Positions 1 to 64,000 of a stretch of 64,000 bases of DNA are shown here, one piece after another. Origin of the DNA: Alteromonas stellipolaris. Lineage in GTDB: Bacteria; Pseudomonadota; Gammaproteobacteria; Enterobacterales; Alteromonadaceae. The translations under genes and the position numbers were made by a program. Each line of letters opens with the position of its first letter. The first letter of the stretch is position 1. Below the pieces are notes generated by a model. The model saw only the letters and a list, made by a program, of their open reading frames with translations. It had not been told where the DNA came from and made no database searches. The stretch is taken from assembly GCF_001562115.1 (NCBI RefSeq), contig NZ_CP013926.1, positions 124,001-188,000 on the forward strand, read 5' to 3'.

Positions 1-717
1 GTTATGCAAACCTGTGTATCTAATGGTATTGCCAACGAGGGAATTCTACCAGGAGGCTTAAAAGTGACACGGCGTGCCCCTAAGTTATTCCGCCGACTTC
101 AAAATGAACGTACCACCGATCCTATGCAGGCAATGGACTGGGTTAACTTATTTGCATTGGCTGTAAATGAAGAGAATGCGGCGGGCGGCCGAGTGGTTAC
201 TGCACCTACTAATGGTGCGGCGGGCATTATTCCTGCTGTACTGCATTACTATGAAAAGTTTGTTCGCCCGGTAGATGAAGATATTGCGGTACGGTATTTA
301 CTGACGGCAGCGGCGATTGGTATTTTATACAAGAAGAATGCGTCTATTTCTGGGGCTGAAGTAGGTTGCCAAGGTGAAGTGGGTGTGGCTTGCTCTATGG
401 CCGCTGGGGCGTTAACCGAGATACTTGGGGGCACGGTAAGCGAAGTTGAGAATGCGGCTGAAATTGGCATGGAGCACAATTTAGGGCTAACGTGCGACCC
501 TGTAGGTGGCTTAGTGCAAGTGCCTTGTATAGAAAGAAACGCGATGGGAGCGGTAAAAGCAATTAATGCCTCTCGACTGGCGCTTCGGGGCAACGGCGAT
601 CAAAAAGTCTCCCTCGATAAAGTGATTAAAACCATGCTTGAAACCGGCAACGATATGAAATCAAAATACAAGGAAACCGCTCGTGGAGGCTTAGCGGTTA
701 ATATTATAGAGTGTTGA
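1..717 (+). CDS. sdaA: L-serine ammonia-lyase, iron-sulfur-dependent, C-terminal part (partial)
   Basis: This enzyme deaminates L-serine to pyruvate and ammonia with a catalytic [4Fe-4S] cluster. The frame is open from the first base, so the N-terminal half lies outside the window; about 238 codons of a roughly 455-residue single-chain enzyme are present. The visible part is the SDH alpha domain. It has the [20 protein letters not shown] stretch and the cysteine-bearing segments [18 protein letters not shown] and [19 protein letters not shown], which hold the expected cluster ligands. It ends with TGA at 715-717. The next gene, a GcvA-type LysR regulator, is convergent, so nothing here shows its control. 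The family call is very secure. Confidence 0.96.
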
Positions 718-824
718 CATAAATGCGTGGGTGATTGAGCTCACAAGCCTGTAACGCACAAAGCATTGAAAAGCTGAAGAATGTTAGATAGCGTCCTCTG
801 CAAATAAGACATTAAGGTCTTACA

Positions 825-1721
825 CTATACCTGGGAAGTGATTTTTAGCATCCAGTCAAAGAAGTGTTTAACATCAGGTTTGTCTTTGTCTTCCTTGCGA
901 CAAATAATACCCCAGCTTCCAGAAAACGTGGTTTCATGCTCACAGGGCTTTACCAATCGACCCATGCGTAAATCATCGTCTATAAAGGGCCCATTCACCA
1001 ACGCCACCCCTTCATTATTAATGGCCATTTCAAGGGCAACAGCTTTTGTATCTACCACCATATAAGGTGTAATAACATTGGGTGTAAGATTGGCGCTCTC
1101 AAACCACCGCTTCCAATAATCTACTTCGGTTTCTACAGACAGTAGGGGTAAATCTAATAAATCTTCGGGTGTTAATTTACCATCGTATTTTTCAAGCAAG
1201 GTTGGGCTACACACCGCGTATACACGGGAGTCGAAAATGGGCTCCCAATGATACCTGTCTGAAGGCGCGGTATCGCAATACACTATGCCTACATCTGAAG
1301 ATTCTTCGTCGAATTCCCATTTCGAAGCATACGTATCAAGTTGAACATTTACCGTGGGGTGTTCATCGTGAAAAGCGGGTAATCGGCGAGCCAGCCAGCG
1401 TATAGATAGGGTGACATAAGTTTGTACTCGCAGTGGCGCGTGCTCTACCGCTTTTTTAACCGTTGCCACACCTAAAGCAAGTTGCTCAAGTGCTTCTAGA
1501 ACATAGGGGTAAAACAACTTTCCTTCATCGCTAAGAATGACATTTCTGCCGTCGCGATTAAATAGTTTTACTCCTAAGTGCTCTTCTAAGTTTTTGATTT
1601 GATGGCTAATCGCTGGATGCGTTAAATTTAACTCTTCCGCCGCTGCGCGGTGGCTCAGCCTGCGTGCAGCGGCCTCAAAACCGCTTATGGTACTGAGTGG
1701 CGGAAGTAACCGACGTTCCAT
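825..1721 (-). CDS. LysR-family transcriptional regulator, GcvA type
   Basis: 298 residues. The N-terminal winged HTH (about 1-65, with RAAAEELNLTHPAISHQIKN) is followed by a PBP2 effector-binding domain (about 90-295). The opening RRLLPPLSTISGFEAAARR and the W-R-x-LARRLP element (SIRWLARRLPAFHDEHP) are typical of the GcvA/AmpR/DsdC branch, which often controls amino-acid or beta-lactamase genes. It is convergent with sdaA and is followed on its own upstream side by a catabolic island read in the same direction, so its target cannot be assigned from context. The ATG is preceded only by a weak ribosome site (AAGG about 9 nt away). Family certain, target unknown. Confidence 0.9.
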   Translation of the reverse strand: MERRLLPPLSTISGFEAAARRLSHRAAAEELNLTHPAISHQIKNLEEHLGVKLFNRDGRNVILSDEGKLFYPYVLEALEQLALGVATVKKAVEHAPLRVQTYVTLSIRWLARRLPAFHDEHPTVNVQLDTYASKWEFDEESSDVGIVYCDTAPSDRYHWEPIFDSRVYAVCSPTLLEKYDGKLTPEDLLDLPLLSVETEVDYWKRWFESANLTPNVITPYMVVDTKAVALEMAINNEGVALVNGPFIDDDLRMGRLVKPCEHETTFSGSWGIICRKEDKDKPDVKHFFDWMLKITSQV

Positions 1722-1872
1722 TTAGAGACCTTAATCATTGAAAAATTATCACAACATAACTACCAAACAATGGCGTAAAATCCAACTAATAACTACAGAT
1801 AGACCCGCGAAAGTAGTTGTTTTCACACCTAAACGCATAAGCTTAAAGGCATTAACCTTAAGCCAATAAGAT

Positions 1873-1898
1873 GAAGGCAACCCGTTCAGGTTGCCTTC
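1873..1898 (-). terminator. Rho-independent-type hairpin after the beta-hydroxyacid dehydrogenase gene
   Basis: GAAGGCAACC and GGTTGCCTTC form a perfect 10-bp stem around a 6-nt loop. It lies about 65 bp past the stop codon of the minus-strand dehydrogenase gene. Read on the minus strand, the stem is followed by a modestly U-rich stretch, so termination of that gene is the most likely role. Confidence 0.55.
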
Positions 1899-1963
1899 TA
1901 GTAAAGGTGCTGCCTAGTGCAATGTTTTCTTAGTTAAGCATGCGATAAATGGAAATAATGGCT

Positions 1964-2929
1964 TTAGTAATCGCTTCTTAGTGGCACCACAACTTCGTAG
2001 CCTTTTTCTTCTGGCTCGTCGTCAACCATAAACGCCGGAAAGCCTTTACCAAGTACTTTAACGTCGCAAGCATCTTCCATTCGGCGAATGATATTAGGCG
2101 AATATTCACGAGGGCCGTAGCGCTCTTCACCATCTTTAAATATATCTACCATTAAAGGTGCAAGCTCTAAAGGTATGCCTGCGCGCTTTGCCACTTCGTC
2201 AAACAGGCCAACATCTTTGGATACCAAATCCATAGTAAAGCCAATATCACGGCTACCGTTAAGTATTACCTGAGATTCAGTTTCGTGAACGAACGAATTA
2301 CCCGATGACGCTTTAATGGCTTCATAGGCTACGTTCATGTCCATCCCCATCACTTTAGAAACCGTTAATGCCTCTGACAATGCAGCAAGGTGCACTGTGC
2401 AAAGGTAGTTAGTCACTACTTTTAGGGTTGATGCAGAACCAAGCGCGCCAGTGTGAAGCACACGTCTGCCCATAATGGTCAAAATAGGTAGAACGGTATC
2501 GAACGCTTCACGGTCGCAGCCTGCAAAAATAGAGATGTTGCCCGTATCGGCACGATGGCAACCTCCAGATACTGGGCAATCGACAGGCATGGCGCCTTTT
2601 TCTTTTACTAAGGCGCCAATGCGGCGAACTTCAGCTTCATCGGTTGTACTCATTTCTAGCCAAATCTTACCAGGACTAATACCTGCCAACACGCCGTCTT
2701 CGGCTTCCATAACGAGAGAACATGCGGCTGGAGAAGGTAAGCATGTGAATATAACATCACACTTTTCAGCTATCTCTTTTGCTGAGTCGGCAGACTTGGC
2801 ACCACGTGCAACAAAGTCTGCGACGAATTCTGGATTTAAATCTCTAACGGTAAGGTCGCAGCCGTTACGTATTAAGCTCCCTGCTAATTTGCCACCCACA
2901 TTACCTAATCCGATGAATCCTATCTTCAT
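1964..2929 (-). CDS. NAD(P)-dependent beta-hydroxyacid dehydrogenase (3-hydroxyisobutyrate dehydrogenase family)
   Basis: 321 residues. The family oxidises 3-hydroxyacids or reduces the matching semialdehydes with NAD(P). The Rossmann glycines are in GFIGLGNVGGK (4-14), the substrate-binding DCPVSGGCHRADTG lies at 117-130, and the catalytic lysine is K170 in STLKVVTNY. The C-terminal tail after about residue 295 is longer than in MmsB. It lies downstream of and in the same direction as the IclR gene, opposite to the aldehyde dehydrogenase/dehydratase/GMC genes, and probably belongs to the same island. AAAGGT sits 7 nt before the ATG. It is only distantly related to the MmsB in this window, so a sugar-acid or other hydroxyacid substrate is as likely as 3-hydroxyisobutyrate. 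Confidence 0.88.
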   Translation of the reverse strand: MKIGFIGLGNVGGKLAGSLIRNGCDLTVRDLNPEFVADFVARGAKSADSAKEIAEKCDVIFTCLPSPAACSLVMEAEDGVLAGISPGKIWLEMSTTDEAEVRRIGALVKEKGAMPVDCPVSGGCHRADTGNISIFAGCDREAFDTVLPILTIMGRRVLHTGALGSASTLKVVTNYLCTVHLAALSEALTVSKVMGMDMNVAYEAIKASSGNSFVHETESQVILNGSRDIGFTMDLVSKDVGLFDEVAKRAGIPLELAPLMVDIFKDGEERYGPREYSPNIIRRMEDACDVKVLGKGFPAFMVDDEPEEKGYEVVVPLRSDY

Positions 2930-3241
2930 GTGTTTACCTTTTTATTATATTGCGGTGTGCCATTGCAAAGCACAGCTGTTGGCCTGTTGAAGTTCGTATA
3001 ACTTCAAGAAAACCGATAGTTATATAAAAATGGATTAGGTAAAAATGATTAATTTTGGGTGTATGGTTAATTTTTCTAACCAATCACATTTTGGTTATTC
3101 GAGGCCTCACTGACCTGGAGTGAAGCAAAAGCGAGGCAAGAGCAAAGCAAGATCTCAGCAAGGGCGAAATAGGAATGAAGCGGTATGCCTTTGCACCGTG
3201 ATAATCTTAATGAATAACCATTTAGGGGGACCGCTATCGCT
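2930..3241. other. 312-bp intergenic stretch between IclR gene and dehydrogenase gene
   Basis: AT-rich next to the dehydrogenase start and therefore its likely promoter region. It contains an A/G-rich, poorly structured stretch around 3110-3190. No convincing ORF, RNA gene or strong hairpin was recognised. Confidence 0.4.
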
Positions 3242-4006
3242 CTAAACGATGTGGGCAGACAATTGACGAGCGGCTTGAACCAGATTTTTTGAATAGTCTC
3301 GAGCGCTTTGTTTACTTAAAAAATCAGCGTTTATCACTACACTTATTGCCGCAATAGGCTCGTTTCTTAAATTCAATACTGGCGCGGCAATGCAGCAATA
3401 ATGGCTACCGTTCTCTCGCTGAGTAACCGCATACCCCAAGCGTTTAGCCCGTGCTAACTCCTCGTGTATCTTTGGCAACTGGTTGCTGATACTAGGGTCA
3501 TGCTTTTGCTCTACATCAAAGTAGTTTTTTTGTAGTACTGGAGATTGCATAGACAAGATGGCTACCCCAGATGCAGAACAATGCATGGCAGTGGTTTGCC
3601 CTAAATGGAAGGTTAAAGGGCCGCTCAGTGAAGAGTCTACCTTTGCTACTGTTACCACCCGATTACCTACTGGGGAATACAAAAAGATAGATTTATGAAT
3701 TTCGTTTTTTAAAATTTCAGCCACGGGATAGAAGAACGGGATGATGCTTTGTTTGTTGTAAATCGTAGAGGCAATTTGAAAGATTTTAGAGCCAATGCAG
3801 TAGGCTTTTTTACGATTTGGATCTAGGGCAATCATCTGATGCTCTAACAACGCGTTAATAATACGGTGCCCACTGGCCGGCGGCATGTCTAGCTGAGAGC
3901 AAATTTCAGAAAGGGTTAAGGGGTATGACGATGTAGCAATTAAATTCATCATTAAAATAGAGGCATCTACAGCCGGCGCTTTTGATTTTGCTTTTAACGT
4001 TTCCAT
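3242..4006 (-). CDS. IclR-family transcriptional regulator
   Basis: 254 residues. The N-terminal winged helix (about 10-75; LTLSEICSQLDMPPASGHRI is the helix-turn-helix region) is joined to an IclR effector-binding domain (about 80-250) with the usual LGQTTAMHCSASGVAIL and GSHYCCIAAPVLN elements. The gene diverges from the aldehyde dehydrogenase gene at 4370, with a 363-bp shared regulatory region holding two palindromes. IclR proteins commonly sit beside and control the catabolic operon they diverge from, so this is the likely regulator of the 1964-13345 island. The ribosome site before the ATG is weak. The effector is not predictable. Confidence 0.92.
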   Translation of the reverse strand: METLKAKSKAPAVDASILMMNLIATSSYPLTLSEICSQLDMPPASGHRIINALLEHQMIALDPNRKKAYCIGSKIFQIASTIYNKQSIIPFFYPVAEILKNEIHKSIFLYSPVGNRVVTVAKVDSSLSGPLTFHLGQTTAMHCSASGVAILSMQSPVLQKNYFDVEQKHDPSISNQLPKIHEELARAKRLGYAVTQRENGSHYCCIAAPVLNLRNEPIAAISVVINADFLSKQSARDYSKNLVQAARQLSAHIV

Positions 4007-4190
4007 CGACCATTTGCCGCTATTTTATATATAAAAAAATAATCTTACGTTATCTGGTGTAGTAAGGCCAGCAGGTAGGTACGGTAAATCTAAGATTAGC
4101 TTAAGATGGAACTCGGCTAGATGTACGTAAATAAAGCCCTCTAGGCCACAAAATTAGGTGGGGGCAATCAAAAGCAACGGCTAGTTGGCT

Positions 4191-4207
4191 ATTTCAATGT
4201 ATGAAAT
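4191..4207. promoter_or_regulatory. Palindrome ATTTCA-N5-TGAAAT, candidate operator
   Basis: A perfect 6-bp inverted repeat with a 5-nt spacer, lying 163 bp upstream of the aldehyde dehydrogenase start and between the divergent genes. It is a candidate site for the adjacent IclR regulator; assignment is by position only. Confidence 0.4.
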
Positions 4208-4272
4208 AAACAGAAGTTTAATACTTTATGCATTAATTTGACTTCAAAAAATAAAGAATACACCGCTAATTT

Positions 4273-4286
4273 TTCCATATATGGAA
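4273..4286. promoter_or_regulatory. 14-bp perfect palindrome TTCCATATATGGAA, candidate IclR operator
   Basis: A perfect 14-bp dyad 84 bp upstream of the aldehyde dehydrogenase start. IclR-family operators are typically short AT-rich palindromes of this size, and the IclR gene diverges from this region. Binding is inferred, not shown. Confidence 0.5.
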
Positions 4287-4369
4287 TCAATATTCTAAAT
4301 ATAATAAAAGTTTGACTTGAAATTTTAACCCTGCTTACAATGGATTAACTAAGATTTAAGGCCTGCCCA

Positions 4370-5794
4370 ATGAGAATCGAAAAGAACTTTATTAACAATG
4401 AATTTGTTAGCTCTACTCAAAATTCATTAATAGACGTTTATGATCCTGCAACTGAAGTGCTTATTGCTCAGGTTCCAGCGGCAAGCCCAGAAGAAGCTGC
4501 ATCGGCAATTGAAAGTGCTACAGAAGCACAGCGCGCATGGCGAAAGCTTACCAGCATAGAACGTGGTGGTTACTTACAGAAGTTGGCTGACACCCTGGTA
4601 TTACGCAAAGATGATATTGGTGCTGCGCTGGCTGAAGAGTCAGGAAAGAGCCTAGAAGACGCGACCAACGAAGCTGTGTATGCCGCTGATATAACTCGTT
4701 ATCATGCTGAATGGGCGCGCCGTATCGAGGGTGAAATTATTCCCAGCGATACTCCAGATGAAAACCTGTTATTGCAACGAGAAGCTATTGGCGTTGTGGT
4801 GGCATTAATCCCGTTTAACTACCCTGTTTACACATTTCTTCGCAAAATTGCACCGGCTCTTATTACCGGAAATACGGTGGTAGTTAGGCCCAGTAACAAC
4901 ACGCCTTGTTCAGCATTTGCCATTGCCAAAGTTATTCAAGAAGCGGGCATTCCTAAGGGTGTAGTGAACGTACTTACCATGACCCACGCTACGGCGGAAT
5001 TGGTGTGTACACACCCTAAAGTAGGCATGATTACCCTTACGGGAAGCGTTGGCGCTGGGCGCAAGGTTCTAGAGTACTCGCAGGTTAATATTGCTAAATC
5101 GTCGTTGGAACTAGGCGGAAAAACCCCCGCGATTGTTGAGCCAGATGCCGACTTAGAAAAAGCGGCCAGAGAAATCGTTGGTTCTAAAAATACCAACTGC
5201 GGCCAGCTTTGTACTGCGGTAGAGCGGGCTTACGTACACGAAGATATCTACGATGAATTTGTAGCCTTGCTGCATAAGAACATGAAAAGCCAACAGTTTG
5301 GTAGCCGTGTAGACAACCCTGGTTTCATGGGGCCATTAGTTAACGGCAATGCGCGATTGAACATTCATCAAATGGTGGAAAGAGCGATTGATGATGGGGC
5401 TAACCTAGAGCTTGGTGGTTTCATTCCTGAAGGTAAAGGCTATTTCTATCCGCCGACCTTACTGACTAATTGCCGCCAAGATATGGAAATCGTTCAAGAA
5501 GAGATATTTGGACCTGTATTACCTGTTTTGAAATATTCAAATGTAGATGAAGCACTGGCGTTAGCTAACGATCACCAGTTCGGTTTGGCGTCAGTGATTT
5601 ACACCGAAAACTATCGTACTGCAATGAAAGTGGCGAACGAAATGGAAGCCGGTGAAGTGTACATCAACCGTACTCCTTCCGACCCTTATCAAGGCTTTCA
5701 CGCCGGGTGGAAACGCTCAGGTTTAGGCGGCGATGATGGTAAGCATGGCATGCTGGAATACACGCAAACTCGCTTAGTTGTTCTTAAATACTAG
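4370..5794 (+). CDS. Aldehyde dehydrogenase, lactaldehyde/glycolaldehyde dehydrogenase (AldA) type
   Basis: 474 residues, NAD(P)-dependent oxidation of an aldehyde to its acid. It carries the ALDH signatures: the NAD-binding GSVGAGRKV, the general-base glutamate in SLELGGKTPA and the nucleophilic cysteine in GQLCTAVERAYV. The C-terminal end NRTPSDPYQGFHAGWKRSG and the WARRIEGEIIPSDTPDENLL stretch match the AldA branch (about 479 residues in E. coli), which oxidises small hydroxyaldehydes. It is the first gene of a plus-strand set (ALDH, enolase-type enzyme, GMC oxidoreductase), likely controlled by the divergent IclR protein. TAAGG sits 8 nt before the ATG. The exact aldehyde is unknown. Confidence 0.9.
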   Translation: MRIEKNFINNEFVSSTQNSLIDVYDPATEVLIAQVPAASPEEAASAIESATEAQRAWRKLTSIERGGYLQKLADTLVLRKDDIGAALAEESGKSLEDATNEAVYAADITRYHAEWARRIEGEIIPSDTPDENLLLQREAIGVVVALIPFNYPVYTFLRKIAPALITGNTVVVRPSNNTPCSAFAIAKVIQEAGIPKGVVNVLTMTHATAELVCTHPKVGMITLTGSVGAGRKVLEYSQVNIAKSSLELGGKTPAIVEPDADLEKAAREIVGSKNTNCGQLCTAVERAYVHEDIYDEFVALLHKNMKSQQFGSRVDNPGFMGPLVNGNARLNIHQMVERAIDDGANLELGGFIPEGKGYFYPPTLLTNCRQDMEIVQEEIFGPVLPVLKYSNVDEALALANDHQFGLASVIYTENYRTAMKVANEMEAGEVYINRTPSDPYQGFHAGWKRSGLGGDDGKHGMLEYTQTRLVVLKY

Positions 5795-5906
5795 TTTTGA
5801 ATCAATAGTTTATTCAACCCAAATACGTTAGTGCTCGTTCGATAAAAGTTTGCGCTTATACATCAGTTTTGCTGGCAACAATGCCAAACTGCTACACAAT
5901 TTAAAA

Positions 5907-5928
5907 AACTCGCACCATGGTGCGGGTT
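5907..5928. promoter_or_regulatory. Intercistronic hairpin/palindrome just upstream of the enolase-type gene
   Basis: The arms AACTCGCACC and GGTGCGGGTT fold around AT, with one G-U pair; the core CGCACCATGGTGCG is a perfect palindrome. It ends 17 nt before the start codon at 5946 and is flanked by A-runs on both sides. Read on the minus strand it looks like an intrinsic terminator (stem then six T), though no minus-strand gene is near. It may instead be an operator or an mRNA-processing hairpin. Confidence 0.5.
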
Positions 5929-5945
5929 AAAAAAAAGGTAAAACC

Positions 5946-7169
5946 ATGAAAGTTGTTTCTTGTGAATCTTATGTCGTTGCTACGCCGCCTCCTCACGTTG
6001 GGGGTATGTACTGGATTTTTGTTTCACTTAGAACCGACTGTGGTATTGAAGGTATTGGTGAGGTTTACGCCGCTACCTTTCACCCTAGTGTAATGACTCA
6101 TGCAATTGAAGATGTGTTCGATCGCTACCTAAAAGGTTTCGACCCCCATCATGTAGAGCGCTTTTTTCGTGCAGCGTATTCTAGCGGCTTCACACAGCGC
6201 CCCGACTTAAGCATGATGGGCGTGGTCAGCGGGTTAGAAATGGCGTGCTGGGATATTATCGGTAAGGCAGCAGGCAAGCCGGTTTACGAACTTATTGGCG
6301 GAAAAATTCACGATAAACTTCGTACTTATACCTACCTTTACCCTGAAAACAAAGACGGCGATTACGATTACGACAATCTTGAGTTGGCGGTTGAATGTGC
6401 CGAAAAAAATATGGAGCAAGGTTTCACTGCATTGAAGTTTGACCCCGTAGGGCCTTATGGGAATTACTGTGGTCATCAACTGTCTTTAGAAGCTATTGAT
6501 AAAGCCGCTACTTTCTGCGAGCGAATTCGCAAAACTGTGGGTAATAAGTGCGACTTACTGATGGGTACCCATGGTCAAATGACGCCAGCAGGGGCTATTC
6601 GTTTGGCAAAACGCCTCGAACCGTTCGATCCTTTGTGGTTTGAGGAGCCTGTTCCTCCTGGTCAAGCATCGGCCATGGCCGAAGTGGCCAAAAATACCAG
6701 CATTCCAGTGGCTACCGGCGAGCGCTTAACCACGAAATACGAGTTCTTCGATTTACTTAAGCATGGCGCTGCGTCTATTTTGCAAATGAATTTGGGCCGA
6801 GTAGGCGGAATTCTAGAGGCTAAGAAGATAGCCAGTATTGCAGAAGTACATTACGCCCAAATAGCCCCCCATTTATACAATGGCCCAGTTGGTGCGGCTG
6901 CTAGTGTGCAGCTTGCCACTGCTACGCCAAACTTCCTTATTCAAGAAAGTATTATGACGTGGGACGGTTTTCATGCCGACGTTCTACAACAAAAAATTGA
7001 ATGGAAAGACGGCTACATAATTCCGTCTACCAAGCCTGGCTTGGGTGTTGAGTTAAATATGGATGTAGTGAAAGCACATTCGCCCTACACAGGCAAAGCA
7101 CTACATTTATCCATGGATGCCAAGCCCTACGATGTGAAAGAACAGTCTAATCAAGACTGGAAACGGTAG
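5946..7169 (+). CDS. Enolase-superfamily (mandelate racemase/muconate lactonizing) enzyme, sugar-acid dehydratase-like
   Basis: 407 residues. The N-terminal capping domain (about 1-125) is followed by a TIM barrel. Enzymes of this superfamily abstract the proton alpha to a carboxylate, most often dehydrating sugar acids such as galactonate. Visible barrel elements are ALKFDP (strand 2), MGTHGQ (strand 3), LWFEEPVPP (strand 4), VATGERL (strand 5), LQMNLGRVGG (strand 6) and APHLYNGP (strand 7, catalytic His). By eye, the strand-3 position that usually holds the first Mg ligand Asp is Gly, and the strand-6 Asp is Asn. AAGG precedes the ATG by 7 nt. The downstream GMC gene begins 6 bp after its stop, so they are co-transcribed. 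Substrate unknown. Confidence 0.85.
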   Translation: MKVVSCESYVVATPPPHVGGMYWIFVSLRTDCGIEGIGEVYAATFHPSVMTHAIEDVFDRYLKGFDPHHVERFFRAAYSSGFTQRPDLSMMGVVSGLEMACWDIIGKAAGKPVYELIGGKIHDKLRTYTYLYPENKDGDYDYDNLELAVECAEKNMEQGFTALKFDPVGPYGNYCGHQLSLEAIDKAATFCERIRKTVGNKCDLLMGTHGQMTPAGAIRLAKRLEPFDPLWFEEPVPPGQASAMAEVAKNTSIPVATGERLTTKYEFFDLLKHGAASILQMNLGRVGGILEAKKIASIAEVHYAQIAPHLYNGPVGAAASVQLATATPNFLIQESIMTWDGFHADVLQQKIEWKDGYIIPSTKPGLGVELNMDVVKAHSPYTGKALHLSMDAKPYDVKEQSNQDWKR

Positions 7170-7175
7170 GCGCAT

Positions 7176-8804
7176 ATGAGTATCTCTGAGTACGACTTTA
7201 TCATTACCGGTGCAGGGTCAGCAGGATGTATTCTTGCTGATAGGCTCAGTGAGTCTGGTGACTATTCCGTACTCTTAATTGAAGCTGGGGGGAAAAACCG
7301 CTTACCTTGGATTAAGTTGCCTATTGGTTTTGCGAAAACCTATTATCACCCCACCTACAATTATATGTATTACAGTGAAGAAGAGCCGAACATGGCGGGG
7401 CGTAAAATGTATGCCCCACGTGGTAAAGGGCAAGGCGGCTCGGGCTCCATCAATGCAATGATATATGTACGGGGGCAAGCCTCAGACTTCGATGCGTGGG
7501 CACAAGCTGGCAACGAAGGCTGGTCGTATGCCGATGTATTACCTTATTTTAAAAAGCTAGAGCGACACCCCTTAGGCGACACCGAACACCATTCTGGCAG
7601 TGGAAAGGTGGGTATTACTCAAATGAAAAAAGGGGCACACCCTTTTTGTAGTCATTATTTGAAAGGCGCTGAACAGCTTGGCTTCACATTAAATGACGAC
7701 TTCAATGGTGCCCAGTTTGAAGGGATAGGTATTTACGATGCCAATATCTACAAAGGCTTTCGCCATTGCAGTAACTCGGCACACCTCAAACCTGCACTAA
7801 AGCGCCCTAACTTGCATGTATTGCGCGATACGGTGGTCGAAAAAGTCTTATTTAATGAAGACAACCATGCTTATGGTGTACAAGTAAATACCGCGGGTGT
7901 TCAGCAAACCCTTAAGGCGAAAAGAGAAATTGTGCTGTCAGCTGGCGCAGTAGACTCGCCAAAATTACTTCAGCTTTCAGGGGTTGGAGATACTCGCTTA
8001 CTCGATAAGTATGGTATTCCTGTTGTCACTCACTCTCCTGCTGTAGGCCAAAACCTTCAAGATCACTTATGTGTTAGTTACTACTTCAAAGCAAAAGTAA
8101 AAACATTGAACGACGATTTGGGGTCGTTGTTCGGGCAAGCTAAAGCGGCGTTACAGTATGTATTTACACGTAGCGGGCCTTTATCGATAAGCGTTAACCA
8201 AGGTGGAGGCTTTGTAAAAGGGTCAGATACCGAAACGCTGCCTAATCTTCAGTTGTACTTCAACCCCATGTCATATCAAATTCCGGCCGATCCTAATGCT
8301 AAGTTAGCGCCGGACCCCTATTCAGGTTTTTTAGTCGCGTTTAATTCTTGCCGACCTAGCAGTAAAGGCACGGTAGAGTTGTCATCGAACAATCCCAGCG
8401 ACAAGCCATTTATCCGTCCTAATTATTTATCTACCGAGAAAGACATAGAAGAAGTGCGTCAAGGGAGCCGACTCATCAGGCGCTTAATGCAAGCACCCGC
8501 ATTAAAAGCGGTTACCGCAGAAGAAGTAAAACCAGGTGATGCTGTTAATGATGACGATAGCATGCTGCAGTACTTTAGAGAGCAAGGCGGTTCGATTTAC
8601 CACCTATGCGGAACCTGTGCCATGGGACCTGAGCAAAGTAATGCAGTCGTAGATGCAAGACTGAAAGTTCATGGTGTTACCGGCCTTCGTGTTGTAGATG
8701 CTTCCATTTTTCCAAATATCACGTCGGGCAACATCAACGCACCTGTAATGATGGTGGCTGAAAAAGGCGCCGATTTAATTTTAGAAGACCAAATAAATCA
8801 CTAG
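7176..8804 (+). CDS. GMC-family FAD-dependent oxidoreductase (choline dehydrogenase-like alcohol dehydrogenase)
   Basis: 542 residues. The N-terminal FAD-binding loop is GAGSAGCILADRLS (12-25) with LLIEAG behind it; the first GMC signature lies around GKGQGGSGSINAMIYVRGQ. The C-terminal catalytic region has YHLCGTCAMG and DASIFPNITSGNINAP, including the expected His and Asn. No signal peptide is present, so it is cytoplasmic or membrane-peripheral. Members oxidise primary alcohols to aldehydes and pass electrons to quinone or oxygen. It starts 6 bp after the enolase-type gene, and both flanking enzyme sets include aldehyde dehydrogenases. An alcohol-to-aldehyde step feeding the neighbouring aldehyde dehydrogenases is therefore plausible. 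Substrate unknown. Confidence 0.92.
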   Translation: MSISEYDFIITGAGSAGCILADRLSESGDYSVLLIEAGGKNRLPWIKLPIGFAKTYYHPTYNYMYYSEEEPNMAGRKMYAPRGKGQGGSGSINAMIYVRGQASDFDAWAQAGNEGWSYADVLPYFKKLERHPLGDTEHHSGSGKVGITQMKKGAHPFCSHYLKGAEQLGFTLNDDFNGAQFEGIGIYDANIYKGFRHCSNSAHLKPALKRPNLHVLRDTVVEKVLFNEDNHAYGVQVNTAGVQQTLKAKREIVLSAGAVDSPKLLQLSGVGDTRLLDKYGIPVVTHSPAVGQNLQDHLCVSYYFKAKVKTLNDDLGSLFGQAKAALQYVFTRSGPLSISVNQGGGFVKGSDTETLPNLQLYFNPMSYQIPADPNAKLAPDPYSGFLVAFNSCRPSSKGTVELSSNNPSDKPFIRPNYLSTEKDIEEVRQGSRLIRRLMQAPALKAVTAEEVKPGDAVNDDDSMLQYFREQGGSIYHLCGTCAMGPEQSNAVVDARLKVHGVTGLRVVDASIFPNITSGNINAPVMMVAEKGADLILEDQINH

Positions 8805-9148
8805 TTTTGGCTTATTACATTTTTCATGAAAAGTAAATTTAAGCTTGGCTTAGTTTTCTATAAAAGACCAAAAAGTGATTATTACGTCAAAGATATTTTA
8901 ATTTCTAATTAGTGTTAACTTTTTCAATTTAATTCTATTCACTTGTTGTGTTGAAAATTAATAAAAATGGCAGTGATATTAAAGGTCGGCGCGTCAATAT
9001 TTCCATTTATATGTGAAATTTTTTAACCGACTTACGCATAGGTTAGAAATTTTAATGAATAATCAAATAATGCTCAATTGTGCCTTTGTCATATTTAGAT
9101 TTATGATTGATGAATAAATGAGCAAAAAAGTATCAAGAGGTTTTATAC
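8805..9148. other. 344-bp AT-rich intergenic region before second aldehyde dehydrogenase gene
   Basis: Strongly AT-rich with no ORF. AAGAGG at 9135-9140 is the ribosome site of the gene at 9149. An imperfect dyad with ATTTC/GAAAT ends lies at 8999-9019, but it is too weak to call. It probably holds an independent promoter, since no terminator after the GMC gene was recognised. Confidence 0.4.
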
Positions 9149-10678
9149 ATGCCATCCACGTTGTTGAATAAATCAGATCCTGCAAAGTTTTCACTCGAAG
9201 ATTGGGTAAGTATTGCAGAAGATTTGGAAATACAATCTGACTTATTCATAAATGGTAGTTATGTTTCTGCAAAAGGTGGCGAAACCTTCGATTCTATTAA
9301 TCCGGCAAATGGCGAAGTTAACGCTAAGGTTGCATCAGCAAGTGATGCAGATGTCGATGCAGCCGTAAGTTCTTGTAAAGCGGCTTGGGATGATGGGCGC
9401 TGGAGACACATGCCTCCTCGTGAGCGGGTGAATGTTCTTTTACGATTGGCTGACCTGGTAGATGAACATGCGGGCGAACTCGCATTACTAGACAGTTTAG
9501 ACATGGGTAAACCCATTACCGATTGCTTAACTATTGATATACCCGAAGTGTCAGTGTCACTACGATTCTTTGCTGAGTGTATTGATAAAGTAAGTGGTTC
9601 GGTCACCAACACCGAAAATAATGCATTGCATATGATTCATCACGAACCACTGGGCATAGTGGGGGCCATTTCGGCATGGAATTACCCGTTACTGATGGCT
9701 ATTTGGAAAGTGGCACCTGCGTTAGCTGCAGGTAACTGCGTTGTATTGAAGCCTTCAGAACAAGCTCCACTGAGTTGCACGCGATTAGCTCAACTGTTTA
9801 TCGAAGCTGGCGGGCCTGTAGGCGTTTTTAATGTAGTCAATGGTTATGGTCATATTGCCGGCAAGGCATTAGCACTGCATATGGATGTAGCCAAAATAAG
9901 TTTTACAGGGTCTACCGCGGTTGGCAAAAAGCTAATGATGTACTCCGGTGAATCAAATTTGAAACGTGTGGCATTAGAAACGGGTGGTAAAAGCCCACAA
10001 ATATTCATGCCAGACCTCGCTGACTTAGATCAGGCTGTAGATATTGCCATCGCTGGCATCTACGACAACGTAGGCCAGGTATGTAACGCAGGCTCTCGAT
10101 TACTGGTTCACAAAGATATTCACGATGCCTTTGTGGAAAAATTTATTGAGAAGAGCCGTGAAGTATACCAACCGGGTAATCCATTAGATCCAGCTACGAG
10201 TTTGGGCCCCATGGTTTCACTGCAGCAACGCCAAGGCGTATTAGAAAAAATTGAAGCAGGTAATAAAGAAGGCGCAAAACTGGCGTTTGGCGGAGAAGTG
10301 CCTTCAGGCTTAGAGCATGGCGCCTATATACAGCCAGCACTATTTACCCAAGTTACGTCTGATATGTCTATTGCTCAAGAAGAAATTTTCGGCCCTGTTG
10401 TGGCGTTAATTCCCTTCGATGACGAAGCGCAAGCACTAAAGATTGCGAACGATTCTAAATATGGATTGGCGGCGGGCTTGTGGACTTCTGACTTAAATAC
10501 CGCGCACAGAATGACAAAGTCGATTGAAGCCGGTGTGATTTGGGTGAACTGCTTTGGTGACGGAGACATGACACAGCCGTTTGGTGGTTATAAACAGTCG
10601 GGTAACTCTAGAGATAAGTCCCTTGAGTGTTTCACTGCCTACACCCAAAGTAAATCGACCTGGATAAACCTAGCTTAA
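9149..10678 (+). CDS. Aldehyde dehydrogenase, PuuC/gamma-glutamyl-aminobutyraldehyde dehydrogenase type
   Basis: 509 residues, NAD(P)-dependent aldehyde oxidation. Key elements are GSTAVGKKL (cofactor loop), ALETGGKSPQ (general-base Glu), GQVCNAGSRLLV (nucleophilic Cys) and the C-terminal WVNCFGDGDMTQPFGGYKQS, which is typical of the PuuC/KauB branch acting on aminoaldehydes and related aldehydes. It differs clearly from the AldA-like enzyme at 4370, so the island holds two aldehyde dehydrogenases of different subfamilies. AAGAGG lies 8 nt before the ATG. It is followed by a TonB-dependent receptor gene in the same direction after 138 bp. The natural substrate is not evident. Confidence 0.9.
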   Translation: MPSTLLNKSDPAKFSLEDWVSIAEDLEIQSDLFINGSYVSAKGGETFDSINPANGEVNAKVASASDADVDAAVSSCKAAWDDGRWRHMPPRERVNVLLRLADLVDEHAGELALLDSLDMGKPITDCLTIDIPEVSVSLRFFAECIDKVSGSVTNTENNALHMIHHEPLGIVGAISAWNYPLLMAIWKVAPALAAGNCVVLKPSEQAPLSCTRLAQLFIEAGGPVGVFNVVNGYGHIAGKALALHMDVAKISFTGSTAVGKKLMMYSGESNLKRVALETGGKSPQIFMPDLADLDQAVDIAIAGIYDNVGQVCNAGSRLLVHKDIHDAFVEKFIEKSREVYQPGNPLDPATSLGPMVSLQQRQGVLEKIEAGNKEGAKLAFGGEVPSGLEHGAYIQPALFTQVTSDMSIAQEEIFGPVVALIPFDDEAQALKIANDSKYGLAAGLWTSDLNTAHRMTKSIEAGVIWVNCFGDGDMTQPFGGYKQSGNSRDKSLECFTAYTQSKSTWINLA

Positions 10679-10720
10679 AAGCAACCGTAAACTAATTCAA
10701 ATAACCAAGAAGTAAGGCAT

Positions 10721-10748
10721 TAAAGCCCAAGCAGTAAAGCCCAAGCAG
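10721..10748 (+). repeat. Tandem duplication of a 14-bp unit (TAAAGCCCAAGCAG x2)
   Basis: Two exact adjacent copies lie in the spacer between the aldehyde dehydrogenase and receptor genes. It looks like a replication-slippage duplication; no function is implied. Confidence 0.85.
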
Positions 10749-10816
10749 TAAAAAGGTACCCTAAGTAACAACATAACGAGCGTGTAAGAGAATTATAATA
10801 AAAATTGGAGATATTC

Positions 10817-13345
10817 ATGAAAATGTTAAGAAAGACGAAAGTCAATTATGCAGTATGTATAGCGATGGCGGCTGCTGTAGATGTTCCTCTAGCGTTTGCG
10901 GATATTCAAGAAACACAGCAAGCAACTGAACAAGTTGCTGAGGAAACACAACCCACTAAAAAGCCCAAACGGGCAGCTATTGAGCTTATTGAAGTAACGG
11001 CAACCCGCCGGGCTCAAAGTATTCAAAGTGTACCTATTTCAGTTACCGCACTGAGTGAAAGGGCCCTTAAAGAAAACAACATTTCTAAGTTCGATGATTA
11101 TATAGAAATGATCCCTAGCGCAAGCATGGGTGGACGTGGTCCGGGTCAGTCTGACGTTTATATTCGCGGATTAGCATTAGGCCATAATGGTATTACCGGT
11201 ACTGAGTTTACCCCAGCACCAACAGTAGGCTTATACCTAGATGACATGCCAATTAGTGCAACAGGGCGTAACCTAGATGTTTACGTCACTGACGTTGAAC
11301 GTTTGGAAGTTCTGGCTGGTCCACAGGGAACTTTATTCGGTGCGAGTGCGCAAGCAGGTGCATTGCGCATTATTACAAACAAGCCGGATTCTGGCGGTTT
11401 TGATGCAGGTTTCGAACTCGATTATTCACAAACCAAAGGCGGCGATGACAGCACTTCGATTGAAGGCTTTGTCAATATTCCTATCATTGAAGATGAGTTG
11501 GCGGTACGTATTACTGCATACAATGATAAGCAAGGTGGCTATATTGACAACGTCTACAGCACGTTCACGCTAGACCCAACTATAAACCCTAACGCTAACC
11601 CAGACTTTTTTAATAATGGTGATGTTGAGCAAGGCTTAAAAGACCAATGGGTAGACGCCACCTATACCGAAATAGATAACGAAGAGTTTGTTGAAGACGA
11701 TTTCAACGACAGCGAATATATTGGGGTTCGTTTCGGCGTTAGCTGGGAACCAACAACTGATTTCAGTATCTTGTTACAACATACCCATCAAGACTTAGAC
11801 GTTGATGGCGTATTTGATTACGATCCAACATTAGGTGAAATGAACGTTGCACGTTTCGATGATGACAGGCTGGAAGATAGCTTCGACTTAACCTCTTGGA
11901 CTATCGAGAAGCAGTTAGAATACGTAGACATTGTTTATACCGGTGGTTATTTAGATCGTGATATCTATCAAACCGTTGACTACATTGGTTACAACAACAG
12001 TGGTGCATTTGCCGCCGATTATTACACCTGTACTTACACCGAAGTAAGACAGTGTTTAGATCCAAGCAAGCGCTTTGTAGGTCAGGTAACTAACGAACGT
12101 TTAACGCATGAAATTCGTTTCAGCTCGCCTTATGATAAGCCGGTGCGTGGTGTGCTTGGCTTGTTCTATGACGATCAAACTATTACCCACGATGGTGAGT
12201 ATGATTACGCCGCTGCACCAGAGCTCGGTTTCTTCCAAAATAGACCAAACGTAGGCTCTACGGCGAACAACCCTGACTTTAGAGAACCAGGTGTTACCTT
12301 CATTAACGACTTAACACGTGAAGAACAGCAAACGGCTATTTTTGGTGAACTAGCGTGGGATATTACCGATAAACTTACCGCCACAGCTGGTTTACGTTAT
12401 TACGAACTAGAAGCGACCTTCTTAGGTTCATCTGCCTTTGCCAACACTAGCGTGTTTGGCGCGACAGAAGACTTCCCTGACTACGGCCGTAACTATGATG
12501 TCAGCTTGGCTGATATCTCGCCGCTAAAACAAGATGGCACTATTACTAAATTCACGTTGGACTATCAGTTCAGTAAAGATATTTTGGTGTACGCTACGTA
12601 CTCAGAAGGTTACCGCGCAGGTGGATTCAACCGACTGTCTGGCCCGGCAATAAACACCAATAACCTGCCTGAGTTCGAAGACTTCGTGGTACCAGATACC
12701 TACGAAAGTGATGAAGTGGTTAACATGGAACTGGGTTGGAAAACCACGTTTAACAACGGTAACCTGAAGATTAATGGTGCAATTTACAAAATTGATTGGG
12801 ACAACATCCAAGTCGCCATTCTTGATAGTGCCAACATCTTACAGTTAACCTTTACTGACAACGTGGCTGACGCAGAAATTCTAGGTATAGAACTTGATGC
12901 AGCATGGACTGCAACCGACAACTTAACCCTATTCGCCGCTGTGTCTAACAACCATTCTGAAATTACCGATTTAGTCAGTGGTATTTCGTTTACATTGGCA
13001 CCAGAGGGTAGCGAATTAGCATTGTCGCCCGAGCTTAACTACAGCTTGCGTGGACGATATGATTGGACGGTGAAAAACGTAGATGCTTACGGTCAAGTCA
13101 CCCTTCAATATACTGACGAGAGCTATAGCTCCATGTATATTGATGCCCGTGAAAAGCAAGACAGCTACACATTAGTTAATGCTTCAGTAGGTGCAAACTT
13201 TGATGAGTGGGGAGTTGAACTATACGTTGATAACCTTACTGATGAAATTGCAGAAAAGTACATTAACACCATCGATGATATAAGACGGGTAACCACCAAT
13301 CGCCCTCGTACCATTGGTATGCGTGTGTCTTATGCGTTTAACTAA
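10817..13345 (+). CDS. TonB-dependent outer-membrane receptor (island transporter)
   Basis: 842 residues from the ATG at 10817, which is preceded by GGAG at 10807-10810 with 6-nt spacing; an in-frame TTG at 10805 is rejected because it overlaps that ribosome site. A signal peptide (about 1-31, ending near PLAFA) is followed by a TonB-box-like IELIEVTATRR, a plug domain (about 60-180, with VPISVTALS and YIRGLALG) and a long beta-barrel ending in GMRVSYAFN. It imports a substrate across the outer membrane using TonB energy. It resembles the large receptors of marine Alteromonadales and sphingomonads dedicated to organic substrates rather than siderophores, and there is no Fur box. Position suggests it feeds the preceding oxidative enzymes. 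Confidence 0.9.
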   Translation: MKMLRKTKVNYAVCIAMAAAVDVPLAFADIQETQQATEQVAEETQPTKKPKRAAIELIEVTATRRAQSIQSVPISVTALSERALKENNISKFDDYIEMIPSASMGGRGPGQSDVYIRGLALGHNGITGTEFTPAPTVGLYLDDMPISATGRNLDVYVTDVERLEVLAGPQGTLFGASAQAGALRIITNKPDSGGFDAGFELDYSQTKGGDDSTSIEGFVNIPIIEDELAVRITAYNDKQGGYIDNVYSTFTLDPTINPNANPDFFNNGDVEQGLKDQWVDATYTEIDNEEFVEDDFNDSEYIGVRFGVSWEPTTDFSILLQHTHQDLDVDGVFDYDPTLGEMNVARFDDDRLEDSFDLTSWTIEKQLEYVDIVYTGGYLDRDIYQTVDYIGYNNSGAFAADYYTCTYTEVRQCLDPSKRFVGQVTNERLTHEIRFSSPYDKPVRGVLGLFYDDQTITHDGEYDYAAAPELGFFQNRPNVGSTANNPDFREPGVTFINDLTREEQQTAIFGELAWDITDKLTATAGLRYYELEATFLGSSAFANTSVFGATEDFPDYGRNYDVSLADISPLKQDGTITKFTLDYQFSKDILVYATYSEGYRAGGFNRLSGPAINTNNLPEFEDFVVPDTYESDEVVNMELGWKTTFNNGNLKINGAIYKIDWDNIQVAILDSANILQLTFTDNVADAEILGIELDAAWTATDNLTLFAAVSNNHSEITDLVSGISFTLAPEGSELALSPELNYSLRGRYDWTVKNVDAYGQVTLQYTDESYSSMYIDAREKQDSYTLVNASVGANFDEWGVELYVDNLTDEIAEKYINTIDDIRRVTTNRPRTIGMRVSYAFN

Positions 13346-13373
13346 TGTAAATAGCTAGACAACACGTATCAAG

Positions 13374-13403
13374 AAGCGGCTTACCCATAGCCGCTTTTTG
13401 TTT
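13374..13403 (+). terminator. Rho-independent terminator after the TonB-dependent receptor
   Basis: AAGCGGC and GCCGCTT form a 7-bp stem with a 9-nt loop, followed by a T-rich tail (TTTGTTT). It lies about 30 bp past the receptor stop codon and closes the catabolic island. Confidence 0.85.
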
Positions 13404-13525
13404 ATAAATGTAAGTCATGTATGCTAAATCTGTGTTTGTCTAAATAGGCAACTGCCAGTCTTTATAGGTAGTTTGGCACTTTAGTTAAGATTAGTGTAAT
13501 AAGTGATTGAGCTGGAGTAACGTAT

Positions 13526-15574
13526 ATGGGTGTTTCTGAACCCACAAATTCTGAAGCTAAAACCAAGCAGTTTAGTAATGTTAGTAGCATGAGTGATAGC
13601 ATCACTGAAGCCAAATTGTTGCTGCAAAAAAAGCAATTTTCAAACGCACTAGCCATTACCTCAAACCTACTCACTCGTTATCCAGACAACATTGAAGCGC
13701 TGTATTTAACGGCGGTATGTCAGCGTTACTTACAACAGCCCCAGCAAGCATTAGCTACACTGAATACACTTAAAAGCTACCATCCAAATTACGCGAGGGC
13801 CTATCAAGAAGAAGGCCACAACTATCGGCTGAGTAATAGCCAAGCCGCTATTAGTGCGTATGAAAAAGCAGTACAACTGAATGCCGCTCTGATTGCGAGT
13901 TGGAAAAATTTAAACGAACTGTATCGCGCAGAGGGCCAAATATGGTCGGCGGATCACGCCCAAAACCAAGTGGATTATTGGTCTGGCATGCCTCAAGCGT
14001 TAGTGAGTGTAAGTAGTTTAATCAACGAAGATAATGTGGTTAAGGCGGAAGAAATATGTCGCTTTTTCCTTAAAAAACAGCCTAAACATACCGAAGCGAT
14101 GCGCTTGCTTGCTGCTATTGGTGTGAAACATAAAGTGTTAGACGACGCCGAGTTTTTGCTTGAAAGCTGTTTGCACTTCGACCCTGAGTTTCATCAAGCA
14201 CGATTAGATTACGTCAATGTTTTGCATAAAAGGCAACGCTACGAAAAAGCCTTAGAGCAAGCACTACTTTTGCGCAGTAAGTCACCAAATGATGTGCGCT
14301 ATCAAATGGCCGTAGCGAATGAAAGCCAAGCCGTAGGCGAGTTTAATCAAGCTATTCATATTTATCGCGAAATACTCAATCAGCTACCAGATAATTCAGG
14401 CGTACTTATTATGTTGGGGCATGCGTATAAAACGGTAGGGGAAACCGACAATGCCGTTACCGCCTATCAAAAAGCGGGTGCGTGCCAAGAGAATTTTGGC
14501 GATGCATTTTGGAGCCTAGCGAACCTTAAAACATACAGCTTTAGCACCGATGAAATTACGACTATGCAAGCGCGTGAACAGGCGCCCAATACTCCCTTTG
14601 AAGATAGATTTCATTTAAGCTTTGCGTTAGGGAAAGCATTTGAAGATGCAGGCGATTACTCACAAGCCTTTTCCTATTATGCCAAAGGGAATGCGCTTAA
14701 AAAGCAGCAGTTGGGCTATCAAGCTGCGCGGGTAGATGCTGAATGTAAGGCACAGATAGAAGTATGTACGCCCGCGCTGTTTTCGCAACACGCACCTCCT
14801 TCGAACACGCCGAACCCCCCGAACATACAAACGAGCCAGGCAACGCCAATTTTTATAGTGGGCCTGCCCCGTGCTGGTTCAACCTTGTTAGAACAAATAT
14901 TGTCTTCCCATTCCATGGTTGATGGCACCATGGAATTGCCTAACATAATGTCACTTTCTCATCGATTAAATGGCCGTGGCGGTATTGATAAGCCAAAGCG
15001 TTACCCGCAAGTTCTCGCTGAACTTTCGGCAGAGCAGTTAGGCAAATTTGGCGAAGAATTTATTAGAGATACAGAAGTTTTTCGCCAAGGAGCTCCTTTC
15101 TTTATAGATAAAATGCCAAATAACTTTAGGCATATAGGGCTTATTCATCTCATTTTACCGAATGCGATAATTATTGATGCGCGAAGAGACCCTATGTCAT
15201 GCGGGTTTAGTATCTTTAAGCAGTTGTTTGCGGAAGGACAGGAATTTAGCTACAACCTTGAAGATATTGGAAAGTACTACAATAATTATGTTGAGCTTAT
15301 GGCGCACTGGAACACGACGCTACCAGGTAAAATTTTGAAGATGCAATATGAAGACGTAGTCACCGATTTTGAAGAACAAGTACGTAAATTACTTGATTTT
15401 TGCGGGCTACCCTTTGAAGAGAGTTGTTTAAATTTTTATAAAACCAAACGCTCAGTAAGAACCGCTAGTGCTGAGCAGGTTCGCCAGCCTATTTATCAAA
15501 GTGGAATGCAGCAATGGAAGCATTTTGAATCAGATTTAGGGCCATTAAGTACTTTGGTGTCAGCATTAACGTAG
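13526..15574 (+). CDS. Tetratricopeptide-repeat sulfotransferase family protein
   Basis: 682 residues. Residues about 20-390 are a series of TPR-type helical repeats (for example ALYLTAVCQRYLQQPQQALA and VLIMLGHAYKTVGETDNAV). The C-terminal third is a sulfotransferase domain: the PAPS 5'-phosphosulfate loop GLPRAGSTLLEQ lies near 446-457, and the 3'-phosphate region DARRDPMSCGFSIF follows. The enzyme type moves sulfate from PAPS to an unknown acceptor; TPR-fused versions are common in marine Proteobacteria and have no settled substrate. TGGAG 8 nt upstream supports the ATG at 13526. It is bounded by a terminator upstream and stands alone, 101 bp before the kinase gene. Confidence 0.88.
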   Translation: MGVSEPTNSEAKTKQFSNVSSMSDSITEAKLLLQKKQFSNALAITSNLLTRYPDNIEALYLTAVCQRYLQQPQQALATLNTLKSYHPNYARAYQEEGHNYRLSNSQAAISAYEKAVQLNAALIASWKNLNELYRAEGQIWSADHAQNQVDYWSGMPQALVSVSSLINEDNVVKAEEICRFFLKKQPKHTEAMRLLAAIGVKHKVLDDAEFLLESCLHFDPEFHQARLDYVNVLHKRQRYEKALEQALLLRSKSPNDVRYQMAVANESQAVGEFNQAIHIYREILNQLPDNSGVLIMLGHAYKTVGETDNAVTAYQKAGACQENFGDAFWSLANLKTYSFSTDEITTMQAREQAPNTPFEDRFHLSFALGKAFEDAGDYSQAFSYYAKGNALKKQQLGYQAARVDAECKAQIEVCTPALFSQHAPPSNTPNPPNIQTSQATPIFIVGLPRAGSTLLEQILSSHSMVDGTMELPNIMSLSHRLNGRGGIDKPKRYPQVLAELSAEQLGKFGEEFIRDTEVFRQGAPFFIDKMPNNFRHIGLIHLILPNAIIIDARRDPMSCGFSIFKQLFAEGQEFSYNLEDIGKYYNNYVELMAHWNTTLPGKILKMQYEDVVTDFEEQVRKLLDFCGLPFEESCLNFYKTKRSVRTASAEQVRQPIYQSGMQQWKHFESDLGPLSTLVSALT

Positions 15575-15675
15575 CCATTAATAGCCAAAGCTAGCTTATT
15601 TGCGGTACGGTACGACTTAGGTGTTATACTTTAGTATAATGCGATAGCCGTTGCAGTAACCCGAAAGGATGCATT

Positions 15676-18261
15676 GTGGTCAATAAAGTCTCTAAATCAG
15701 CACTCTTTATTTCTATTTTCTGCGTATTATTTATAGGTATCTTGGCGGTATTAGCCAATATCTTGTGGATAGAAACTAAGCGGTTTAGTCATGACGCTAT
15801 CAGCCAACAATTCGATGTCCTGCATCAAAATTTTCAGAGCGAAATAAACCACGTCATATTGGATGCGCGTTCAATCGCTATTCAAGAAAGTAAAAGTACC
15901 CTTATTGTTGATTCACTCGTTGAAGGCGATGCTAAGCGGTACCTTACTGCACATTGGTCAGCACTGTTCGATGCGTACCCAAGTTTACAGCAAATTCGTT
16001 ATATTGCGCTTGATGGTAATGAACAACTGCGTGCTGAAAAATCAGCCGAAAGCCTGATTTGGCGAGACACCAAAGACCTGCAAAACAAAGCTGATCGGTA
16101 TTATTTTATTGAAGCCGTTGAGTCACCTAAAGACTATTACATATCGCCCTTAGATTTAAACAAGGAGCGGGGAATAATAGAGCTCCCTTATCGTCCAACT
16201 ATCAGAAGTGTTGCTAAATACCGCGTTGATGGAGAAGTTTTAGGGTTAGTTGTATTGAATTTTGATTTGCGTGAATTGTTTTCACGCCTAAAAGCGCTGC
16301 AATCCACAAGCGCGCATTGGCTAATAAACCCTGATGGATTCTTTTTATCTTCACCGAATAACTCAGCGTGGGGCTGGCTGCTCGACAGGCCTAAAAACCA
16401 AGTAAGTATGCAGTTTCCAGGTTTTGAAAAACGCTTTAATGGCAGCGAAGATGATACCCCAGACGGCAATTTTACGAGCCGATTCAAACACGGCATTATT
16501 CCTATTGGTAAAAGAAATACTGACGACACAGACATTGAAGATGCTTACTACTGGTTAGTTATGGAAAAGCCCACTGAGGCCGTGGCGTATTTGGAGCGAA
16601 CCAAGCACTTTTTTATTTTCGGCTTTGTTGCCGCAGCTTTGTTTCTAATAGGTTTGGCGTACTTATTGATACGACTGCTTAATCAATTGAGCTTGGAAAA
16701 AGAGCTTGCCATAAAGGCAAAAATTAAAGCCAATAATGCCGAGAAATCCAAAGCCGATTTTCTTGCCAGAATGTCACATGAAATTCGAACCCCTATGAAT
16801 GGTGTATATGGCCTACTTCAAATTACGTTGGGTGAACGTAACTACAAAAAAATCAACGATAATATAGAGCAAGCTATCACAAGCTTTTCTTTATTAAGCC
16901 GAATTATTGATGACGTGCTCGATTTTTCTAAAATTGAAGCTGGGAAACTCGATATGGTTGAGGCACCGTTTCGTTTAGATAGTTTGCTTAATCAAGTTGG
17001 CAAAATGATGGGCCGTGCTGCTTACGGTAAACACATTGAACTATGGATTGATGTTGATCCTAAATGCCCTAAACATGTTGTGGGCGATGCGATTAGGCTC
17101 AATCAAATTATCAGTAACTTAATTAGCAACGCCATTAAGTTTACCTCTCGCGGGGAAGTAAACTTAAGCGTTGAACTATTAGGCGAAAACGAAGACACCG
17201 TTCAGTTAGGATTTGAGGTTCAAGATACGGGTATTGGCATGACTGAAAAGCAAGCCAATCAAGTATTTGGGGCGTTTACTCAAGCTAGCCGCGATACCAA
17301 TACTAAGTTCGGCGGTACAGGGCTGGGGCTAAGTATAGCGAAGCAACTTGTTGAAATGATGCACGGAAAAATTGGTGTGGTGAGCCAGCAGGGTAAAGGC
17401 AGTAAATTCCATTTCAATGTGTTGCTTAAAAAAGCTTCGGCAGCGCAAGCAGAAAGCTTAAGTGAGCAAGATGTCGTGTCTTATCAGGCGATAGTGCTTA
17501 CGCAAAATGTGAACGTAGAAACTGGCATTCAGCGCCAATGTTCTGTTCTTGGATGGCCGTCCTATGTCGCGAAAAGTGTTGAAGACTTAATGTCTCATAA
17601 AGTGTCGAATAGCCTACCTAGGGTAGTTATCATTGATGAAGCAATCTTGAGCGTTATAAGTAAAGAAGCATTGGCAGATTGGCAGCAAGAACAAAAAGAA
17701 ATTACCCATTTAGTTGTGGTTTCACACAACACAGAAAGCTTTGATAAAAATAGCTTGGTGTTATTCGATGACCTCTTATACAAGCCATTCACGCCTTCTA
17801 CGTTGTACGACACGGTTATTTCGTGTAATCAATCTACCGATGAATTAGCGCAAAAGCCTGTGGTTGAAGATGATGAAAAGCTGTTGGCTAAAAGGTTAGT
17901 GCTGGTGGTAGAGGATAACCCCATTAATCAGCAAGTTGCGGGCGCAATGCTTAAAAGCGCAGGGGCTATTGTTAAATTTGCCGAGAACGGACAAGAGTGT
18001 TTAGATCTTCTCCTGAGTGGGTTTAAACCTCACTTAATATTGATGGACATGCAAATGCCAATTATGGGCGGCGTAGAAGCCGCAGAGCACATTCGCGCAA
18101 ATGCTACCTGGGACAATATACCTATTCTGGCTATGACAGCTAACGCCATGGAAGCTGACAGAAAGCGTTGTATCGATGCCGGTATGCAAGGGCATATTGT
18201 TAAGCCCGTGGTGAAACAAGATCTTATCACGCAGGTGAAGTTGAGGCTTACCGACAACTAG
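15676..18261 (+). CDS. Hybrid sensor histidine kinase with periplasmic Cache-like sensor and C-terminal receiver
   Basis: 861 residues, GTG start with AAAGGA 6 nt upstream. Transmembrane segments at about 8-31 and 312-334 enclose a periplasmic domain of about 280 residues resembling a double Cache fold (RYYFIEAVESPKDYYISP). The HisKA domain has the phosphorylated His368 in FLARMSHEIRTPMNG. The HATPase domain has the N-box NQIISNLISNAIKF and G-boxes DTGIGM and GGTGLGLSIAKQL. A degenerate receiver-like stretch follows (about 610-725, with VVIIDEA and LYKPFTPSTL). The true receiver (743-861) has Asp791 in LILMDMQMP. No cognate output regulator is adjacent, so the ligand and phosphorelay partner are unknown. 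Confidence 0.93.
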   Translation: MVNKVSKSALFISIFCVLFIGILAVLANILWIETKRFSHDAISQQFDVLHQNFQSEINHVILDARSIAIQESKSTLIVDSLVEGDAKRYLTAHWSALFDAYPSLQQIRYIALDGNEQLRAEKSAESLIWRDTKDLQNKADRYYFIEAVESPKDYYISPLDLNKERGIIELPYRPTIRSVAKYRVDGEVLGLVVLNFDLRELFSRLKALQSTSAHWLINPDGFFLSSPNNSAWGWLLDRPKNQVSMQFPGFEKRFNGSEDDTPDGNFTSRFKHGIIPIGKRNTDDTDIEDAYYWLVMEKPTEAVAYLERTKHFFIFGFVAAALFLIGLAYLLIRLLNQLSLEKELAIKAKIKANNAEKSKADFLARMSHEIRTPMNGVYGLLQITLGERNYKKINDNIEQAITSFSLLSRIIDDVLDFSKIEAGKLDMVEAPFRLDSLLNQVGKMMGRAAYGKHIELWIDVDPKCPKHVVGDAIRLNQIISNLISNAIKFTSRGEVNLSVELLGENEDTVQLGFEVQDTGIGMTEKQANQVFGAFTQASRDTNTKFGGTGLGLSIAKQLVEMMHGKIGVVSQQGKGSKFHFNVLLKKASAAQAESLSEQDVVSYQAIVLTQNVNVETGIQRQCSVLGWPSYVAKSVEDLMSHKVSNSLPRVVIIDEAILSVISKEALADWQQEQKEITHLVVVSHNTESFDKNSLVLFDDLLYKPFTPSTLYDTVISCNQSTDELAQKPVVEDDEKLLAKRLVLVVEDNPINQQVAGAMLKSAGAIVKFAENGQECLDLLLSGFKPHLILMDMQMPIMGGVEAAEHIRANATWDNIPILAMTANAMEADRKRCIDAGMQGHIVKPVVKQDLITQVKLRLTDN

Positions 18262-18280
18262 TATTTTCACTATCCAGCAA

Positions 18281-18308
18281 AGGCCGATGGCGCTAGCTTC
18301 TTCGGCCT
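18281..18308 (+). terminator. Possible terminator hairpin after the hybrid kinase gene
   Basis: AGGCCGA and TCGGCCT can pair across a 14-nt loop just after the kinase stop codon. There is no clear T-run behind it, so termination is uncertain. Confidence 0.35.
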
Positions 18309-18390
18309 ACTCAATTACCTCATTTATATTTTGAATACGTCACAATGCCGATCATTTTTACTTAAAGATCGCGCATTGTGATAATTATGT

Positions 18391-18411
18391 AAATGCTAAT
18401 AATTATCATTT
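18391..18411. promoter_or_regulatory. Fur box upstream of siderophore-type receptor gene
   Basis: TGCTAATAATTATCA at 18394-18408 matches the 7-1-7 Fur consensus TGATAATNATTATCA with one mismatch. The flanks extend it to 10-bp arms with one mismatch around A18401. It lies 71 bp before the start codon of the receptor gene, where it would block transcription when iron is sufficient. Confidence 0.85.
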
Positions 18412-18481
18412 GCGATCCATCTCTACTTACGTATAATCCTCTGCGACTAAAAACTAAACCAAAATCACTGTAGAGAACACA

Positions 18482-20575
18482 ATGAAACTGACCACGCTCT
18501 TTGCGCTTACCCCCATCGCGCTTGCTTTTTCGATTAACGCTCAAGAAACTCAACCAGACACAGCAACTGTAGAAGAGTCTCAGGTAGAGAAAATTCACAT
18601 TGTTGGTGTACGTCAAAACCGCGTAAGTCGCGGGGCAACTGGCTTGACAATGGAGCTAAGCGAAACGCCTCAGTCAATTAGCCTTATCTCTGAAGAGTTG
18701 ATGCAGTCGTTTGGTGCCTACAATGTTAACGATGCACTTAAACTTGCGCCGGGTATTAACGTAGAAGAGTGGGAAACGAACCGAACGAACTACACCGCCC
18801 GTGGTTTTGAAATTAAAAATACGCAAATTGATGGCGTAGGTTTACCTAACGATTGGGGTATTGTAACGGGCGCACTTGAAGCTTACGGCTATGAAAAAAT
18901 TGAAGTTATTCGTGGTGCGAACGGCTTACTAACCGGTGTTGGGAATGCATCTGGTACATTAAACTATGTACGCAAGCGCCCCACCAATGAAGAAGGCGGT
19001 GAAGTCACAGTGAGCGCAGGATCGTTTGATTTTAAACGCTTGCAGGCTGATTACTCTACTTTGCTAACCGAAGATGGCCGTTGGGCTGCACGTTTTGTAG
19101 GTGCTATAGAAGATAAAGAGTCTTACTTGGATGGCCTAGAGAACGATCGCACCTTTTTATATGGCGTAGTAGATGGGCAACTTACCGATAACGCCACCAT
19201 TACCTTGGGCTACTCTTACCAAGACGCTAACACGGATGGAAACAATTGGGGCGGGTTAGTATTTAATTACACCGACGGCACACAAGCCGAGTGGGATGTT
19301 AGTGATACCACAGCGCAAGAGTGGGCAATGTGGGACACTGAAAACACCAACGCCTTCGTTGAATTCGATTATATTTTCGATAACGACTGGCAAGTAAAAG
19401 TAAGCTACAACTACCGTGGCTACGAAGAACAAGATAAGTTGTTTTACGCTTACGGTGCTATCGATAAAGACACGGGCTTAGGCTTAGTAGGCTGGCCGGG
19501 TCGTTATGATTCATACATAGACTCAAACTTAATAGAAGCGCGTACTTTTGGTACTTTCGAGCTTTTCGGTCGCCAGCATGAAGTGAATGTTGGTGTAAGC
19601 CATGCCTCAAGCAGCGACACCATGTATCAGTACGGTTTCGACTATGCCAATACGCCTGCCTACGGCGCAACCCCAGCGTTCCCGTATGCATTTGATGCCA
19701 TTGCTGAGCCTGACTGGTTTGACGCGGTACTTTATTCTGACATTGAACAAGATCTTACCCGCTACTTTGGCTCTACAAAAATTAGCCTAACCGATGAATT
19801 GTTCGTTATTGCGGGCTTCAATGCGATTGATTTTGAGCGCAGTGGTAACAATGCGGGCACCACTATCGACAACGGAGAAAGTGAAGCCAGCCCTTACATT
19901 GGGGCGACCTACGCGGTAACCGAAAACATCAATACCTATGTAAGCTATTCAGATGTGTATCAGCCGCAAGAGCAATATGATTTATCTGGCCAATACTTAG
20001 CACCCACTAAAGGTAAAAACTTTGAAGCTGGTGTTAAAGCTCAGTGGTTGGACGATACCTTAATGACCACATTTGCTTATTTCACTGCTGAACAAGACAA
20101 CTTAGCCTCTTTTGCAGGAATTAACCCTGAAAATGGTCAGTACTACTATGAAGGCGTGTCGGTTGAGTCTGAAGGTTTTGAAGTAGAAGTCGTTGGACAA
20201 ATTACCGATGCCTTACGTGTTCAAGCATCGTATACCGCAATTGATGTAGAAGATGAAGCAGGCAACGACGCAAACCTGTGGGCTCCACGTGATGTAGTGA
20301 CATTCCAATTAGGTTACGAACTGCCGGCAGTACCAGAACTAACGGTTGGTTTAGGCGGAAGATGGCAGTCTGAAATCAGCAATACTGACTACAACGTAGA
20401 GCAAGACAGCTACTTCTTAGCAAATGCCTATGCGACCTACGCGGTAACCAACGACCTTACCTTGCGTGCAAACATCAATAATATCTTTGACGAAAAATAC
20501 ATTACCAGCCTACACACCATAGGCTTTTATGGTGCACCAGTGAATGGTTCAGTGAGCCTGACTTACGCATTCTAA
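18482..20575 (+). CDS. TonB-dependent siderophore receptor
   Basis: 697 residues. The signal peptide of about 20 residues ends at SINA before QETQPD. The plug domain follows IHIVGVRQNRVSRG and has the siderophore-receptor pattern SETPQSISLISEELM and VIRGANGLLTGVGNASGTLN. The barrel ends in the canonical terminal Phe (SVSLTYAF). There is no N-terminal secretin/TonB signalling domain, so it is a plain transducer-free receptor of the FhuE/FpvA type. A strong Fur box precedes it and a strong terminator follows, so it is a single-gene iron-regulated unit. The ferric siderophore is not identifiable, and no siderophore synthesis genes are in the window, so it may take up foreign siderophores. Confidence 0.92.
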   Translation: MKLTTLFALTPIALAFSINAQETQPDTATVEESQVEKIHIVGVRQNRVSRGATGLTMELSETPQSISLISEELMQSFGAYNVNDALKLAPGINVEEWETNRTNYTARGFEIKNTQIDGVGLPNDWGIVTGALEAYGYEKIEVIRGANGLLTGVGNASGTLNYVRKRPTNEEGGEVTVSAGSFDFKRLQADYSTLLTEDGRWAARFVGAIEDKESYLDGLENDRTFLYGVVDGQLTDNATITLGYSYQDANTDGNNWGGLVFNYTDGTQAEWDVSDTTAQEWAMWDTENTNAFVEFDYIFDNDWQVKVSYNYRGYEEQDKLFYAYGAIDKDTGLGLVGWPGRYDSYIDSNLIEARTFGTFELFGRQHEVNVGVSHASSSDTMYQYGFDYANTPAYGATPAFPYAFDAIAEPDWFDAVLYSDIEQDLTRYFGSTKISLTDELFVIAGFNAIDFERSGNNAGTTIDNGESEASPYIGATYAVTENINTYVSYSDVYQPQEQYDLSGQYLAPTKGKNFEAGVKAQWLDDTLMTTFAYFTAEQDNLASFAGINPENGQYYYEGVSVESEGFEVEVVGQITDALRVQASYTAIDVEDEAGNDANLWAPRDVVTFQLGYELPAVPELTVGLGGRWQSEISNTDYNVEQDSYFLANAYATYAVTNDLTLRANINNIFDEKYITSLHTIGFYGAPVNGSVSLTYAF

Positions 20576-20595
20576 AATGTATAAAATAAGACACT

Positions 20596-20621
20596 AAAAA
20601 GCGCCCAAGGGCGCTTTTTTT
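20596..20621 (+). terminator. Rho-independent terminator after the siderophore receptor
   Basis: GCGCCC-AA-GGGCGC, flanked by A5 on the left and T7 on the right, lies about 20 bp after the receptor stop codon. The A/T flanks make it able to act in both directions, so it may also terminate the convergent LysR gene. Confidence 0.9.
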
Positions 20622-20685
20622 ATATATGTTGACCCGCCCTAAATAACGTTGGCGTTAGCATTAGCTCGATAACCCTGTGACTAAC

Positions 20686-21567
20686 TCAGAATATATCAGC
20701 GTGTTTTTGCACGGTATCGTTCAACCAATCTAAAAATACATTTACTCTGGCTAAGTGCCTTACATCGCGATGGGTTGCTAGCCAAAAGGTGCGGGTAATG
20801 TTTATTTTATCTTGCAGTACCGGTTGTAGCTCATGGGCATTTTTGGCAATAAAATGAGGCAGAATGCCTACACCCGCTTTGTTTCGTAGCATTTGAAATT
20901 GCGCATTAATACTGGTGCTTTTAAGGGCGTGAAGCGGCGAAAGTAGCGATTCTTCAATGAAGTTAAGTTGGGGTGCATAAATTAAATCGGGCACATAACT
21001 GACCAAATTGAAGGGGCTTAGCTGCTCGATAGAACTAGGGGCGCCATGCTCTGCTACCAGGTCTTCGTGCATGTACAAATTTAAACGGTAGTCGGTAAGT
21101 CTTTTAGTGTACAACAGGCCTTTCGTGGGTTTTTCTAGCAAAATGGCAATATCGGCTTCCCGTTTATTGATATTTAAAAAGCCACTGTTTGCCACTAACT
21201 CCACACAAATAGCGGGGTAGCGCTGCTTAAATTCAGCCAACGCTGGGGCCAACACCCAAGAACCAAACCCTTCAGATGCACTGACCCTCACCGTGCCGGA
21301 AAGCTCCTGACGCTCGTCGGTTAAATCATTTTTCGCTTCTAAAATGTGTCTTTCTGCATGTTCAATATAGTGCACTAAGCGCTTACCGTGATCGGTAAGT
21401 AAATAGCCTTTGTTACTTAGCTCAAACAAGTTGCAATTAAGGGCTGTCTCCAGCCTTTTTACACGGCGAATGAGCGTAGTTGCATCAAGATGTAAGTTTC
21501 TGGCAGCAATGCTAATTTTTCCATTTCTGGCAAGGCCAAGAAACAGTCTTAAGTCATCCCAATTCAC
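20686..21567 (-). CDS. LysR-family transcriptional regulator divergent from mmsAB
   Basis: 293 residues with an N-terminal HTH (MNWDDLRLFLGLARNGKISI to about 62) and a PBP2-type effector domain (about 90-285). It diverges from mmsA with 127 bp between the two start codons, the classic arrangement for a LysR activator of the adjacent operon. It is therefore the probable regulator of the valine/3-hydroxyisobutyrate genes mmsAB. A 6-4-6 dyad lies 20 bp upstream of its start. The inducer could be a pathway intermediate such as 3-hydroxyisobutyrate, but this is inference. Confidence 0.9.
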   Translation of the reverse strand: MNWDDLRLFLGLARNGKISIAARNLHLDATTLIRRVKRLETALNCNLFELSNKGYLLTDHGKRLVHYIEHAERHILEAKNDLTDERQELSGTVRVSASEGFGSWVLAPALAEFKQRYPAICVELVANSGFLNINKREADIAILLEKPTKGLLYTKRLTDYRLNLYMHEDLVAEHGAPSSIEQLSPFNLVSYVPDLIYAPQLNFIEESLLSPLHALKSTSINAQFQMLRNKAGVGILPHFIAKNAHELQPVLQDKINITRTFWLATHRDVRHLARVNVFLDWLNDTVQKHADIF

Positions 21568-21586
21568 GTGATTACCTTTTTGACTT

Positions 21587-21602
21587 GCTGCAAAAATGCA
21601 GC
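21587..21602. promoter_or_regulatory. Palindrome GCTGCA-N4-TGCAGC between LysR gene and mmsA
   Basis: A perfect 6-bp inverted repeat with a 4-nt spacer in the divergent promoter region. TTGACTTGC occurs twice nearby (overlapping this site and about 40 bp on). It is a candidate binding site for the LysR protein at 20686-21567. Confidence 0.45.
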
Positions 21603-21694
21603 ACTGTGCTGTAACTATATTGACTTGCAGTTTTTAACGCAAGGTTTCAAAATTGTAAATAATCTGTTTTATTTTTTAGTTGTCGAGGTAGGCC

Positions 21695-23194
21695 ATGAGA
21701 ACCATAACGCACTTTATTGAAGGCAAAGATTATATTGCTGAAGGCGAGCGTCACGCCGATGTATTCGCCCCTAACACGGGTAAGGTTCAAGCCCACGTTA
21801 CGCTGGCTACCGTGGAAACGGTAAACCACGCTGTTGAAGTAGCCCAAAAAGCCCAGCGCGAATGGGCCGCCACAAACCCTCAACGCCGCGCACGTGTCAT
21901 GTTTGAATTTAAACGCCTTGTTGAGCAAGACAAAGACAGGCTTGCCCAGTTGCTATCAAGCGAACACGGTAAAGTGCTATCTGATGCCCAAGGCGATATT
22001 CAACGAGGACTAGAGGTTATTGAGTTTGCGTGCGGTATTCCTCATGCGCAAAAAGGGGAGTACACCGATAGCGCAGGGCCGGGTATTGATGTGTATTCCA
22101 TGCGCCAGCCATTAGGTGTGGTTGCGGGGATAACGCCGTTTAATTTCCCAGCAATGATACCCATGTGGATGTTCGGCGTAGCCATTGCCTGCGGGAATGC
22201 CTTTATTTTAAAACCTTCAGAGCGGGATCCGTCGGTACCTGTTGAATTAGCCAAGCTCATGCTACAAGCAGGGTTGCCTAAAGGCGTATTGAACGTGGTA
22301 CATGGTGACAAAGTAGCGGTTGATGCGCTGCTTGACCATCAAGAGGTAAAAGCGGCCAGCTTTGTGGGCTCATCTGACATTGCCAATTATGTTTATGAAC
22401 GTGGTGCTCGAGCTGGCAAACGTATTCAAGCCATGGGCGGCGCCAAAAACCACGGCATTGTGATGCCAGATGCTGATTTAGATCAGGTGGTGGCTGACTT
22501 AGTGGGCGCAGCGTATGGGTCTGCGGGCGAGCGATGCATGGCATTGCCTGTGGTAGTGCCAGTAGGTGAAGGCACCGCAGAAAAGCTTATCGACAAACTT
22601 ATTCCAGCCATTAAAGCTATTAAAGTAAGCCATTCAGAAGATAAGTCGGCGCACTACGGCCCTGTGGTAACGGCTACCCATAAGTCACGTATTGAAGAAT
22701 ATATTGAACTTGCCATATCGGAAGGTGCGAATCTTATTTACGACGGCCGCACGTCGCAAATACCCGAGCACACCAATGGCTATTTCATTGGGCCCACATT
22801 GTTCGACAATGTAACGGCAGATATGCGCTCTTATCAGGAAGAAATCTTCGGGCCAGTACTACAAATTGTGCGCGCCACAGACTTTAACCATGCGGTATCG
22901 TTGGCGAGCGATCATCAATACGGTAATGGCGTGGCCATTTACACCCGAAACGGCCATGCCGCCAGAGAGTTTGCACAACGGGTGAACGTGGGCATGGTAG
23001 GTATTAATGTGCCAATTCCCGTCCCTGTTGCCTATCACACCTTCGGTGGTTGGAAGCGTTCAGCCTTTGGCGATACCAATCAGCACGGCATGGAAGGGGT
23101 GAAATTCTGGACCAAAGTGAAAACGGTTACTCAGCGGTGGCCTGATGGTTCTGATACTAACGACAATGCGTTTGTTATTCCTACTATGGAATAA
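21695..23194 (+). CDS. mmsA: Methylmalonate-semialdehyde dehydrogenase (CoA-acylating)
   Basis: 499 residues, the usual MmsA length. It converts methylmalonate semialdehyde (valine) or malonate semialdehyde to propionyl-CoA or acetyl-CoA, with NAD and CoA and loss of CO2. The CoA-acylating type is shown by MGGAKNHGIVMPDAD in place of the general-base LELGGK motif of ordinary aldehyde dehydrogenases. The active-site Cys lies in GSAGERCMALPV, and the C-terminal end VAYHTFGGWKRSAFGD is MmsA-typical. GAGG 6 nt upstream supports the ATG. It forms an operon with mmsB, 33 bp downstream, and is divergent from a LysR gene. A second, clearly related MmsA lies at 59692 in the beta-alanine cluster. Confidence 0.96.
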   Translation: MRTITHFIEGKDYIAEGERHADVFAPNTGKVQAHVTLATVETVNHAVEVAQKAQREWAATNPQRRARVMFEFKRLVEQDKDRLAQLLSSEHGKVLSDAQGDIQRGLEVIEFACGIPHAQKGEYTDSAGPGIDVYSMRQPLGVVAGITPFNFPAMIPMWMFGVAIACGNAFILKPSERDPSVPVELAKLMLQAGLPKGVLNVVHGDKVAVDALLDHQEVKAASFVGSSDIANYVYERGARAGKRIQAMGGAKNHGIVMPDADLDQVVADLVGAAYGSAGERCMALPVVVPVGEGTAEKLIDKLIPAIKAIKVSHSEDKSAHYGPVVTATHKSRIEEYIELAISEGANLIYDGRTSQIPEHTNGYFIGPTLFDNVTADMRSYQEEIFGPVLQIVRATDFNHAVSLASDHQYGNGVAIYTRNGHAAREFAQRVNVGMVGINVPIPVPVAYHTFGGWKRSAFGDTNQHGMEGVKFWTKVKTVTQRWPDGSDTNDNAFVIPTME

Positions 23195-23227
23195 GCTGTG
23201 TCCATCGACATAAATCTGGAGTGAATA

Positions 23228-24109
23228 ATGACTAAAAATATTGCGTTTATTGGCCTAGGCAATATGGGCTCGGGCATGGCTAAAAACCTAGTGAAAAATG
23301 GGTTCAGCGTATTGGCGTTTGATTTAAGCAATGAAGCTATGGTCATGGCAAAAGAGAATGGCTGCGAATTAGCTGAATCTGCCAAGCAAGCCGTAGAACG
23401 CTGTGATGCGGTGGTGACAATGTTACCTGCAGGCAAGCACGTTAAGAGTATATACGAAGGCACTGTGTTGCCTAACGCAAAAACCGGTACTTTGATATTA
23501 GATTGCTCGACCATAGATGTGGCGACTGCCAAGGACGTGGGTGGCATGGCAAAAGCGCAGGGCTTGCTTATGGTAGACGCGCCAGTGTCTGGAGGCACTA
23601 AAGCTGCTGGCGACGGCACTCTTACTTTTATGGTGGGTGGCGAAAGCGCGGCCTTCGAACAGGCAGAAAAAGTGCTTTCAGCCATGGGTAAGAAAATTAT
23701 TCATGCGGGGGAGTGTGGGGCAGGACAATCTGCGAAAATTTGCAATAATATGCTGCTAGGTGCCAGCATGATTGCAACCTGTGAAGCATTTCAGCTAGCA
23801 GAAAAGCTAAATTTAGATCCGCAGGTGTTTTTCGATATTGCGTCGAATGCGTCGGGTCAAACATGGTCGATGACCAGCTACTGCCCAGTAAAAGGGGTAG
23901 GGCCAGTTAGCCCTGCAGATAATGATTTTGCCGGTGGTTTTGCCGCCGCGCTTATGTTGAAAGACTTAACCTTAGCCATGCAGGGCGCTGAGTCTGTGGG
24001 AGCAAAAGTGCCTATGGGAGAAAGAGCCGCCGAGTTGTATCGTGACTATTGTGAAAAAGCGCAAGAAAACGGTGGGCTGGATTTTTCTTCTATTATCAAA
24101 ACCCTTTAG
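23228..24109 (+). CDS. mmsB: 3-hydroxyisobutyrate dehydrogenase
   Basis: 293 residues. It oxidises 3-hydroxyisobutyrate to methylmalonate semialdehyde with NAD, the step before MmsA in valine breakdown. The Rossmann loop is FIGLGNMGSGMAKN (7-20), the substrate loop is DAPVSGGTKAAGDGTLTFMV (117-136), and the catalytic lysine is K170 in GQSAKICNNML. CTGGAG precedes the ATG by about 8 nt. It directly follows mmsA, which secures the assignment over other beta-hydroxyacid dehydrogenases. Confidence 0.95.
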   Translation: MTKNIAFIGLGNMGSGMAKNLVKNGFSVLAFDLSNEAMVMAKENGCELAESAKQAVERCDAVVTMLPAGKHVKSIYEGTVLPNAKTGTLILDCSTIDVATAKDVGGMAKAQGLLMVDAPVSGGTKAAGDGTLTFMVGGESAAFEQAEKVLSAMGKKIIHAGECGAGQSAKICNNMLLGASMIATCEAFQLAEKLNLDPQVFFDIASNASGQTWSMTSYCPVKGVGPVSPADNDFAGGFAAALMLKDLTLAMQGAESVGAKVPMGERAAELYRDYCEKAQENGGLDFSSIIKTL

Positions 24110-24480
24110 CCCAACGCCTTAAATCAAGGGTTTTAGCTAAAAAGCTTTGTTTAAAACTAAGTTATTCAAGGTGTAAAAATGTGAGGCTGACTCTCATTTT
24201 TGCACCGTTCTCAGGTTCTATAATCTCTTACTTTCCATACAGCTACCCTCACTCACGCTTGTGAACAATGCCAGTGTTAAAAACGCCAACCTACTACTCG
24301 ATCAACACTGACTTTTGTTGATTTAGAACAAAGATGCTTCTTTCCCAATAGGTAAAATGAGTAGTTCATCTAGTAAGCCAAATAATTGATTAAATCACGG
24401 GGGCAGCTTATGCGTTCCCCACACCGTGAAACTACTCGCGCTTTTCAGGCAGCGAGATTCATTACACAGGAAGCGTTGCC
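24110..24480. other. 371-bp intergenic region between mmsB and the export operon
   Basis: It holds a long hairpin at 24170-24206 (listed separately) and a spaced inverted repeat CAGTGTT/AACACTG (24272-24278 and 24304-24310). AGGAAG at 24468-24473 is the ribosome site for the next gene. No ORF or known RNA family was recognised. Confidence 0.5.
24170..24206. terminator. Long imperfect hairpin after mmsB
   Basis: GGTGTAAAAATG pairs with a right arm ending TTTTTGCACC (one G-U pair), and the inner TGAG/CTCA extends it with a small bulge. It lies about 60 bp after the mmsB stop codon. A typical T-run after the stem is missing, so it could be a processing hairpin rather than a true terminator. Confidence 0.4.
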
Positions 24481-25545
24481 GTGAAGACAGTGAAGAAGAC
24501 CCCCTTCGTTTTAGTTTTTTTGTTGATTGTATTGTTAGTGCTTGGCTATAACGCCCTCTTCGGTGGTGCAGAGCAAGAAGATGTGGTGTCGAGTAATGGT
24601 CGAATTGAAGCGATTGAAATTGGTATTGCTGCTAAGGTAGCGGGAAGAGTGGAAGCCATTTATGTGGATGAAGGTGAGCAAGTAGAGGCAGGAATGCTAG
24701 TTGCTAAGCTCGATACCACGACTATTCAAGGGCAACTTCGTCAAGCCAATGCACAGCGCGTGCAGGCGCAAAGTGCAGTAGCCGCAGCGCACATGGCCAT
24801 TGCACAGCGTGAAAGTGAAAAAGTCGCGCTAGAAGCAGCGTTACTTCAAACCGAAGCCGAGTTAAAAGCGGCAGAAGCCCACGCTAAACGCACCGATGAG
24901 CTTTCAAAAACTGGCGCTGTGTCGAAACAATTGGCGGAAGATAACCAAACTACGGTAGAAAGTGCAAAGGCGGCAGTAAATGCCGCGGCGGCCAGGCTTG
25001 CAGCGGCAGACGCCACTATTGAAGCCTCTAAATCTCAGCATTTATCAGCCCAAGCGGCGGTAACGGCAAGCGATGCTACCATCGCGCAAATTGAATCTGA
25101 AATAGACGATATGTTATTAAAAGCGCCGCGCAACGGGCGTATTCAATACCGTGTTGTGCAACCTGGTGAAGTAGTGGCCGCGGGTGGACGTGTGCTAAGC
25201 CTTGTAGATTTAACCAATGTTTATATGACATTTTACTTGCCTGCTACTCAAGTAGGGCGACTTTCTATTGGCTCTGAAGCACGTATTGTTTTAGATGCCG
25301 CATCTGATATTTCTATTCCTGCCAGTATTTCTTACGTGGCAGATGTCGCGCAGTTTACGCCCCGTTCAGTGGAAACCGAAAGTGAGCGAGAAAAGTTAAT
25401 GTTCCGAGTAAAAGCGCAAATTCCTAAAGACTTACTACAAAAACATATCGAAAAGGTAAAAACAGGCTTGCCTGGCGTGGTATGGGTTAAGCTTGATGAT
25501 AACGCCACGTGGCCAAGTGATGTGCCTGAGTTGGTTGCGCTATGA
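24481..25545 (+). CDS. yhiI: HlyD-family membrane fusion protein (YhiI type) of an ABC exporter
   Basis: 354 residues, GTG start with AGGAAG 7 nt upstream. An N-terminal membrane anchor (about 8-27, [18 protein letters not shown]) is followed by the biotinyl-lipoyl half ([17 protein letters not shown]), a long alanine-rich alpha-helical hairpin (about 80-200), the second lipoyl half ([19 protein letters not shown]) and a beta-barrel. It is the periplasmic adaptor linking an inner-membrane exporter to an outer-membrane channel. Length and gene order match yhiI-rbbA-yhhJ of E. coli. It overlaps the ATPase gene by 4 nt (ATGA), indicating translational coupling. No TolC-like gene is adjacent. Confidence 0.9.
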
Positions 25546-28349
25546 CAGACGTCATTACCTGTGAAGGTCTGACGGTTCATTACAAATCAACTACCGCTAT
25601 CGCAGATATATCACTTCGAATTCCCCGTGGTGCAACAGTTGGTTTTATTGGGCCTGATGGCGTAGGTAAATCTACTCTTTTATCGTTAATTGCGGGCGAG
25701 CGTATATTGCAGCAAGGTACGCTTAATGTGCTGAATGGCGATATGCGTGAGCGGGCTCACCGAGAAGCCATTTGTGCGGATATTGCTTATATGCCTCAGG
25801 GCTTGGGCAAGAATCTATACCCTACTTTGTCGGTGGAAGAAAACTTACAGTTTTTCGCCAAGCTATTTGGGCATGGGCGCAGCGAGCGCCGCAAACGTAT
25901 CGATAATTTAACTAAGCGTACTGGGCTGTTTCCTTTTTTATCTCGCCCTGCGGGCAAGCTATCTGGGGGCATGAAGCAAAAGTTGGGCTTATGCTGTGCC
26001 CTTATTCACGACCCTAAATTACTGATTTTAGATGAGCCTACTACCGGCGTAGACCCCTTAGCGCGCAGCCAATTTTGGCGTTTAATTGCAGATATTCGAA
26101 AAGGTGGGGCTGATAGAGAGCAATCTGATTTAACCGTGCTGGTTGCTACTGCGTATATGGATGAAGCGCAGCAATTTGAACACCTCATCGCCATGAATGA
26201 TGGTCAGGTACTCGCGATAGGTACGCCGCAAGAGCTGCTGGCGAAAACTCAAACCGACAATCTAGAGTCGGCATTTATTGCGTTGCTGCCCGAATCGATA
26301 AGACGCAAACACCTGCCCGTTGTTATTACCCCCATAGATGAAAGTGCTCACGCGCCTATTGCCATAGAGGCGAAAAGTCTCACCATGAAGTTTGGTGATT
26401 TTACTGCGGTTGATAACGTCAGTTTCTCTATTCGAAAAGGCGAGATATTTGGCTTTTTGGGTTCGAATGGTTGCGGTAAATCTACCACCATGAAAATGCT
26501 GACTGGCCTTCTGCCACAAACTTCTGGCGAAGCATGGATGTTAGGCAGTGTATTAGATCCGAACGACATTGCCACGCGATACCGTGTGGGCTATATGTCG
26601 CAAAGCTTTTCCTTGTATACCGAGCTTACCGTTGAACAAAATTTGGTACTACACGCGCGGCTATTTACACAGGCTAATACTCAAGATAACAAGCAGCGTG
26701 AGGCTCGCGTACAAGAGATGCTTGAGCGCTTTTCACTAAGTCATCACAAAGATGCGTTGCCCGCATCGTTACCGTTAGGGTTGCGTCAACGGTTGTCGTT
26801 GGCGGTGGCCATGGTACACAAACCTGAAGTACTGATTCTAGATGAACCCACATCGGGGGTAGACCCCATCGCGAGGGATAATTTCTGGCGTTTGCTCATC
26901 ACCTTGGCCAGAGAAGATGGTGTGACTATCTTTATTTCCACACACTTTATGAACGAAGCGGCAAGATGCGATCGCATTTCGCTTATGCACGCTGGCAAAG
27001 TGCTAGTAACTGATTCACCTGAGGCTATTGTGGCCCGTAAGCAAGCTGCTAGCTTGGAAGAAGCGTTTATCGACTATTTAGAAGCCGCGCAGCCAAGTAA
27101 AGACATTGCCCAAAGTGAAGAGGCTAGCTTAAAGAAAGGTGTTTCTGCAGCGAGACAAGAAGCCAGTCCAGAAAAAGAAAATACCAGCGCAGTGCCTGCG
27201 GCTACGAAACAAAAAAGCCGCTATAAACAGTCGCTACAACGTTTAATGAGTTACGCCACTCGAGAGACGTTGGAGCTAATGCGAGATCCTATCCGGCTAA
27301 CTATGGCATTTTTAGGCTCTATCGTGTTGATGATGGTGATTGGCTACGGTATTACCATGGATGTAGAAGACCTTCAGTACGCGGTGTTTGACCGCGATAG
27401 GTCTGCTATTAGTGAGCAATACACCAATAGCCTTGCGGGTTCACGGTATTTTGTTACCCAGCCTGATATCACCAGCTATGAAGATATGGATAGGCGAATG
27501 AAAAGTGGCGAGCTGTCACTTGCCATTGAGATACCGCCTGATTTCGGTCAAAAGCTACACAAAGGTGAAAATGTACAAATTGCCGCGTGGATAGATGGCT
27601 CTATGCCTTCTAGAGCAGAGACCATTGAAGGCTATGTTGAAGGTATCCACTTAACCTGGTTGTTAGAACAAGCCTCTCAAATGAGCACTACCACTTCTAC
27701 CTCGCTTATCGATGTGCAGTCTCGCTATTTGTATAACCCTGATATTAAAAGCCTGGTGGCCATTGTACCTGCGGTTATTCCAATGTTATTGCTGATGATC
27801 CCGGCATTACTTACGTCATTAGCCGTGGTACGAGAAAAAGAACTCGGCTCAATTATTAATTTGTATGTCACCCCAGTATCAAAGCTTGAATTTTTGCTTG
27901 GCAAACAAGTGCCCTATATTCTCACTTCATTTGTAAGCTTCATTTTATTGGTGCTTATGGCGGTGTACTTTTTCAATGTACCCCTAAAAGGCGATGTATT
28001 CGCGTTTGCCATAATCGCGTTACTGTTTGTAACCTTTTCTACCAGTTTTGGCTTGTTGGCGTCAGTTTTTACCAATAGCCAAATTGCCGCCATACTGCTT
28101 ACTACCATAGGCACCATGGTGCCAGCGGTTCAATTTGCGGGCATGATCACGCCGGTTTCAGCACTAGAGGGCGCAGGAAAAATTATTGGTGAGATGCATC
28201 CCATTAGTTACTTTTTATTAGCCAGTCGAGGCATTTTCAGTAAAGGGTTGGGCTTTGGTACATTAGATTTTGCGGTGTATGCCATCGCTATCAGCATTCC
28301 TATTACCCTGTGGTTGTCAGTGGTGCTACTTAAGAAACAGGAACGCTAA
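25542..28349 (+). CDS. rbbA: RbbA-type ABC transporter: two fused ATPase domains plus ABC-2 permease
   Basis: 935 residues, slightly longer than E. coli RbbA/YhiH (911). The first ATPase domain has GPDGVGKST at 37-45, [11 protein letters not shown] and [12 protein letters not shown]. The second has GSNGCGKST near 308-316, the variant signature [12 protein letters not shown] and [13 protein letters not shown] charged linker (about 515-560) leads to an ABC-2 permease domain (about 570-935) with roughly six membrane segments and [17 protein letters not shown]. RbbA was first described as a ribosome-bound ATPase, but the fused permease and the neighbouring membrane fusion protein and YhhJ-like permease point to an exporter. 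It starts inside the yhiI stop codon; yhhJ begins 3 bp after its own stop. The exported substrate is unknown. Confidence 0.93.
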
Positions 28350-28352
28350 GTC

Positions 28353-29474
28353 ATGAAACTTAACAATGTATTGCATCTTAGTGTAAAAGAATTGTGGAGC
28401 TTATGGCGCGACCCTGTGATGTTGGTGCTCATTTTCTATGTGTTCACCTTAAACATTTACACGGCGGCCACAGCAGTGCCTGAGTCTTTGCATAACGCGC
28501 CGATTGCGTTTGTGGATCATGACCGTTCGCAGCTTTCTCATCGGGTGATAGACGGCTTTGTGCCTCCCTATTTTTTAACCCCCGTCATTATTTCTGAACA
28601 AGACGTTACCCCCAGCTTAGATACGGGAAAGTACACCTTTGTCGTGACGATACCTCCTGAATTTGAAAAAGACGTAATGAAGGGTTCAGTACCTGATGTG
28701 CAAGTTAACGTAGATGCTACCCGCATTAGCCAGGCGTTTACCGGTAACGGCTATATTACTGAAATTATCGGCGAAGAGGTGGCCGCTTATGTGGCGGGGT
28801 ATAAGTCAGAAACCAGTTATACCGTAGATTTAATCATGCGCGCGCGGTTTAACCCTGCCTTAGAAAGTTTCTGGTTTGGTTCAGTGATGGAGCTCATTAA
28901 TGCGGTGACGATGATTGCGATTATTTTATCGGGCGCTGCGCTTATTCGAGAAAAAGAGCGGGGTACAATAGAGCATTTATTGGCAATGCCAGTATCAAGC
29001 AGTGAAATAATGTTATCGAAAATTGCCGCAACATTGTTGATGGTGTGGCTTGCTACACTCATGTCGGTGTATTTGGTCATTCAATACGTGTTGGGTGTCC
29101 CCATTAATGGCGATGTGTGGTTATTTATGCTGGCGGTGGCTATTCACCTATTTGCGGTGAGCAGTTTAGGTATATTCATGGCTACTATTGCACGCTCTAT
29201 GCCGCAGTTTGGGCTTTTACTCATTCTTGTATTATTACCGCTTCAGTTATTATCTGGCGGAGTAACAGCAAGAGAAAGTATGCCTGAACTAATCCAAAAC
29301 ATTATGCTTATTGCCCCTAATACTCACTTTGTTATGGCATCACAAGGCGTGCTGTATCGAGGGGCTGGGCTAAGTGTGGTGTACCCTCAACTTATTGCGT
29401 TAACTGTCATTGGGGGGGCATTTTATTATATTGCTCTGCGCCGATTCAAAAGCACAGTGGGCAGCATGGCCTAA
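28353..29474 (+). CDS. yhhJ: ABC-2 type transporter permease (YhhJ type)
   Basis: 373 residues (374 in E. coli YhhJ). One N-terminal membrane helix (about 23-40) is followed by a periplasmic domain of about 130 residues, then about five helices in the C-terminal half with the ABC-2 hallmark LIREKERGTIEHLLAMPVSS. It is the partner permease that would pair with the permease half of the RbbA-like protein. It starts 3 bp after that gene, completing a three-gene operon. The assignment to the family is firm; the substrate is unknown. Confidence 0.92.
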   Translation: MKLNNVLHLSVKELWSLWRDPVMLVLIFYVFTLNIYTAATAVPESLHNAPIAFVDHDRSQLSHRVIDGFVPPYFLTPVIISEQDVTPSLDTGKYTFVVTIPPEFEKDVMKGSVPDVQVNVDATRISQAFTGNGYITEIIGEEVAAYVAGYKSETSYTVDLIMRARFNPALESFWFGSVMELINAVTMIAIILSGAALIREKERGTIEHLLAMPVSSSEIMLSKIAATLLMVWLATLMSVYLVIQYVLGVPINGDVWLFMLAVAIHLFAVSSLGIFMATIARSMPQFGLLLILVLLPLQLLSGGVTARESMPELIQNIMLIAPNTHFVMASQGVLYRGAGLSVVYPQLIALTVIGGAFYYIALRRFKSTVGSMA

Positions 29475-29599
29475 AAAGAAGGTGTTGCCAAGAAAGCCGC
29501 GAACCCAAGCTGTAGTCAGTAAGAAGGCCCAGTAGTCATCCTTTTGCTTAAATATTGTACACGTGCTAGATTAAGTTTAACGCATCAATAAAGGAAAAC

Positions 29600-30133
29600 A
29601 TGATGAAGGCACACACCACTTTCGCTATATTTAACGCCCCCGTGAAGTACCTAACAGGTTTATTCACAGTGGTTACCTTACTGTTTAGTAGTGCAGTATT
29701 AGCGCAGCACGATAAAACTCGAAAATATGAGCAGTTTGAAATACTTGGCCAAAAAACAAAACCGCAATTACAGCGTGAATTCGATAAAGCTAAATTTGAT
29801 TTCTTGGATATGTATCATGAAATAAATGAAGTGGCGAAGTTTGACGTGCTATGTTCTTACCATCGGCCTCTAGGCAGTAAAATTGCCAAAAAAACCTGTG
29901 AGCCTCGGTATGTTAAAGCTGCGCGAGCACTGTATATCAAAACCATGTCTACTAGCCCAGGGATTGACTTTAATAGATTACCTAGTGACGAAATGATTAA
30001 ATTTTTAACCAAACAAACTCGCGAAGAAAGCTATGAACATGTAGCGGCGTTAGTTATGACGAACCCTGAGTTGAACAAAAGTTTTGCCAAACTTGAGTTT
30101 CTTCATAGTCGTTTAAATGAAGACAGTGAATAA
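29600..30133 (+). CDS. Hypothetical secreted protein
   Basis: 177 residues. AAGGAA precedes the ATG (a second ATG follows immediately at 29603). The N-terminus looks like an unusually long signal peptide (about 35 residues, hydrophobic core YLTGLFTVVTLLFSSAVLA, cleavage before QHDKTRK), so the mature protein of about 140 residues should be periplasmic. The mature part is charged and helix-rich with two cysteines (LCSYHRP and KTCEPRY), which may form a disulfide. I do not recognise a family. It stands alone: 125 bp after the exporter operon and closed by a strong terminator. No function is proposed. Confidence 0.75.
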   Translation: MMKAHTTFAIFNAPVKYLTGLFTVVTLLFSSAVLAQHDKTRKYEQFEILGQKTKPQLQREFDKAKFDFLDMYHEINEVAKFDVLCSYHRPLGSKIAKKTCEPRYVKAARALYIKTMSTSPGIDFNRLPSDEMIKFLTKQTREESYEHVAALVMTNPELNKSFAKLEFLHSRLNEDSE

Positions 30134-30185
30134 CTTAAGTACCCATGTGGGACGATAGACGGTGAACGAAGAATAGTGAATATGA

Positions 30186-30222
30186 AAAAAGGGGCCTACT
30201 TAGAAGAGTAGGCCCTTTTTTT
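30186..30222 (+). terminator. Strong Rho-independent terminator after the hypothetical secreted protein
   Basis: GGGCCTACT and AGTAGGCCC form a perfect 9-bp stem with a 6-nt loop, preceded by A5-6 and followed by T7. The A-rich left flank lets it work for the convergent acyl-CoA dehydrogenase gene too. Confidence 0.92.
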
Positions 30223-30228
30223 GTTCGA

Positions 30229-30340
30229 CGCTCAAGGCTATTTATAAACGCTCAGGGCTGTTTATAAACGCTCAGGGCTGTTTACTCGCTCAAGGCTGAT
30301 TACCCGCTCAGGGGTGTTTACCCGCTCAAGGCTGTTCTAA
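30229..30340. repeat. Six tandem 18-20 bp repeats between convergent genes
   Basis: The consensus is CGCTCARGGCTGTTTAYMMA. The units start at 30229, 30249, 30269, 30287, 30305 and 30323: the first two are 20 bp and the last four 18 bp, with small substitutions. The array fills the gap between a terminator and the stop codon of the acyl-CoA dehydrogenase gene. No coding role is apparent; it is probably a variable-number tandem repeat. Confidence 0.85.
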
Positions 30341-31561
30341 CTATTGATACTTTCTAAGCTCTATGCGTGACACCATGCCTTTATGTACTTCATCGGGGCC
30401 ATCGGCTAATCGAAGTGCGCGAGCGCCTGCGGCAAATCTTGCTAATGGGAAGTCGCTACACATGCCTGCACCGCCGTGAATTTGTAGTGCCATGTCTACT
30501 ACCGATTGCAGCATGTTAGGCACCACCACTTTAATGGCAGATATTTCTGTCATGGCGTGCTTCACGCCAAGGTTGTCTATCTTCCATGCGGCATGAAGGG
30601 TTAATAGTCTGGCTTGCTCTATGGCCATACGTGCTTCAGCAACACGCTCTAAATTACCGCCTAAGCGAATAATGGGCTTACCAAACGCGACCCGTTCGTG
30701 GCCACGTTTAAGGGCAAGCTCTAGTGATTTTTCAGCCATGCCGATGGCGCGCATACAGTGGTGAATTCGGCCAGGGCCTAAACGGCCTTGAGCAATTGCA
30801 AAGCCTTTACCTAAACCCATCACTAGGTTTTCTTTACTTACCCGTACATTATCAAAATGCATTTCACCATGACCATAAGGGGCATCGTAATCGCCATACG
30901 CATCTAGCATACGGGTTATGGTAATTCCTGGTGTATCTAGTGGCACAATCACCATGCTATGGCGGCTGTGTTTGTCATTTTCTGGGTTAGATAAGCCCAT
31001 GAATATGGTAAACGCTGCATTAGGATGGCCTAAACCAGTAGACCACCATTTTTTACCGTTGATCACTACATCATCGCCATCTTCAATAATGGTTGCTGCC
31101 ATATTGGTGGCGTCAGACGATGCCACGTCAGGCTCTGTCATACCAAACACGGAACGTATTTCGCCTGCTAGTAACGGCGTAAGCCACTTGGCTTTTTGCG
31201 CATCGTTACCAAAGTGATAAAGCACTTCCATGTTGCCTGTATCTGGCGCGTTACAGTTGAATATCTCAGGGGCGAAAAGAAATCTGCCCATACGCTCAGC
31301 CATGGGCGCATATTCAAGGGTAGTTAACCCTTTGCCAAGCTCAGCATCGGGTAAAAACAAATTGGCTAACCCTGCCTCGCGCGCTTTTCGTTTTAGTGCC
31401 TCGGTGCCAGGGTGTAGCTTCCATTTCTTCCAATCACTGTGGTGATTCTCTTTATGATGAAAATCATAAACTTCATTTTCAATGGGCTCGATATGTTCAG
31501 CAATAAATGCATCAAGTTTTTCGAGTAGGGCGTTTGTTTTATCGTTATGCGAAAAATCCAT
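30341..31561 (-). CDS. Acyl-CoA dehydrogenase family protein (ACAD10/11-like)
   Basis: 406 residues, a flavoprotein of the acyl-CoA dehydrogenase fold that makes the alpha-beta double bond in acyl-CoA thioesters. Visible elements are the FAD/substrate signature FGMTEPDVASSDATN, INGKKWWSTGLGHPNAAF, the second signature region LQIHGGAGMCSDFPLARF and the C-terminal RLADGPDEVHKGMV, all typical of the ACAD10/11-like bacterial group. It is a single gene, convergent with the secreted protein and divergent from a LysR gene by 262 bp. No other fatty-acid genes are nearby, so the chain length or side-chain substrate cannot be judged. Confidence 0.92.
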   Translation of the reverse strand: MDFSHNDKTNALLEKLDAFIAEHIEPIENEVYDFHHKENHHSDWKKWKLHPGTEALKRKAREAGLANLFLPDAELGKGLTTLEYAPMAERMGRFLFAPEIFNCNAPDTGNMEVLYHFGNDAQKAKWLTPLLAGEIRSVFGMTEPDVASSDATNMAATIIEDGDDVVINGKKWWSTGLGHPNAAFTIFMGLSNPENDKHSRHSMVIVPLDTPGITITRMLDAYGDYDAPYGHGEMHFDNVRVSKENLVMGLGKGFAIAQGRLGPGRIHHCMRAIGMAEKSLELALKRGHERVAFGKPIIRLGGNLERVAEARMAIEQARLLTLHAAWKIDNLGVKHAMTEISAIKVVVPNMLQSVVDMALQIHGGAGMCSDFPLARFAAGARALRLADGPDEVHKGMVSRIELRKYQ

Positions 31562-31712
31562 GACTATCCTCGGGTGCTTAACAAATGGCGATTAGCTTAA
31601 AAAGCAGTGGGCAATAAATTTGATAGCTATAGAGTAGTTTAGTTACTAAAATGAATGAAATGAAATGTAGTCCGACAGTGTTGTGAATTGCATTCATGGA
31701 GCATTGCTCTTA

Positions 31713-31773
31713 CAAACCGGTCTCAAAACCAGTCCCAATGCCGGTACTGAAGCTGGTTTTAAGAGTTGGTTTG
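31713..31773. promoter_or_regulatory. Nested inverted repeat between acyl-CoA dehydrogenase and LysR genes
   Basis: Inner arms AAAACCAG (31725-31732) and CTGGTTTT (31753-31760) sit inside outer arms CAAACC (31713-31718) and GGTTTG (31768-31773). It lies in the 262-bp divergent promoter region, 50 bp before the LysR start, and is a candidate operator for that regulator. Confidence 0.45.
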
Positions 31774-31823
31774 CTAAGTAGCGTGTGAACCGAGCGTTTC
31801 AGGCACCATAGGAATAAGTCTTT

Positions 31824-32729
31824 ATGCAAGATGATCGACAATTCGAAAAGCTCGACTTAAATTTACTGAAAGTGTTTGAGGCCTTGTGGCAGCAGCGTAA
31901 CATGACCCATGCAGCTGAATCGCTACATATCACCCCATCAGCGGTTAGCCATGCCATGCGAAGGTTTCGCGAAATTCTTGGCGACCCACTATTTGTTCGT
32001 GAAAAAAATCACATGCTGCCTACTGCCGCCTGCGAACGTTTAGCACCTCAAATTCTAGAAGCGCTAGCCAATATTCGCCGTGCATTAAGTGAATTTACGG
32101 CCTTTAATCCAGCTCACAGCCATCAGCGCTTTGTTATTGCTATGCAGGAATCGCTAGAACTCAGTGTTCTCCCTGCACTATTGGCAAAACTTGAAGTGCA
32201 TGCACCTAATGTTGAAATTGTGAGTGCGCGATTAAATCGTGACACTATGGTGGCAGACTTAAGCAATCGCAATTTACATCTAGTGGTAGACATAGGGCGG
32301 CCAATTTCGCCGCCGGTTGAACATTGTTTGCTAACCCGTGACAACTACGCTGTACTAATGAATACACAGCATGATTTACGTGACAGCCTAAGTGCAGAGG
32401 TTTACCTAAATGCCCGTCATATTACGGTGTCGAATAGAATTAAAGGGGCATCGGTAGAAGAAATTGCCCTGCAGCAACTTGGCGTAAGTCGCCCTTCACT
32501 ATGGCGTTGTCAAAATTATAGAGCAGCGGCAGAGGTTACCGCGAACACCAACGCACTGTTAACCTTACCAGGCTCCATTGCCAGCGCCCTTGCTGACGAA
32601 AGCTTAAGTATCGCGGCACTGCCATTCGACCTACCTGCATTAGAAACACATCTGTACTGGCATCAGCATCAAGAGGGCGAGCCAGGATTAATGTGGCTAA
32701 AGGCGCTAGCATTACAGTTGTTTGCATGA
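31824..32729 (+). CDS. LysR-family transcriptional regulator (NodD/LeuO-like branch)
   Basis: 301 residues. FEKLDLNLLKVFEALWQQRN starts the HTH, and MTHAAESLHITPSAVSHAMR is the recognition region. LGDPLFVREKNHMLPTAACE is typical of the NodD/LeuO branch. The effector domain follows from about residue 95. It diverges from the acyl-CoA dehydrogenase gene and may regulate it; a nested inverted repeat lies between them. The beta-lactamase-fold hydrolase gene follows in the same direction. The target is inferred from position only. Confidence 0.9.
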   Translation: MQDDRQFEKLDLNLLKVFEALWQQRNMTHAAESLHITPSAVSHAMRRFREILGDPLFVREKNHMLPTAACERLAPQILEALANIRRALSEFTAFNPAHSHQRFVIAMQESLELSVLPALLAKLEVHAPNVEIVSARLNRDTMVADLSNRNLHLVVDIGRPISPPVEHCLLTRDNYAVLMNTQHDLRDSLSAEVYLNARHITVSNRIKGASVEEIALQQLGVSRPSLWRCQNYRAAAEVTANTNALLTLPGSIASALADESLSIAALPFDLPALETHLYWHQHQEGEPGLMWLKALALQLFA

Positions 32730-32855
32730 ACTGGTTATTGCGTGTAATGTTTGCTAGTATTTCAGCATAAATTATTGGCTTGCTGCGCTATAAAACATGC
32801 CACATTTGAAGCGCACGTATCAATGATGACAGCGTTTAACGCCTTGAGAATCTAT

Positions 32856-33617
32856 ATGAAGATCCACACCATTTCTGGCTACATTCAACACATCTACCTA
32901 GCAGAGCACGACCATGGCTTACTGCTATTAGATGGCTGTAGCCGCGCAGATGTTGAAACGGTGAGCCGGTTTATCACTGATACCTTGCATCGGCCGTTAA
33001 GCGACTTAAAATTAATTGTGGTCACACATATGCACCCCGATCATGCTGGTGGGGCGGTTCGACTAAAAGCGTTAACCGGGGCGCCTATTGCAGCGCACCC
33101 AAAAGCAAAAAGTTGGTATGCAGGTTTAATGGGCAGAGCAGCTCACGCCATTGATTTGGGCCTGACATGGTGGGTGGCAAATCGCATAGGCAAGCAGCGA
33201 GAGTCTATTTGGTATAACCCTGTATTGTGTGCTGATATTCTGCTGGAAGATAATCAAAATCTGCCCTTATTTAACGAGTGGAAAGTGCTTTACTCACCTG
33301 GTCACACTGATCACGATATAAGCATTATGCACGAACCCACCCGACAAGCTTACGTTGCCGATTTATTGGTGAAGGTAAAAGGTGAGTTAGTACCACCTTA
33401 CCCCTTGTGTCATCCGAATCAGTACCGTAAGTCGTTACAACGCATCGCACAGTCGTCTATAGAAACGATTTTCTGTGCCCATGTGGCACCGGTACAGTTG
33501 GTTGATATTCCCTTTGACCACGTTATCGAGAATGCGCCAACCCTGCCAAAGAATCACTGGCATTCAGCCAAAAATCGCATTAACCGAAAGCTGTTCGGCA
33601 AAACCGCTCAGCACTAG
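32856..33617 (+). CDS. MBL-fold metallohydrolase
   Basis: 253 residues from the ATG at 32856, where the conserved fold begins (MKIHTISGYIQHIYLAE). Upstream in-frame starts at 32751 (TTG), 32823 and 32826 would add unconserved residues, and none has a good ribosome site, so the start is a judgement. The metal-binding motif THMHPDHAGG (HxHxDH) and the later histidine in YSPGHTDHD show a glyoxalase-II/lactonase-type binuclear metal site. No signal peptide is present. It follows the LysR gene by about 125 bp. The reaction is unknown: thioester, lactone or other ester hydrolysis is possible. Confidence 0.85.
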   Translation: MKIHTISGYIQHIYLAEHDHGLLLLDGCSRADVETVSRFITDTLHRPLSDLKLIVVTHMHPDHAGGAVRLKALTGAPIAAHPKAKSWYAGLMGRAAHAIDLGLTWWVANRIGKQRESIWYNPVLCADILLEDNQNLPLFNEWKVLYSPGHTDHDISIMHEPTRQAYVADLLVKVKGELVPPYPLCHPNQYRKSLQRIAQSSIETIFCAHVAPVQLVDIPFDHVIENAPTLPKNHWHSAKNRINRKLFGKTAQH

Positions 33618-33761
33618 TGGATTCAGTAAAAGTGCATATTGCAAAAGTGCGAAAGCGGCTGTATGTAAAAGCGCTATAGCGGTAGCCGCTTTAATACAAA
33701 GTCTTTTAAAGACAAAGCCTCCTGATGACAAAGCCAGCACGCTCTCTTCAGTTAACGTGTA

Positions 33762-34106
33762 TTACCCTTGGGTAAATTGCTCGTAGGCTAACATGGCATC
33801 AGCGGCATACATTAATGATGGGCCGCCACCCATATAAATGGCCATGCCTAGGGTTTCTTCTAACTCTTCTTTGGTTACGTTTAAATCGACCAGTGCTTTT
33901 ACGTGAAAGCCAATGCAGCCGTCACACCGCGTTGAAATACCAATGGCTAATGCAATTAGCTCTTTGGTTTTTTTATCTAGGGCGCCGTCTTGAGTTGCTG
34001 CTTTCGCCATAGCTGAAAAACCTTGCATGGTGTCGGGTATGCCAGCTCGAAGAGACTTCATGTTATCTGAAATGCGTTTAGTTATATCAGGGTACGACTT
34101 GCTCAT
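33762..34106 (-). CDS. Carboxymuconolactone decarboxylase/AhpD-like family protein
   Basis: 114 residues from the ATG at 34106, which is preceded by AAAGGA at about 9 nt; an in-frame start further upstream at 34157 would add an unconserved leader. The core CDGCIGFHVKALVDL contains the CxxC-xxx-H redox motif of AhpD-type alkylhydroperoxidase proteins. The helical ALDKKTKELIALAIGIS before it is family-typical. It is probably a small redox or peroxide-protection protein. It is convergent with the metallohydrolase gene and stands alone. Confidence 0.9.
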   Translation of the reverse strand: MSKSYPDITKRISDNMKSLRAGIPDTMQGFSAMAKAATQDGALDKKTKELIALAIGISTRCDGCIGFHVKALVDLNVTKEELEETLGMAIYMGGGPSLMYAADAMLAYEQFTQG

Positions 34107-34333
34107 TTGATGATCCTTTTTACTATTAACGGTAAAGACTAAGCACAAAGTAAACAAATTCTTATATGCACATTAGCTTATGTATCAGTGCGTCATATAG
34201 TCGTCAACTTAGATTAAGGTGAAATTGCGGAAGTTGTAACAAAACGTGCAATATGCTTGTCTTACATCAATTAATGACCACATTATGTAGAGGCACGTAT
34301 GGTTAAGTGCAACTAAAAGGGAACGGGTGGCTC

Positions 34334-35728
34334 ATGCAAAACAGTTTGTCTTCTTTACTTGATAAGGTGCGCTTAGCCGCGTCAGCATCAGGGGAAACCC
34401 TGTCTGATATTTTCAGTAAAGAAACCCATAGATTTACCATTACCGGCTTAAGCCGAAGCGGAAAATCTATGTTGTTCACCAGCTTAATGACCATGCTGAA
34501 AAGTCGCAGCGAAGAAGGTTATGCTTGTATGCCTTTGTTGCGATATCTTCCGCCTTCACAGGTAGAATTCATGCGGATTGAACCCATAGACGGGTACAAG
34601 CCTTTCCCTCTCAAAGAGAACATGGATGCGCTGGCATCAGGTCGGTGGCCTGAGGCTACCGAAGAAGCTTATGGATTTAAGCTTGTTGTGCGGTTAACAC
34701 AAACCATGAGTATTAAGCGCCACCTTTTGCCCCACACCGATATTGTTTTTGAATTTATCGACTATCCAGGGGAGTGGATAACCGATATTCCTATGCTAGG
34801 TAAAACCTACGCTCAGTGGTCTGATTCTGCATGGGCGCAATTAAGTAGCGGGCCTCAGCAGCATTTTGCGAATGAGTGGAAAACGGTGGTTAACGCCTTT
34901 GACTTCGAACAACTGCCCACACAAGAGAACATTAACGCGCTCGTGAGTGCCTATCGACATTATTTAGTGGTGGCGAAAAAAAATGGAATATCCTTGCTAC
35001 AACCCGGCAGCTTCTTATTAGATTCGAGTGATTTTGACTGGCAGCAGTTAGGCTTTGCGCCGTTACCATCAAGTATTACCAGCGATGTATCTCATCCTTG
35101 GTATAAGGTATTTGATGCGCATTTTACGAGGTTTCAAAAAGACTGGTTAACGCCGTTAAAACAGTCTGTATTTCGGGAAACCGACAAACAAATTATTTTG
35201 GTGGATTTATTCGAAGGGTTAAATCACAGCCGCCAGCATTTGTATCAATTAAAAGAAACGCTTAGTCATTTGGCCGACACCTTTGTGTATGGCCAAACAG
35301 GGTGGTTTGCCCGCAATGTTATGCGCAAAGAAGCCATTGGCCGAGTGGCTTTTGTAGCCACAAAAGCGGATTTAATCCCGGTGTCTGAGCGCGAAAACTT
35401 GTTATCGTTACTCAAGCAGGTCACCGAAGGTGCAAGAGCTCGGTTTGTTGATAAGCCTATTAAGTTTGAGCATTTTTTAGTATCGGCAATACAAGTCACG
35501 GATGAAGGCAGCTCGCCAAATGCATTGCGTTATCAAGATGCCGAGAATGGTTATGTAGAAGCGGCATTTGAACCGATACCGGCTTCACTTAAAGCCATGG
35601 AAGCAGATGCACATTTTCCAGTATTGAACACCCAAGTGCCGCAAGACTATATGGCGCGAATACTATCCGGCAGAGGGTTGGACAGACTACTGCAATTCTT
35701 ATTGGCCGAAGGAGTTTCCAATGAATAA
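34334..35728 (+). CDS. ycjX: YcjX-family P-loop protein (GTPase-like)
   Basis: 464 residues from the ATG at 34334; an in-frame GTG at 34307 is less likely because family members start just before the P-loop domain. Walker A is GLSRSGKS (38-45). DIVFEFIDYPGEW and FVATKADLIP follow, giving the family's nucleotide site. YcjX proteins are stress-linked cytoplasmic proteins, part of the Psp regulon in enterobacteria, and their biochemical role is not settled. It overlaps the ycjF gene by 8 nt, so the pair is co-translated. No pspABC genes are in the window. Confidence 0.93.
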   Translation: MQNSLSSLLDKVRLAASASGETLSDIFSKETHRFTITGLSRSGKSMLFTSLMTMLKSRSEEGYACMPLLRYLPPSQVEFMRIEPIDGYKPFPLKENMDALASGRWPEATEEAYGFKLVVRLTQTMSIKRHLLPHTDIVFEFIDYPGEWITDIPMLGKTYAQWSDSAWAQLSSGPQQHFANEWKTVVNAFDFEQLPTQENINALVSAYRHYLVVAKKNGISLLQPGSFLLDSSDFDWQQLGFAPLPSSITSDVSHPWYKVFDAHFTRFQKDWLTPLKQSVFRETDKQIILVDLFEGLNHSRQHLYQLKETLSHLADTFVYGQTGWFARNVMRKEAIGRVAFVATKADLIPVSERENLLSLLKQVTEGARARFVDKPIKFEHFLVSAIQVTDEGSSPNALRYQDAENGYVEAAFEPIPASLKAMEADAHFPVLNTQVPQDYMARILSGRGLDRLLQFLLAEGVSNE

Positions 35729-36695
35729 ACAAGACTCGATGAGCGAACAAAGCTCGATGGATGAACAAAGCTCGATGTATAAAGATACCGAGAAACTAGC
35801 AAGTGCAACTCCGCCAGCCTATCGCCCCAAAGTAGTAAAGCAGCGTATTGATGTTACGCCCCCGGATACGGCGATGCCCGCAAAAACTGAAACCAACGAA
35901 TGGCAAATGGACAGCGCAAAAGCGCGTATTTCTACTGGCGGATTAACCTTGGGGCTAGGTGTACTTTCCATTATTGGCTTCTTTGTTTTCGATGCCTACA
36001 CCACGCTTACGGCAAGCGTAGCTGAGCATCCCATTGCTAGCACTGCTTTGGCCGTACTACTTAGTGGTTTTGTGGCCTGTTTCAGTTATTTGAGCTTTCG
36101 AGAATGGCGAGGTTATAAGCAAATCAATAAGGCCATTGATGATGGGCAAACTATCGCTTCGTTAACCGGTGAAGATAGCATTGAGACCGTCGACAAAGTA
36201 CTCAAACGCCATGGTAGCCGTTTTACATCATCGTCTTATGCTGCGCACTGTTTCGCTATTTATCAAAAGCAGCTGCACAATGATATGTCTGCCAAAGAGC
36301 GGCTGGGGCTGTATCACGATACGGTATTAAACGCGGTGCAGCAAAAAGCGCAAAAAGTGCTAAACAAAGAGTCGATAACCGCAGGAAGCTTGGCATTTAT
36401 TAGCCCAAATAACTTAATTCAAACTTTTGCAGTCATGTGGATAAGCTTTCGTACCATAAGGCGCATGGCCAAAATTTATGGCCTTCGACCTGGCACCATA
36501 GGCAATTGGAAACTACTCGGCGTACTTGCCCAAAATATTGCCGCACAGGGGGTATTCGACTTGGCTACCGATGAAGTAGCCAATCAAATTGGCGGTTCGT
36601 TAAGTGCAAAATTTATGGAGAATTCCGCTGAAGCCGTCGCCGCAGGGGCGCTTAACGTGCGTTTAGGAAAGGCATTAATGAAGCTATTAAAATAG
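35721..36695 (+). CDS. ycjF: YcjF-family (DUF697) inner-membrane protein
   Basis: 324 residues. The N-terminus has three short imperfect repeats (DSMSEQS, SSMDEQS, SSMYKD) and a proline-rich cytoplasmic stretch. Two membrane helices lie at about 73-95 and 103-125, followed by a long conserved DUF697 domain (QTFAVMWISFRTIRRMAKIYGLRPG). It is the standard partner of YcjX and overlaps it by 8 nt. Function is unknown beyond membrane-stress association. A long hairpin follows its stop codon. Confidence 0.92.
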   Translation: MNKQDSMSEQSSMDEQSSMYKDTEKLASATPPAYRPKVVKQRIDVTPPDTAMPAKTETNEWQMDSAKARISTGGLTLGLGVLSIIGFFVFDAYTTLTASVAEHPIASTALAVLLSGFVACFSYLSFREWRGYKQINKAIDDGQTIASLTGEDSIETVDKVLKRHGSRFTSSSYAAHCFAIYQKQLHNDMSAKERLGLYHDTVLNAVQQKAQKVLNKESITAGSLAFISPNNLIQTFAVMWISFRTIRRMAKIYGLRPGTIGNWKLLGVLAQNIAAQGVFDLATDEVANQIGGSLSAKFMENSAEAVAAGALNVRLGKALMKLLK

Positions 36696-36700
36696 GGCGA

Positions 36701-36731
36701 ATAACAGCGTTATTCATAACGCTGTTATTTC
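36701..36731 (+). terminator. 13-bp perfect hairpin after ycjF
   Basis: ATAACAGCGTTAT and ATAACGCTGTTAT form a 13-bp perfect stem with a 2-nt spacer, starting 6 bp after the ycjF stop codon. Only a short T-run follows. It separates ycjF from the convergent exporter gene and may serve both. Confidence 0.6.
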
Positions 36732-36801
36732 CCAAGTGATACCTTTTACAAGCATGAATACGTGACGAAAAGTCGATGTATCTTGCTAAGCTACCCCCGC
36801 A

Positions 36802-38028
36802 CTACAGGGCTTTTTTAGTTGGCATTACAACGTTAGCAAATATAAGCCCTGCTACTAGCGACATAAAAATCAAGAACACTTCCTGACCTAAATGATCAGC
36901 TTGTACAAAGTCTTGCCCCGAAATAAACGAGTTTAACCCAATATAGGTTTTAGACCCCGGTACCAATACAATCAACCCATGCATAGCCACAATGGTAGCA
37001 GGCTGATTTGCAATGCGGGTAAACGCATTGGCAAAGAGACCTAGCGCGAAGGCTCCCACGAAAGCCCCTAAACCTTGGCTCATATAGTCAGAGCTCCACG
37101 CCGTGGCACTGTATGCAATAAAGGCTGCCGCCATTGCCCACGGAATATGTTTAACCCTTGTGCGAAATATAGCCACTAGCGCTAAACATAACAAAAATAC
37201 TGATAACCACGTTGCCCAATAAGGCAAAGACTCGGCAGGTTGATACACATTCTCGCCAAATAAGCTAAAGCCTGCAGATACGCCTAAAAAAGCACCGAAG
37301 TAAAGCTTAAACAACTGCATTACCGCGTCCATGGTGCGAGCGGTGCCCGATACCATATTGCGTGATGAAAGCTCGGCAAGCCCCATGGTAAGGGCAAGGC
37401 CAGGAACAAATACAATTACCGAGGAAAGTACGATAAGAGGGATATTAATACCTGGGTCGATATAAGTACCAATAGCACAAGTTAATAAGGCGGCAATAAA
37501 GGCTGTAGCCGGTTCAAGCATTAAGTTAACCCGCTTAGAGCGCTGGGACCAAAGTGTCCACACATAGGCGAGTAAGCCTAACAACCCTGACCAACCAATC
37601 TCTGCCCAACTTGCACCCATTAGCATGGCAAAGGCACTGGTAGCCATACCATAAGCGCCACCAGTCAGCCATTTTCCATATGGGCTTCCCATAGCATCTA
37701 TTTCGTCTAAGCGCTTATCAGCCTCGGCAAGCGTTAAATCACCACTGAGTAATGAACTTGCTAGTTCGTCGGTAAGTGATAACGCATTCATGTCTAAGTC
37801 GCCTGGCAGTAGGCGAGATGCATGGTTGTATTCGTCTTCGTGCCTGTCACTCCAAATAACAAAAGTTAATGAAGTTGGGGTAGAAATGAATGAGGCGTGT
37901 ACGCCCAAGTAGCTAGCTACTTCTAATAAGTAAGCTTCTAGTCGAAAAGCAGGTGTACCGTACTTATGCAGCATTTTGCCAAGCTTTACAATAAATCTCC
38001 GAATTTGAATAAATTCTACAGTGTCCAA
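36802..38028 (-). CDS. Threonine/serine exporter family protein (ThrE type)
   Basis: 408 residues. The N-terminal cytoplasmic domain (about 1-115, FRLEAYLLEVASYLGVHAS) is followed by about ten hydrophobic helices in two bundles. This is the fused arrangement of ThrE, equivalent to YjjP plus YjjB of E. coli (PF06738 then PF12821). LEIDAMGSPYGKW-like spacing before the first helix and VPGLALTMGLAELSSRN within the bundle fit the family. It would export threonine, serine or small acids such as succinate. It is a single gene, convergent with ycjF. The exact substrate is not determinable. Confidence 0.9.
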   Translation of the reverse strand: MDTVEFIQIRRFIVKLGKMLHKYGTPAFRLEAYLLEVASYLGVHASFISTPTSLTFVIWSDRHEDEYNHASRLLPGDLDMNALSLTDELASSLLSGDLTLAEADKRLDEIDAMGSPYGKWLTGGAYGMATSAFAMLMGASWAEIGWSGLLGLLAYVWTLWSQRSKRVNLMLEPATAFIAALLTCAIGTYIDPGINIPLIVLSSVIVFVPGLALTMGLAELSSRNMVSGTARTMDAVMQLFKLYFGAFLGVSAGFSLFGENVYQPAESLPYWATWLSVFLLCLALVAIFRTRVKHIPWAMAAAFIAYSATAWSSDYMSQGLGAFVGAFALGLFANAFTRIANQPATIVAMHGLIVLVPGSKTYIGLNSFISGQDFVQADHLGQEVFLIFMSLVAGLIFANVVMPTKKAL

Positions 38029-38227
38029 CGACTTGTCCTACTTGGGGGCTATATTTCTAAAAAACTAAGAGTGCATTCACCGCTAAGCACGGCAGCGCGA
38101 AACGCCAAGCCTGTTATTTAACATTTAAAAAGGTTTGGCTAAAATTTGCGCGGATTGTAGAGGCAAAATAGATATAACGCAAAAAACATTTATTATTTAT
38201 TCACGTTAGAAAATCTAATCCATCTTC

Positions 38228-39328
38228 TTAAGATGGTTTGGGTGGCGGTGGACGATTTCCTGGCGGTCCACGTCGCACATCGCAATGCATACTGTCACCT
38301 TCAATAGCGCAACCTGAAGGTGCACTGAAGCAGGCTAAAATTTGGTTACTTCCAGCATCTCCCGCATGGTAGTGGTAACCAATTCCTTCTTGTCCACCAA
38401 CACCACTTCCATCGATAGCATGCCCACCACAGTCATCAAGATCATCAGGCACTAACCCATCAGGGTGTTTGCGTTCAAAAATAGTAAAACCGTCTAGTGC
38501 CACACCTAACATTTTTCCGTGGGTAGAAAGCGCAGTATCAATAGATGAGCACTCGGTAATTGCATGGTAATGGTACCCAACATGCGGGTTAACATGGCCA
38601 CCGCAGTCATCAAAAGGTGCCAGAGTGTAGGCGCCTAATATGGCATCAACCGGTGCCGGCGCATCCATCTTTACACCGTTAAATGCAAGGCCGACACCAC
38701 CATGAGGGTCGAATTGGGTAATACGTGATGCTTTTTCAGGGTAGGCGGGAATGAGGTACTTTTGTGGTTCAACATCTTCTGCGTATTCAGGTAGGCATTC
38801 AACGCAGTAGTTCTGATATTTGGGGTCGACATCGGGTCGCGCAGCTGCAAGGCAAGCATCTTTGCTGTCAGTGACTTTAATTTCGCCAGTTTCAGGGTTA
38901 AATAGCTGCCAATTGTCGTCACTATAGAAGGTGGCTAGGTTTTCGATAAAATTGCCATCTGCATCGTATACTTCGTTATCATTTAACCAAATACCTGCGT
39001 CTTCAGCGGTATCGCTAATATTACGTGGGCACCAAGGGCCTTTGTCGTGGCCAACATCAATTTCACTATTTATGGGCATAGTAACGATGTAACAGCTAGT
39101 TTCGGTTCCATCGCTTAATGTACATTCTACAAGACTGTCACTAACTATAACGTCATCAGTAAAGTAGTTGGTAATGGTTGGGAGTGAAGCGGTTGTACTT
39201 TGTTTTCTTGCTTCATTTTGGGCGTGGACATGGGCTTCTGAATTGGAATGATCGCCGCAGGCGGTGAGTGTACCAAGGGTTAATACCCCTGCGATCAACG
39301 CTAATCTTCTTACATTGATATTCTTCAT
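38228..39328 (-). CDS. YHYH-domain lipoprotein
   Basis: 366 residues from the ATG at 39328, which has AAAAAGG with 6-nt spacing; the ATG two codons earlier touches that site and is rejected. A lipoprotein signal peptide ends at LTAC, with C24 the lipidated residue. The mature protein has about ten cysteines (disulfide-rich) and two copies of the YHYH motif (GYHYHAITEC and GYHYHAGDAG) in a C-terminal PF14240-type domain. The tail RRGPPGNRPPPPKPS is proline-rich. The histidines suggest metal binding, but the function of YHYH proteins is not known. It is a single gene between the exporter and thiH. Confidence 0.88.
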   Translation of the reverse strand: MKNINVRRLALIAGVLTLGTLTACGDHSNSEAHVHAQNEARKQSTTASLPTITNYFTDDVIVSDSLVECTLSDGTETSCYIVTMPINSEIDVGHDKGPWCPRNISDTAEDAGIWLNDNEVYDADGNFIENLATFYSDDNWQLFNPETGEIKVTDSKDACLAAARPDVDPKYQNYCVECLPEYAEDVEPQKYLIPAYPEKASRITQFDPHGGVGLAFNGVKMDAPAPVDAILGAYTLAPFDDCGGHVNPHVGYHYHAITECSSIDTALSTHGKMLGVALDGFTIFERKHPDGLVPDDLDDCGGHAIDGSGVGGQEGIGYHYHAGDAGSNQILACFSAPSGCAIEGDSMHCDVRRGPPGNRPPPPKPS

Positions 39329-39521
39329 TGCCATCCTTTTTCCACTGTTAAAACAAAGCTGCTTAGTAATAGTAGCTTACAAAGGGCTTTTTGGATTAAC
39401 ACTCAGAAACAATAAACGTTTACTCATCGCTTAACTAGCATGATGGGAAAGTGTTATAGCTATATCCAGCGACTAGAAATAGGCGAACGCCAGTGGTTAG
39501 AAAAAGAGATATACAAAATGG

Positions 39522-40646
39522 CTAGCTAAAAGCCATCCAGTCTTTCCATACGGGCTCCAATCCTTTCGCTTCAATAGCCGCGGCTACCAAATTTACGGGG
39601 CGAGTATCATCTATATCAAACTGGTTAAGCGCTTCTGACGGCGCACTGTAACCGCCTGGTTGAGTTTGTGACCCTGCTGACATAGTAGTAATGCCTAATG
39701 GCAACACACCATCGCGAAATCGCGCCGATTCACGGGTAGATAGGGACAGCTCGGCTTGTGGGTTAAACAAACGGTGAGCGCATATCAATTGCAATAGTTG
39801 TGTTTCGTTAGGAAACTGCTGGGTTAATAAATTAGCTGAATCGTTAGTGTTGCCTTCACATTGTCGTAACCTGGGGAAAGAAATCGCCACTCGACTTCGC
39901 CAGTAATGTTGCTGAATTAGTTGGCCGTGAAGGGCTGTCATCACACTATCGGTGCGCCAATCACCTAGCCCTAATAAGGCACCAATGCCTATTTTATCGA
40001 TACCTGCTGCGCCAATACGATCGCAGGCCTGTAAACGCCATAAGAAATCCTGCTTTTTGCCTCGAGTATGGTAACGTGCGTACTCTTGAGGGTTATAGGT
40101 CTCTTGGTAAACCAGTACCGCATCCACCCCTAACAACTTTAAGGTTTCGTAGTCTTTTTGTGGCAACGGCTGTACTTCCATCATTACATTGCTCACTTTA
40201 GCCCTGATTGTGGGTATCACCTCACTAAAATAAGGCATGCCTACCTTTTGCTCGTGCTCGCCTGTTACCAGCAATACTTGTGAGAACCCCATATCGGTAA
40301 TGGCGGCTATTTCTCTTTCTATTTGGTTTATGTTCAGCACTGTGCGCTTTATTTTGTTACTCATGGTGAAGCCGCAATATGTGCATTCGTTCGCACACAA
40401 GTTGGCAAGGTATAGTGGCACAAATAACCCCATGGTATTGCCAAATCGTGCCCGGGTTAGCATTTGAGATTGCGAAGCCATCTCTTCTACATAAGGTGTG
40501 GCAGCAGGTGATATCAACGCCATGAAATCATCTAAATTACGGCTGGTTTTACTCAGGGCTTGCTCTACGTGCTTGCTGGTTTTGCTTTGAATAGAAAGGG
40601 CTATATCTGATAAGTTTTGCGACATGAGTGTGCTTGCTATACGCAT
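39522..40646 (-). CDS. thiH: 2-iminoacetate synthase (tyrosine lyase), radical SAM
   Basis: 374 residues. It cleaves tyrosine to dehydroglycine and p-cresol for the thiazole ring of thiamine. The radical-SAM cluster cysteines are C84, C88 and C91 in LCANECTYCGF. The C-terminal FRDGVLPLGITTMSAGSQTQ is the ThiH/BATS region. It is the last gene of the thi operon, starting 6 bp after thiG with CAGGAG 9 nt before its ATG. Use of ThiH rather than ThiO (glycine oxidase) for this step fits an organism able to run radical SAM chemistry. Confidence 0.96.
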   Translation of the reverse strand: MRIASTLMSQNLSDIALSIQSKTSKHVEQALSKTSRNLDDFMALISPAATPYVEEMASQSQMLTRARFGNTMGLFVPLYLANLCANECTYCGFTMSNKIKRTVLNINQIEREIAAITDMGFSQVLLVTGEHEQKVGMPYFSEVIPTIRAKVSNVMMEVQPLPQKDYETLKLLGVDAVLVYQETYNPQEYARYHTRGKKQDFLWRLQACDRIGAAGIDKIGIGALLGLGDWRTDSVMTALHGQLIQQHYWRSRVAISFPRLRQCEGNTNDSANLLTQQFPNETQLLQLICAHRLFNPQAELSLSTRESARFRDGVLPLGITTMSAGSQTQPGGYSAPSEALNQFDIDDTRPVNLVAAAIEAKGLEPVWKDWMAFS

Positions 40647-40652
40647 GACTAA

Positions 40653-41420
40653 CTACTCCTGCACCAAAAACTGCGTTAAGGGGCTAGAAGGCTTCGCATT
40701 TTGCTGCGTAATAGGCATGCCCGCTTCATAAGCTTTGCGGCCTATTTCAACGGCTTTAGAAAAAGCGCTCGCCATGGCAACAGGATTGCTTGCAGTAGCA
40801 ATAGCCGTATTCACCAATACAGCATCTGCACCCATTTCCATGGCAGCCATGGCTTCGCTGGGTTTGCCAATTCCCGCATCAACAATAACGGGCACATTCG
40901 CTTGCTCAATAATAATGCGCAAAAAAGGCGCCGTTTGTAACCCTTGGTTGGTGCCAATAGGCGCGCCTAATGGCATAACTGCAGCGCAGCCCACTTCTTC
41001 TAATCGCCGACAAAGCACAGGGTCAGCATGGCAATACGGTAGTACATTGAACCCCTTTTTCACCAATGCTTCGGCAGCCTGTAAGGTTTCGATAGGGTCA
41101 GGTAAAAGGTGCTGCTGGTCAGGGTGAATCTCTAACTTTATCCATGGTGAACCTAGTACTTCGTAGGCTAACTCAGCGGCAAAAATGGCTTCTTGTGCAT
41201 TTTTTGCTCCGGAAGTATTTGGCAATAGCGTAACGTCTAATTCTTTCAACAAGGCTAAGGAATTATCGTGTTCAATATGCGCAGAGAGCCGCTTCATGGC
41301 TAGCGTCACCATGGTGCTTTTGGCACTTTTCACACTGCGTTTCATTATGCTAGGCGAGCTAAATTTACCTGTGCCCATTAATAGGCGTGATGAAAATGTC
41401 TGGTTAGCTAAGGTAAGCAT
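40653..41420 (-). CDS. thiG: Thiazole synthase
   Basis: 255 residues, a TIM-barrel enzyme that builds the thiazole phosphate from deoxyxylulose 5-phosphate, dehydroglycine and ThiS thiocarboxylate. MGTGKFSSP near the N-terminus, the Schiff-base lysine in [11 protein letters not shown] and the phosphate site [20 protein letters not shown] are diagnostic. Its ATG directly follows the thiS stop codon, so the two are translationally coupled. It is under the upstream TPP riboswitch as part of the thi operon. Confidence 0.97.
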
Positions 41421-41642
41421 TTACCCTCCTGCTACAAGCGTGAAAACGTCAAGCTTGTCGTTATGTTGTAAGTGGCTGTCACCCCAAAGAGGCTTGGCTA
41501 AAATACTGCCGTTTTTAGCCACAGCAGTGCCGTCTTGGCTTGTGTCTTGGATTACGCCTTGGGCTGTTAGAAATGCTAACACCGACGTATTTGGTGCACA
41601 GTTAGCCTGCTCACCATTTAATGAAATATTTATGTGTGACAT
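41421..41642 (-). CDS. thiS: Sulfur carrier protein ThiS
   Basis: 73 residues from the ATG at 41642 (GAGG 8-9 nt upstream), giving a normal ThiS length; longer in-frame readings upstream overlap thiF and are not conserved. It is a ubiquitin-like fold with the required C-terminal VAGG, which ThiF adenylates and converts to a thiocarboxylate as sulfur donor for ThiG. It overlaps the end of thiF by 13 nt and abuts thiG. Confidence 0.95.
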   Translation of the reverse strand: MSHINISLNGEQANCAPNTSVLAFLTAQGVIQDTSQDGTAVAKNGSILAKPLWGDSHLQHNDKLDVFTLVAGG

Positions 41643-42386
41643 TGGCATACCTCGCAGTGTTTGTAAGGCGGAAGTGAGAAAGATTGAAACTGTGCGGAGG
41701 CCACATTCATGATGGTGTATTGCCCCCACGTAATGTTTACCTTGGGGTTGGCCATATACAGCAGGGCTTGGGTAGCTTGATAGCACGCGGCCATACCTAC
41801 CACTGGGCCTAAAATCCCTTGGCTGATACAGTCTTCTTGTACTTTGGTTTGGGCAAGCAAGCATGCATAGCAACCGTGGTTGTTTTCATTCAACTGCAGG
41901 TTTAACGCTTGCCAGCTGCACTGGCTAGCGGCGGCAATAAAAAGTGCTGTGCGCTGGTTAACGCAAGCAGCATTAATGGCTTTTCGGGTAGTGATGTTGT
42001 CGCTGCAATCAAGCACGCAATGGGCACCGGATATCAATGAGGCTAAGTTACTGCTATTTGCTTGAACCTCGGCCAGTTCAATTTGGGTGTTTGGGTTTAC
42101 AAGGCGCAATTGGGCATAGCTAGCTTGGGTTTTGTGCTGGCCGATATGGTCTTGGTTGAACAGCACTTGCCGATGAATATTACTTTTATCCACAGTGTCG
42201 TTATCTACCAGCAATACTTTGCCAATACCTGCACCTACCAAATAACGCGCAACCAAGGAGCCCAGGCCACCTAGCCCGATGACAACCGCGTAAGCTTGTT
42301 TAAGGCGCGCTTGCCCTTTTTCGTCAATGTCATCTAGCATCAACTGGCGACTATAGCGGCTGATGTCGTCGCTAGATAAGTGCGCA

Positions 42387-42394
<8 letters not shown>
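41630..42394 (-). CDS. thiF: ThiS adenylyltransferase
   Basis: 254 residues from the ATG at 42394, where the conserved ISRYSRQLMLDDIDEKGQ region begins; a start at 42451 would run deep into thiDE. It is an E1-like enzyme with the ATP-binding VIGLGGLGSLVARYL and zinc cysteines in CYACL and CEVCQC near the C-terminus. It activates the C-terminal glycine of ThiS. Its start overlaps the thiDE stop by 8 nt and its end overlaps thiS by 13 nt. Confidence 0.95.
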
Positions 42395-46079
<3,685 letters not shown>

Positions 46080-46172
46080 GTTCCCTTCGCAGGTATTAGC
46101 CTGATCAGGTTCAACGGATCCCGCTTTCGCGGTCTCAGCTCACTGGATTAATTCAGTTGAGCACTCCGACAA
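46080..46172 (-). ncRNA. TPP riboswitch (THI element)
   Basis: On the minus strand the conserved THI box parts occur in order: GGAGTGC, CTGAGA (rc of 46133-46138), a short P3-type stem-loop CCGCGAAAGCGG (rc of 46121-46132), then TTGAACCTGATCAGG and CTAATACCTGCG, closing with AGGGAAC. These match the pyrimidine- and pyrophosphate-sensing helices of the TPP aptamer. It would shut off the thi operon when thiamine pyrophosphate is plentiful. Confidence 0.97.
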
Positions 46173-46184
46173 GTAACTATATTC

Positions 46185-46214
46185 AGTATAAAGCGAAAGA
46201 AATTTAAATATCAA
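46185..46214 (-). promoter_or_regulatory. Sigma-70-type promoter of the thi operon
   Basis: On the minus strand TTGATA (rc of 46209-46214) and TATACT (rc of 46185-46190) are separated by 18 nt. Transcription would start close to the 5' edge of the riboswitch. Confidence 0.65.
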
Positions 46215-46232
46215 GCCTTGATTTGGCGTGGT

Positions 46233-46335
46233 AGGGGGATGGTGTGTTCCTCAGAAACACGGCGTAGACCCATCCATGGGGCCTCTCTACAGCATCCATG
46301 CTGTAGAAGGTTTCTGAGGAACACACCATCCCCCT
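46233..46335. repeat. Large inverted repeat with perfect 26-bp arms
   Basis: The left arm 46233-46258 and right arm 46310-46335 are exact reverse complements over 26 bp. The 51-bp centre holds the perfect dyad CTACAGCAT-CC-ATGCTGTAG at 46287-46306. The structure could form a long hairpin in DNA or RNA. It overlaps the first unit of the four-unit repeat cluster that follows. Confidence 0.9.
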
Positions 46336-46629
46336 TATAACAAAACTTGAAATTTTAGAGAGGGTTGAGAGGTGTGGGGCCTCTACTGGCAGCATCCATG
46401 CTGCAAAAGATTTCTAAGGTGAACGCACTAACACTCTTGTTCAAGGTGGAATTTGGCGGTGAGAGGTGAGGGGGCCTCTCTACAGCATCCATGCTGCAGA
46501 AGATTTCTGAGGAACACACTATCCCCCTTATAACAAAACTTGAAATTTTAGAGAGGGTTGAGAGGTGAGGGGGCCTCTGCTGGCAGCATCCATGCTGCAA
46601 AAGATTTCTAAGGTGAACGCACTAATACT
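46278..46629. repeat. Four-unit palindromic repeat cluster (REP/MITE-like), ~96-bp period within a ~193-bp duplication
   Basis: Copy 1 (46278-46435) and copy 2 (46471-46629) are nearly identical direct repeats. Each contains two related sub-units, so four units begin near 46278, 46376, 46471 and 46570. Every unit has GGGGCCTCT, then the dyad CAGCATCCATGCTG, then AAGATTTCTRAGG and a GAAC-like end. The dyads lie at 46287-46306, 46389-46404, 46483-46496 and 46583-46598. No transposase is present. Open frames inside are artefacts of the repetition. Confidence 0.88.
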
Positions 46630-46745
46630 TTAGCGCGAATGATATGTATTTGGTGGGGGTTGGCTTGCTCTCGTTAAAGCTTTACACGGGCAACGAGAAG
46701 GTAGAATGGGGTAAGTTTGATTACACTAAATTCACGTAAATAAAA

Positions 46746-46772
46746 GATAAAAAGACCCCAAAAGGGGCCTTT
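46746..46772 (-). terminator. Rho-independent terminator of the F420-linked TonB-dependent receptor
   Basis: On the minus strand AAAGGCCCC-TTTT-GGGGTCTTT forms a 9-bp stem (one G-T pair) followed by a T-rich tail, about 60 bp past the receptor stop codon. Confidence 0.88.
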
Positions 46773-46831
46773 GCTTACAGGATGTTCGTTGAGCGGTTTT
46801 ATATCTGTATCCGCAGCTAACCTTTCATAGA

Positions 46832-49147
46832 TTAGAAATTACGTCTAACGGTTACGCCGTAAGTGCGTGGTTTCGCATAAGAGATTTGTGATGTACCGTA
46901 GAAACCTGATACGTCAAAACCAATTAATTCGTGATCTGAATCGGTAAGGTTATCTACGTAAGCGGCTACGCTCCATAAATCTTCTTTGTCAGTCCAGGTA
47001 ATGCGTGCATCAGCTTTGAAGTGGCTTTCAATGGTATGCGCCGTAAAGTTTCTCGCGTTGTGGAAAGATTCAGACTGGTATGAACCACTGATTAGCGCTG
47101 CAATACTGCCGCTGTCTATATCCCATGTGTAGCGCACTAAACCAGATGATTGCCATTCAGGTGTGTACGGCGGGGTAGTGTCTACAAATACGCCTGAAGC
47201 CACCTCTAAGTCTTCAACAACGGCATCGGTGTAAGACACGCCGAACATGATGTCTAACGCATCAATAGGGTTTAATAGTAGTTCAACTTCAGCACCGGTA
47301 AATTGCGCGTCTTCGTTGAAAACCACACCGGCATTGTTTACCCATGAAAACGACTGATAGTCAGTATAATCATAGTAGAAAATACTACTGTTTAACTGTG
47401 CTTTGCCGTCCATTAGAGTTAGCTTCGCGCCCGCTTCATAGGCAAGAAGTACTTCAGCGTCGTAGGTGCTAAAACTGCCGCCTAAAGGCGCGTTGAAGTT
47501 ACCGGCTTTTACGCCTCGGTTAATACCGGCATATAACAGGGTGTCTGAGTTTGGCTTATAGTCTAACTGTAGCTTTGCAGACCACATGGTTTCATCGTTA
47601 TCCATGGCTACATCTACTAATGGATCAAGGCTGTAATCTACTTCAATATCACGGTCTACCAAGTTGGCATTTTGGCGTAGCTGGCCGTCCATCGACTTAT
47701 TTTCACGTACTAAACGTAAGCCCGATACCAGTACTAGTTCGTCGGTTAAATCGTAGTCGATTTGCCCAAATACTGAGTATGAATCGGTATCGATAGTGGC
47801 TAATGTGTTTTGTTCTTCACCGGCCAAATAGCCGCCTGTTGGGCTTGCGGCTAGACCTTGTAAGTAGTCGGTTTCAATGCTTAAGTAATAAAAACCTGCT
47901 ACCCATTTACTGTTCATGGTGTTGCCGCTTACTCGCAACTCTTCACTGAACTGGGTAATGTCGCCATCTGACTGGAAAATTAATTCTGGTGAGGCGGTTT
48001 GATCTGAATCTAGGCCGATAACGCGAGTAAAGTTCTTCCAGTCGGTCACCGAGGTAAAAGTGAAGTCGTCAAAATCATATTCGTAAGTTGCTGCTAGGCC
48101 GCGAGACTTAATTTTGTTTTGATCTTCAAAGGCGAAGTCTTTATTTACTTTTTCGCCGCTTCCATCAGGGTCGATATTACCGTTAAAGTCACCGCCTTGA
48201 ACTGGGCGCAGTGGGTCGCCGTTAAAGTTACCATCTACACAAGCGCCAGCTTGAATAGTGTCACAACCTAGTGGATCGTCAGCGGCATAAATAACATCAA
48301 TAACATTGCCAGCAGCGTCTTTTACTTCTGTGGTATTAACCACTTGATAAGGGCCTTCACTTTTGGTTGTATCTGCCCAGTTTGCACTAACTAGTAGGTT
48401 TGAATTAGCGCTTAAATCAAAGTTTAACTGAGCACGGAATGCCTTGGTATCGTCGTTGTAACCGTCTTCACCGCCGCCAATGCTGCCCGCACGAGTATCT
48501 GGCGCGGCTTCATCTTCATACACGTTCTCAAGGATGTTACCCATCTTGTTTGCCATCACCGAGATACGGCCAGATACTTTGTCGCTTAGTGCGCCCGATA
48601 CCGCACCTTCAAACCGTTTTTGTTCGAAGCTAGCAAAGGTGAGTTCAGCGTAACCTTCCACTTCTTCGGTAGGCTTCGCTGTAATGGTATTTACCATACC
48701 GCCAGTGGCGTTCCGGCCAAAAAGGGTGCCCTGTGGGCCTTTCAAAATCTCAACACGGGCGATATCGAATAAACCAAATGTTTGCGCTTGTGTACTGGCT
48801 AAGTACCCGCCATCTACGTATACCGCCACCGGAGCTTCAGCAATGTCTGCGTAATCGTTTTGTACCACACCACGAATATTAAAGATGGCGCGTTGACCAC
48901 CAATATCACCAGCTAGGGAAACACCTGGCGTAAATGCAATTAGGTCGGTGCTGCTTTCAAAACCCAATGACTCCATTTGCTCGCCACTGAATGCCGTTAC
49001 CGCAATACTTACGTCGTTTATGTATTGCTCACGCTTTTGCGAAGTAACCGTAATTTTTTCAAGTACCACCGAATCTGCTGCTGCAGTGTAGGAAGATTGA
49101 AGCGCCAATCCTATTGCTAAAGCGCATAGCGTCTGTTTCGATTTCAT
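46832..49147 (-). CDS. TonB-dependent outer-membrane receptor beside the F420 operon
   Basis: 771 residues. A signal peptide (about 1-24, ending YTAAA before DSVVLEK) is followed by a TonB-box-like EKITVTSQKREQ, a plug (NIRGVVQND, VYVDGGYLAS, VEILKGPQGTLFGRNATGG) and a beta-barrel ending in YGVTVRRNF with terminal Phe. It belongs to the large group of organic-substrate receptors (iron-independent, no Fur box). AAGGGAA precedes the ATG by about 8 nt. It is last in line after the F420 genes, separated by 399 bp that contain both a TTTACC-type and a TTTCAT-type palindrome. It therefore has its own promoter but probably shares regulators with the F420 and pyrimidine genes. A nucleoside, nucleobase or hydantoin-like substrate is inferred, not shown. 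Confidence 0.9.
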   Translation of the reverse strand: MKSKQTLCALAIGLALQSSYTAAADSVVLEKITVTSQKREQYINDVSIAVTAFSGEQMESLGFESSTDLIAFTPGVSLAGDIGGQRAIFNIRGVVQNDYADIAEAPVAVYVDGGYLASTQAQTFGLFDIARVEILKGPQGTLFGRNATGGMVNTITAKPTEEVEGYAELTFASFEQKRFEGAVSGALSDKVSGRISVMANKMGNILENVYEDEAAPDTRAGSIGGGEDGYNDDTKAFRAQLNFDLSANSNLLVSANWADTTKSEGPYQVVNTTEVKDAAGNVIDVIYAADDPLGCDTIQAGACVDGNFNGDPLRPVQGGDFNGNIDPDGSGEKVNKDFAFEDQNKIKSRGLAATYEYDFDDFTFTSVTDWKNFTRVIGLDSDQTASPELIFQSDGDITQFSEELRVSGNTMNSKWVAGFYYLSIETDYLQGLAASPTGGYLAGEEQNTLATIDTDSYSVFGQIDYDLTDELVLVSGLRLVRENKSMDGQLRQNANLVDRDIEVDYSLDPLVDVAMDNDETMWSAKLQLDYKPNSDTLLYAGINRGVKAGNFNAPLGGSFSTYDAEVLLAYEAGAKLTLMDGKAQLNSSIFYYDYTDYQSFSWVNNAGVVFNEDAQFTGAEVELLLNPIDALDIMFGVSYTDAVVEDLEVASGVFVDTTPPYTPEWQSSGLVRYTWDIDSGSIAALISGSYQSESFHNARNFTAHTIESHFKADARITWTDKEDLWSVAAYVDNLTDSDHELIGFDVSGFYGTSQISYAKPRTYGVTVRRNF

Positions 49148-49246
49148 GATGTGTTCCCTTCTTGTTGTTGTTACATCTACAAACTACATAGAAGTATTTT
49201 TTGTTTTTTATTTGATTAACTTTTGTTCTAACGAAACTAAAGGGGT

Positions 49247-49262
49247 TTTACCAAGGGGTAAA
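49247..49262. promoter_or_regulatory. TetR/RutR-type operator candidate (site A)
   Basis: TTTACCAAGGGGTAAA has perfect 6-bp arms TTTACC/GGTAAA with a 4-nt centre, the same architecture as the sites before cofG and the hydrolase gene. It lies 100 bp upstream of the receptor start codon. Confidence 0.65.
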
Positions 49263-49283
49263 TATTCATGTGTCGAAGTCATG

Positions 49284-49299
49284 TTTCATGTTTATGAAA
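49284..49299. promoter_or_regulatory. Palindrome TTTCAT-GTTT-ATGAAA, candidate LysR operator
   Basis: 6-bp perfect arms with a 4-nt centre. It differs by one base in the centre from the palindrome at 58218-58233 directly before the LysR start codon. A shared regulator is inferred. Confidence 0.55.
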
Positions 49300-49546
49300 C
49301 TAAGTGGTACTTACTTTCCTTAATTTACAATATATTAACAATGAGGCGGTATTGGTTAATTCGAACGGTTTGTTGTTAAGCTTATGATATTAAAAAATAA
49401 AGTGGGGTTTTTGGGGCTTTAAAGCTGTTTTGGGGTAAAGGGTTTATTGATATGGGTATAAGAAAACGCGATAGCGTAGGGCTAAGTTACGCGCAAATTA
49501 AATGACAATAATTTACGTGAAACTCGCCCTAGGCTAGCCATCAAAT

Positions 49547-50548
49547 TTAGCGGAAAGCAGGGATAACTTCTTTGCCGTAACGAGTGATAATATTTTCTTC
49601 ATCACCGTTATCTAAATAGATATTAAATTGCGTGGTTCCAGCGTTTTTAAGCGCCTGAATTTTAGTAATGTGATCTTCAGCTTCACCTAACACACAGAAG
49701 CTTTTGACGATGTCGTCAGTAATAAAGTCTAGGTAGGGGTTATCGCTTTGACCATGCTTCGAGTAATCGTAGCCACGACGTTGTTCAATATAATCGGTTA
49801 AGCTTTTTGGTACTAAGCCTGAATCTGTACCGTATTTTTCAACAATATCGGCCACGTGATTACCTACCATGGCAGGGAACCACTTGGTTTTTTCAATACA
49901 GGTTTCCATGTCACCAAAGTAAGCAGGTGCAGCGGCTTGAACTTTGAAGTTGCTCATGTCGCGCTCAACTTTGTTCCCGGCATCTTGGCACTGTTGACCA
50001 AACCATTGCACCAAATCTGGGTCGCCAATTTGAAGAATGACACCATCGCCATGTTCACCGGCTACTGCTAAGGCTTTCGGACCATAAGCGCCCACCCAAA
50101 CTGGCAGTTCATAGCCTGTAGCCCACGGGAATTTAACCGGCTTTTCGCACTCGCCGTACATCACTTCTTCACCACGCACCATGGCTTTCACTTTATGGGT
50201 GAATTCGGTTAAGCGAGCAAGGTTCGCAGGCTTTTTACCCATTACACGCATAGAAGAATCACCACGACCTAAACCAATGTCGAAACGGCCATTACTTTGC
50301 AGTGCCAAACTGGCGTATAAGCTTGCCGCTACAGACCAGTCACGTACGTTAGGGTTGGTCACACACGGGCCAAAGCGCATTTTGGTGGTGTGCTCCATAC
50401 ACATGGCCATTGCCACGAACGACTCGCGCCAAAGGATGTGTGAATCGTAAAACCAGCAATAATCGAAACCGGCTTCTTCAGCCATTTTTACTAATTTACG
50501 GGCACGATCTGGGCTAACAAAGCCTTTAAATGTGATACCAAATTCCAT
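49547..50548 (-). CDS. LLM-class F420-dependent oxidoreductase (Mer-like)
   Basis: 333 residues, a TIM-barrel protein of the luciferase-like family in the branch related to F420-dependent methylene-tetrahydromethanopterin reductase. MEFGITFKGFVSPDRARKL, FDYCWFYDSHILWRESFVAM, GPCVTNPNVRDW, GRFDIGLGRGDSSMRVMGKK and VWVGAYGPKALAVAGEHGDG are typical of F420-binding members. AGAGGA lies 8 nt before the ATG. It is the only substrate-type F420 enzyme visible and is the seventh gene of the cofactor operon, 103 bp after npdG. It is thus the likely reason the cofactor is made. From the neighbouring beta-alanine/N-carbamoyl-amino-acid genes, ring reduction of uracil, thymine or a related compound is inferred. 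A DPD-independent oxidation elsewhere is the alternative. Confidence 0.88.
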   Translation of the reverse strand: MEFGITFKGFVSPDRARKLVKMAEEAGFDYCWFYDSHILWRESFVAMAMCMEHTTKMRFGPCVTNPNVRDWSVAASLYASLALQSNGRFDIGLGRGDSSMRVMGKKPANLARLTEFTHKVKAMVRGEEVMYGECEKPVKFPWATGYELPVWVGAYGPKALAVAGEHGDGVILQIGDPDLVQWFGQQCQDAGNKVERDMSNFKVQAAAPAYFGDMETCIEKTKWFPAMVGNHVADIVEKYGTDSGLVPKSLTDYIEQRRGYDYSKHGQSDNPYLDFITDDIVKSFCVLGEAEDHITKIQALKNAGTTQFNIYLDNGDEENIITRYGKEVIPAFR

Positions 50549-50651
50549 GAGTTTTTCCTCTGTTTCTTTATATTTTGTTTAATGCGTGTTTTTGCTTAAT
50601 TTATTTAGTAGCTAATCACTAGCGGCTTACGTTGTTTTTGACCTGCCCGTA

Positions 50652-51332
50652 TTAATGATCCGGTGGGCAAATACGAATGCCTGCATGACTAAATGGCACT
50701 GCTTTGGATATGTTTAAGCGAATTAAAATAGGGGTAATGGCTTCAATACAACGGGCGCTTTCAGCTAGGCCAGCGTTGTAACTTTGAACGCCTAAGTTAT
50801 CTAGTAATGCTATTACTTTGTTTTTCGCTTCAAGCTGATTACCGCACACCAAAATGTCGCAGTTAATGCTTTGCTCAAGATTGTTAAGGGTGACAGCTGA
50901 TACATTATGCAGCGCGCCGACTACGGCATAGTCATCGCCTAATAATGCTTGAGCAGATTCTGTGGCTGAACCTTCTGGTGGCATAGCAACCGCTTTGGGG
51001 TTGTTTTCAGCCAACGGCACGACAATGTCGATAACAATTTTGTCGCGAAGTAATGGGCGAATTTGATCTAAGGTCGCGTGATGTGCTGCCCAGGGTACTG
51101 AAATAATCACGAATTCATCTGCTGCCGATGTGGCTGCAATAGTGTCTGTGCCACTGATGGTGCCAGTAGTGGCAGTACTTGCCGCAGCAATGGATTCTTG
51201 TAGTGCTTTAGCTTTTTCTGCTGCCCGTTCGCCGTCTCGCGAACCAATAACTACGTCTATTCCCGCTAGGGCGAAGCGTTTCGCTAGCCCCGAACCTTGC
51301 GGGCCAGTGCCGCCTAAAATAGCAATCTTCAT
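50652..51332 (-). CDS. npdG: NADPH-dependent F420 reductase
   Basis: 226 residues, a Rossmann protein of the Fno/NpdG family that transfers hydride between NADPH and F420. The N-terminal [20 protein letters not shown] binds NADP, with [15 protein letters not shown] after it as the 2'-phosphate-recognising segment. [20 protein letters not shown] and the C-terminal [19 protein letters not shown] end fit the family. Its start overlaps the cofE stop (ATGA). In this operon it most likely makes F420H2 from NADPH for the LLM enzyme, since no F420-dependent glucose-6-phosphate dehydrogenase is present. Confidence 0.95.
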
Positions 51333-52111
51333 GCGAATAAATCCTCTTGGGTTGGTCTTAACAGGTCTGAGGCTTTACTGTCTGGGTTACTTTCCCATTC
51401 AAGCCCTTTAAATAAAATAACGGGGCACTTACCTTGTTTACTCATCAGCAAACCAGAGGCTGCAGCAAGTTCATCGGCAAGGGCAGGCGCGGTAACTTTT
51501 AGGGGGCGACCCCACGCATCACATTCACCATAAAGTGGGTTTAGTGCAGGCACATTCGCTACGCCAATGGCCACGTTGGTTTGGCCTAAACGCCATGGGC
51601 GGCCAAAAGTATCGCTTATCACCACACCAATACTGTGCTCTGGTGCGCCGTAATATTTGCATAAGCTTTCGGCAATAATGCGTGCGCTGGTATCAGGGTC
51701 TTTAGGTAATAAAATCAGCTCGCCTGGGTTATCGGTATTCGATTCATCCACTGCGGCATTGGCACTTATATGGCCTAATCTGTGCTCGGTAATAATAATC
51801 CCTTCATTGGCAGCAGGGTGTTTATGCACTTTTACTAAGCGAGTAGATTCAGACAGAATCACAGTAACTTTACGAGGGTCTTTATTCACCTTTTCAGCCA
51901 CGTCGATGGCTTCTTCGGTAGGGGTAATATCGTCAACATGGCAAACCGCGCCTTCCGCTTTCGATATGATTTTTTGTGCGATAACCAGTACATCGCCTTC
52001 ACATAACACCTGTCGCTGTGCGGTAAGCTTTTCAATTATCAATTCCACAAGGTTGTCGCCTTCGCGAATATCCGGTAAGCCTTCTATGGTGTTGATGGTA
52101 AGTGCTCGCAT
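51329..52111 (-). CDS. cofE: Coenzyme F420-0:L-glutamate ligase
   Basis: 260 residues. It adds the gamma-linked glutamates to F420-0 with GTP. Typical elements are [59 protein letters not shown] and [22 protein letters not shown], which includes metal- and GTP-binding residues. The protein stops at normal single-domain CofE length: the C-terminal nitroreductase-like domain of actinobacterial FbiB, which reduces dehydro-F420-0, is absent. It starts 10 bp after cofC and overlaps npdG by 4 nt. Confidence 0.96.
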
Positions 52112-52121
52112 ACTTTAAACC

Positions 52122-52733
52122 TCAAGCAATTAAGGAGTCGACAACGTCATTCACATGACGAAGATCGTCTGGATGGTCGATGTCTTGACTTAAAAATTTA
52201 GGCTGAACGGTCACGCACTTTAAGCCTTTTTCAATGGCCGCTTGGTGATGCTCATAAGAAGATGATTTGCCAAATGCAAAATCAATGGCGTTAGGGGGCG
52301 TAGTGCATAGTGCGTTAGTGCCGCCATCATATGCACTGCCAATAACCACTGATGTATCGCCTGAGGCCAATGATGCAATAGAACTCAGCTCTTTTTCTTC
52401 TAACCGAGCAATATCAGCAGGCAGAATAAGTTGATGGCTAAACCCTTGTGACATACTCCATTCGGTGGCTTGAGTTAAGGCTGTGTTTAAGTTGCTGCCT
52501 TTGGTCTCAAATATTACTTTGCAGCCTAAGCTGGTGGCTAAATCGGCGATATATAGCGACGGCGTTACCACTAGTTTTTGCCATTGTGGAAATGAACCGT
52601 TTAACGACATAACGGTTTTCTTGAACAACTTAATGGCTAACGCTTTACGTACGCTGGCAGGCAAATGTGGTGACAAACGCTGCTTGCTGAACGCAGGATC
52701 TTTCATGGGGATAACAACGCATAGTTTATGCAC
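52122..52733 (-). CDS. cofC: 2-phospho-lactate (or related phospho-acid) guanylyltransferase
   Basis: 203 residues, GTG start with a strong GGAGGT 6 nt upstream, overlapping the cofD stop by 8 nt. It activates the phospho-acid that becomes the F420 side chain, by transfer of GMP from GTP. The N-terminal VVIPMKDPAFSKQRLSP is the nucleotidyltransferase loop. ILPADIARLEEKE and VVIGSAYDGGTNALCTTPP complete the site. Enzymes of this family differ in using 2-phospholactate, phosphoenolpyruvate or 3-phosphoglycerate; which one is used here cannot be read by eye. Confidence 0.93.
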   Translation of the reverse strand: MHKLCVVIPMKDPAFSKQRLSPHLPASVRKALAIKLFKKTVMSLNGSFPQWQKLVVTPSLYIADLATSLGCKVIFETKGSNLNTALTQATEWSMSQGFSHQLILPADIARLEEKELSSIASLASGDTSVVIGSAYDGGTNALCTTPPNAIDFAFGKSSSYEHHQAAIEKGLKCVTVQPKFLSQDIDHPDDLRHVNDVVDSLIA

Positions 52734-53682
52734 AAGGCACCTCCGGTTGATAAGTGGTGGCCGCCGAAATAACCTCTTCCATTAGTGCTACTTTGTCGTG
52801 ATCTGATTTCATTAAGGTTGAAGTGCAATGAGCGTGCAACCCAAAACTTTCGATAACGTTTGTTTCGCCTTCATCTTGATTATCAATGACCAATACATCG
52901 CAAATATCTTGGTAAAATTCAGCAATGCCTTTGTTACCGGGTGTATAGCTCATTTGTTGTAGTAGCTTTTCAGCAGGGCCTTTTATGGCCTTGCCACCAA
53001 TTAGCGGCGAAACCGCAATTTTGGTGGCGTTGCTTGCTGATAGCGCATCGCGAAATTGGGGTATGGCTAACATGGGAGCAATACTGAGTAGCGGGTTGCT
53101 AGGGGCAAATACGATAATGTCAGCAGCGCTAATGGCCGCCAACACTTCAGGAGTAGCAGAAGCAAGATGTGCCCCTTCGTACGCAATATTGGTTACGTTA
53201 GCTTCGCAGCGTTGGTGTACAAAGTAAGTCTGAAAATCCACCCAGCCGTTTTCAGTTTCAAGACGAGTTTGCAGAGTATCGTCGGTAGCTGGCAGCAAAG
53301 GTACGGTAATACCTAATCGGGTGGTAATTTGGCGAGTAATCGCCGTCATAGTCATGCCTTCGGCCCGCTTAGCGCTTCTGAAAATATGGGTGGCAATATC
53401 CATATCTCCCAAATGCATCCATGTGCTTGAACCAAATTGAGCAAGCCGAGAAAGAATGCGGCAGCTGTCGTTTTTAAGCCCCCAACCAGTAACTGGATTC
53501 ACTTCGTTCGCTAATGTGTAGGTAAGCGTATCTAAGTCAGGCGACACCCATAAATTATGGAATTCGTCGTCATCACCTACGTTGCCAATAATGGATAGGT
53601 TATCTTTGTAAGCCGACTGATACAGGCCCTTCGCAGCTTTTGCACCGCCTACGCCACCGGCGAGTAACACAATGTTTTTCAT
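52726..53682 (-). CDS. cofD: 2-phospho-L-lactate transferase (F420 side-chain transferase)
   Basis: 318 residues. It joins the GDP-activated side chain to the deazaflavin Fo, giving F420-0 or a variant. MKNIVLLAGGVGGAKAAKGL is the glycine-rich N-terminus. GNVGDDDEFHNLWVSPDLDT with its acidic metal ligands, LNATDDTLQT-type spacing and VFAPSNPLLSIAPML are CofD hallmarks. It overlaps cofH by 4 nt (ATGA) and cofC by 8 nt, so the cofactor genes are translationally coupled. Confidence 0.97.
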   Translation of the reverse strand: MKNIVLLAGGVGGAKAAKGLYQSAYKDNLSIIGNVGDDDEFHNLWVSPDLDTLTYTLANEVNPVTGWGLKNDSCRILSRLAQFGSSTWMHLGDMDIATHIFRSAKRAEGMTMTAITRQITTRLGITVPLLPATDDTLQTRLETENGWVDFQTYFVHQRCEANVTNIAYEGAHLASATPEVLAAISAADIIVFAPSNPLLSIAPMLAIPQFRDALSASNATKIAVSPLIGGKAIKGPAEKLLQQMSYTPGNKGIAEFYQDICDVLVIDNQDEGETNVIESFGLHAHCTSTLMKSDHDKVALMEEVISAATTYQPEVPCA

Positions 53683-55031
53683 GCGCTTACCTTCACGGGA
53701 ATGTGAGATGACGTGTTAAATGGGCTAAAGACTGTTTTGTCTTTTTGTGGGGCTGCTGGGCTAGCAGTTTCTGAGCCCACAAGCGCCGCTTGGTGAGCAG
53801 GCTTTTTGTCACGGCCGTACGGGGTAATTACGTCGTACAAAGTATTACGTTGATGGGCGCTTAGCCCAGCGCGCTGAATAAAGTTCACCATATCCCGAGG
53901 GACAATTTCTTGACCGTGGCTAGCACCTGCTGCACGAGAAATACTCTCGTTCATTAGGGTGCCTCCTAAATCGTTAGCCCCTGCACGAAGCACTTTCGAC
54001 GCCATATCTGGCCCCATTTTCACCCACGAGGCTTGAATGTTATCGATGTAACCTTGCAACACTAATCGCGCAATGGCGTGCATTTTGAAATGCTCATCGG
54101 CTGTTGGGCCAGTTCTTACTTCGCTAGGGTTATTTTTATAAAGGGGGCTGTCGTTATGTATAAAGCCTAACGGAACAAATTCGGTAAAGCCGCCAGTACG
54201 AGCTTGCATGTCGCGCAATAAAATAAGGTGAGCGGCCCAGTGTGATGGCCCATCTATGTGCCCATACATAATGGTAGATGTTGTCGGTAAACCAACGTTG
54301 TGCGCGGTTTCTATGATTTTAAGCCAGTTTTCGGTGCTAAGTTTGTTTTTAGTTAGTTTGCGTCTTACTTCAGTATCTAGAATTTCAGCTGCCGTACCAG
54401 GCATAGATGCTAAGCCGCGCTGTTTTAAGTCGGTTAATAAATCTGTGTAGCTTTTGCGGCCTTTCATTGCGCCATACCAAATTTCAAAAGGCGAATAGGC
54501 ATGAATGTGAACATCAGGCACGGTAGATGACACCGTATCGAGTAAGTCGCCATAAAAACTGGCGGGTAAGTCAGGGTGAAGGCCACCTTGAACACAAATT
54601 TCAGTTGCGCCCCGAGCGTGGGCTTCTTTGGCTCTAGCGGCCACTTGATGAGGGGCCAAAAACTCTGCATCGCCGGCGTTTTTATTCACCCCGAAATTAC
54701 AAAACTGACAGCCCATATGGCATACATTGGTAAAATTAATATTGCGAGTTATTACAAACGACCCGTCATTACCGGTACGCAGTTCGCGCACAATGTCGGC
54801 GGTGTGCAATAGGGCATCGGTTTCCGGCCCTTGGCAATAAAACAAGGCTTCCGCTTCTTCATGATTAAGCATTTTGCCTTCTAAAGCCCGCTGTAAGATA
54901 TGGGCAATAGCAGGGCGAAGTTGGCTTAGCTTAGTTTGAATAGGTGTATCGCTGTAGGGCAAGGTGAAGTCGCCTGCTGGCGTTAAGTCGCAAGGTGAAA
55001 CCGAGGTGATATTTTGCAGTATGTTACCCAT
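53679..55031 (-). CDS. cofH: 5-amino-6-(D-ribitylamino)uracil-L-tyrosine 4-hydroxyphenyl transferase (Fo synthase subunit 2)
   Basis: 450 residues from the ATG at 55031, which has AAGGAG 7 nt upstream; a longer reading from 55061 lies inside cofG and is rejected. It is a radical-SAM enzyme with cluster cysteines C104, C108 and C111 in CHMGCQFCNFG. It attaches tyrosine-derived hydroxybenzyl to the riboflavin precursor, the first half of Fo synthesis. The tail beyond about residue 410 is a low-complexity extension (SETASPAAPQKDKTV) not needed for the fold. The start overlaps the cofG stop by 8 nt. Confidence 0.96.
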   Translation of the reverse strand: MGNILQNITSVSPCDLTPAGDFTLPYSDTPIQTKLSQLRPAIAHILQRALEGKMLNHEEAEALFYCQGPETDALLHTADIVRELRTGNDGSFVITRNINFTNVCHMGCQFCNFGVNKNAGDAEFLAPHQVAARAKEAHARGATEICVQGGLHPDLPASFYGDLLDTVSSTVPDVHIHAYSPFEIWYGAMKGRKSYTDLLTDLKQRGLASMPGTAAEILDTEVRRKLTKNKLSTENWLKIIETAHNVGLPTTSTIMYGHIDGPSHWAAHLILLRDMQARTGGFTEFVPLGFIHNDSPLYKNNPSEVRTGPTADEHFKMHAIARLVLQGYIDNIQASWVKMGPDMASKVLRAGANDLGGTLMNESISRAAGASHGQEIVPRDMVNFIQRAGLSAHQRNTLYDVITPYGRDKKPAHQAALVGSETASPAAPQKDKTVFSPFNTSSHIPVKVSA

Positions 55032-56181
55032 GAGCAACTCCTTGAAAAGTGGTGTTATCAATACATTGCTCTACGGCAAGACCGTCGTTGCGCCAAGCCG
55101 GCATAGCTTGATGGAGCGCCTTGGTAACGTAACGTTCGCCAGCTTGTAGGTACTTCGGATATACGGTTAAACGTTCTTGCAATGCATAGCCTTGTTGCTC
55201 GCATGCATTTGCTAATTCTGTAATTTGCGGCCAGCTGCGCTCTGGGTTAATAAAGTCTTTCGTTAACGGTGAAATACCGCCCCAATCGTTAATGCCTGCA
55301 GCAATGTAATGAGGGTATTCTTGGGCTAAATTCGGCGGCGCTTGCAGAGAAATTGCTGGGTCTAAAATTAACCGAGCCATGGCCAGCGTGCGGCGCATAT
55401 CATCAAGGGTTGGCTCTGGCGCATTGGCCATAGCGGTACCTGCTTTCGCTCGAAAGTTTTGAACGATGACTTCTTGAATATGGCCATATTCTTGGTACAT
55501 CGTGTTTATGGCCATTAAGCTATCAACACGCTCTTCCCAGGTTTCACCAATGCCAATAAGAATGCCGGTGGTGAAGGGGATATCTAGCTTTCCTGCGTCT
55601 TCCAACGTCTTTAAGCGTATACCTGGTACCTTGTCTGGACAGGCATAGTGGGGTTGGCCTTTTTTCATTAACCGGTCGCTGGTGCATTCGAGCATCATCC
55701 CCATGCTGCCGCTTACATTTTTTAGCTGTTTCAGTTCGTTAAAGGTTAACGTTCCCGCATTCACGTGGGGGATCATTAAACTTTTATCCAGCACCATTTC
55801 ACACACTTCGGTTAGGTAATCCACCATGCTGGTATGGCCCAATGTGGCCAACCAATCTTTCGCGTAGCGATAACGCTTCTCGGGTTTTTCGCCCAAGCTG
55901 AACAAGGCCTCTTTACACCCTTGCGCTTGGCCTTTTAATACAGAAGCCAACACCTGACTTGGGTTTAAAATATTGGCTTGGCCTGAGTCTGGGTGTTTTA
56001 CAAACGTGCAATAACCACAGGTATCACGACACATGTTAGTCAGCGGAATAAATATCTTTCGTGAGTACGTCAGGGTATTAGGCCAGTGCGTATCGCGAAC
56101 GCCTGCAGCTTGTTCGCAAAGTGCATCAAGCTGTGCACCTGTAGCATGTTCAAGGGCAATGGCGTGTTGGCGCGATAGCAT
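55024..56181 (-). CDS. cofG: 7,8-didemethyl-8-hydroxy-5-deazariboflavin synthase (Fo synthase subunit 1)
   Basis: 385 residues from the ATG at 56181 (AGGAG 9 nt upstream); an in-frame TTG at 56199 overlaps that ribosome site and is rejected. It is a radical-SAM enzyme with cluster cysteines C51, C55 and C58 in MCRDTCGYCTF. It closes the deazaflavin ring of Fo after CofH. In actinobacteria CofG and CofH are fused as FbiC; here they are separate, as in archaea and cyanobacteria. It is the first gene of the F420 operon. A perfect TTTACCAnnTGGTAAA palindrome lies 80 bp upstream. Confidence 0.96.
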   Translation of the reverse strand: MLSRQHAIALEHATGAQLDALCEQAAGVRDTHWPNTLTYSRKIFIPLTNMCRDTCGYCTFVKHPDSGQANILNPSQVLASVLKGQAQGCKEALFSLGEKPEKRYRYAKDWLATLGHTSMVDYLTEVCEMVLDKSLMIPHVNAGTLTFNELKQLKNVSGSMGMMLECTSDRLMKKGQPHYACPDKVPGIRLKTLEDAGKLDIPFTTGILIGIGETWEERVDSLMAINTMYQEYGHIQEVIVQNFRAKAGTAMANAPEPTLDDMRRTLAMARLILDPAISLQAPPNLAQEYPHYIAAGINDWGGISPLTKDFINPERSWPQITELANACEQQGYALQERLTVYPKYLQAGERYVTKALHQAMPAWRNDGLAVEQCIDNTTFQGVAHG

Positions 56182-56260
56182 AATAGGCGTCTCCTGCAAG
56201 TAAGGTTAATGCACTAAATATTCAATTTAGGCTGTTGCTTTTTTAATCTTTATCATGGTT

Positions 56261-56276
56261 TTTACCAAATGGTAAA
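56261..56276. promoter_or_regulatory. TetR/RutR-type operator before cofG (site B)
   Basis: TTTACCAAATGGTAAA is a perfect 7-2-7 palindrome, differing from the E. coli RutR box (TTGACCANNTGGTCAA) only by the symmetrical G-to-T and C-to-A changes in each arm. It lies 80 bp upstream of cofG, overlapping a possible -35 element, and next to the RutR-like gene. Confidence 0.78.
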
Positions 56277-56448
56277 GAGATTATTTGCAGGTTTTTTTGG
56301 TGCGAAGTGTGTCTCAAAATAGAGCAAGTTGGGTGTGCTGGCAGGGTATTTAATAGGTTTTGTTGATAGGGTTTTTATGATTAAAGTTGTTTTATTACAG
56401 TTACTTATGTTTGTTCTTTGACGGTGGTGGAATAGGGCGAGTAGAAAG

Positions 56449-56479
56449 TAAAAGGCGCGCTTTTACGATGAAGCGCGCC
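56449..56479 (-). terminator. Terminator of the RutR-like regulator gene
   Basis: GGCGCGCTT and AAGCGCGCC form a 9-bp stem with an 8-nt loop; on the minus strand it is followed by TTTTACTTT. It separates the regulator gene from the F420 operon promoter. Confidence 0.85.
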
Positions 56480-56510
56480 AAAAAAAGTAGGGTAAATTAA
56501 ATTTTATGCA

Positions 56511-57140
56511 CTAGTGTTGTGCATCTAGGGCGCTTAAAACGAAATTGCATAAAAATTCAGTGGCTTCGTTAAAATCATCTTGCTCTAACGCGGGTTTACC
56601 TAGCAACAACTGAATTTGCGTAGAGAAGTCGGCATAGGTTTGTGTGGCAGCCCAGATGGTAAAGAATAGATGCTTAGGATCAACAGGGCGAATGTGACCT
56701 GCTGCTATCCAGCGCTCAAGAATTTTCACGTCTCGTTCAAACGCAGGCTTTAAATTTTCTATCAAATACGTTTTCAGTACCGGTGCGCCGTTTATGATTT
56801 CATGGGCGAATACTTTCGAACCATTGGGGTAATCACGAGATAATTCTATTTTCTGCTGAATGTACTGACGAATGGTACTGGCTGGAGATGCCTCAGGGTC
56901 GTCGTTGAACTGCATTTTCTCAAGCCATAAATCAATCATGTTTTCGAGTACGGCTTGGTACAACTTATCTTTGCCTGAAAAGTAATACAAAATGAGTTGT
57001 TTAGAGAGGCCGGCTTGTTGCGCCACTGCATCCATTGAAGAGCCAGCAAACCCTTTTTGTGCAAATATTTCTTCTGCGGCGCGCAGAATTCCGGCCTCTG
57101 TTTTTGCACGATTGGCCTGCGTCTTTGTAGGTTTTGTCAT
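56511..57140 (-). CDS. TetR-family regulator, RutR-like
   Basis: 209 residues. The N-terminal TetR HTH (about 15-60, AEEIFAQKGFAGSSMDAVAQ then AGLSKQLILYYFSGKDKLYQ) is followed by the RutR-type C-terminal domain with IELSRDYPNGSKVFAHEIIN, GAPVLKTYL and RPVDPKHLFFTIWAATQTYA. These align well by eye with E. coli RutR, which senses uracil and controls pyrimidine use. It stands between the F420 operon and the transaminase genes, in the same direction as the F420 operon but separated from it by a terminator. Palindromes close to the RutR box lie before three neighbouring transcription units. It is probably a repressor relieved by uracil, thymine or a pathway intermediate. Confidence 0.9.
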   Translation of the reverse strand: MTKPTKTQANRAKTEAGILRAAEEIFAQKGFAGSSMDAVAQQAGLSKQLILYYFSGKDKLYQAVLENMIDLWLEKMQFNDDPEASPASTIRQYIQQKIELSRDYPNGSKVFAHEIINGAPVLKTYLIENLKPAFERDVKILERWIAAGHIRPVDPKHLFFTIWAATQTYADFSTQIQLLLGKPALEQDDFNEATEFLCNFVLSALDAQH

Positions 57141-57285
57141 TTTTATGTCCTGTTACCGCTTCCATGTGGCGTTGTGTAAAGTTGCCACTTGTTGTTCTTG
57201 TTTGTTTTCTTAACCGCTTTCTTTAACCATTTTGAGGTGCTCATGTAACAGAGCCTCAATGTCTTAGAAATGGGTAGTCACTGTG

Positions 57286-58215
57286 CTAAATAGCAATGGG
57301 TTCTTCCTTCCCATGTTCTTTGGCAAGCGCTTCTAAAAAGAGCTCTACCAAGCGGGTGGGCTTAGGTGACTTACGATAAATGGCCGCGAATTCACAATGA
57401 TAGGCGAAATTATTGGGCTCGATAGCCCGCATCTGGCCTTTTTTTACGAAAGACTCTGCATAATGATCAGGCAAGAAGCCTAAATAACAGCCCGAAGAAA
57501 TCAGTGTGGCAATACCTTCTTGATCGTTCGCAACCGCCATTTTGTTAAGCCCCAGAGACATACTTTTGTCCATATTTGGGCTGTGAAAGCTTAGCCCCGC
57601 ATACTTGGCGTCGCAAATCTCTTCACGGGAAATATCCCCTAGTTCTATGTAAAAAGGGTGCTTGCGTCCGCAATACAAATGCATCTGCTCACCAAACAAG
57701 GGTAAGTAATTTAGGCTTGAGGAAGAGCGATGGGTAGGAATAATGCCAATATGATAGCGCCCATCCAATATACCTTGCTCAATGGTATTAACTGGCACCA
57801 CATGAATTTCGACATTCACATTAGGCGCCTGCTGCTGATAGGTGTATATGGCTTCATTCACTTTACATGCATCGTTCGACACGGTTTTATCAAACATGGC
57901 TACCACCACATTGCCCTGCAAATGCCGATGCATGTCGTTTACTTCGTTTCTAAAGTCTTGCAACGACAACAACAAACGCTGTGTAGATTCATAAATACGC
58001 TTTCCTTCTTCGGTAAGCGAAAAGCCCCCACGGCCTCGATGACAAAGCACCATACCTAATCGGGTTTCTAAATCTTTCAAATGTCGGCTAATGGTAGAAC
58101 GCCCAATATTGAGTTCAAGCTCGGCAGCAGAAAGGCCGCCAGCCTGTGCCACCACTATGAATACTCTCAATAAGCGAATGTCTGTATCTGATAGGTTTCC
58201 AAGAATTGCGCGCAT
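57286..58215 (-). CDS. LysR-family regulator divergent from beta-alanine transaminase gene
   Basis: 309 residues. The HTH is near 20-50 (GGLSAAELELNIGRSTISRH), followed by LGMVLCHRGRGGFSLTEEGK and a PBP2-type effector domain. It diverges from the transaminase/MmsA operon with 102 bp between starts. A 6-4-6 palindrome (TTTCAT/ATGAAA) lies 2 bp before its start codon, suggesting autoregulation. The same palindrome precedes the TonB-dependent receptor gene. It is the likely second regulator of this pathway; the ligand is unknown. Confidence 0.9.
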   Translation of the reverse strand: MRAILGNLSDTDIRLLRVFIVVAQAGGLSAAELELNIGRSTISRHLKDLETRLGMVLCHRGRGGFSLTEEGKRIYESTQRLLLSLQDFRNEVNDMHRHLQGNVVVAMFDKTVSNDACKVNEAIYTYQQQAPNVNVEIHVVPVNTIEQGILDGRYHIGIIPTHRSSSSLNYLPLFGEQMHLYCGRKHPFYIELGDISREEICDAKYAGLSFHSPNMDKSMSLGLNKMAVANDQEGIATLISSGCYLGFLPDHYAESFVKKGQMRAIEPNNFAYHCEFAAIYRKSPKPTRLVELFLEALAKEHGKEEPIAI

Positions 58216-58217
58216 AG

Positions 58218-58233
58218 TTTCATATTTATGAAA
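58218..58233. promoter_or_regulatory. Palindrome TTTCAT-ATTT-ATGAAA, candidate LysR operator
   Basis: The arms are perfect over 7 bp with a TT centre. It lies 2 bp upstream of the LysR start codon in the divergent region and recurs with one base changed at 49284-49299. Confidence 0.6.
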
Positions 58234-58317
58234 GTAAGATTTGAATATTTATAATTTATCGAACTTATGCGGCTGGGTAAAGTAGACCAAGTGAACAAAT
58301 ACCATAGGAAAACAATT

Positions 58318-59646
58318 ATGACCCAGTGGGCTTCCAAGCTATCACAACCGCAAATGGACGCGTTGTGGATGCCTTACACTGCAAATCGCCAGTTTAAAGC
58401 ATCGCCTAAAATGATTACCGGTGCACAGGGCAATTACCTCATTGATGACAATGGTCGTAAAATCTTCGATGGATTATCTGGGTTATGGACATGCGGCGCA
58501 GGGCACAATCGCCCTGAAATTGCCGAAGCAGTCGCTAAACAGTTAACAACACTAGATTATGCACCCGCCTTTCAGTACGGCCACAATTTGGCGTTTGAGC
58601 TAGCCGACAGGCTAGCCAACATGGCGCCGGCTGATATCAATAAAGTGTTTTTCACTAACTCAGGTTCTGAAGCGGCTGATACGTCAACCAAAATAGCCCG
58701 TGCTTATTGGCGCCAGCAAGGTCAGCCTACTAAAACTCGCATTATCGGCCGAGCGAAAGGCTACCACGGTGCAAGCTGGGGCGGCATTAGTTTTGGCGGC
58801 ATTGGCGCAAACCGCAAAATGTGGGGGCCAGCCATGGAGTCTGATCACCTTTCACATACCTTGCTGCCGAATAATCAATTCTGTAAAGGCGCACCGAACT
58901 ATGGTGAAGAGCTTGCTGATGAGCTTATCGAAATGGTGGCATTACATGATGCGTCGAATATTGCGGCGGTGATTGTTGAGCCAATGAGTGGTTCTGCAGG
59001 GGTTATTGTTCCGCCAAAAGCCTATTTACGCCGCTTACGTGAATTGTGTAACCAGCACGATATTCTGCTTATTTTCGATGAAGTAATTACCGGCTTTGGT
59101 CGCACAGGTAGCTTATTCGGGGCCGATGCGTTTGATGTAGTGCCCGATATGATTAACGTGGCCAAGCAAATCACCAATGGCGCCGTTCCTATGGGCGCGG
59201 TACTGGCTCGTGAATTTATTTACGACACCGTAGTTAACGCAGGCGGTGCCGATTACAACATTGAGTTACCACACGGTTACACCTATTCCGGCCATCCTGT
59301 TGCTTGCGCGGCCGCCATGGCTGCCCTTGATATTTTAGAACAAGAAAACCTCGTCAGCCGCGTTGCCGAACTTAGCCCTTACTTTGAAGAAGCGGTGCAT
59401 AGCTTAAAAGGCATGCCATTCGTTAGTGATATTCGAAACTTCGGCTTTGCCGCAGGCTTCAGCATTGAAAGCTACCCAGGCGAACCGGCTCGACGCCCTT
59501 ATGAAATCGCTGACGCCATGTGGAAGAAGGGGTTTTACGTACGCTACGGCGGCGACACTATTCAGTTAGGCCTTCCGTTTACCACTGAAAAAACGGAAAT
59601 CGACACCTTAATTAACGCGATGCAAGACACGTTAATGGGCAAATAG
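58318..59646 (+). CDS. Omega-amino acid (beta-alanine):pyruvate aminotransferase
   Basis: 442 residues from the ATG at 58318 (AGGAAA 9 nt upstream); an in-frame ATG at 58267 adds an unconserved leader. It is a class-III PLP transaminase. WMPYTANRQFKASPKMITGA, FTNSGSEAADTSTKIAR, GRAKGYHGASWGG, DEVITGFGRTGSLFGAD and the PLP lysine in NVAKQITNGAVPMGAV fit the omega-amino-acid:pyruvate group. It would convert beta-alanine (or 3-aminoisobutyrate) plus pyruvate to malonate (or methylmalonate) semialdehyde plus alanine. The following gene encodes the enzyme that consumes such semialdehydes, 45 bp downstream. Confidence 0.93.
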   Translation: MTQWASKLSQPQMDALWMPYTANRQFKASPKMITGAQGNYLIDDNGRKIFDGLSGLWTCGAGHNRPEIAEAVAKQLTTLDYAPAFQYGHNLAFELADRLANMAPADINKVFFTNSGSEAADTSTKIARAYWRQQGQPTKTRIIGRAKGYHGASWGGISFGGIGANRKMWGPAMESDHLSHTLLPNNQFCKGAPNYGEELADELIEMVALHDASNIAAVIVEPMSGSAGVIVPPKAYLRRLRELCNQHDILLIFDEVITGFGRTGSLFGADAFDVVPDMINVAKQITNGAVPMGAVLAREFIYDTVVNAGGADYNIELPHGYTYSGHPVACAAAMAALDILEQENLVSRVAELSPYFEEAVHSLKGMPFVSDIRNFGFAAGFSIESYPGEPARRPYEIADAMWKKGFYVRYGGDTIQLGLPFTTEKTEIDTLINAMQDTLMGK

Positions 59647-59691
59647 CCCTTTACCGTCTTGGTCCACTTACGCAAAAAAAGAGATACAGAT

Positions 59692-61191
59692 ATGACTTCA
59701 TTGGTAGGACACTTTATTCATGGCGAACACGTAGCGCCGCAAGATGGAAATTTGATTGATATTCACAACCCTTCTACTGGCGCTGTGTGCGGAAAAGTAG
59801 AAATGGCCTCGGCTGCGTTGGTGCAAAAAGCGATAGATTCAGCAAAAACGGCGTACCCAGCATGGCGTGCTACGCCACCAGCAAAACGTGCACAAGTGAT
59901 GTTTCGTCTAAAAGTATTGCTAGAGCAACACAGCGATAAAATTTGTGAATTAATCAGTGAAGAGCATGGCAAAGTGCTACACGATGCGAAAGGTGAATTA
60001 CAACGCGGTATTGAAAACGTTGAGTTTGCTTGTGGCATGCCTCAATTACTTAAAGGCGAACACAGCAAAGATGTGGGCCCAGGTATAGACGCGTGGAGTG
60101 AATTCCAGCCGCTAGGTGTAGTGACAGGTATTACGCCGTTTAACTTTCCGGCCATGGTGCCTTTATGGATGTGGCCCAGCGCTATCATGTGTGGCAACAC
60201 CTTTGTGTTGAAACCATCCGAAAAAGACCCTTCCAGCGCACTATACATAGCAGCCCTAGCGGCAGAAGCCGGTTTACCACCGGGTGTACTTAACGTGGTA
60301 AACGGCGACAAGTCAGCCGTTGACCAACTGTTAGAAGACCCGACCATTCAAGCGGTAAGCTTTGTAGGTTCAACCCCTGTTGCTGAAGCTATTTATCAAA
60401 AAGCCAGTGCCAACGGAAAGCGTTGCCAAGCTTTAGGTGGTGCGAAAAATCACGCCATTGTTATGCCAGATGCCGATGTAGATAACGTAGTAAATGCACT
60501 AATGGGCGCTGCGTTTGGATCATGTGGCGAACGCTGTATGGCGTTATCGGTCGTGCTTGCGGTAGGTGACGAAATGGGCGATACCCTGCGCGACAGATTG
60601 TCAGCGCAAATTGAAACGCTCAAAGTGGGTGCGGGTAACGACAATAGCAATGACATGGGGCCGTTAATCAGCGCTCAACATTTCGATACAGTGAGTGGGT
60701 TCATCGACTCTGGCGTTAGCCAAGAAGCTGATTTGGTCAGTGATGGTAGAAAGCTCAGTGTAGAAGGTTTTGAAGATGGCTATTTCTTAGGGGCTACTTT
60801 GTTCGACAAAGTAAAACCTCACATGGAAATTTACCAAAAAGAGATCTTTGGCCCCGTGCTTGTGATGTTACGTGTCCCCGATATGCAAACGGCACTTGAG
60901 CTAATTAACGCGCACGAATATGGAAATGGTACCTGTATCTTCACCCGTGACGGCGAGGCCGCACGCTTCTTTATCGATCAGGTTCAAGTGGGCATGGTGG
61001 GTGTGAACGTACCGTTACCTGTACCTGTGTCTTACCACAGCTTTGGTGGGTGGAAGCGCTCATTGTTTGGCGATTTACATGCGTATGGCCCAGATTCAGT
61101 GCGTTTCTACACGCGCAGAAAAGCCATTACACAACGCTGGCCGTCAACGAACTTGCGTGAAGGCAGTCAATTTTCTTTCCCAAGTAACTAA
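59692..61191 (+). CDS. mmsA: CoA-acylating (methyl)malonate-semialdehyde dehydrogenase, MmsA paralogue
   Basis: 499 residues from the ATG at 59692; an upstream in-frame TTG is rejected. LGGAKNHAIVMPDADVDNVV replaces the general-base motif, as in MmsA at 21695. The active Cys lies in GSCGERCMALSV, and the end is VSYHSFGGWKRSLFGD. It would turn malonate semialdehyde from beta-alanine into acetyl-CoA and CO2 (or methylmalonate semialdehyde from thymine into propionyl-CoA). It follows the transaminase gene by 45 bp and is closed by a perfect 14-bp terminator stem. The pathway context distinguishes it from the valine-pathway copy. Confidence 0.93.
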   Translation: MTSLVGHFIHGEHVAPQDGNLIDIHNPSTGAVCGKVEMASAALVQKAIDSAKTAYPAWRATPPAKRAQVMFRLKVLLEQHSDKICELISEEHGKVLHDAKGELQRGIENVEFACGMPQLLKGEHSKDVGPGIDAWSEFQPLGVVTGITPFNFPAMVPLWMWPSAIMCGNTFVLKPSEKDPSSALYIAALAAEAGLPPGVLNVVNGDKSAVDQLLEDPTIQAVSFVGSTPVAEAIYQKASANGKRCQALGGAKNHAIVMPDADVDNVVNALMGAAFGSCGERCMALSVVLAVGDEMGDTLRDRLSAQIETLKVGAGNDNSNDMGPLISAQHFDTVSGFIDSGVSQEADLVSDGRKLSVEGFEDGYFLGATLFDKVKPHMEIYQKEIFGPVLVMLRVPDMQTALELINAHEYGNGTCIFTRDGEAARFFIDQVQVGMVGVNVPLPVPVSYHSFGGWKRSLFGDLHAYGPDSVRFYTRRKAITQRWPSTNLREGSQFSFPSN

Positions 61192-61200
61192 TATCTCAAA

Positions 61201-61233
61201 CAACAAAGTTCGCTAAGACAGCGAACTTTGTTG
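61201..61233 (+). terminator. Terminator after the transaminase-MmsA operon
   Basis: CAACAAAGTTCGCT and AGCGAACTTTGTTG form a perfect 14-bp stem with a 5-nt loop, starting 9 bp after the stop codon. The T-run behind it is short. Confidence 0.8.
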
Positions 61234-61305
61234 GTCATTAAAAACCGGTGCAACGGTCTCTGGCACAGGCGCTGGCATAAATGTTGAAAGTCCAAAATAT
61301 AAGAA

Positions 61306-61321
61306 TTTACCATTCGGTCAA
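61306..61321. promoter_or_regulatory. TetR/RutR-type operator candidate, degenerate (site D)
   Basis: TTTACCATTCGGTCAA has core ACC....GGT and arms matching 5 of 6; the right arm GGTCAA equals the E. coli RutR half-site. It lies 267 bp upstream of the hydrolase gene and may be a second, weaker site. Confidence 0.5.
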
Positions 61322-61472
61322 TTTTTACAGTGTTATTGGCATTAATTAAGCGCCTAAAAATAGAACAGCGCATTAGACAAAAGAATAATCACGCCCTTTG
61401 CTTTAGGCGTCTCAGCAATAGTAGCGATACATAATAAACAGTGAACAATCAGCATAAAAATAGAGAAAAAAT

Positions 61473-61494
61473 TTATTTACCGTTTGGTAAATAA
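61473..61494. promoter_or_regulatory. TetR/RutR-type operator before the hydrolase gene (site C)
   Basis: TTATTTACC-GTTT-GGTAAATAA is a perfect 9-4-9 dyad containing the TTTACC/GGTAAA arms of site B. It ends 94 bp upstream of the hydrolase start codon. Confidence 0.78.
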
Positions 61495-61587
61495 AGTTAT
61501 CAAGATTGCACTCTTATAGTACGTTCGTTGAGCTAACTTGGGGCAAAGTGTTAATAGGAATAACCTTCCACCTGCGAGGACAAAACA

Positions 61588-62862
61588 ATGGATAAGCTTA
61601 GAATTAACAGTCAAAGATTATGGGACAGCCTGATGGAAATGGGCGAGATTGGCGGCACTGAAAAAGGCGGTTGCAATCGCTTAGCCGGCACAGATCTAGA
61701 CAAGCAAGCTCGAGACTTGTTTTGCGCATGGTGTGAAGCCACGGGGTGTGAAATTAGCATAGATAAGTTTGGTAATATTTTTGCTAAACGCCCGGGCATC
61801 AATAACGAACTACCTTCAGTGGCGACCGGAAGCCACTTAGATACTCAGCCTACAGGCGGAAAGTTCGACGGCGTATTCGGTGTATTATCCGGCGTTGAAG
61901 TACTTCGAACCCTACATGAAAACAACATTACTACCCCAACCCCAATTGAAGTCAGCGTTTGGACGAATGAAGAAGGTTCTCGCTTTCAGCCCGCCATGCA
62001 AGGCTCTGGTGTTTACGTTGGGCGCTTCGACTTACAAGAAGAATTAGATAAAACCGACGTAAACGGTTTGCGTTTAGGCGATGAACTCGCGCGCATAGGC
62101 TACTTAGGTGAAGAAGAATTAGGAAGCCGCAACATAGGCGCATTTTTTGAAGCCCATATCGAGCAAGGCCCAATATTAGAAGATGAAGAAAAACGCATTG
62201 GTGTAGTACGTTTAGGCCAAGGTATTCGCTGGTATAACGTAGAAATACAAGGTCAAGAATCTCATTCTGGCACAACGCCAATGCACTTACGCAAAGATGC
62301 CATGGTAGCCACAGGTAAAATTGTGGCAGAAATCGAATCGCTAGCTAATCGTTATGACAATGGTCTTGGAACAGTAGGTTTCATGCAGGTATATCCTAAC
62401 TCACGTAATACTATTCCTGGAAACGTGAAGTTTAGTGCCGATTTACGCAACCCTAACCCAGATGTGTTGGCCACTATGCATGAAGAGTTTGTGGCTTACT
62501 GTGATTCGGTAGCCAAAGAGCGTAACTTAGAAATTACCGTGGATAACTTCTGGTACTTTGCGCCAGTAGAGTTTAATGCCTCTGACGATGTAAAAGCTGC
62601 CACTGAAAACTTAGGATATTCACACATGGATATCTACGCGGGTGCTGGTCACGATGCCTGTTACATGGCCGACCTAGTGCCAGCGGGCATGATTTTCACT
62701 CCATGTGAAAATGGCATTAGCCACAACGAAATTGAATACTCTAGCCCAGAGCAATGTGCAGATGGTGCAAACGTATTGCTTCATACCATGTTAACCGCCA
62801 GCAAGCGTATTGCTGAAGCCGCCGGTGCTTCAATTACTGAAGATGAAGGGGCAAGCGTATGA
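61588..62862 (+). CDS. Zn-dependent N-carbamoyl-amino-acid hydrolase (beta-ureidopropionase type)
   Basis: 424 residues of the hydantoinase/carbamoylase M20 family. The metal site is shown by ATGSHLDTQPTGGKFDGVFG, SVWTNEEGSRF, EAHIEQGPILE, GAGHDACYMA and GISHNEIEYS; the lid domain has VEIQGQESHSGTTPM. It would hydrolyse N-carbamoyl-beta-alanine (or N-carbamoyl amino acids) to beta-alanine, CO2 and ammonia, delivering the substrate for the neighbouring transaminase. GAGGA lies 8 nt before the ATG. It overlaps the permease gene by 4 nt. The D- or L-carbamoylase alternative cannot be excluded, but the beta-alanine genes next door favour pyrimidine breakdown. Confidence 0.92.
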   Translation: MDKLRINSQRLWDSLMEMGEIGGTEKGGCNRLAGTDLDKQARDLFCAWCEATGCEISIDKFGNIFAKRPGINNELPSVATGSHLDTQPTGGKFDGVFGVLSGVEVLRTLHENNITTPTPIEVSVWTNEEGSRFQPAMQGSGVYVGRFDLQEELDKTDVNGLRLGDELARIGYLGEEELGSRNIGAFFEAHIEQGPILEDEEKRIGVVRLGQGIRWYNVEIQGQESHSGTTPMHLRKDAMVATGKIVAEIESLANRYDNGLGTVGFMQVYPNSRNTIPGNVKFSADLRNPNPDVLATMHEEFVAYCDSVAKERNLEITVDNFWYFAPVEFNASDDVKAATENLGYSHMDIYAGAGHDACYMADLVPAGMIFTPCENGISHNEIEYSSPEQCADGANVLLHTMLTASKRIAEAAGASITEDEGASV

Positions 62863-64000
62863 GTTCAGAAATTAGTGAGGTCACACTCAGTAAATCGGTG
62901 ACCGAGAGTGATTATTTTAACGAAGACTTAGCGCCGACTAAATTATCGGAGCGTACTTGGGGTACAGGTAATATTGCCGCGCTTTGGGTGGGGATGGCGG
63001 TTTGTGTGCCTACCTATACCTTAGGCGGTGTTCTCACCACTTACTTTGGTCTGTCGGTCATTGAAGCCTTGTTTACTATTTTGTTGGCGAACATAGTGGT
63101 ACTAATTCCGCTTACGTTAAATGCATTTCCAGGCACAAAGTTCGGTATTCCCTTTCCGGTGGTACTGCGCTCGTCATTTGGCATTGTAGGCTCTAACATT
63201 CCCTGTTTGATTCGGGGGTTTGTCGCCTGCGGCTGGTTTGGCATTCAAACCATGTTTGGTGGCCTGGCCATACATTTGTTTCTATCCTCTATTTCAGATG
63301 GCTGGGCACAGCTTGGCGGTATGGGAGAGGTCATTGGCTTCTTCGCATTTGGTGCATTAAATGTCTTTATTGTAATTAAAGGGTCGGAGTCAATTAAATG
63401 GCTAGAAACCTTAGCAGCTCCCTTGCTATTAATCGTAGGTGCCGGGCTAATCTGGTGGGCAAGCGACAAAGTATCGGTAACTGAAGTGTTGGCTACCCCA
63501 GCTAGCAGACCCGAAGATGCAGGCTTCTTTAGCTACTTCTTTGCAGGGCTAACTGCCATGGTCGGGTTTTGGGCAACATTGTCGCTGAATATTCCTGATT
63601 TCAGCCGTTATGCTAAAAGTCAAAAAGCCCAAGTTACTGGGCAAATCATTGGCTTGCCACTCACCATGTTCATGTTTGCCGCCCTTGGTGTGTTACTGAC
63701 TTCAGCCTCTACCACGCTGGTAGGTGAAACGGTTTCAGATCCTGTTACCTTAATAGGTCATATCGATAGCCCATTTTTTGTGGCCATTGCCATGCTACTT
63801 ATTATTGTGGCTACCTTATCTACTAACACCGCCGCAAACGTAGTATCGCCCACCAACGACTTTCAAAATATTGCCCCTAAGTACATTAATCACACCCGTG
63901 GGGTATTGCTAACTGGCATAGTTGGCGTGTTATTAATGAGTTGGGAGCTTTTGAAAAAAGCTGGGCTTATTGAATCTGATGTAAGCGTAGATAGCTTGTA
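62859..64000 (+). CDS. NCS1-family nucleobase:cation symporter (partial, 3' end beyond window)
   Basis: 380 codons are visible, open to the end of the window. The start ATG overlaps the hydrolase stop (ATGA). The N-terminus has the family pattern LSERTWGTGNIAALWVGMAV, followed by VPTYTLGGVL, FPVVLRSSFGIVGSNIP and the later LSLNIPDFSRYAKSQ and ATLSTNTAANVVSPTNDF, typical of NCS1 carriers of uracil, cytosine, allantoin or hydantoins (PucI/Mhp1 relatives). About ten hydrophobic helices are present so far. It is an inner-membrane importer co-transcribed with the carbamoyl hydrolase. Whether the substrate is uracil, dihydrouracil or hydantoin is undetermined. Confidence 0.92.
   Translation, partial: MSSEISEVTLSKSVTESDYFNEDLAPTKLSERTWGTGNIAALWVGMAVCVPTYTLGGVLTTYFGLSVIEALFTILLANIVVLIPLTLNAFPGTKFGIPFPVVLRSSFGIVGSNIPCLIRGFVACGWFGIQTMFGGLAIHLFLSSISDGWAQLGGMGEVIGFFAFGALNVFIVIKGSESIKWLETLAAPLLLIVGAGLIWWASDKVSVTEVLATPASRPEDAGFFSYFFAGLTAMVGFWATLSLNIPDFSRYAKSQKAQVTGQIIGLPLTMFMFAALGVLLTSASTTLVGETVSDPVTLIGHIDSPFFVAIAMLLIIVATLSTNTAANVVSPTNDFQNIAPKYINHTRGVLLTGIVGVLLMSWELLKKAGLIESDVSVDSL

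Follow-up and report, generated by a model that had tools for sequence, protein, structure and literature searches.

The locus

The window, a stretch of 64,000 nucleotides of DNA from the marine bacterium Alteromonas stellipolaris, carries a minus-strand operon, cofG-cofH-cofD-cofC-cofE-npdG-LLM (Table 1), and a profile search of the window's ORFs placed all seven genes (7/7) above their NCBIfam cut-offs, in agreement with a first-pass annotation that had described this F420 operon. The F420 biosynthesis set, CofG, CofH, CofD, CofC and CofE, lies entirely above curated cut-offs. In ORF coordinates, the overlaps are 8 nt for cofG/cofH (given a cofH start set at the inner ATG, 55031, the longest ORF extending to 55061), 4 for cofH/cofD, 8 for cofD/cofC and 4 for cofE/npdG, and the gaps are 10 for cofC/cofE and 103 for npdG/LLM; the first-pass annotation had these numbers right and their order slightly different. 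The start of cofG was set at the ATG behind AGGAG, its longest ORF extending to 56199. Classical F420 is the expected product, because Gly takes the place of Ser162 of M. rhizoxinica CofC in the window CofC (alignment judged by eye), a residue that marks 3PG-F420 enzymes in the excerpted text of PMC8764529; the 3PG-F420 variant is ruled out on this basis. The TetR gene and cofG are separated by a terminator-like hairpin, of a pattern that matched the region 23 times where 20.3 matches were expected.

Table 1 Features of the F420 and pyrimidine genes, in window coordinates
Feature	Position	Strand	Evidence
TonB-dependent receptor, adjoins LLM gene	46832..49147	-	profile match
RutR-type operator before TonB receptor gene	49247..49262		13/14
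LLM-class F420-dependent oxidoreductase, TIGR03842	49547..50548	-	520.3 bits vs cut-off 295.45
npdG, NADPH:F420 reductase	50652..51332	-	TIGR01915, 199.9 bits vs cut-off 149.8
cofE, F420-0:L-glutamate ligase	51329..52111	-	TIGR01916, 251.2 bits vs cut-off 180.65
cofC, guanylyltransferase	52122..52733	-	TIGR03552, 140.5 bits vs cut-off 105
cofD, 2-phospho-L-lactate transferase	52726..53682	-	TIGR01819, 273.5 bits vs cut-off 257.45
cofH, FO synthase subunit 2	53679..55031	-	TIGR03551, 468.2 bits vs cut-off 374.1
cofG, FO synthase subunit 1	55024..56181	-	TIGR03550, 466.8 bits vs cut-off 213.35
RutR-type operator TTTACCAAATGGTAAA before cofG	56261..56276		14/14 specified bases
Terminator-like hairpin between TetR gene and cofG	56454..56479	-	9 pairs, 7 GC, T-rich tail; pattern match only
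RutR-like TetR regulator	56511..57140	-	best model RutR, 196 bits, below cut-off 368
LysR-type regulator, divergent from aptA	57286..58215	-	profile match
AptA-type omega-aminotransferase (beta-alanine / beta-aminoisobutyrate step)	58267..59646	+	NF052567, 684.2 bits vs cut-off 500
CoA-acylating (methyl)malonate-semialdehyde dehydrogenase	59659..61191	+	TIGR01722, 650.7 bits vs cut-off 448.5
RutR-type operator (weaker) before carbamoylase	61306..61321		12/14
RutR-type operator before carbamoylase	61476..61491		13/14
Hydantoinase/carbamoylase-family amidase, proposed N-carbamoyl-beta-amino-acid hydrolase	61588..62862	+	TIGR01879, 430.9 bits vs cut-off 204
NCS1-family permease, cut by window end	62859..64000	+	TIGR00800, 294.5 bits on partial piece, below cut-off 353.1

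The neighbours named earlier, an omega-transaminase, a CoA-acylating semialdehyde dehydrogenase, a carbamoylase-family amidase and an NCS1 permease, were all recovered by profile matches; the LysR gene at 57286-58215 had gone unnamed. The carbamoylase and NCS1 genes overlap by 4 nt, the permease gene is complete in L002:6859-8334, beyond the window end, and a dihydropyrimidinase gene starts 358 bases past that end (L002:8358-9824; 576.4 bits vs cut-off 393.25). At family level, the Pyd pathway members dihydropyrimidinase, carbamoylase, omega-transaminase and CoA-acylating semialdehyde dehydrogenase are thus present. For a PreA/PydA-type dihydropyrimidine dehydrogenase the genome gave no match above cut-off (best partial match 48 bits vs cut-off 335). 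The block is a complete set for reductive uracil and thymine breakdown except for its first enzyme, dihydropyrimidine dehydrogenase (PreTA). Of the pyrimidine/hydantoin pathway proposed earlier, reductive pyrimidine degradation stands, its dihydropyrimidinase lying slightly past the window end, and a hydantoin substrate is not needed.

On the far side of the operon, position 46832, given earlier as the start of the gene group, marks where a TonB-dependent receptor gene ends; this gene adjoins the LLM gene in all eight carriers of the block in the genus (the window and 7/7 other carriers). Our guess is that this receptor might serve outer-membrane uptake of pyrimidines or nucleosides.

A candidate uracil and thymine reductase

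The LLM protein is a full-length TIGR03842 member (residues 2-332 of 333 aligned), and the lack of a PreA match above cut-off in a genome with a dihydropyrimidinase pathway makes it the candidate uracil/thymine reductase. Quite probably this enzyme takes the place of PreTA as an F420H2-dependent uracil/thymine reductase, with NADPH feeding it via NpdG, within a self-contained pyrimidine-breakdown block; the reaction itself we infer from sequence and gene context, together with its substrate and the direction of electron flow. In this model, the iron-sulfur flavoenzyme PreTA/PydA would have been displaced by an F420 module. The pyrimidine would be imported by NCS1 (in this genus perhaps also by the TonB receptor), and in its presence the RutR-like repressor would leave its operators, switching on cofGHDCE-npdG-LLM and carbamoylase-NCS1-dihydropyrimidinase together. 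CofG, CofH, CofD, CofC and CofE would then make classical F420, NpdG would reduce it with NADPH, and LLM would use F420H2 as the hydride donor to the C5=C6 bond of uracil or thymine. The ring would next be opened and cleaved by dihydropyrimidinase and carbamoylase, and AptA and the semialdehyde dehydrogenase would convert beta-alanine or beta-aminoisobutyrate to acetyl- or propionyl-CoA. The chain from NADPH through NpdG and F420H2 to LLM, suggested in the first-pass annotation, fits the operon order and the position of npdG directly upstream of LLM on the same strand in 61/80 related loci.

The nearest solved structures to LLM are those of Mer (115-126 bits), and the excerpted text of PMC11094777 permits a comparison in both directions. 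Like Mer, all 81 LLM sequences have an Asp (D97) at the position of Mer Asp96, which touches the pyrimidine ring of the pterin, and a Val (V63, 81/81) at the position of jMer Val62, the small hydrophobic residue of the non-prolyl cis peptide under F420. Unlike Mer, they carry Thr (39 of 81) or Cys (42 of 81) at the position of the catalytic Glu6, and the window LLM scores far below the Mer cut-offs (135.1 and 122.5 bits vs 276 and 348.7).

Two other roles for LLM have to be weighed. Some LLM-class enzymes, namely Fgd and Adf, reduce F420, and both are among the structural relatives of LLM, so the enzyme could run oxidatively, dehydrogenating a pathway intermediate while reducing F420, with the F420H2 then used elsewhere. 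This is very unlikely, since NpdG (61/80 loci) or Fgd (Devosia type) adjoins LLM and would already supply F420H2, the TIGR03842 model, which covers this F420 family only, gives a single other match in the genome (25 bits), and Mer reduces its substrate (PMC11094777, excerpt).

The second role starts from RutA, which is likewise a luciferase-like protein acting on uracil: LLM might be a flavin-dependent, RutA-like uracil monooxygenase, with the F420 genes serving another purpose. This is still less credible, since LLM matches F420 models and Mer, RutA is absent among its 22 NCBIfam and 14 structure matches, npdG is coupled to LLM, and the dihydropyrimidinase would be left with no substrate. Rut-type ring opening is rejected, as no RutA lies beside the window's cluster or in any of the 80 loci (0/80).

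Distribution and co-occurrence

Within the genus, LLM, CofH and dihydropyrimidinase each occur in 8/59 genomes, and these are the same eight (8/8 carriers vs 0/51 others for all three markers), so that the occurrence of the block is all-or-none; PreA above cut-off was found in 0/59. The block is flanked by thiC and hemY, which lie about 0.4-0.55 kb apart in 4/5 non-carriers inspected. Among 80 loci from other genomes, LLM is accompanied by cofD/cofH and/or pyrimidine genes in 67, by both kinds in 38 and by an F420-0 uptake set in 11, and preT, preA and rutA were found in none (0/80). A local dihydropyrimidinase was seen in 34/80, a count lowered partly by contig ends and the 10-kb flanks; the genome-wide search for this enzyme covered the genus genomes and the phylum draw. 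One Halomonas locus additionally carries a Tsx nucleoside channel and a PntAB transhydrogenase, and Devosia-type loci keep LLM and operator together with the F420-0 uptake set and Fgd. A single genome might show F420 and pyrimidine genes side by side by chance or as passive neighbours, yet the association recurs in alpha-, beta- and gammaproteobacteria with differing gene orders and a shared operator. Chance, to which we give next to no credence, is ruled out by the genus distribution, and the association is far beyond it.

In gamma- and betaproteobacteria, PreA occurs in 2/31 genomes with LLM versus 24/31 with dihydropyrimidinase and no LLM (Fisher p 1.2e-8; the two genome sets were drawn differently). 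Across the 50 of 80 LLM genomes that the PreA search covered, PreA exceeded its cut-off in 10, which rules out a strict rule that LLM and PreA never occur together; weaker PreA-like matches (141.7-219.2 bits) appeared in four more, and a local dihydropyrimidinase showed no association with PreA absence within these 50 (p 0.48). Of ten canonical preTA clusters, eight have carbamoylase and dihydropyrimidinase beside preTA. Leisingera, Limimaricola and Shimia carry a cof-LLM operon with no dihydropyrimidinase nearby and a preTA cluster that has one, a pattern suggesting that LLM may be redundant there or act on something related. Leisingera/Limimaricola and Devosia form separate LLM clades of their own.

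A shared operator

Sequence evidence points to real co-regulation of the block through a shared operator, a palindrome that we take to resemble the E. coli RutR box. Matches to TTKACCANNTGGTMAA at 13/14 or better number 84 across the 80 loci. The 450-bp stretches upstream of cluster genes, which make up 18% of the DNA, hold 71 of these sites; three Markov controls gave 1, 0 and 2 sites. At this threshold the operator precedes the cof operon in 36/47 loci with a readable start and is absent before the other 11/47, Paracoccus denitrificans included. It also precedes the F420-0 uptake operon in 11/11 cases and, at 12/14 or better, preT in 9/10 canonical preTA clusters. Sixty loci contain an intact gene for carbamoylase, NCS1, dihydropyrimidinase or TetR, and in only 16 of them does the operator, at 13/14 or better, stand before such a gene. 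The E. coli rut region has no site at 12/14 or better, so the evidence for the operator comes from the clusters. Together with the operators before cofG and the carbamoylase, these comparative data support the earlier proposal that the cofactor is made on demand for one pathway.

The regulator that would bind these sites was previously called RutR-like, and this holds as a likeness: the window TetR is 34% identical to E. coli RutR and falls below both RutR cut-offs (196 vs 368 and 167.8 vs 230 bits). RutR models match 34/34 rows of a TetR set at E <= 1e-20 (32 of these rows were drawn from the 43 TetR genes of the loci, and another is E. coli RutR), and the TetR proteins of canonical preTA clusters are 38-43% identical to the window TetR. 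The ligand of the repressor and its action are inferred.

Hydantoinase-family enzymes accept hydantoins, and Leisingera, Limimaricola and Shimia have a complete preTA cluster besides the LLM operon. Both facts would suit a block that degrades imported dihydropyrimidines or hydantoins directly, where the ring would not have to be reduced, with LLM performing another F420-dependent step, for instance on a side product or modified base. This reading is unlikely, given a RutR-like regulator, an operator type found also before preT, many LLM columns that are invariant in 81/81 sequences from every kind of locus, the 29/31 gamma- and betaproteobacterial LLM genomes with no PreA above cut-off, and a transaminase and semialdehyde dehydrogenase that suit beta-alanine and beta-aminoisobutyrate.

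Implications

The F420H2-dependent reductase model points to a purpose for F420, a rare cofactor resembling a vitamin, in some of the bacteria that make it. On balance, it is more likely than not that TIGR03842 constitutes a third class of dihydropyrimidine dehydrogenase, using F420H2 and having neither iron-sulfur clusters nor bound flavin, that many marine Proteobacteria make F420 mainly for pyrimidine catabolism, and that the Devosia type imports F420-0, completes it with CofE, reduces it with Fgd and uses it under the same uracil-responsive control. If true, this would assign a role to an orphan family that is widespread, add new chemistry for the reduction of uracil and thymine (possibly also 5-fluorouracil) and offer an inducible F420 test system in culturable aerobic bacteria. 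Specifically, Paracoccus denitrificans DSM 413 (L120) has an LLM/cof cluster with dihydropyrimidinase, carbamoylase and NCS1 and no PreA above cut-off, and F420 is therefore predicted to rise on pyrimidines, with the caveat that no 13/14 operator precedes its cof operon.

Comparison with known systems

In openly licensed PMC papers (subscription journals and preprints lay outside this scope), no report of an F420-dependent uracil reductase and no paper on TIGR03842 was found. The LLM protein belongs to this NCBI hypothetical equivalog (F420_CPS_4043), whose model title gives no role; the role is proposed here. With the Rut pathway (RutA-G, RutR), the window type shares a regulator resembling RutR and a palindrome similar to the RutR box, and it differs in having hydrolytic Pyd genes instead; the 80 loci contain no RutA homologue. 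In the reductive uric-acid clusters of Chloroflexota a putative F420-dependent LLM replaces YgfK/UacX (PMC12507026): there, too, a reductase of the PydA family that acts on a heterocyclic ring gives way to a predicted F420 LLM. That pathway is a purine pathway (yanthine) in another phylum, and the excerpted text of that paper describes no biosynthesis operon, shared operator or uracil substrate. The Pyd pathway, for which the excerpt of PMC7332683 describes NAD(P)H-dependent PydA/PreTA and ferredoxin-dependent clostridial PydAc variants, has dihydropyrimidinase, carbamoylase, transaminase and semialdehyde dehydrogenase in common with the window, and the preTA clusters inspected here also share its operator type and kind of TetR. 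The window differs in that PreA/PreT is missing and its place is taken by a predicted F420-dependent LLM, which comes with an operon for F420 biosynthesis. Taken together, the association of F420 and pyrimidine genes is real and co-regulated, and the block is a variant of the known reductive pyrimidine pathway.

The new genome comparison indicates that coenzyme F420 biosynthesis and pyrimidine catabolism share one gene block. In the window, cofG, cofH, cofD, cofC, cofE, npdG and the gene for a TIGR03842 LLM-class oxidoreductase (LLM) are tightly consecutive on the minus strand, all above NCBIfam cut-offs, with a TonB receptor gene downstream of the LLM gene. Genes for a RutR-like TetR regulator and a LysR regulator precede cofG on this strand, and divergent from these run aptA, a CoA-acylating semialdehyde dehydrogenase (MMSDH), a carbamoylase and an NCS1 permease. 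The next gene past the window end encodes a dihydropyrimidinase (576.4 bits; cut-off 393.25). The F420 operon beside pyrimidine genes noted in the first-pass annotation is real. Five enzymes carry out reductive uracil/thymine breakdown: dihydropyrimidine dehydrogenase, dihydropyrimidinase, carbamoylase, transaminase and semialdehyde dehydrogenase (PMC7332683); the first is the sole absentee of the five at this block.

Coordinates and scores of the features discussed (n/14, specified bases matched)
Feature	Location	Content or score
Window	G000:C1:124001-188000	genome 4.9 Mb, two contigs
LLM gene	window 49547..50548 (-)	TIGR03842
TonB receptor	window 46832-49147	
RutR-type site before TonB receptor	window 49247-49262	13/14
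RutR-type site before cofG		14/14
RutR-type sites before carbamoylase		13/14 and 12/14
Further RutR-type site, far from block	window 24341	12/14
Insert between thiC and hemY, non-carrier	L214:6205-12964	6.8 kb of other DNA
Devosia-type cassette	L142:5112-11002	Fgd-like LLM, CofE, periplasmic binding protein, FecCD permease, ATPase, TIGR03842 LLM
Halomonas denitrificans cluster	L085:11139-16102	PntA, PntB and Tsx nucleoside channel, behind LLM and then carbamoylase

Within the genus, LLM, CofH and dihydropyrimidinase exceed their cut-offs in the same 8 of 59 genomes, and PreA of the usual dihydropyrimidine dehydrogenase (PreTA, PydA) in none of the 59. The block region was compared in the window, the seven other carriers and five non-carriers. 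The order TonB-LLM-npdG-cofECDHG-TetR-LysR-aptA-MMSDH-carbamoylase-NCS1-dihydropyrimidinase is identical in the window and six of these seven; in the seventh, draft genome L212, the contig breaks off behind MMSDH, and a different contig carries the dihydropyrimidinase. Flanking genes (thiDE, thiC, hemY, hemX, hemD, hemC) were named from sequence and gene order alone. The stretches compared were at most 20 kb long, and for this reason both thiC and hemY are visible in just two carriers, L206 and the window's genome, while five (L207, L209, L210, L211, L212) show one of the two genes and L208 shows neither. The two genes lie ~0.4-0.55 kb apart in four of the five non-carriers; in the fifth they are separated by other DNA (table), so this junction may have served as an insertion site more than once. 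The block is one evolutionary unit. Its F420 part has 46.9% G+C and its pyrimidine part 46.0%, against 45.1% in the window's first 46 kb, so a recent foreign origin is not apparent from base composition. The TonB receptor, which adjoins the LLM gene in all eight carriers and has a 73% identical version in L097, may be an outer-membrane receptor for pyrimidines or nucleosides.

Across the phylum draw LLM is uncommon, being present in 3 of 397 genomes, two of which belong to the window's genus. A one-genome-per-species scan confirmed at least 105 relatives; the 80 best of them, kept as loci L075-L154 and mostly from gamma-, beta- and alphaproteobacteria, were queried locally with the window's proteins. 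Among these best 80 of at least 105, npdG lies directly upstream of LLM on the same strand in 61, the full set of cofH, cofD, cofC, cofE and npdG is local in 50, and carbamoylase is local in 42, TetR in 43, dihydropyrimidinase in 34 and NCS1 in 24, while the local search found preT, preA and rutA in none. Of the same best 80, 58 have CofD or CofH locally and 47 have one or more of dihydropyrimidinase, carbamoylase and NCS1, with both kinds present in 38 and either in 67; the remaining 13 comprise 11 Devosia-type loci and two (L119, L143) with LLM alone. Seven single-cell alphaproteobacterial genomes (L133, L136, L137, L140, L146, L148, L150) carry cofD-cofE-npdG-LLM-carbamoylase-dihydropyrimidinase, with no cofG, cofH or cofC seen locally; L133 additionally has EamA and ABC-transporter genes.

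PreA exceeds its cut-off in 10 of 50 LLM genomes tested from the 80, and four of the 40 others have weaker matches (141.7-219.2 bits). When genomes are grouped by record title, with L096 (named just 'Pseudomonadota') placed among the gammaproteobacteria, it occurs in 2 of 31 gamma/betaproteobacteria and 8 of 19 others. Dihydropyrimidinase occurs in 113 of the 397 drawn genomes; among the first 80 of these, PreA is found in 56, and in none of the three with LLM. Specifically, gamma/betaproteobacteria with dihydropyrimidinase and without LLM have PreA in 24 of 31, against the 2 of 31 with LLM (Fisher p 1.2e-8, weakened by the two sets being drawn differently). In ten genomes holding both LLM and PreA, the preTA region was inspected: carbamoylase and dihydropyrimidinase adjoin preTA in eight (L171, L173, L175-L180), and a TetR sharing 38-43% sequence identity with that of the window is found in eight (L171-L173, L175-L178, L180). 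Partners of the same kinds thus accompany preTA in one type of cluster and cof-LLM in the other type. The Colwellia preTA cluster L179 encodes a carbamoylase and an NCS1 that share 71% and 69% identity, respectively, with those of the window, more than is seen in several LLM clusters, which looks as if modules had been exchanged between cluster kinds. Its MAG, G480, also carries an LLM-cof cluster (L104), each cluster having its own dihydropyrimidinase and carbamoylase; the LLM cluster's carbamoylase is 54% identical to the window's.

The operator ties these genes together further. The E. coli RutR box is TTGACCANNTGGTCAA, and a close palindrome, TTTACCANNTGGTAAA, is present in the window, where a terminator-like hairpin also separates the TetR gene from cofG. 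Across the best 80 of at least 105 relatives, 52 sites match at 13/14 or better; 51 of them fall in the 450 bp preceding a cluster gene, and the remaining one, in L075, lies between the LLM and TonB receptor genes. No such site appeared in five mononucleotide shuffles. Allowing K/M at two positions gives 84 sites in 45 of these best 80 loci, 71 of them near cluster genes, a zone making up 18% of the DNA; three Markov controls for the relaxed pattern gave 1, 0 and 2 sites in all. In the same set, a relaxed site precedes 36 of 47 cof operons with readable start, and a site precedes a complete carbamoylase, NCS1, dihydropyrimidinase or TetR gene in only 16 of 60 loci; the cof operon thus shows the strongest link. 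Canonical preTA clusters have a site of at least 12/14 before preT in 9 of 10 (at least 13/14 in 5 of 10) and before the carbamoylase in 6 of the 8 having one (at least 12/14). Every one of the 34 aligned TetR sequences (the window's TetR, E. coli RutR itself and 32 of 43 TetR genes found) is hit by RutR models at E <= 1e-20, and RutR provides by far the closest solved structures.

The 11 Devosia-type loci (L142, L125, L127, L129, L130, L131, L135, L138, L141, L152, L154) all combine LLM with an Fgd-like LLM, CofE, a periplasmic binding protein and ABC-transporter genes. Model scores, from L142 or L129 only, are 487.4 bits for Fgd (cut-off 420), 224.5 for CofE (180.65), 438.0 for the permease on the 'putative F420-0 ABC transporter permease' model (437.35) and, below cut-off, 301 for the ATPase on the F420-0 ATPase model (372.4). 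Whole-genome searches, run for part of the genomes without local cofH and with positive controls included, found CofH in 13 of 17, the other four all being Devosia; CofD was found in 11 of 15, and both proteins are absent from all four Devosia-type genomes searched. The cassette is likely a system for F420-0 uptake and completion, that is, salvage. With gene starts judged by eye from the beginning of the family match, a RutR-type site (12-14 of 14) heads all 11 operons and a second precedes the LLM gene in eight. A different route of F420 supply and reduction under a like control counts as indirect support. In the Halomonas cluster, the PntAB transhydrogenase is a possible NADPH supply.

The nearest solved relatives of LLM are F420-dependent Mer. 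According to excerpts of PMC11094777, Mer turnover requires Glu6, whose MTHFR equivalent is proposed to protonate the substrate, Asp96 touches the pterin's pyrimidine ring in a ternary-complex model, and Gly61-Val62 forms a cis peptide beneath F420. In 81 LLM sequences, D97 and V63 are invariant, as are K8, C31, D35, S36, H37, W40, R41, C50, E52, H53, Q173, N230, H231, K264 and H265, whereas position 6 holds Thr in 39 and Cys in 42; going by this alignment, the Asp contact is kept and Mer's acid is not, a pattern that would fit a small pyrimidine substrate. Rows with and without local dihydropyrimidinase are intermixed in the LLM tree. The 11 Devosia-type rows and the 7 rows of Limimaricola-Leisingera, L107 among them, each form a separate clade, and an altered role there is therefore possible. 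The L107 record, labelled Nocardioides marinus, clusters with Leisingera and is probably contaminated or mislabelled.

Taken together, distribution, gene order and operator give good support to the earlier proposal that F420 is tied to pyrimidine catabolism, and we infer strongly, from sequence comparison, that LLM would be a uracil/thymine reductase. TIGR03842 is a hypothetical equivalog whose name turned up in no paper in a search of openly licensed PMC literature, where no statement of an F420-dependent uracil reductase was found either. Paracoccus denitrificans CofC, when assayed, preferred 2-phospholactate (excerpt of PMC8764529). Ferredoxin-dependent and NAD(P)H-dependent PydA variants are already known (PMC7332683), and the nearest precedent is the Chloroflexota uric-acid clusters (PMC12507026), for which an F420-dependent LLM was proposed in 2025 in place of a PydA-like reductase.
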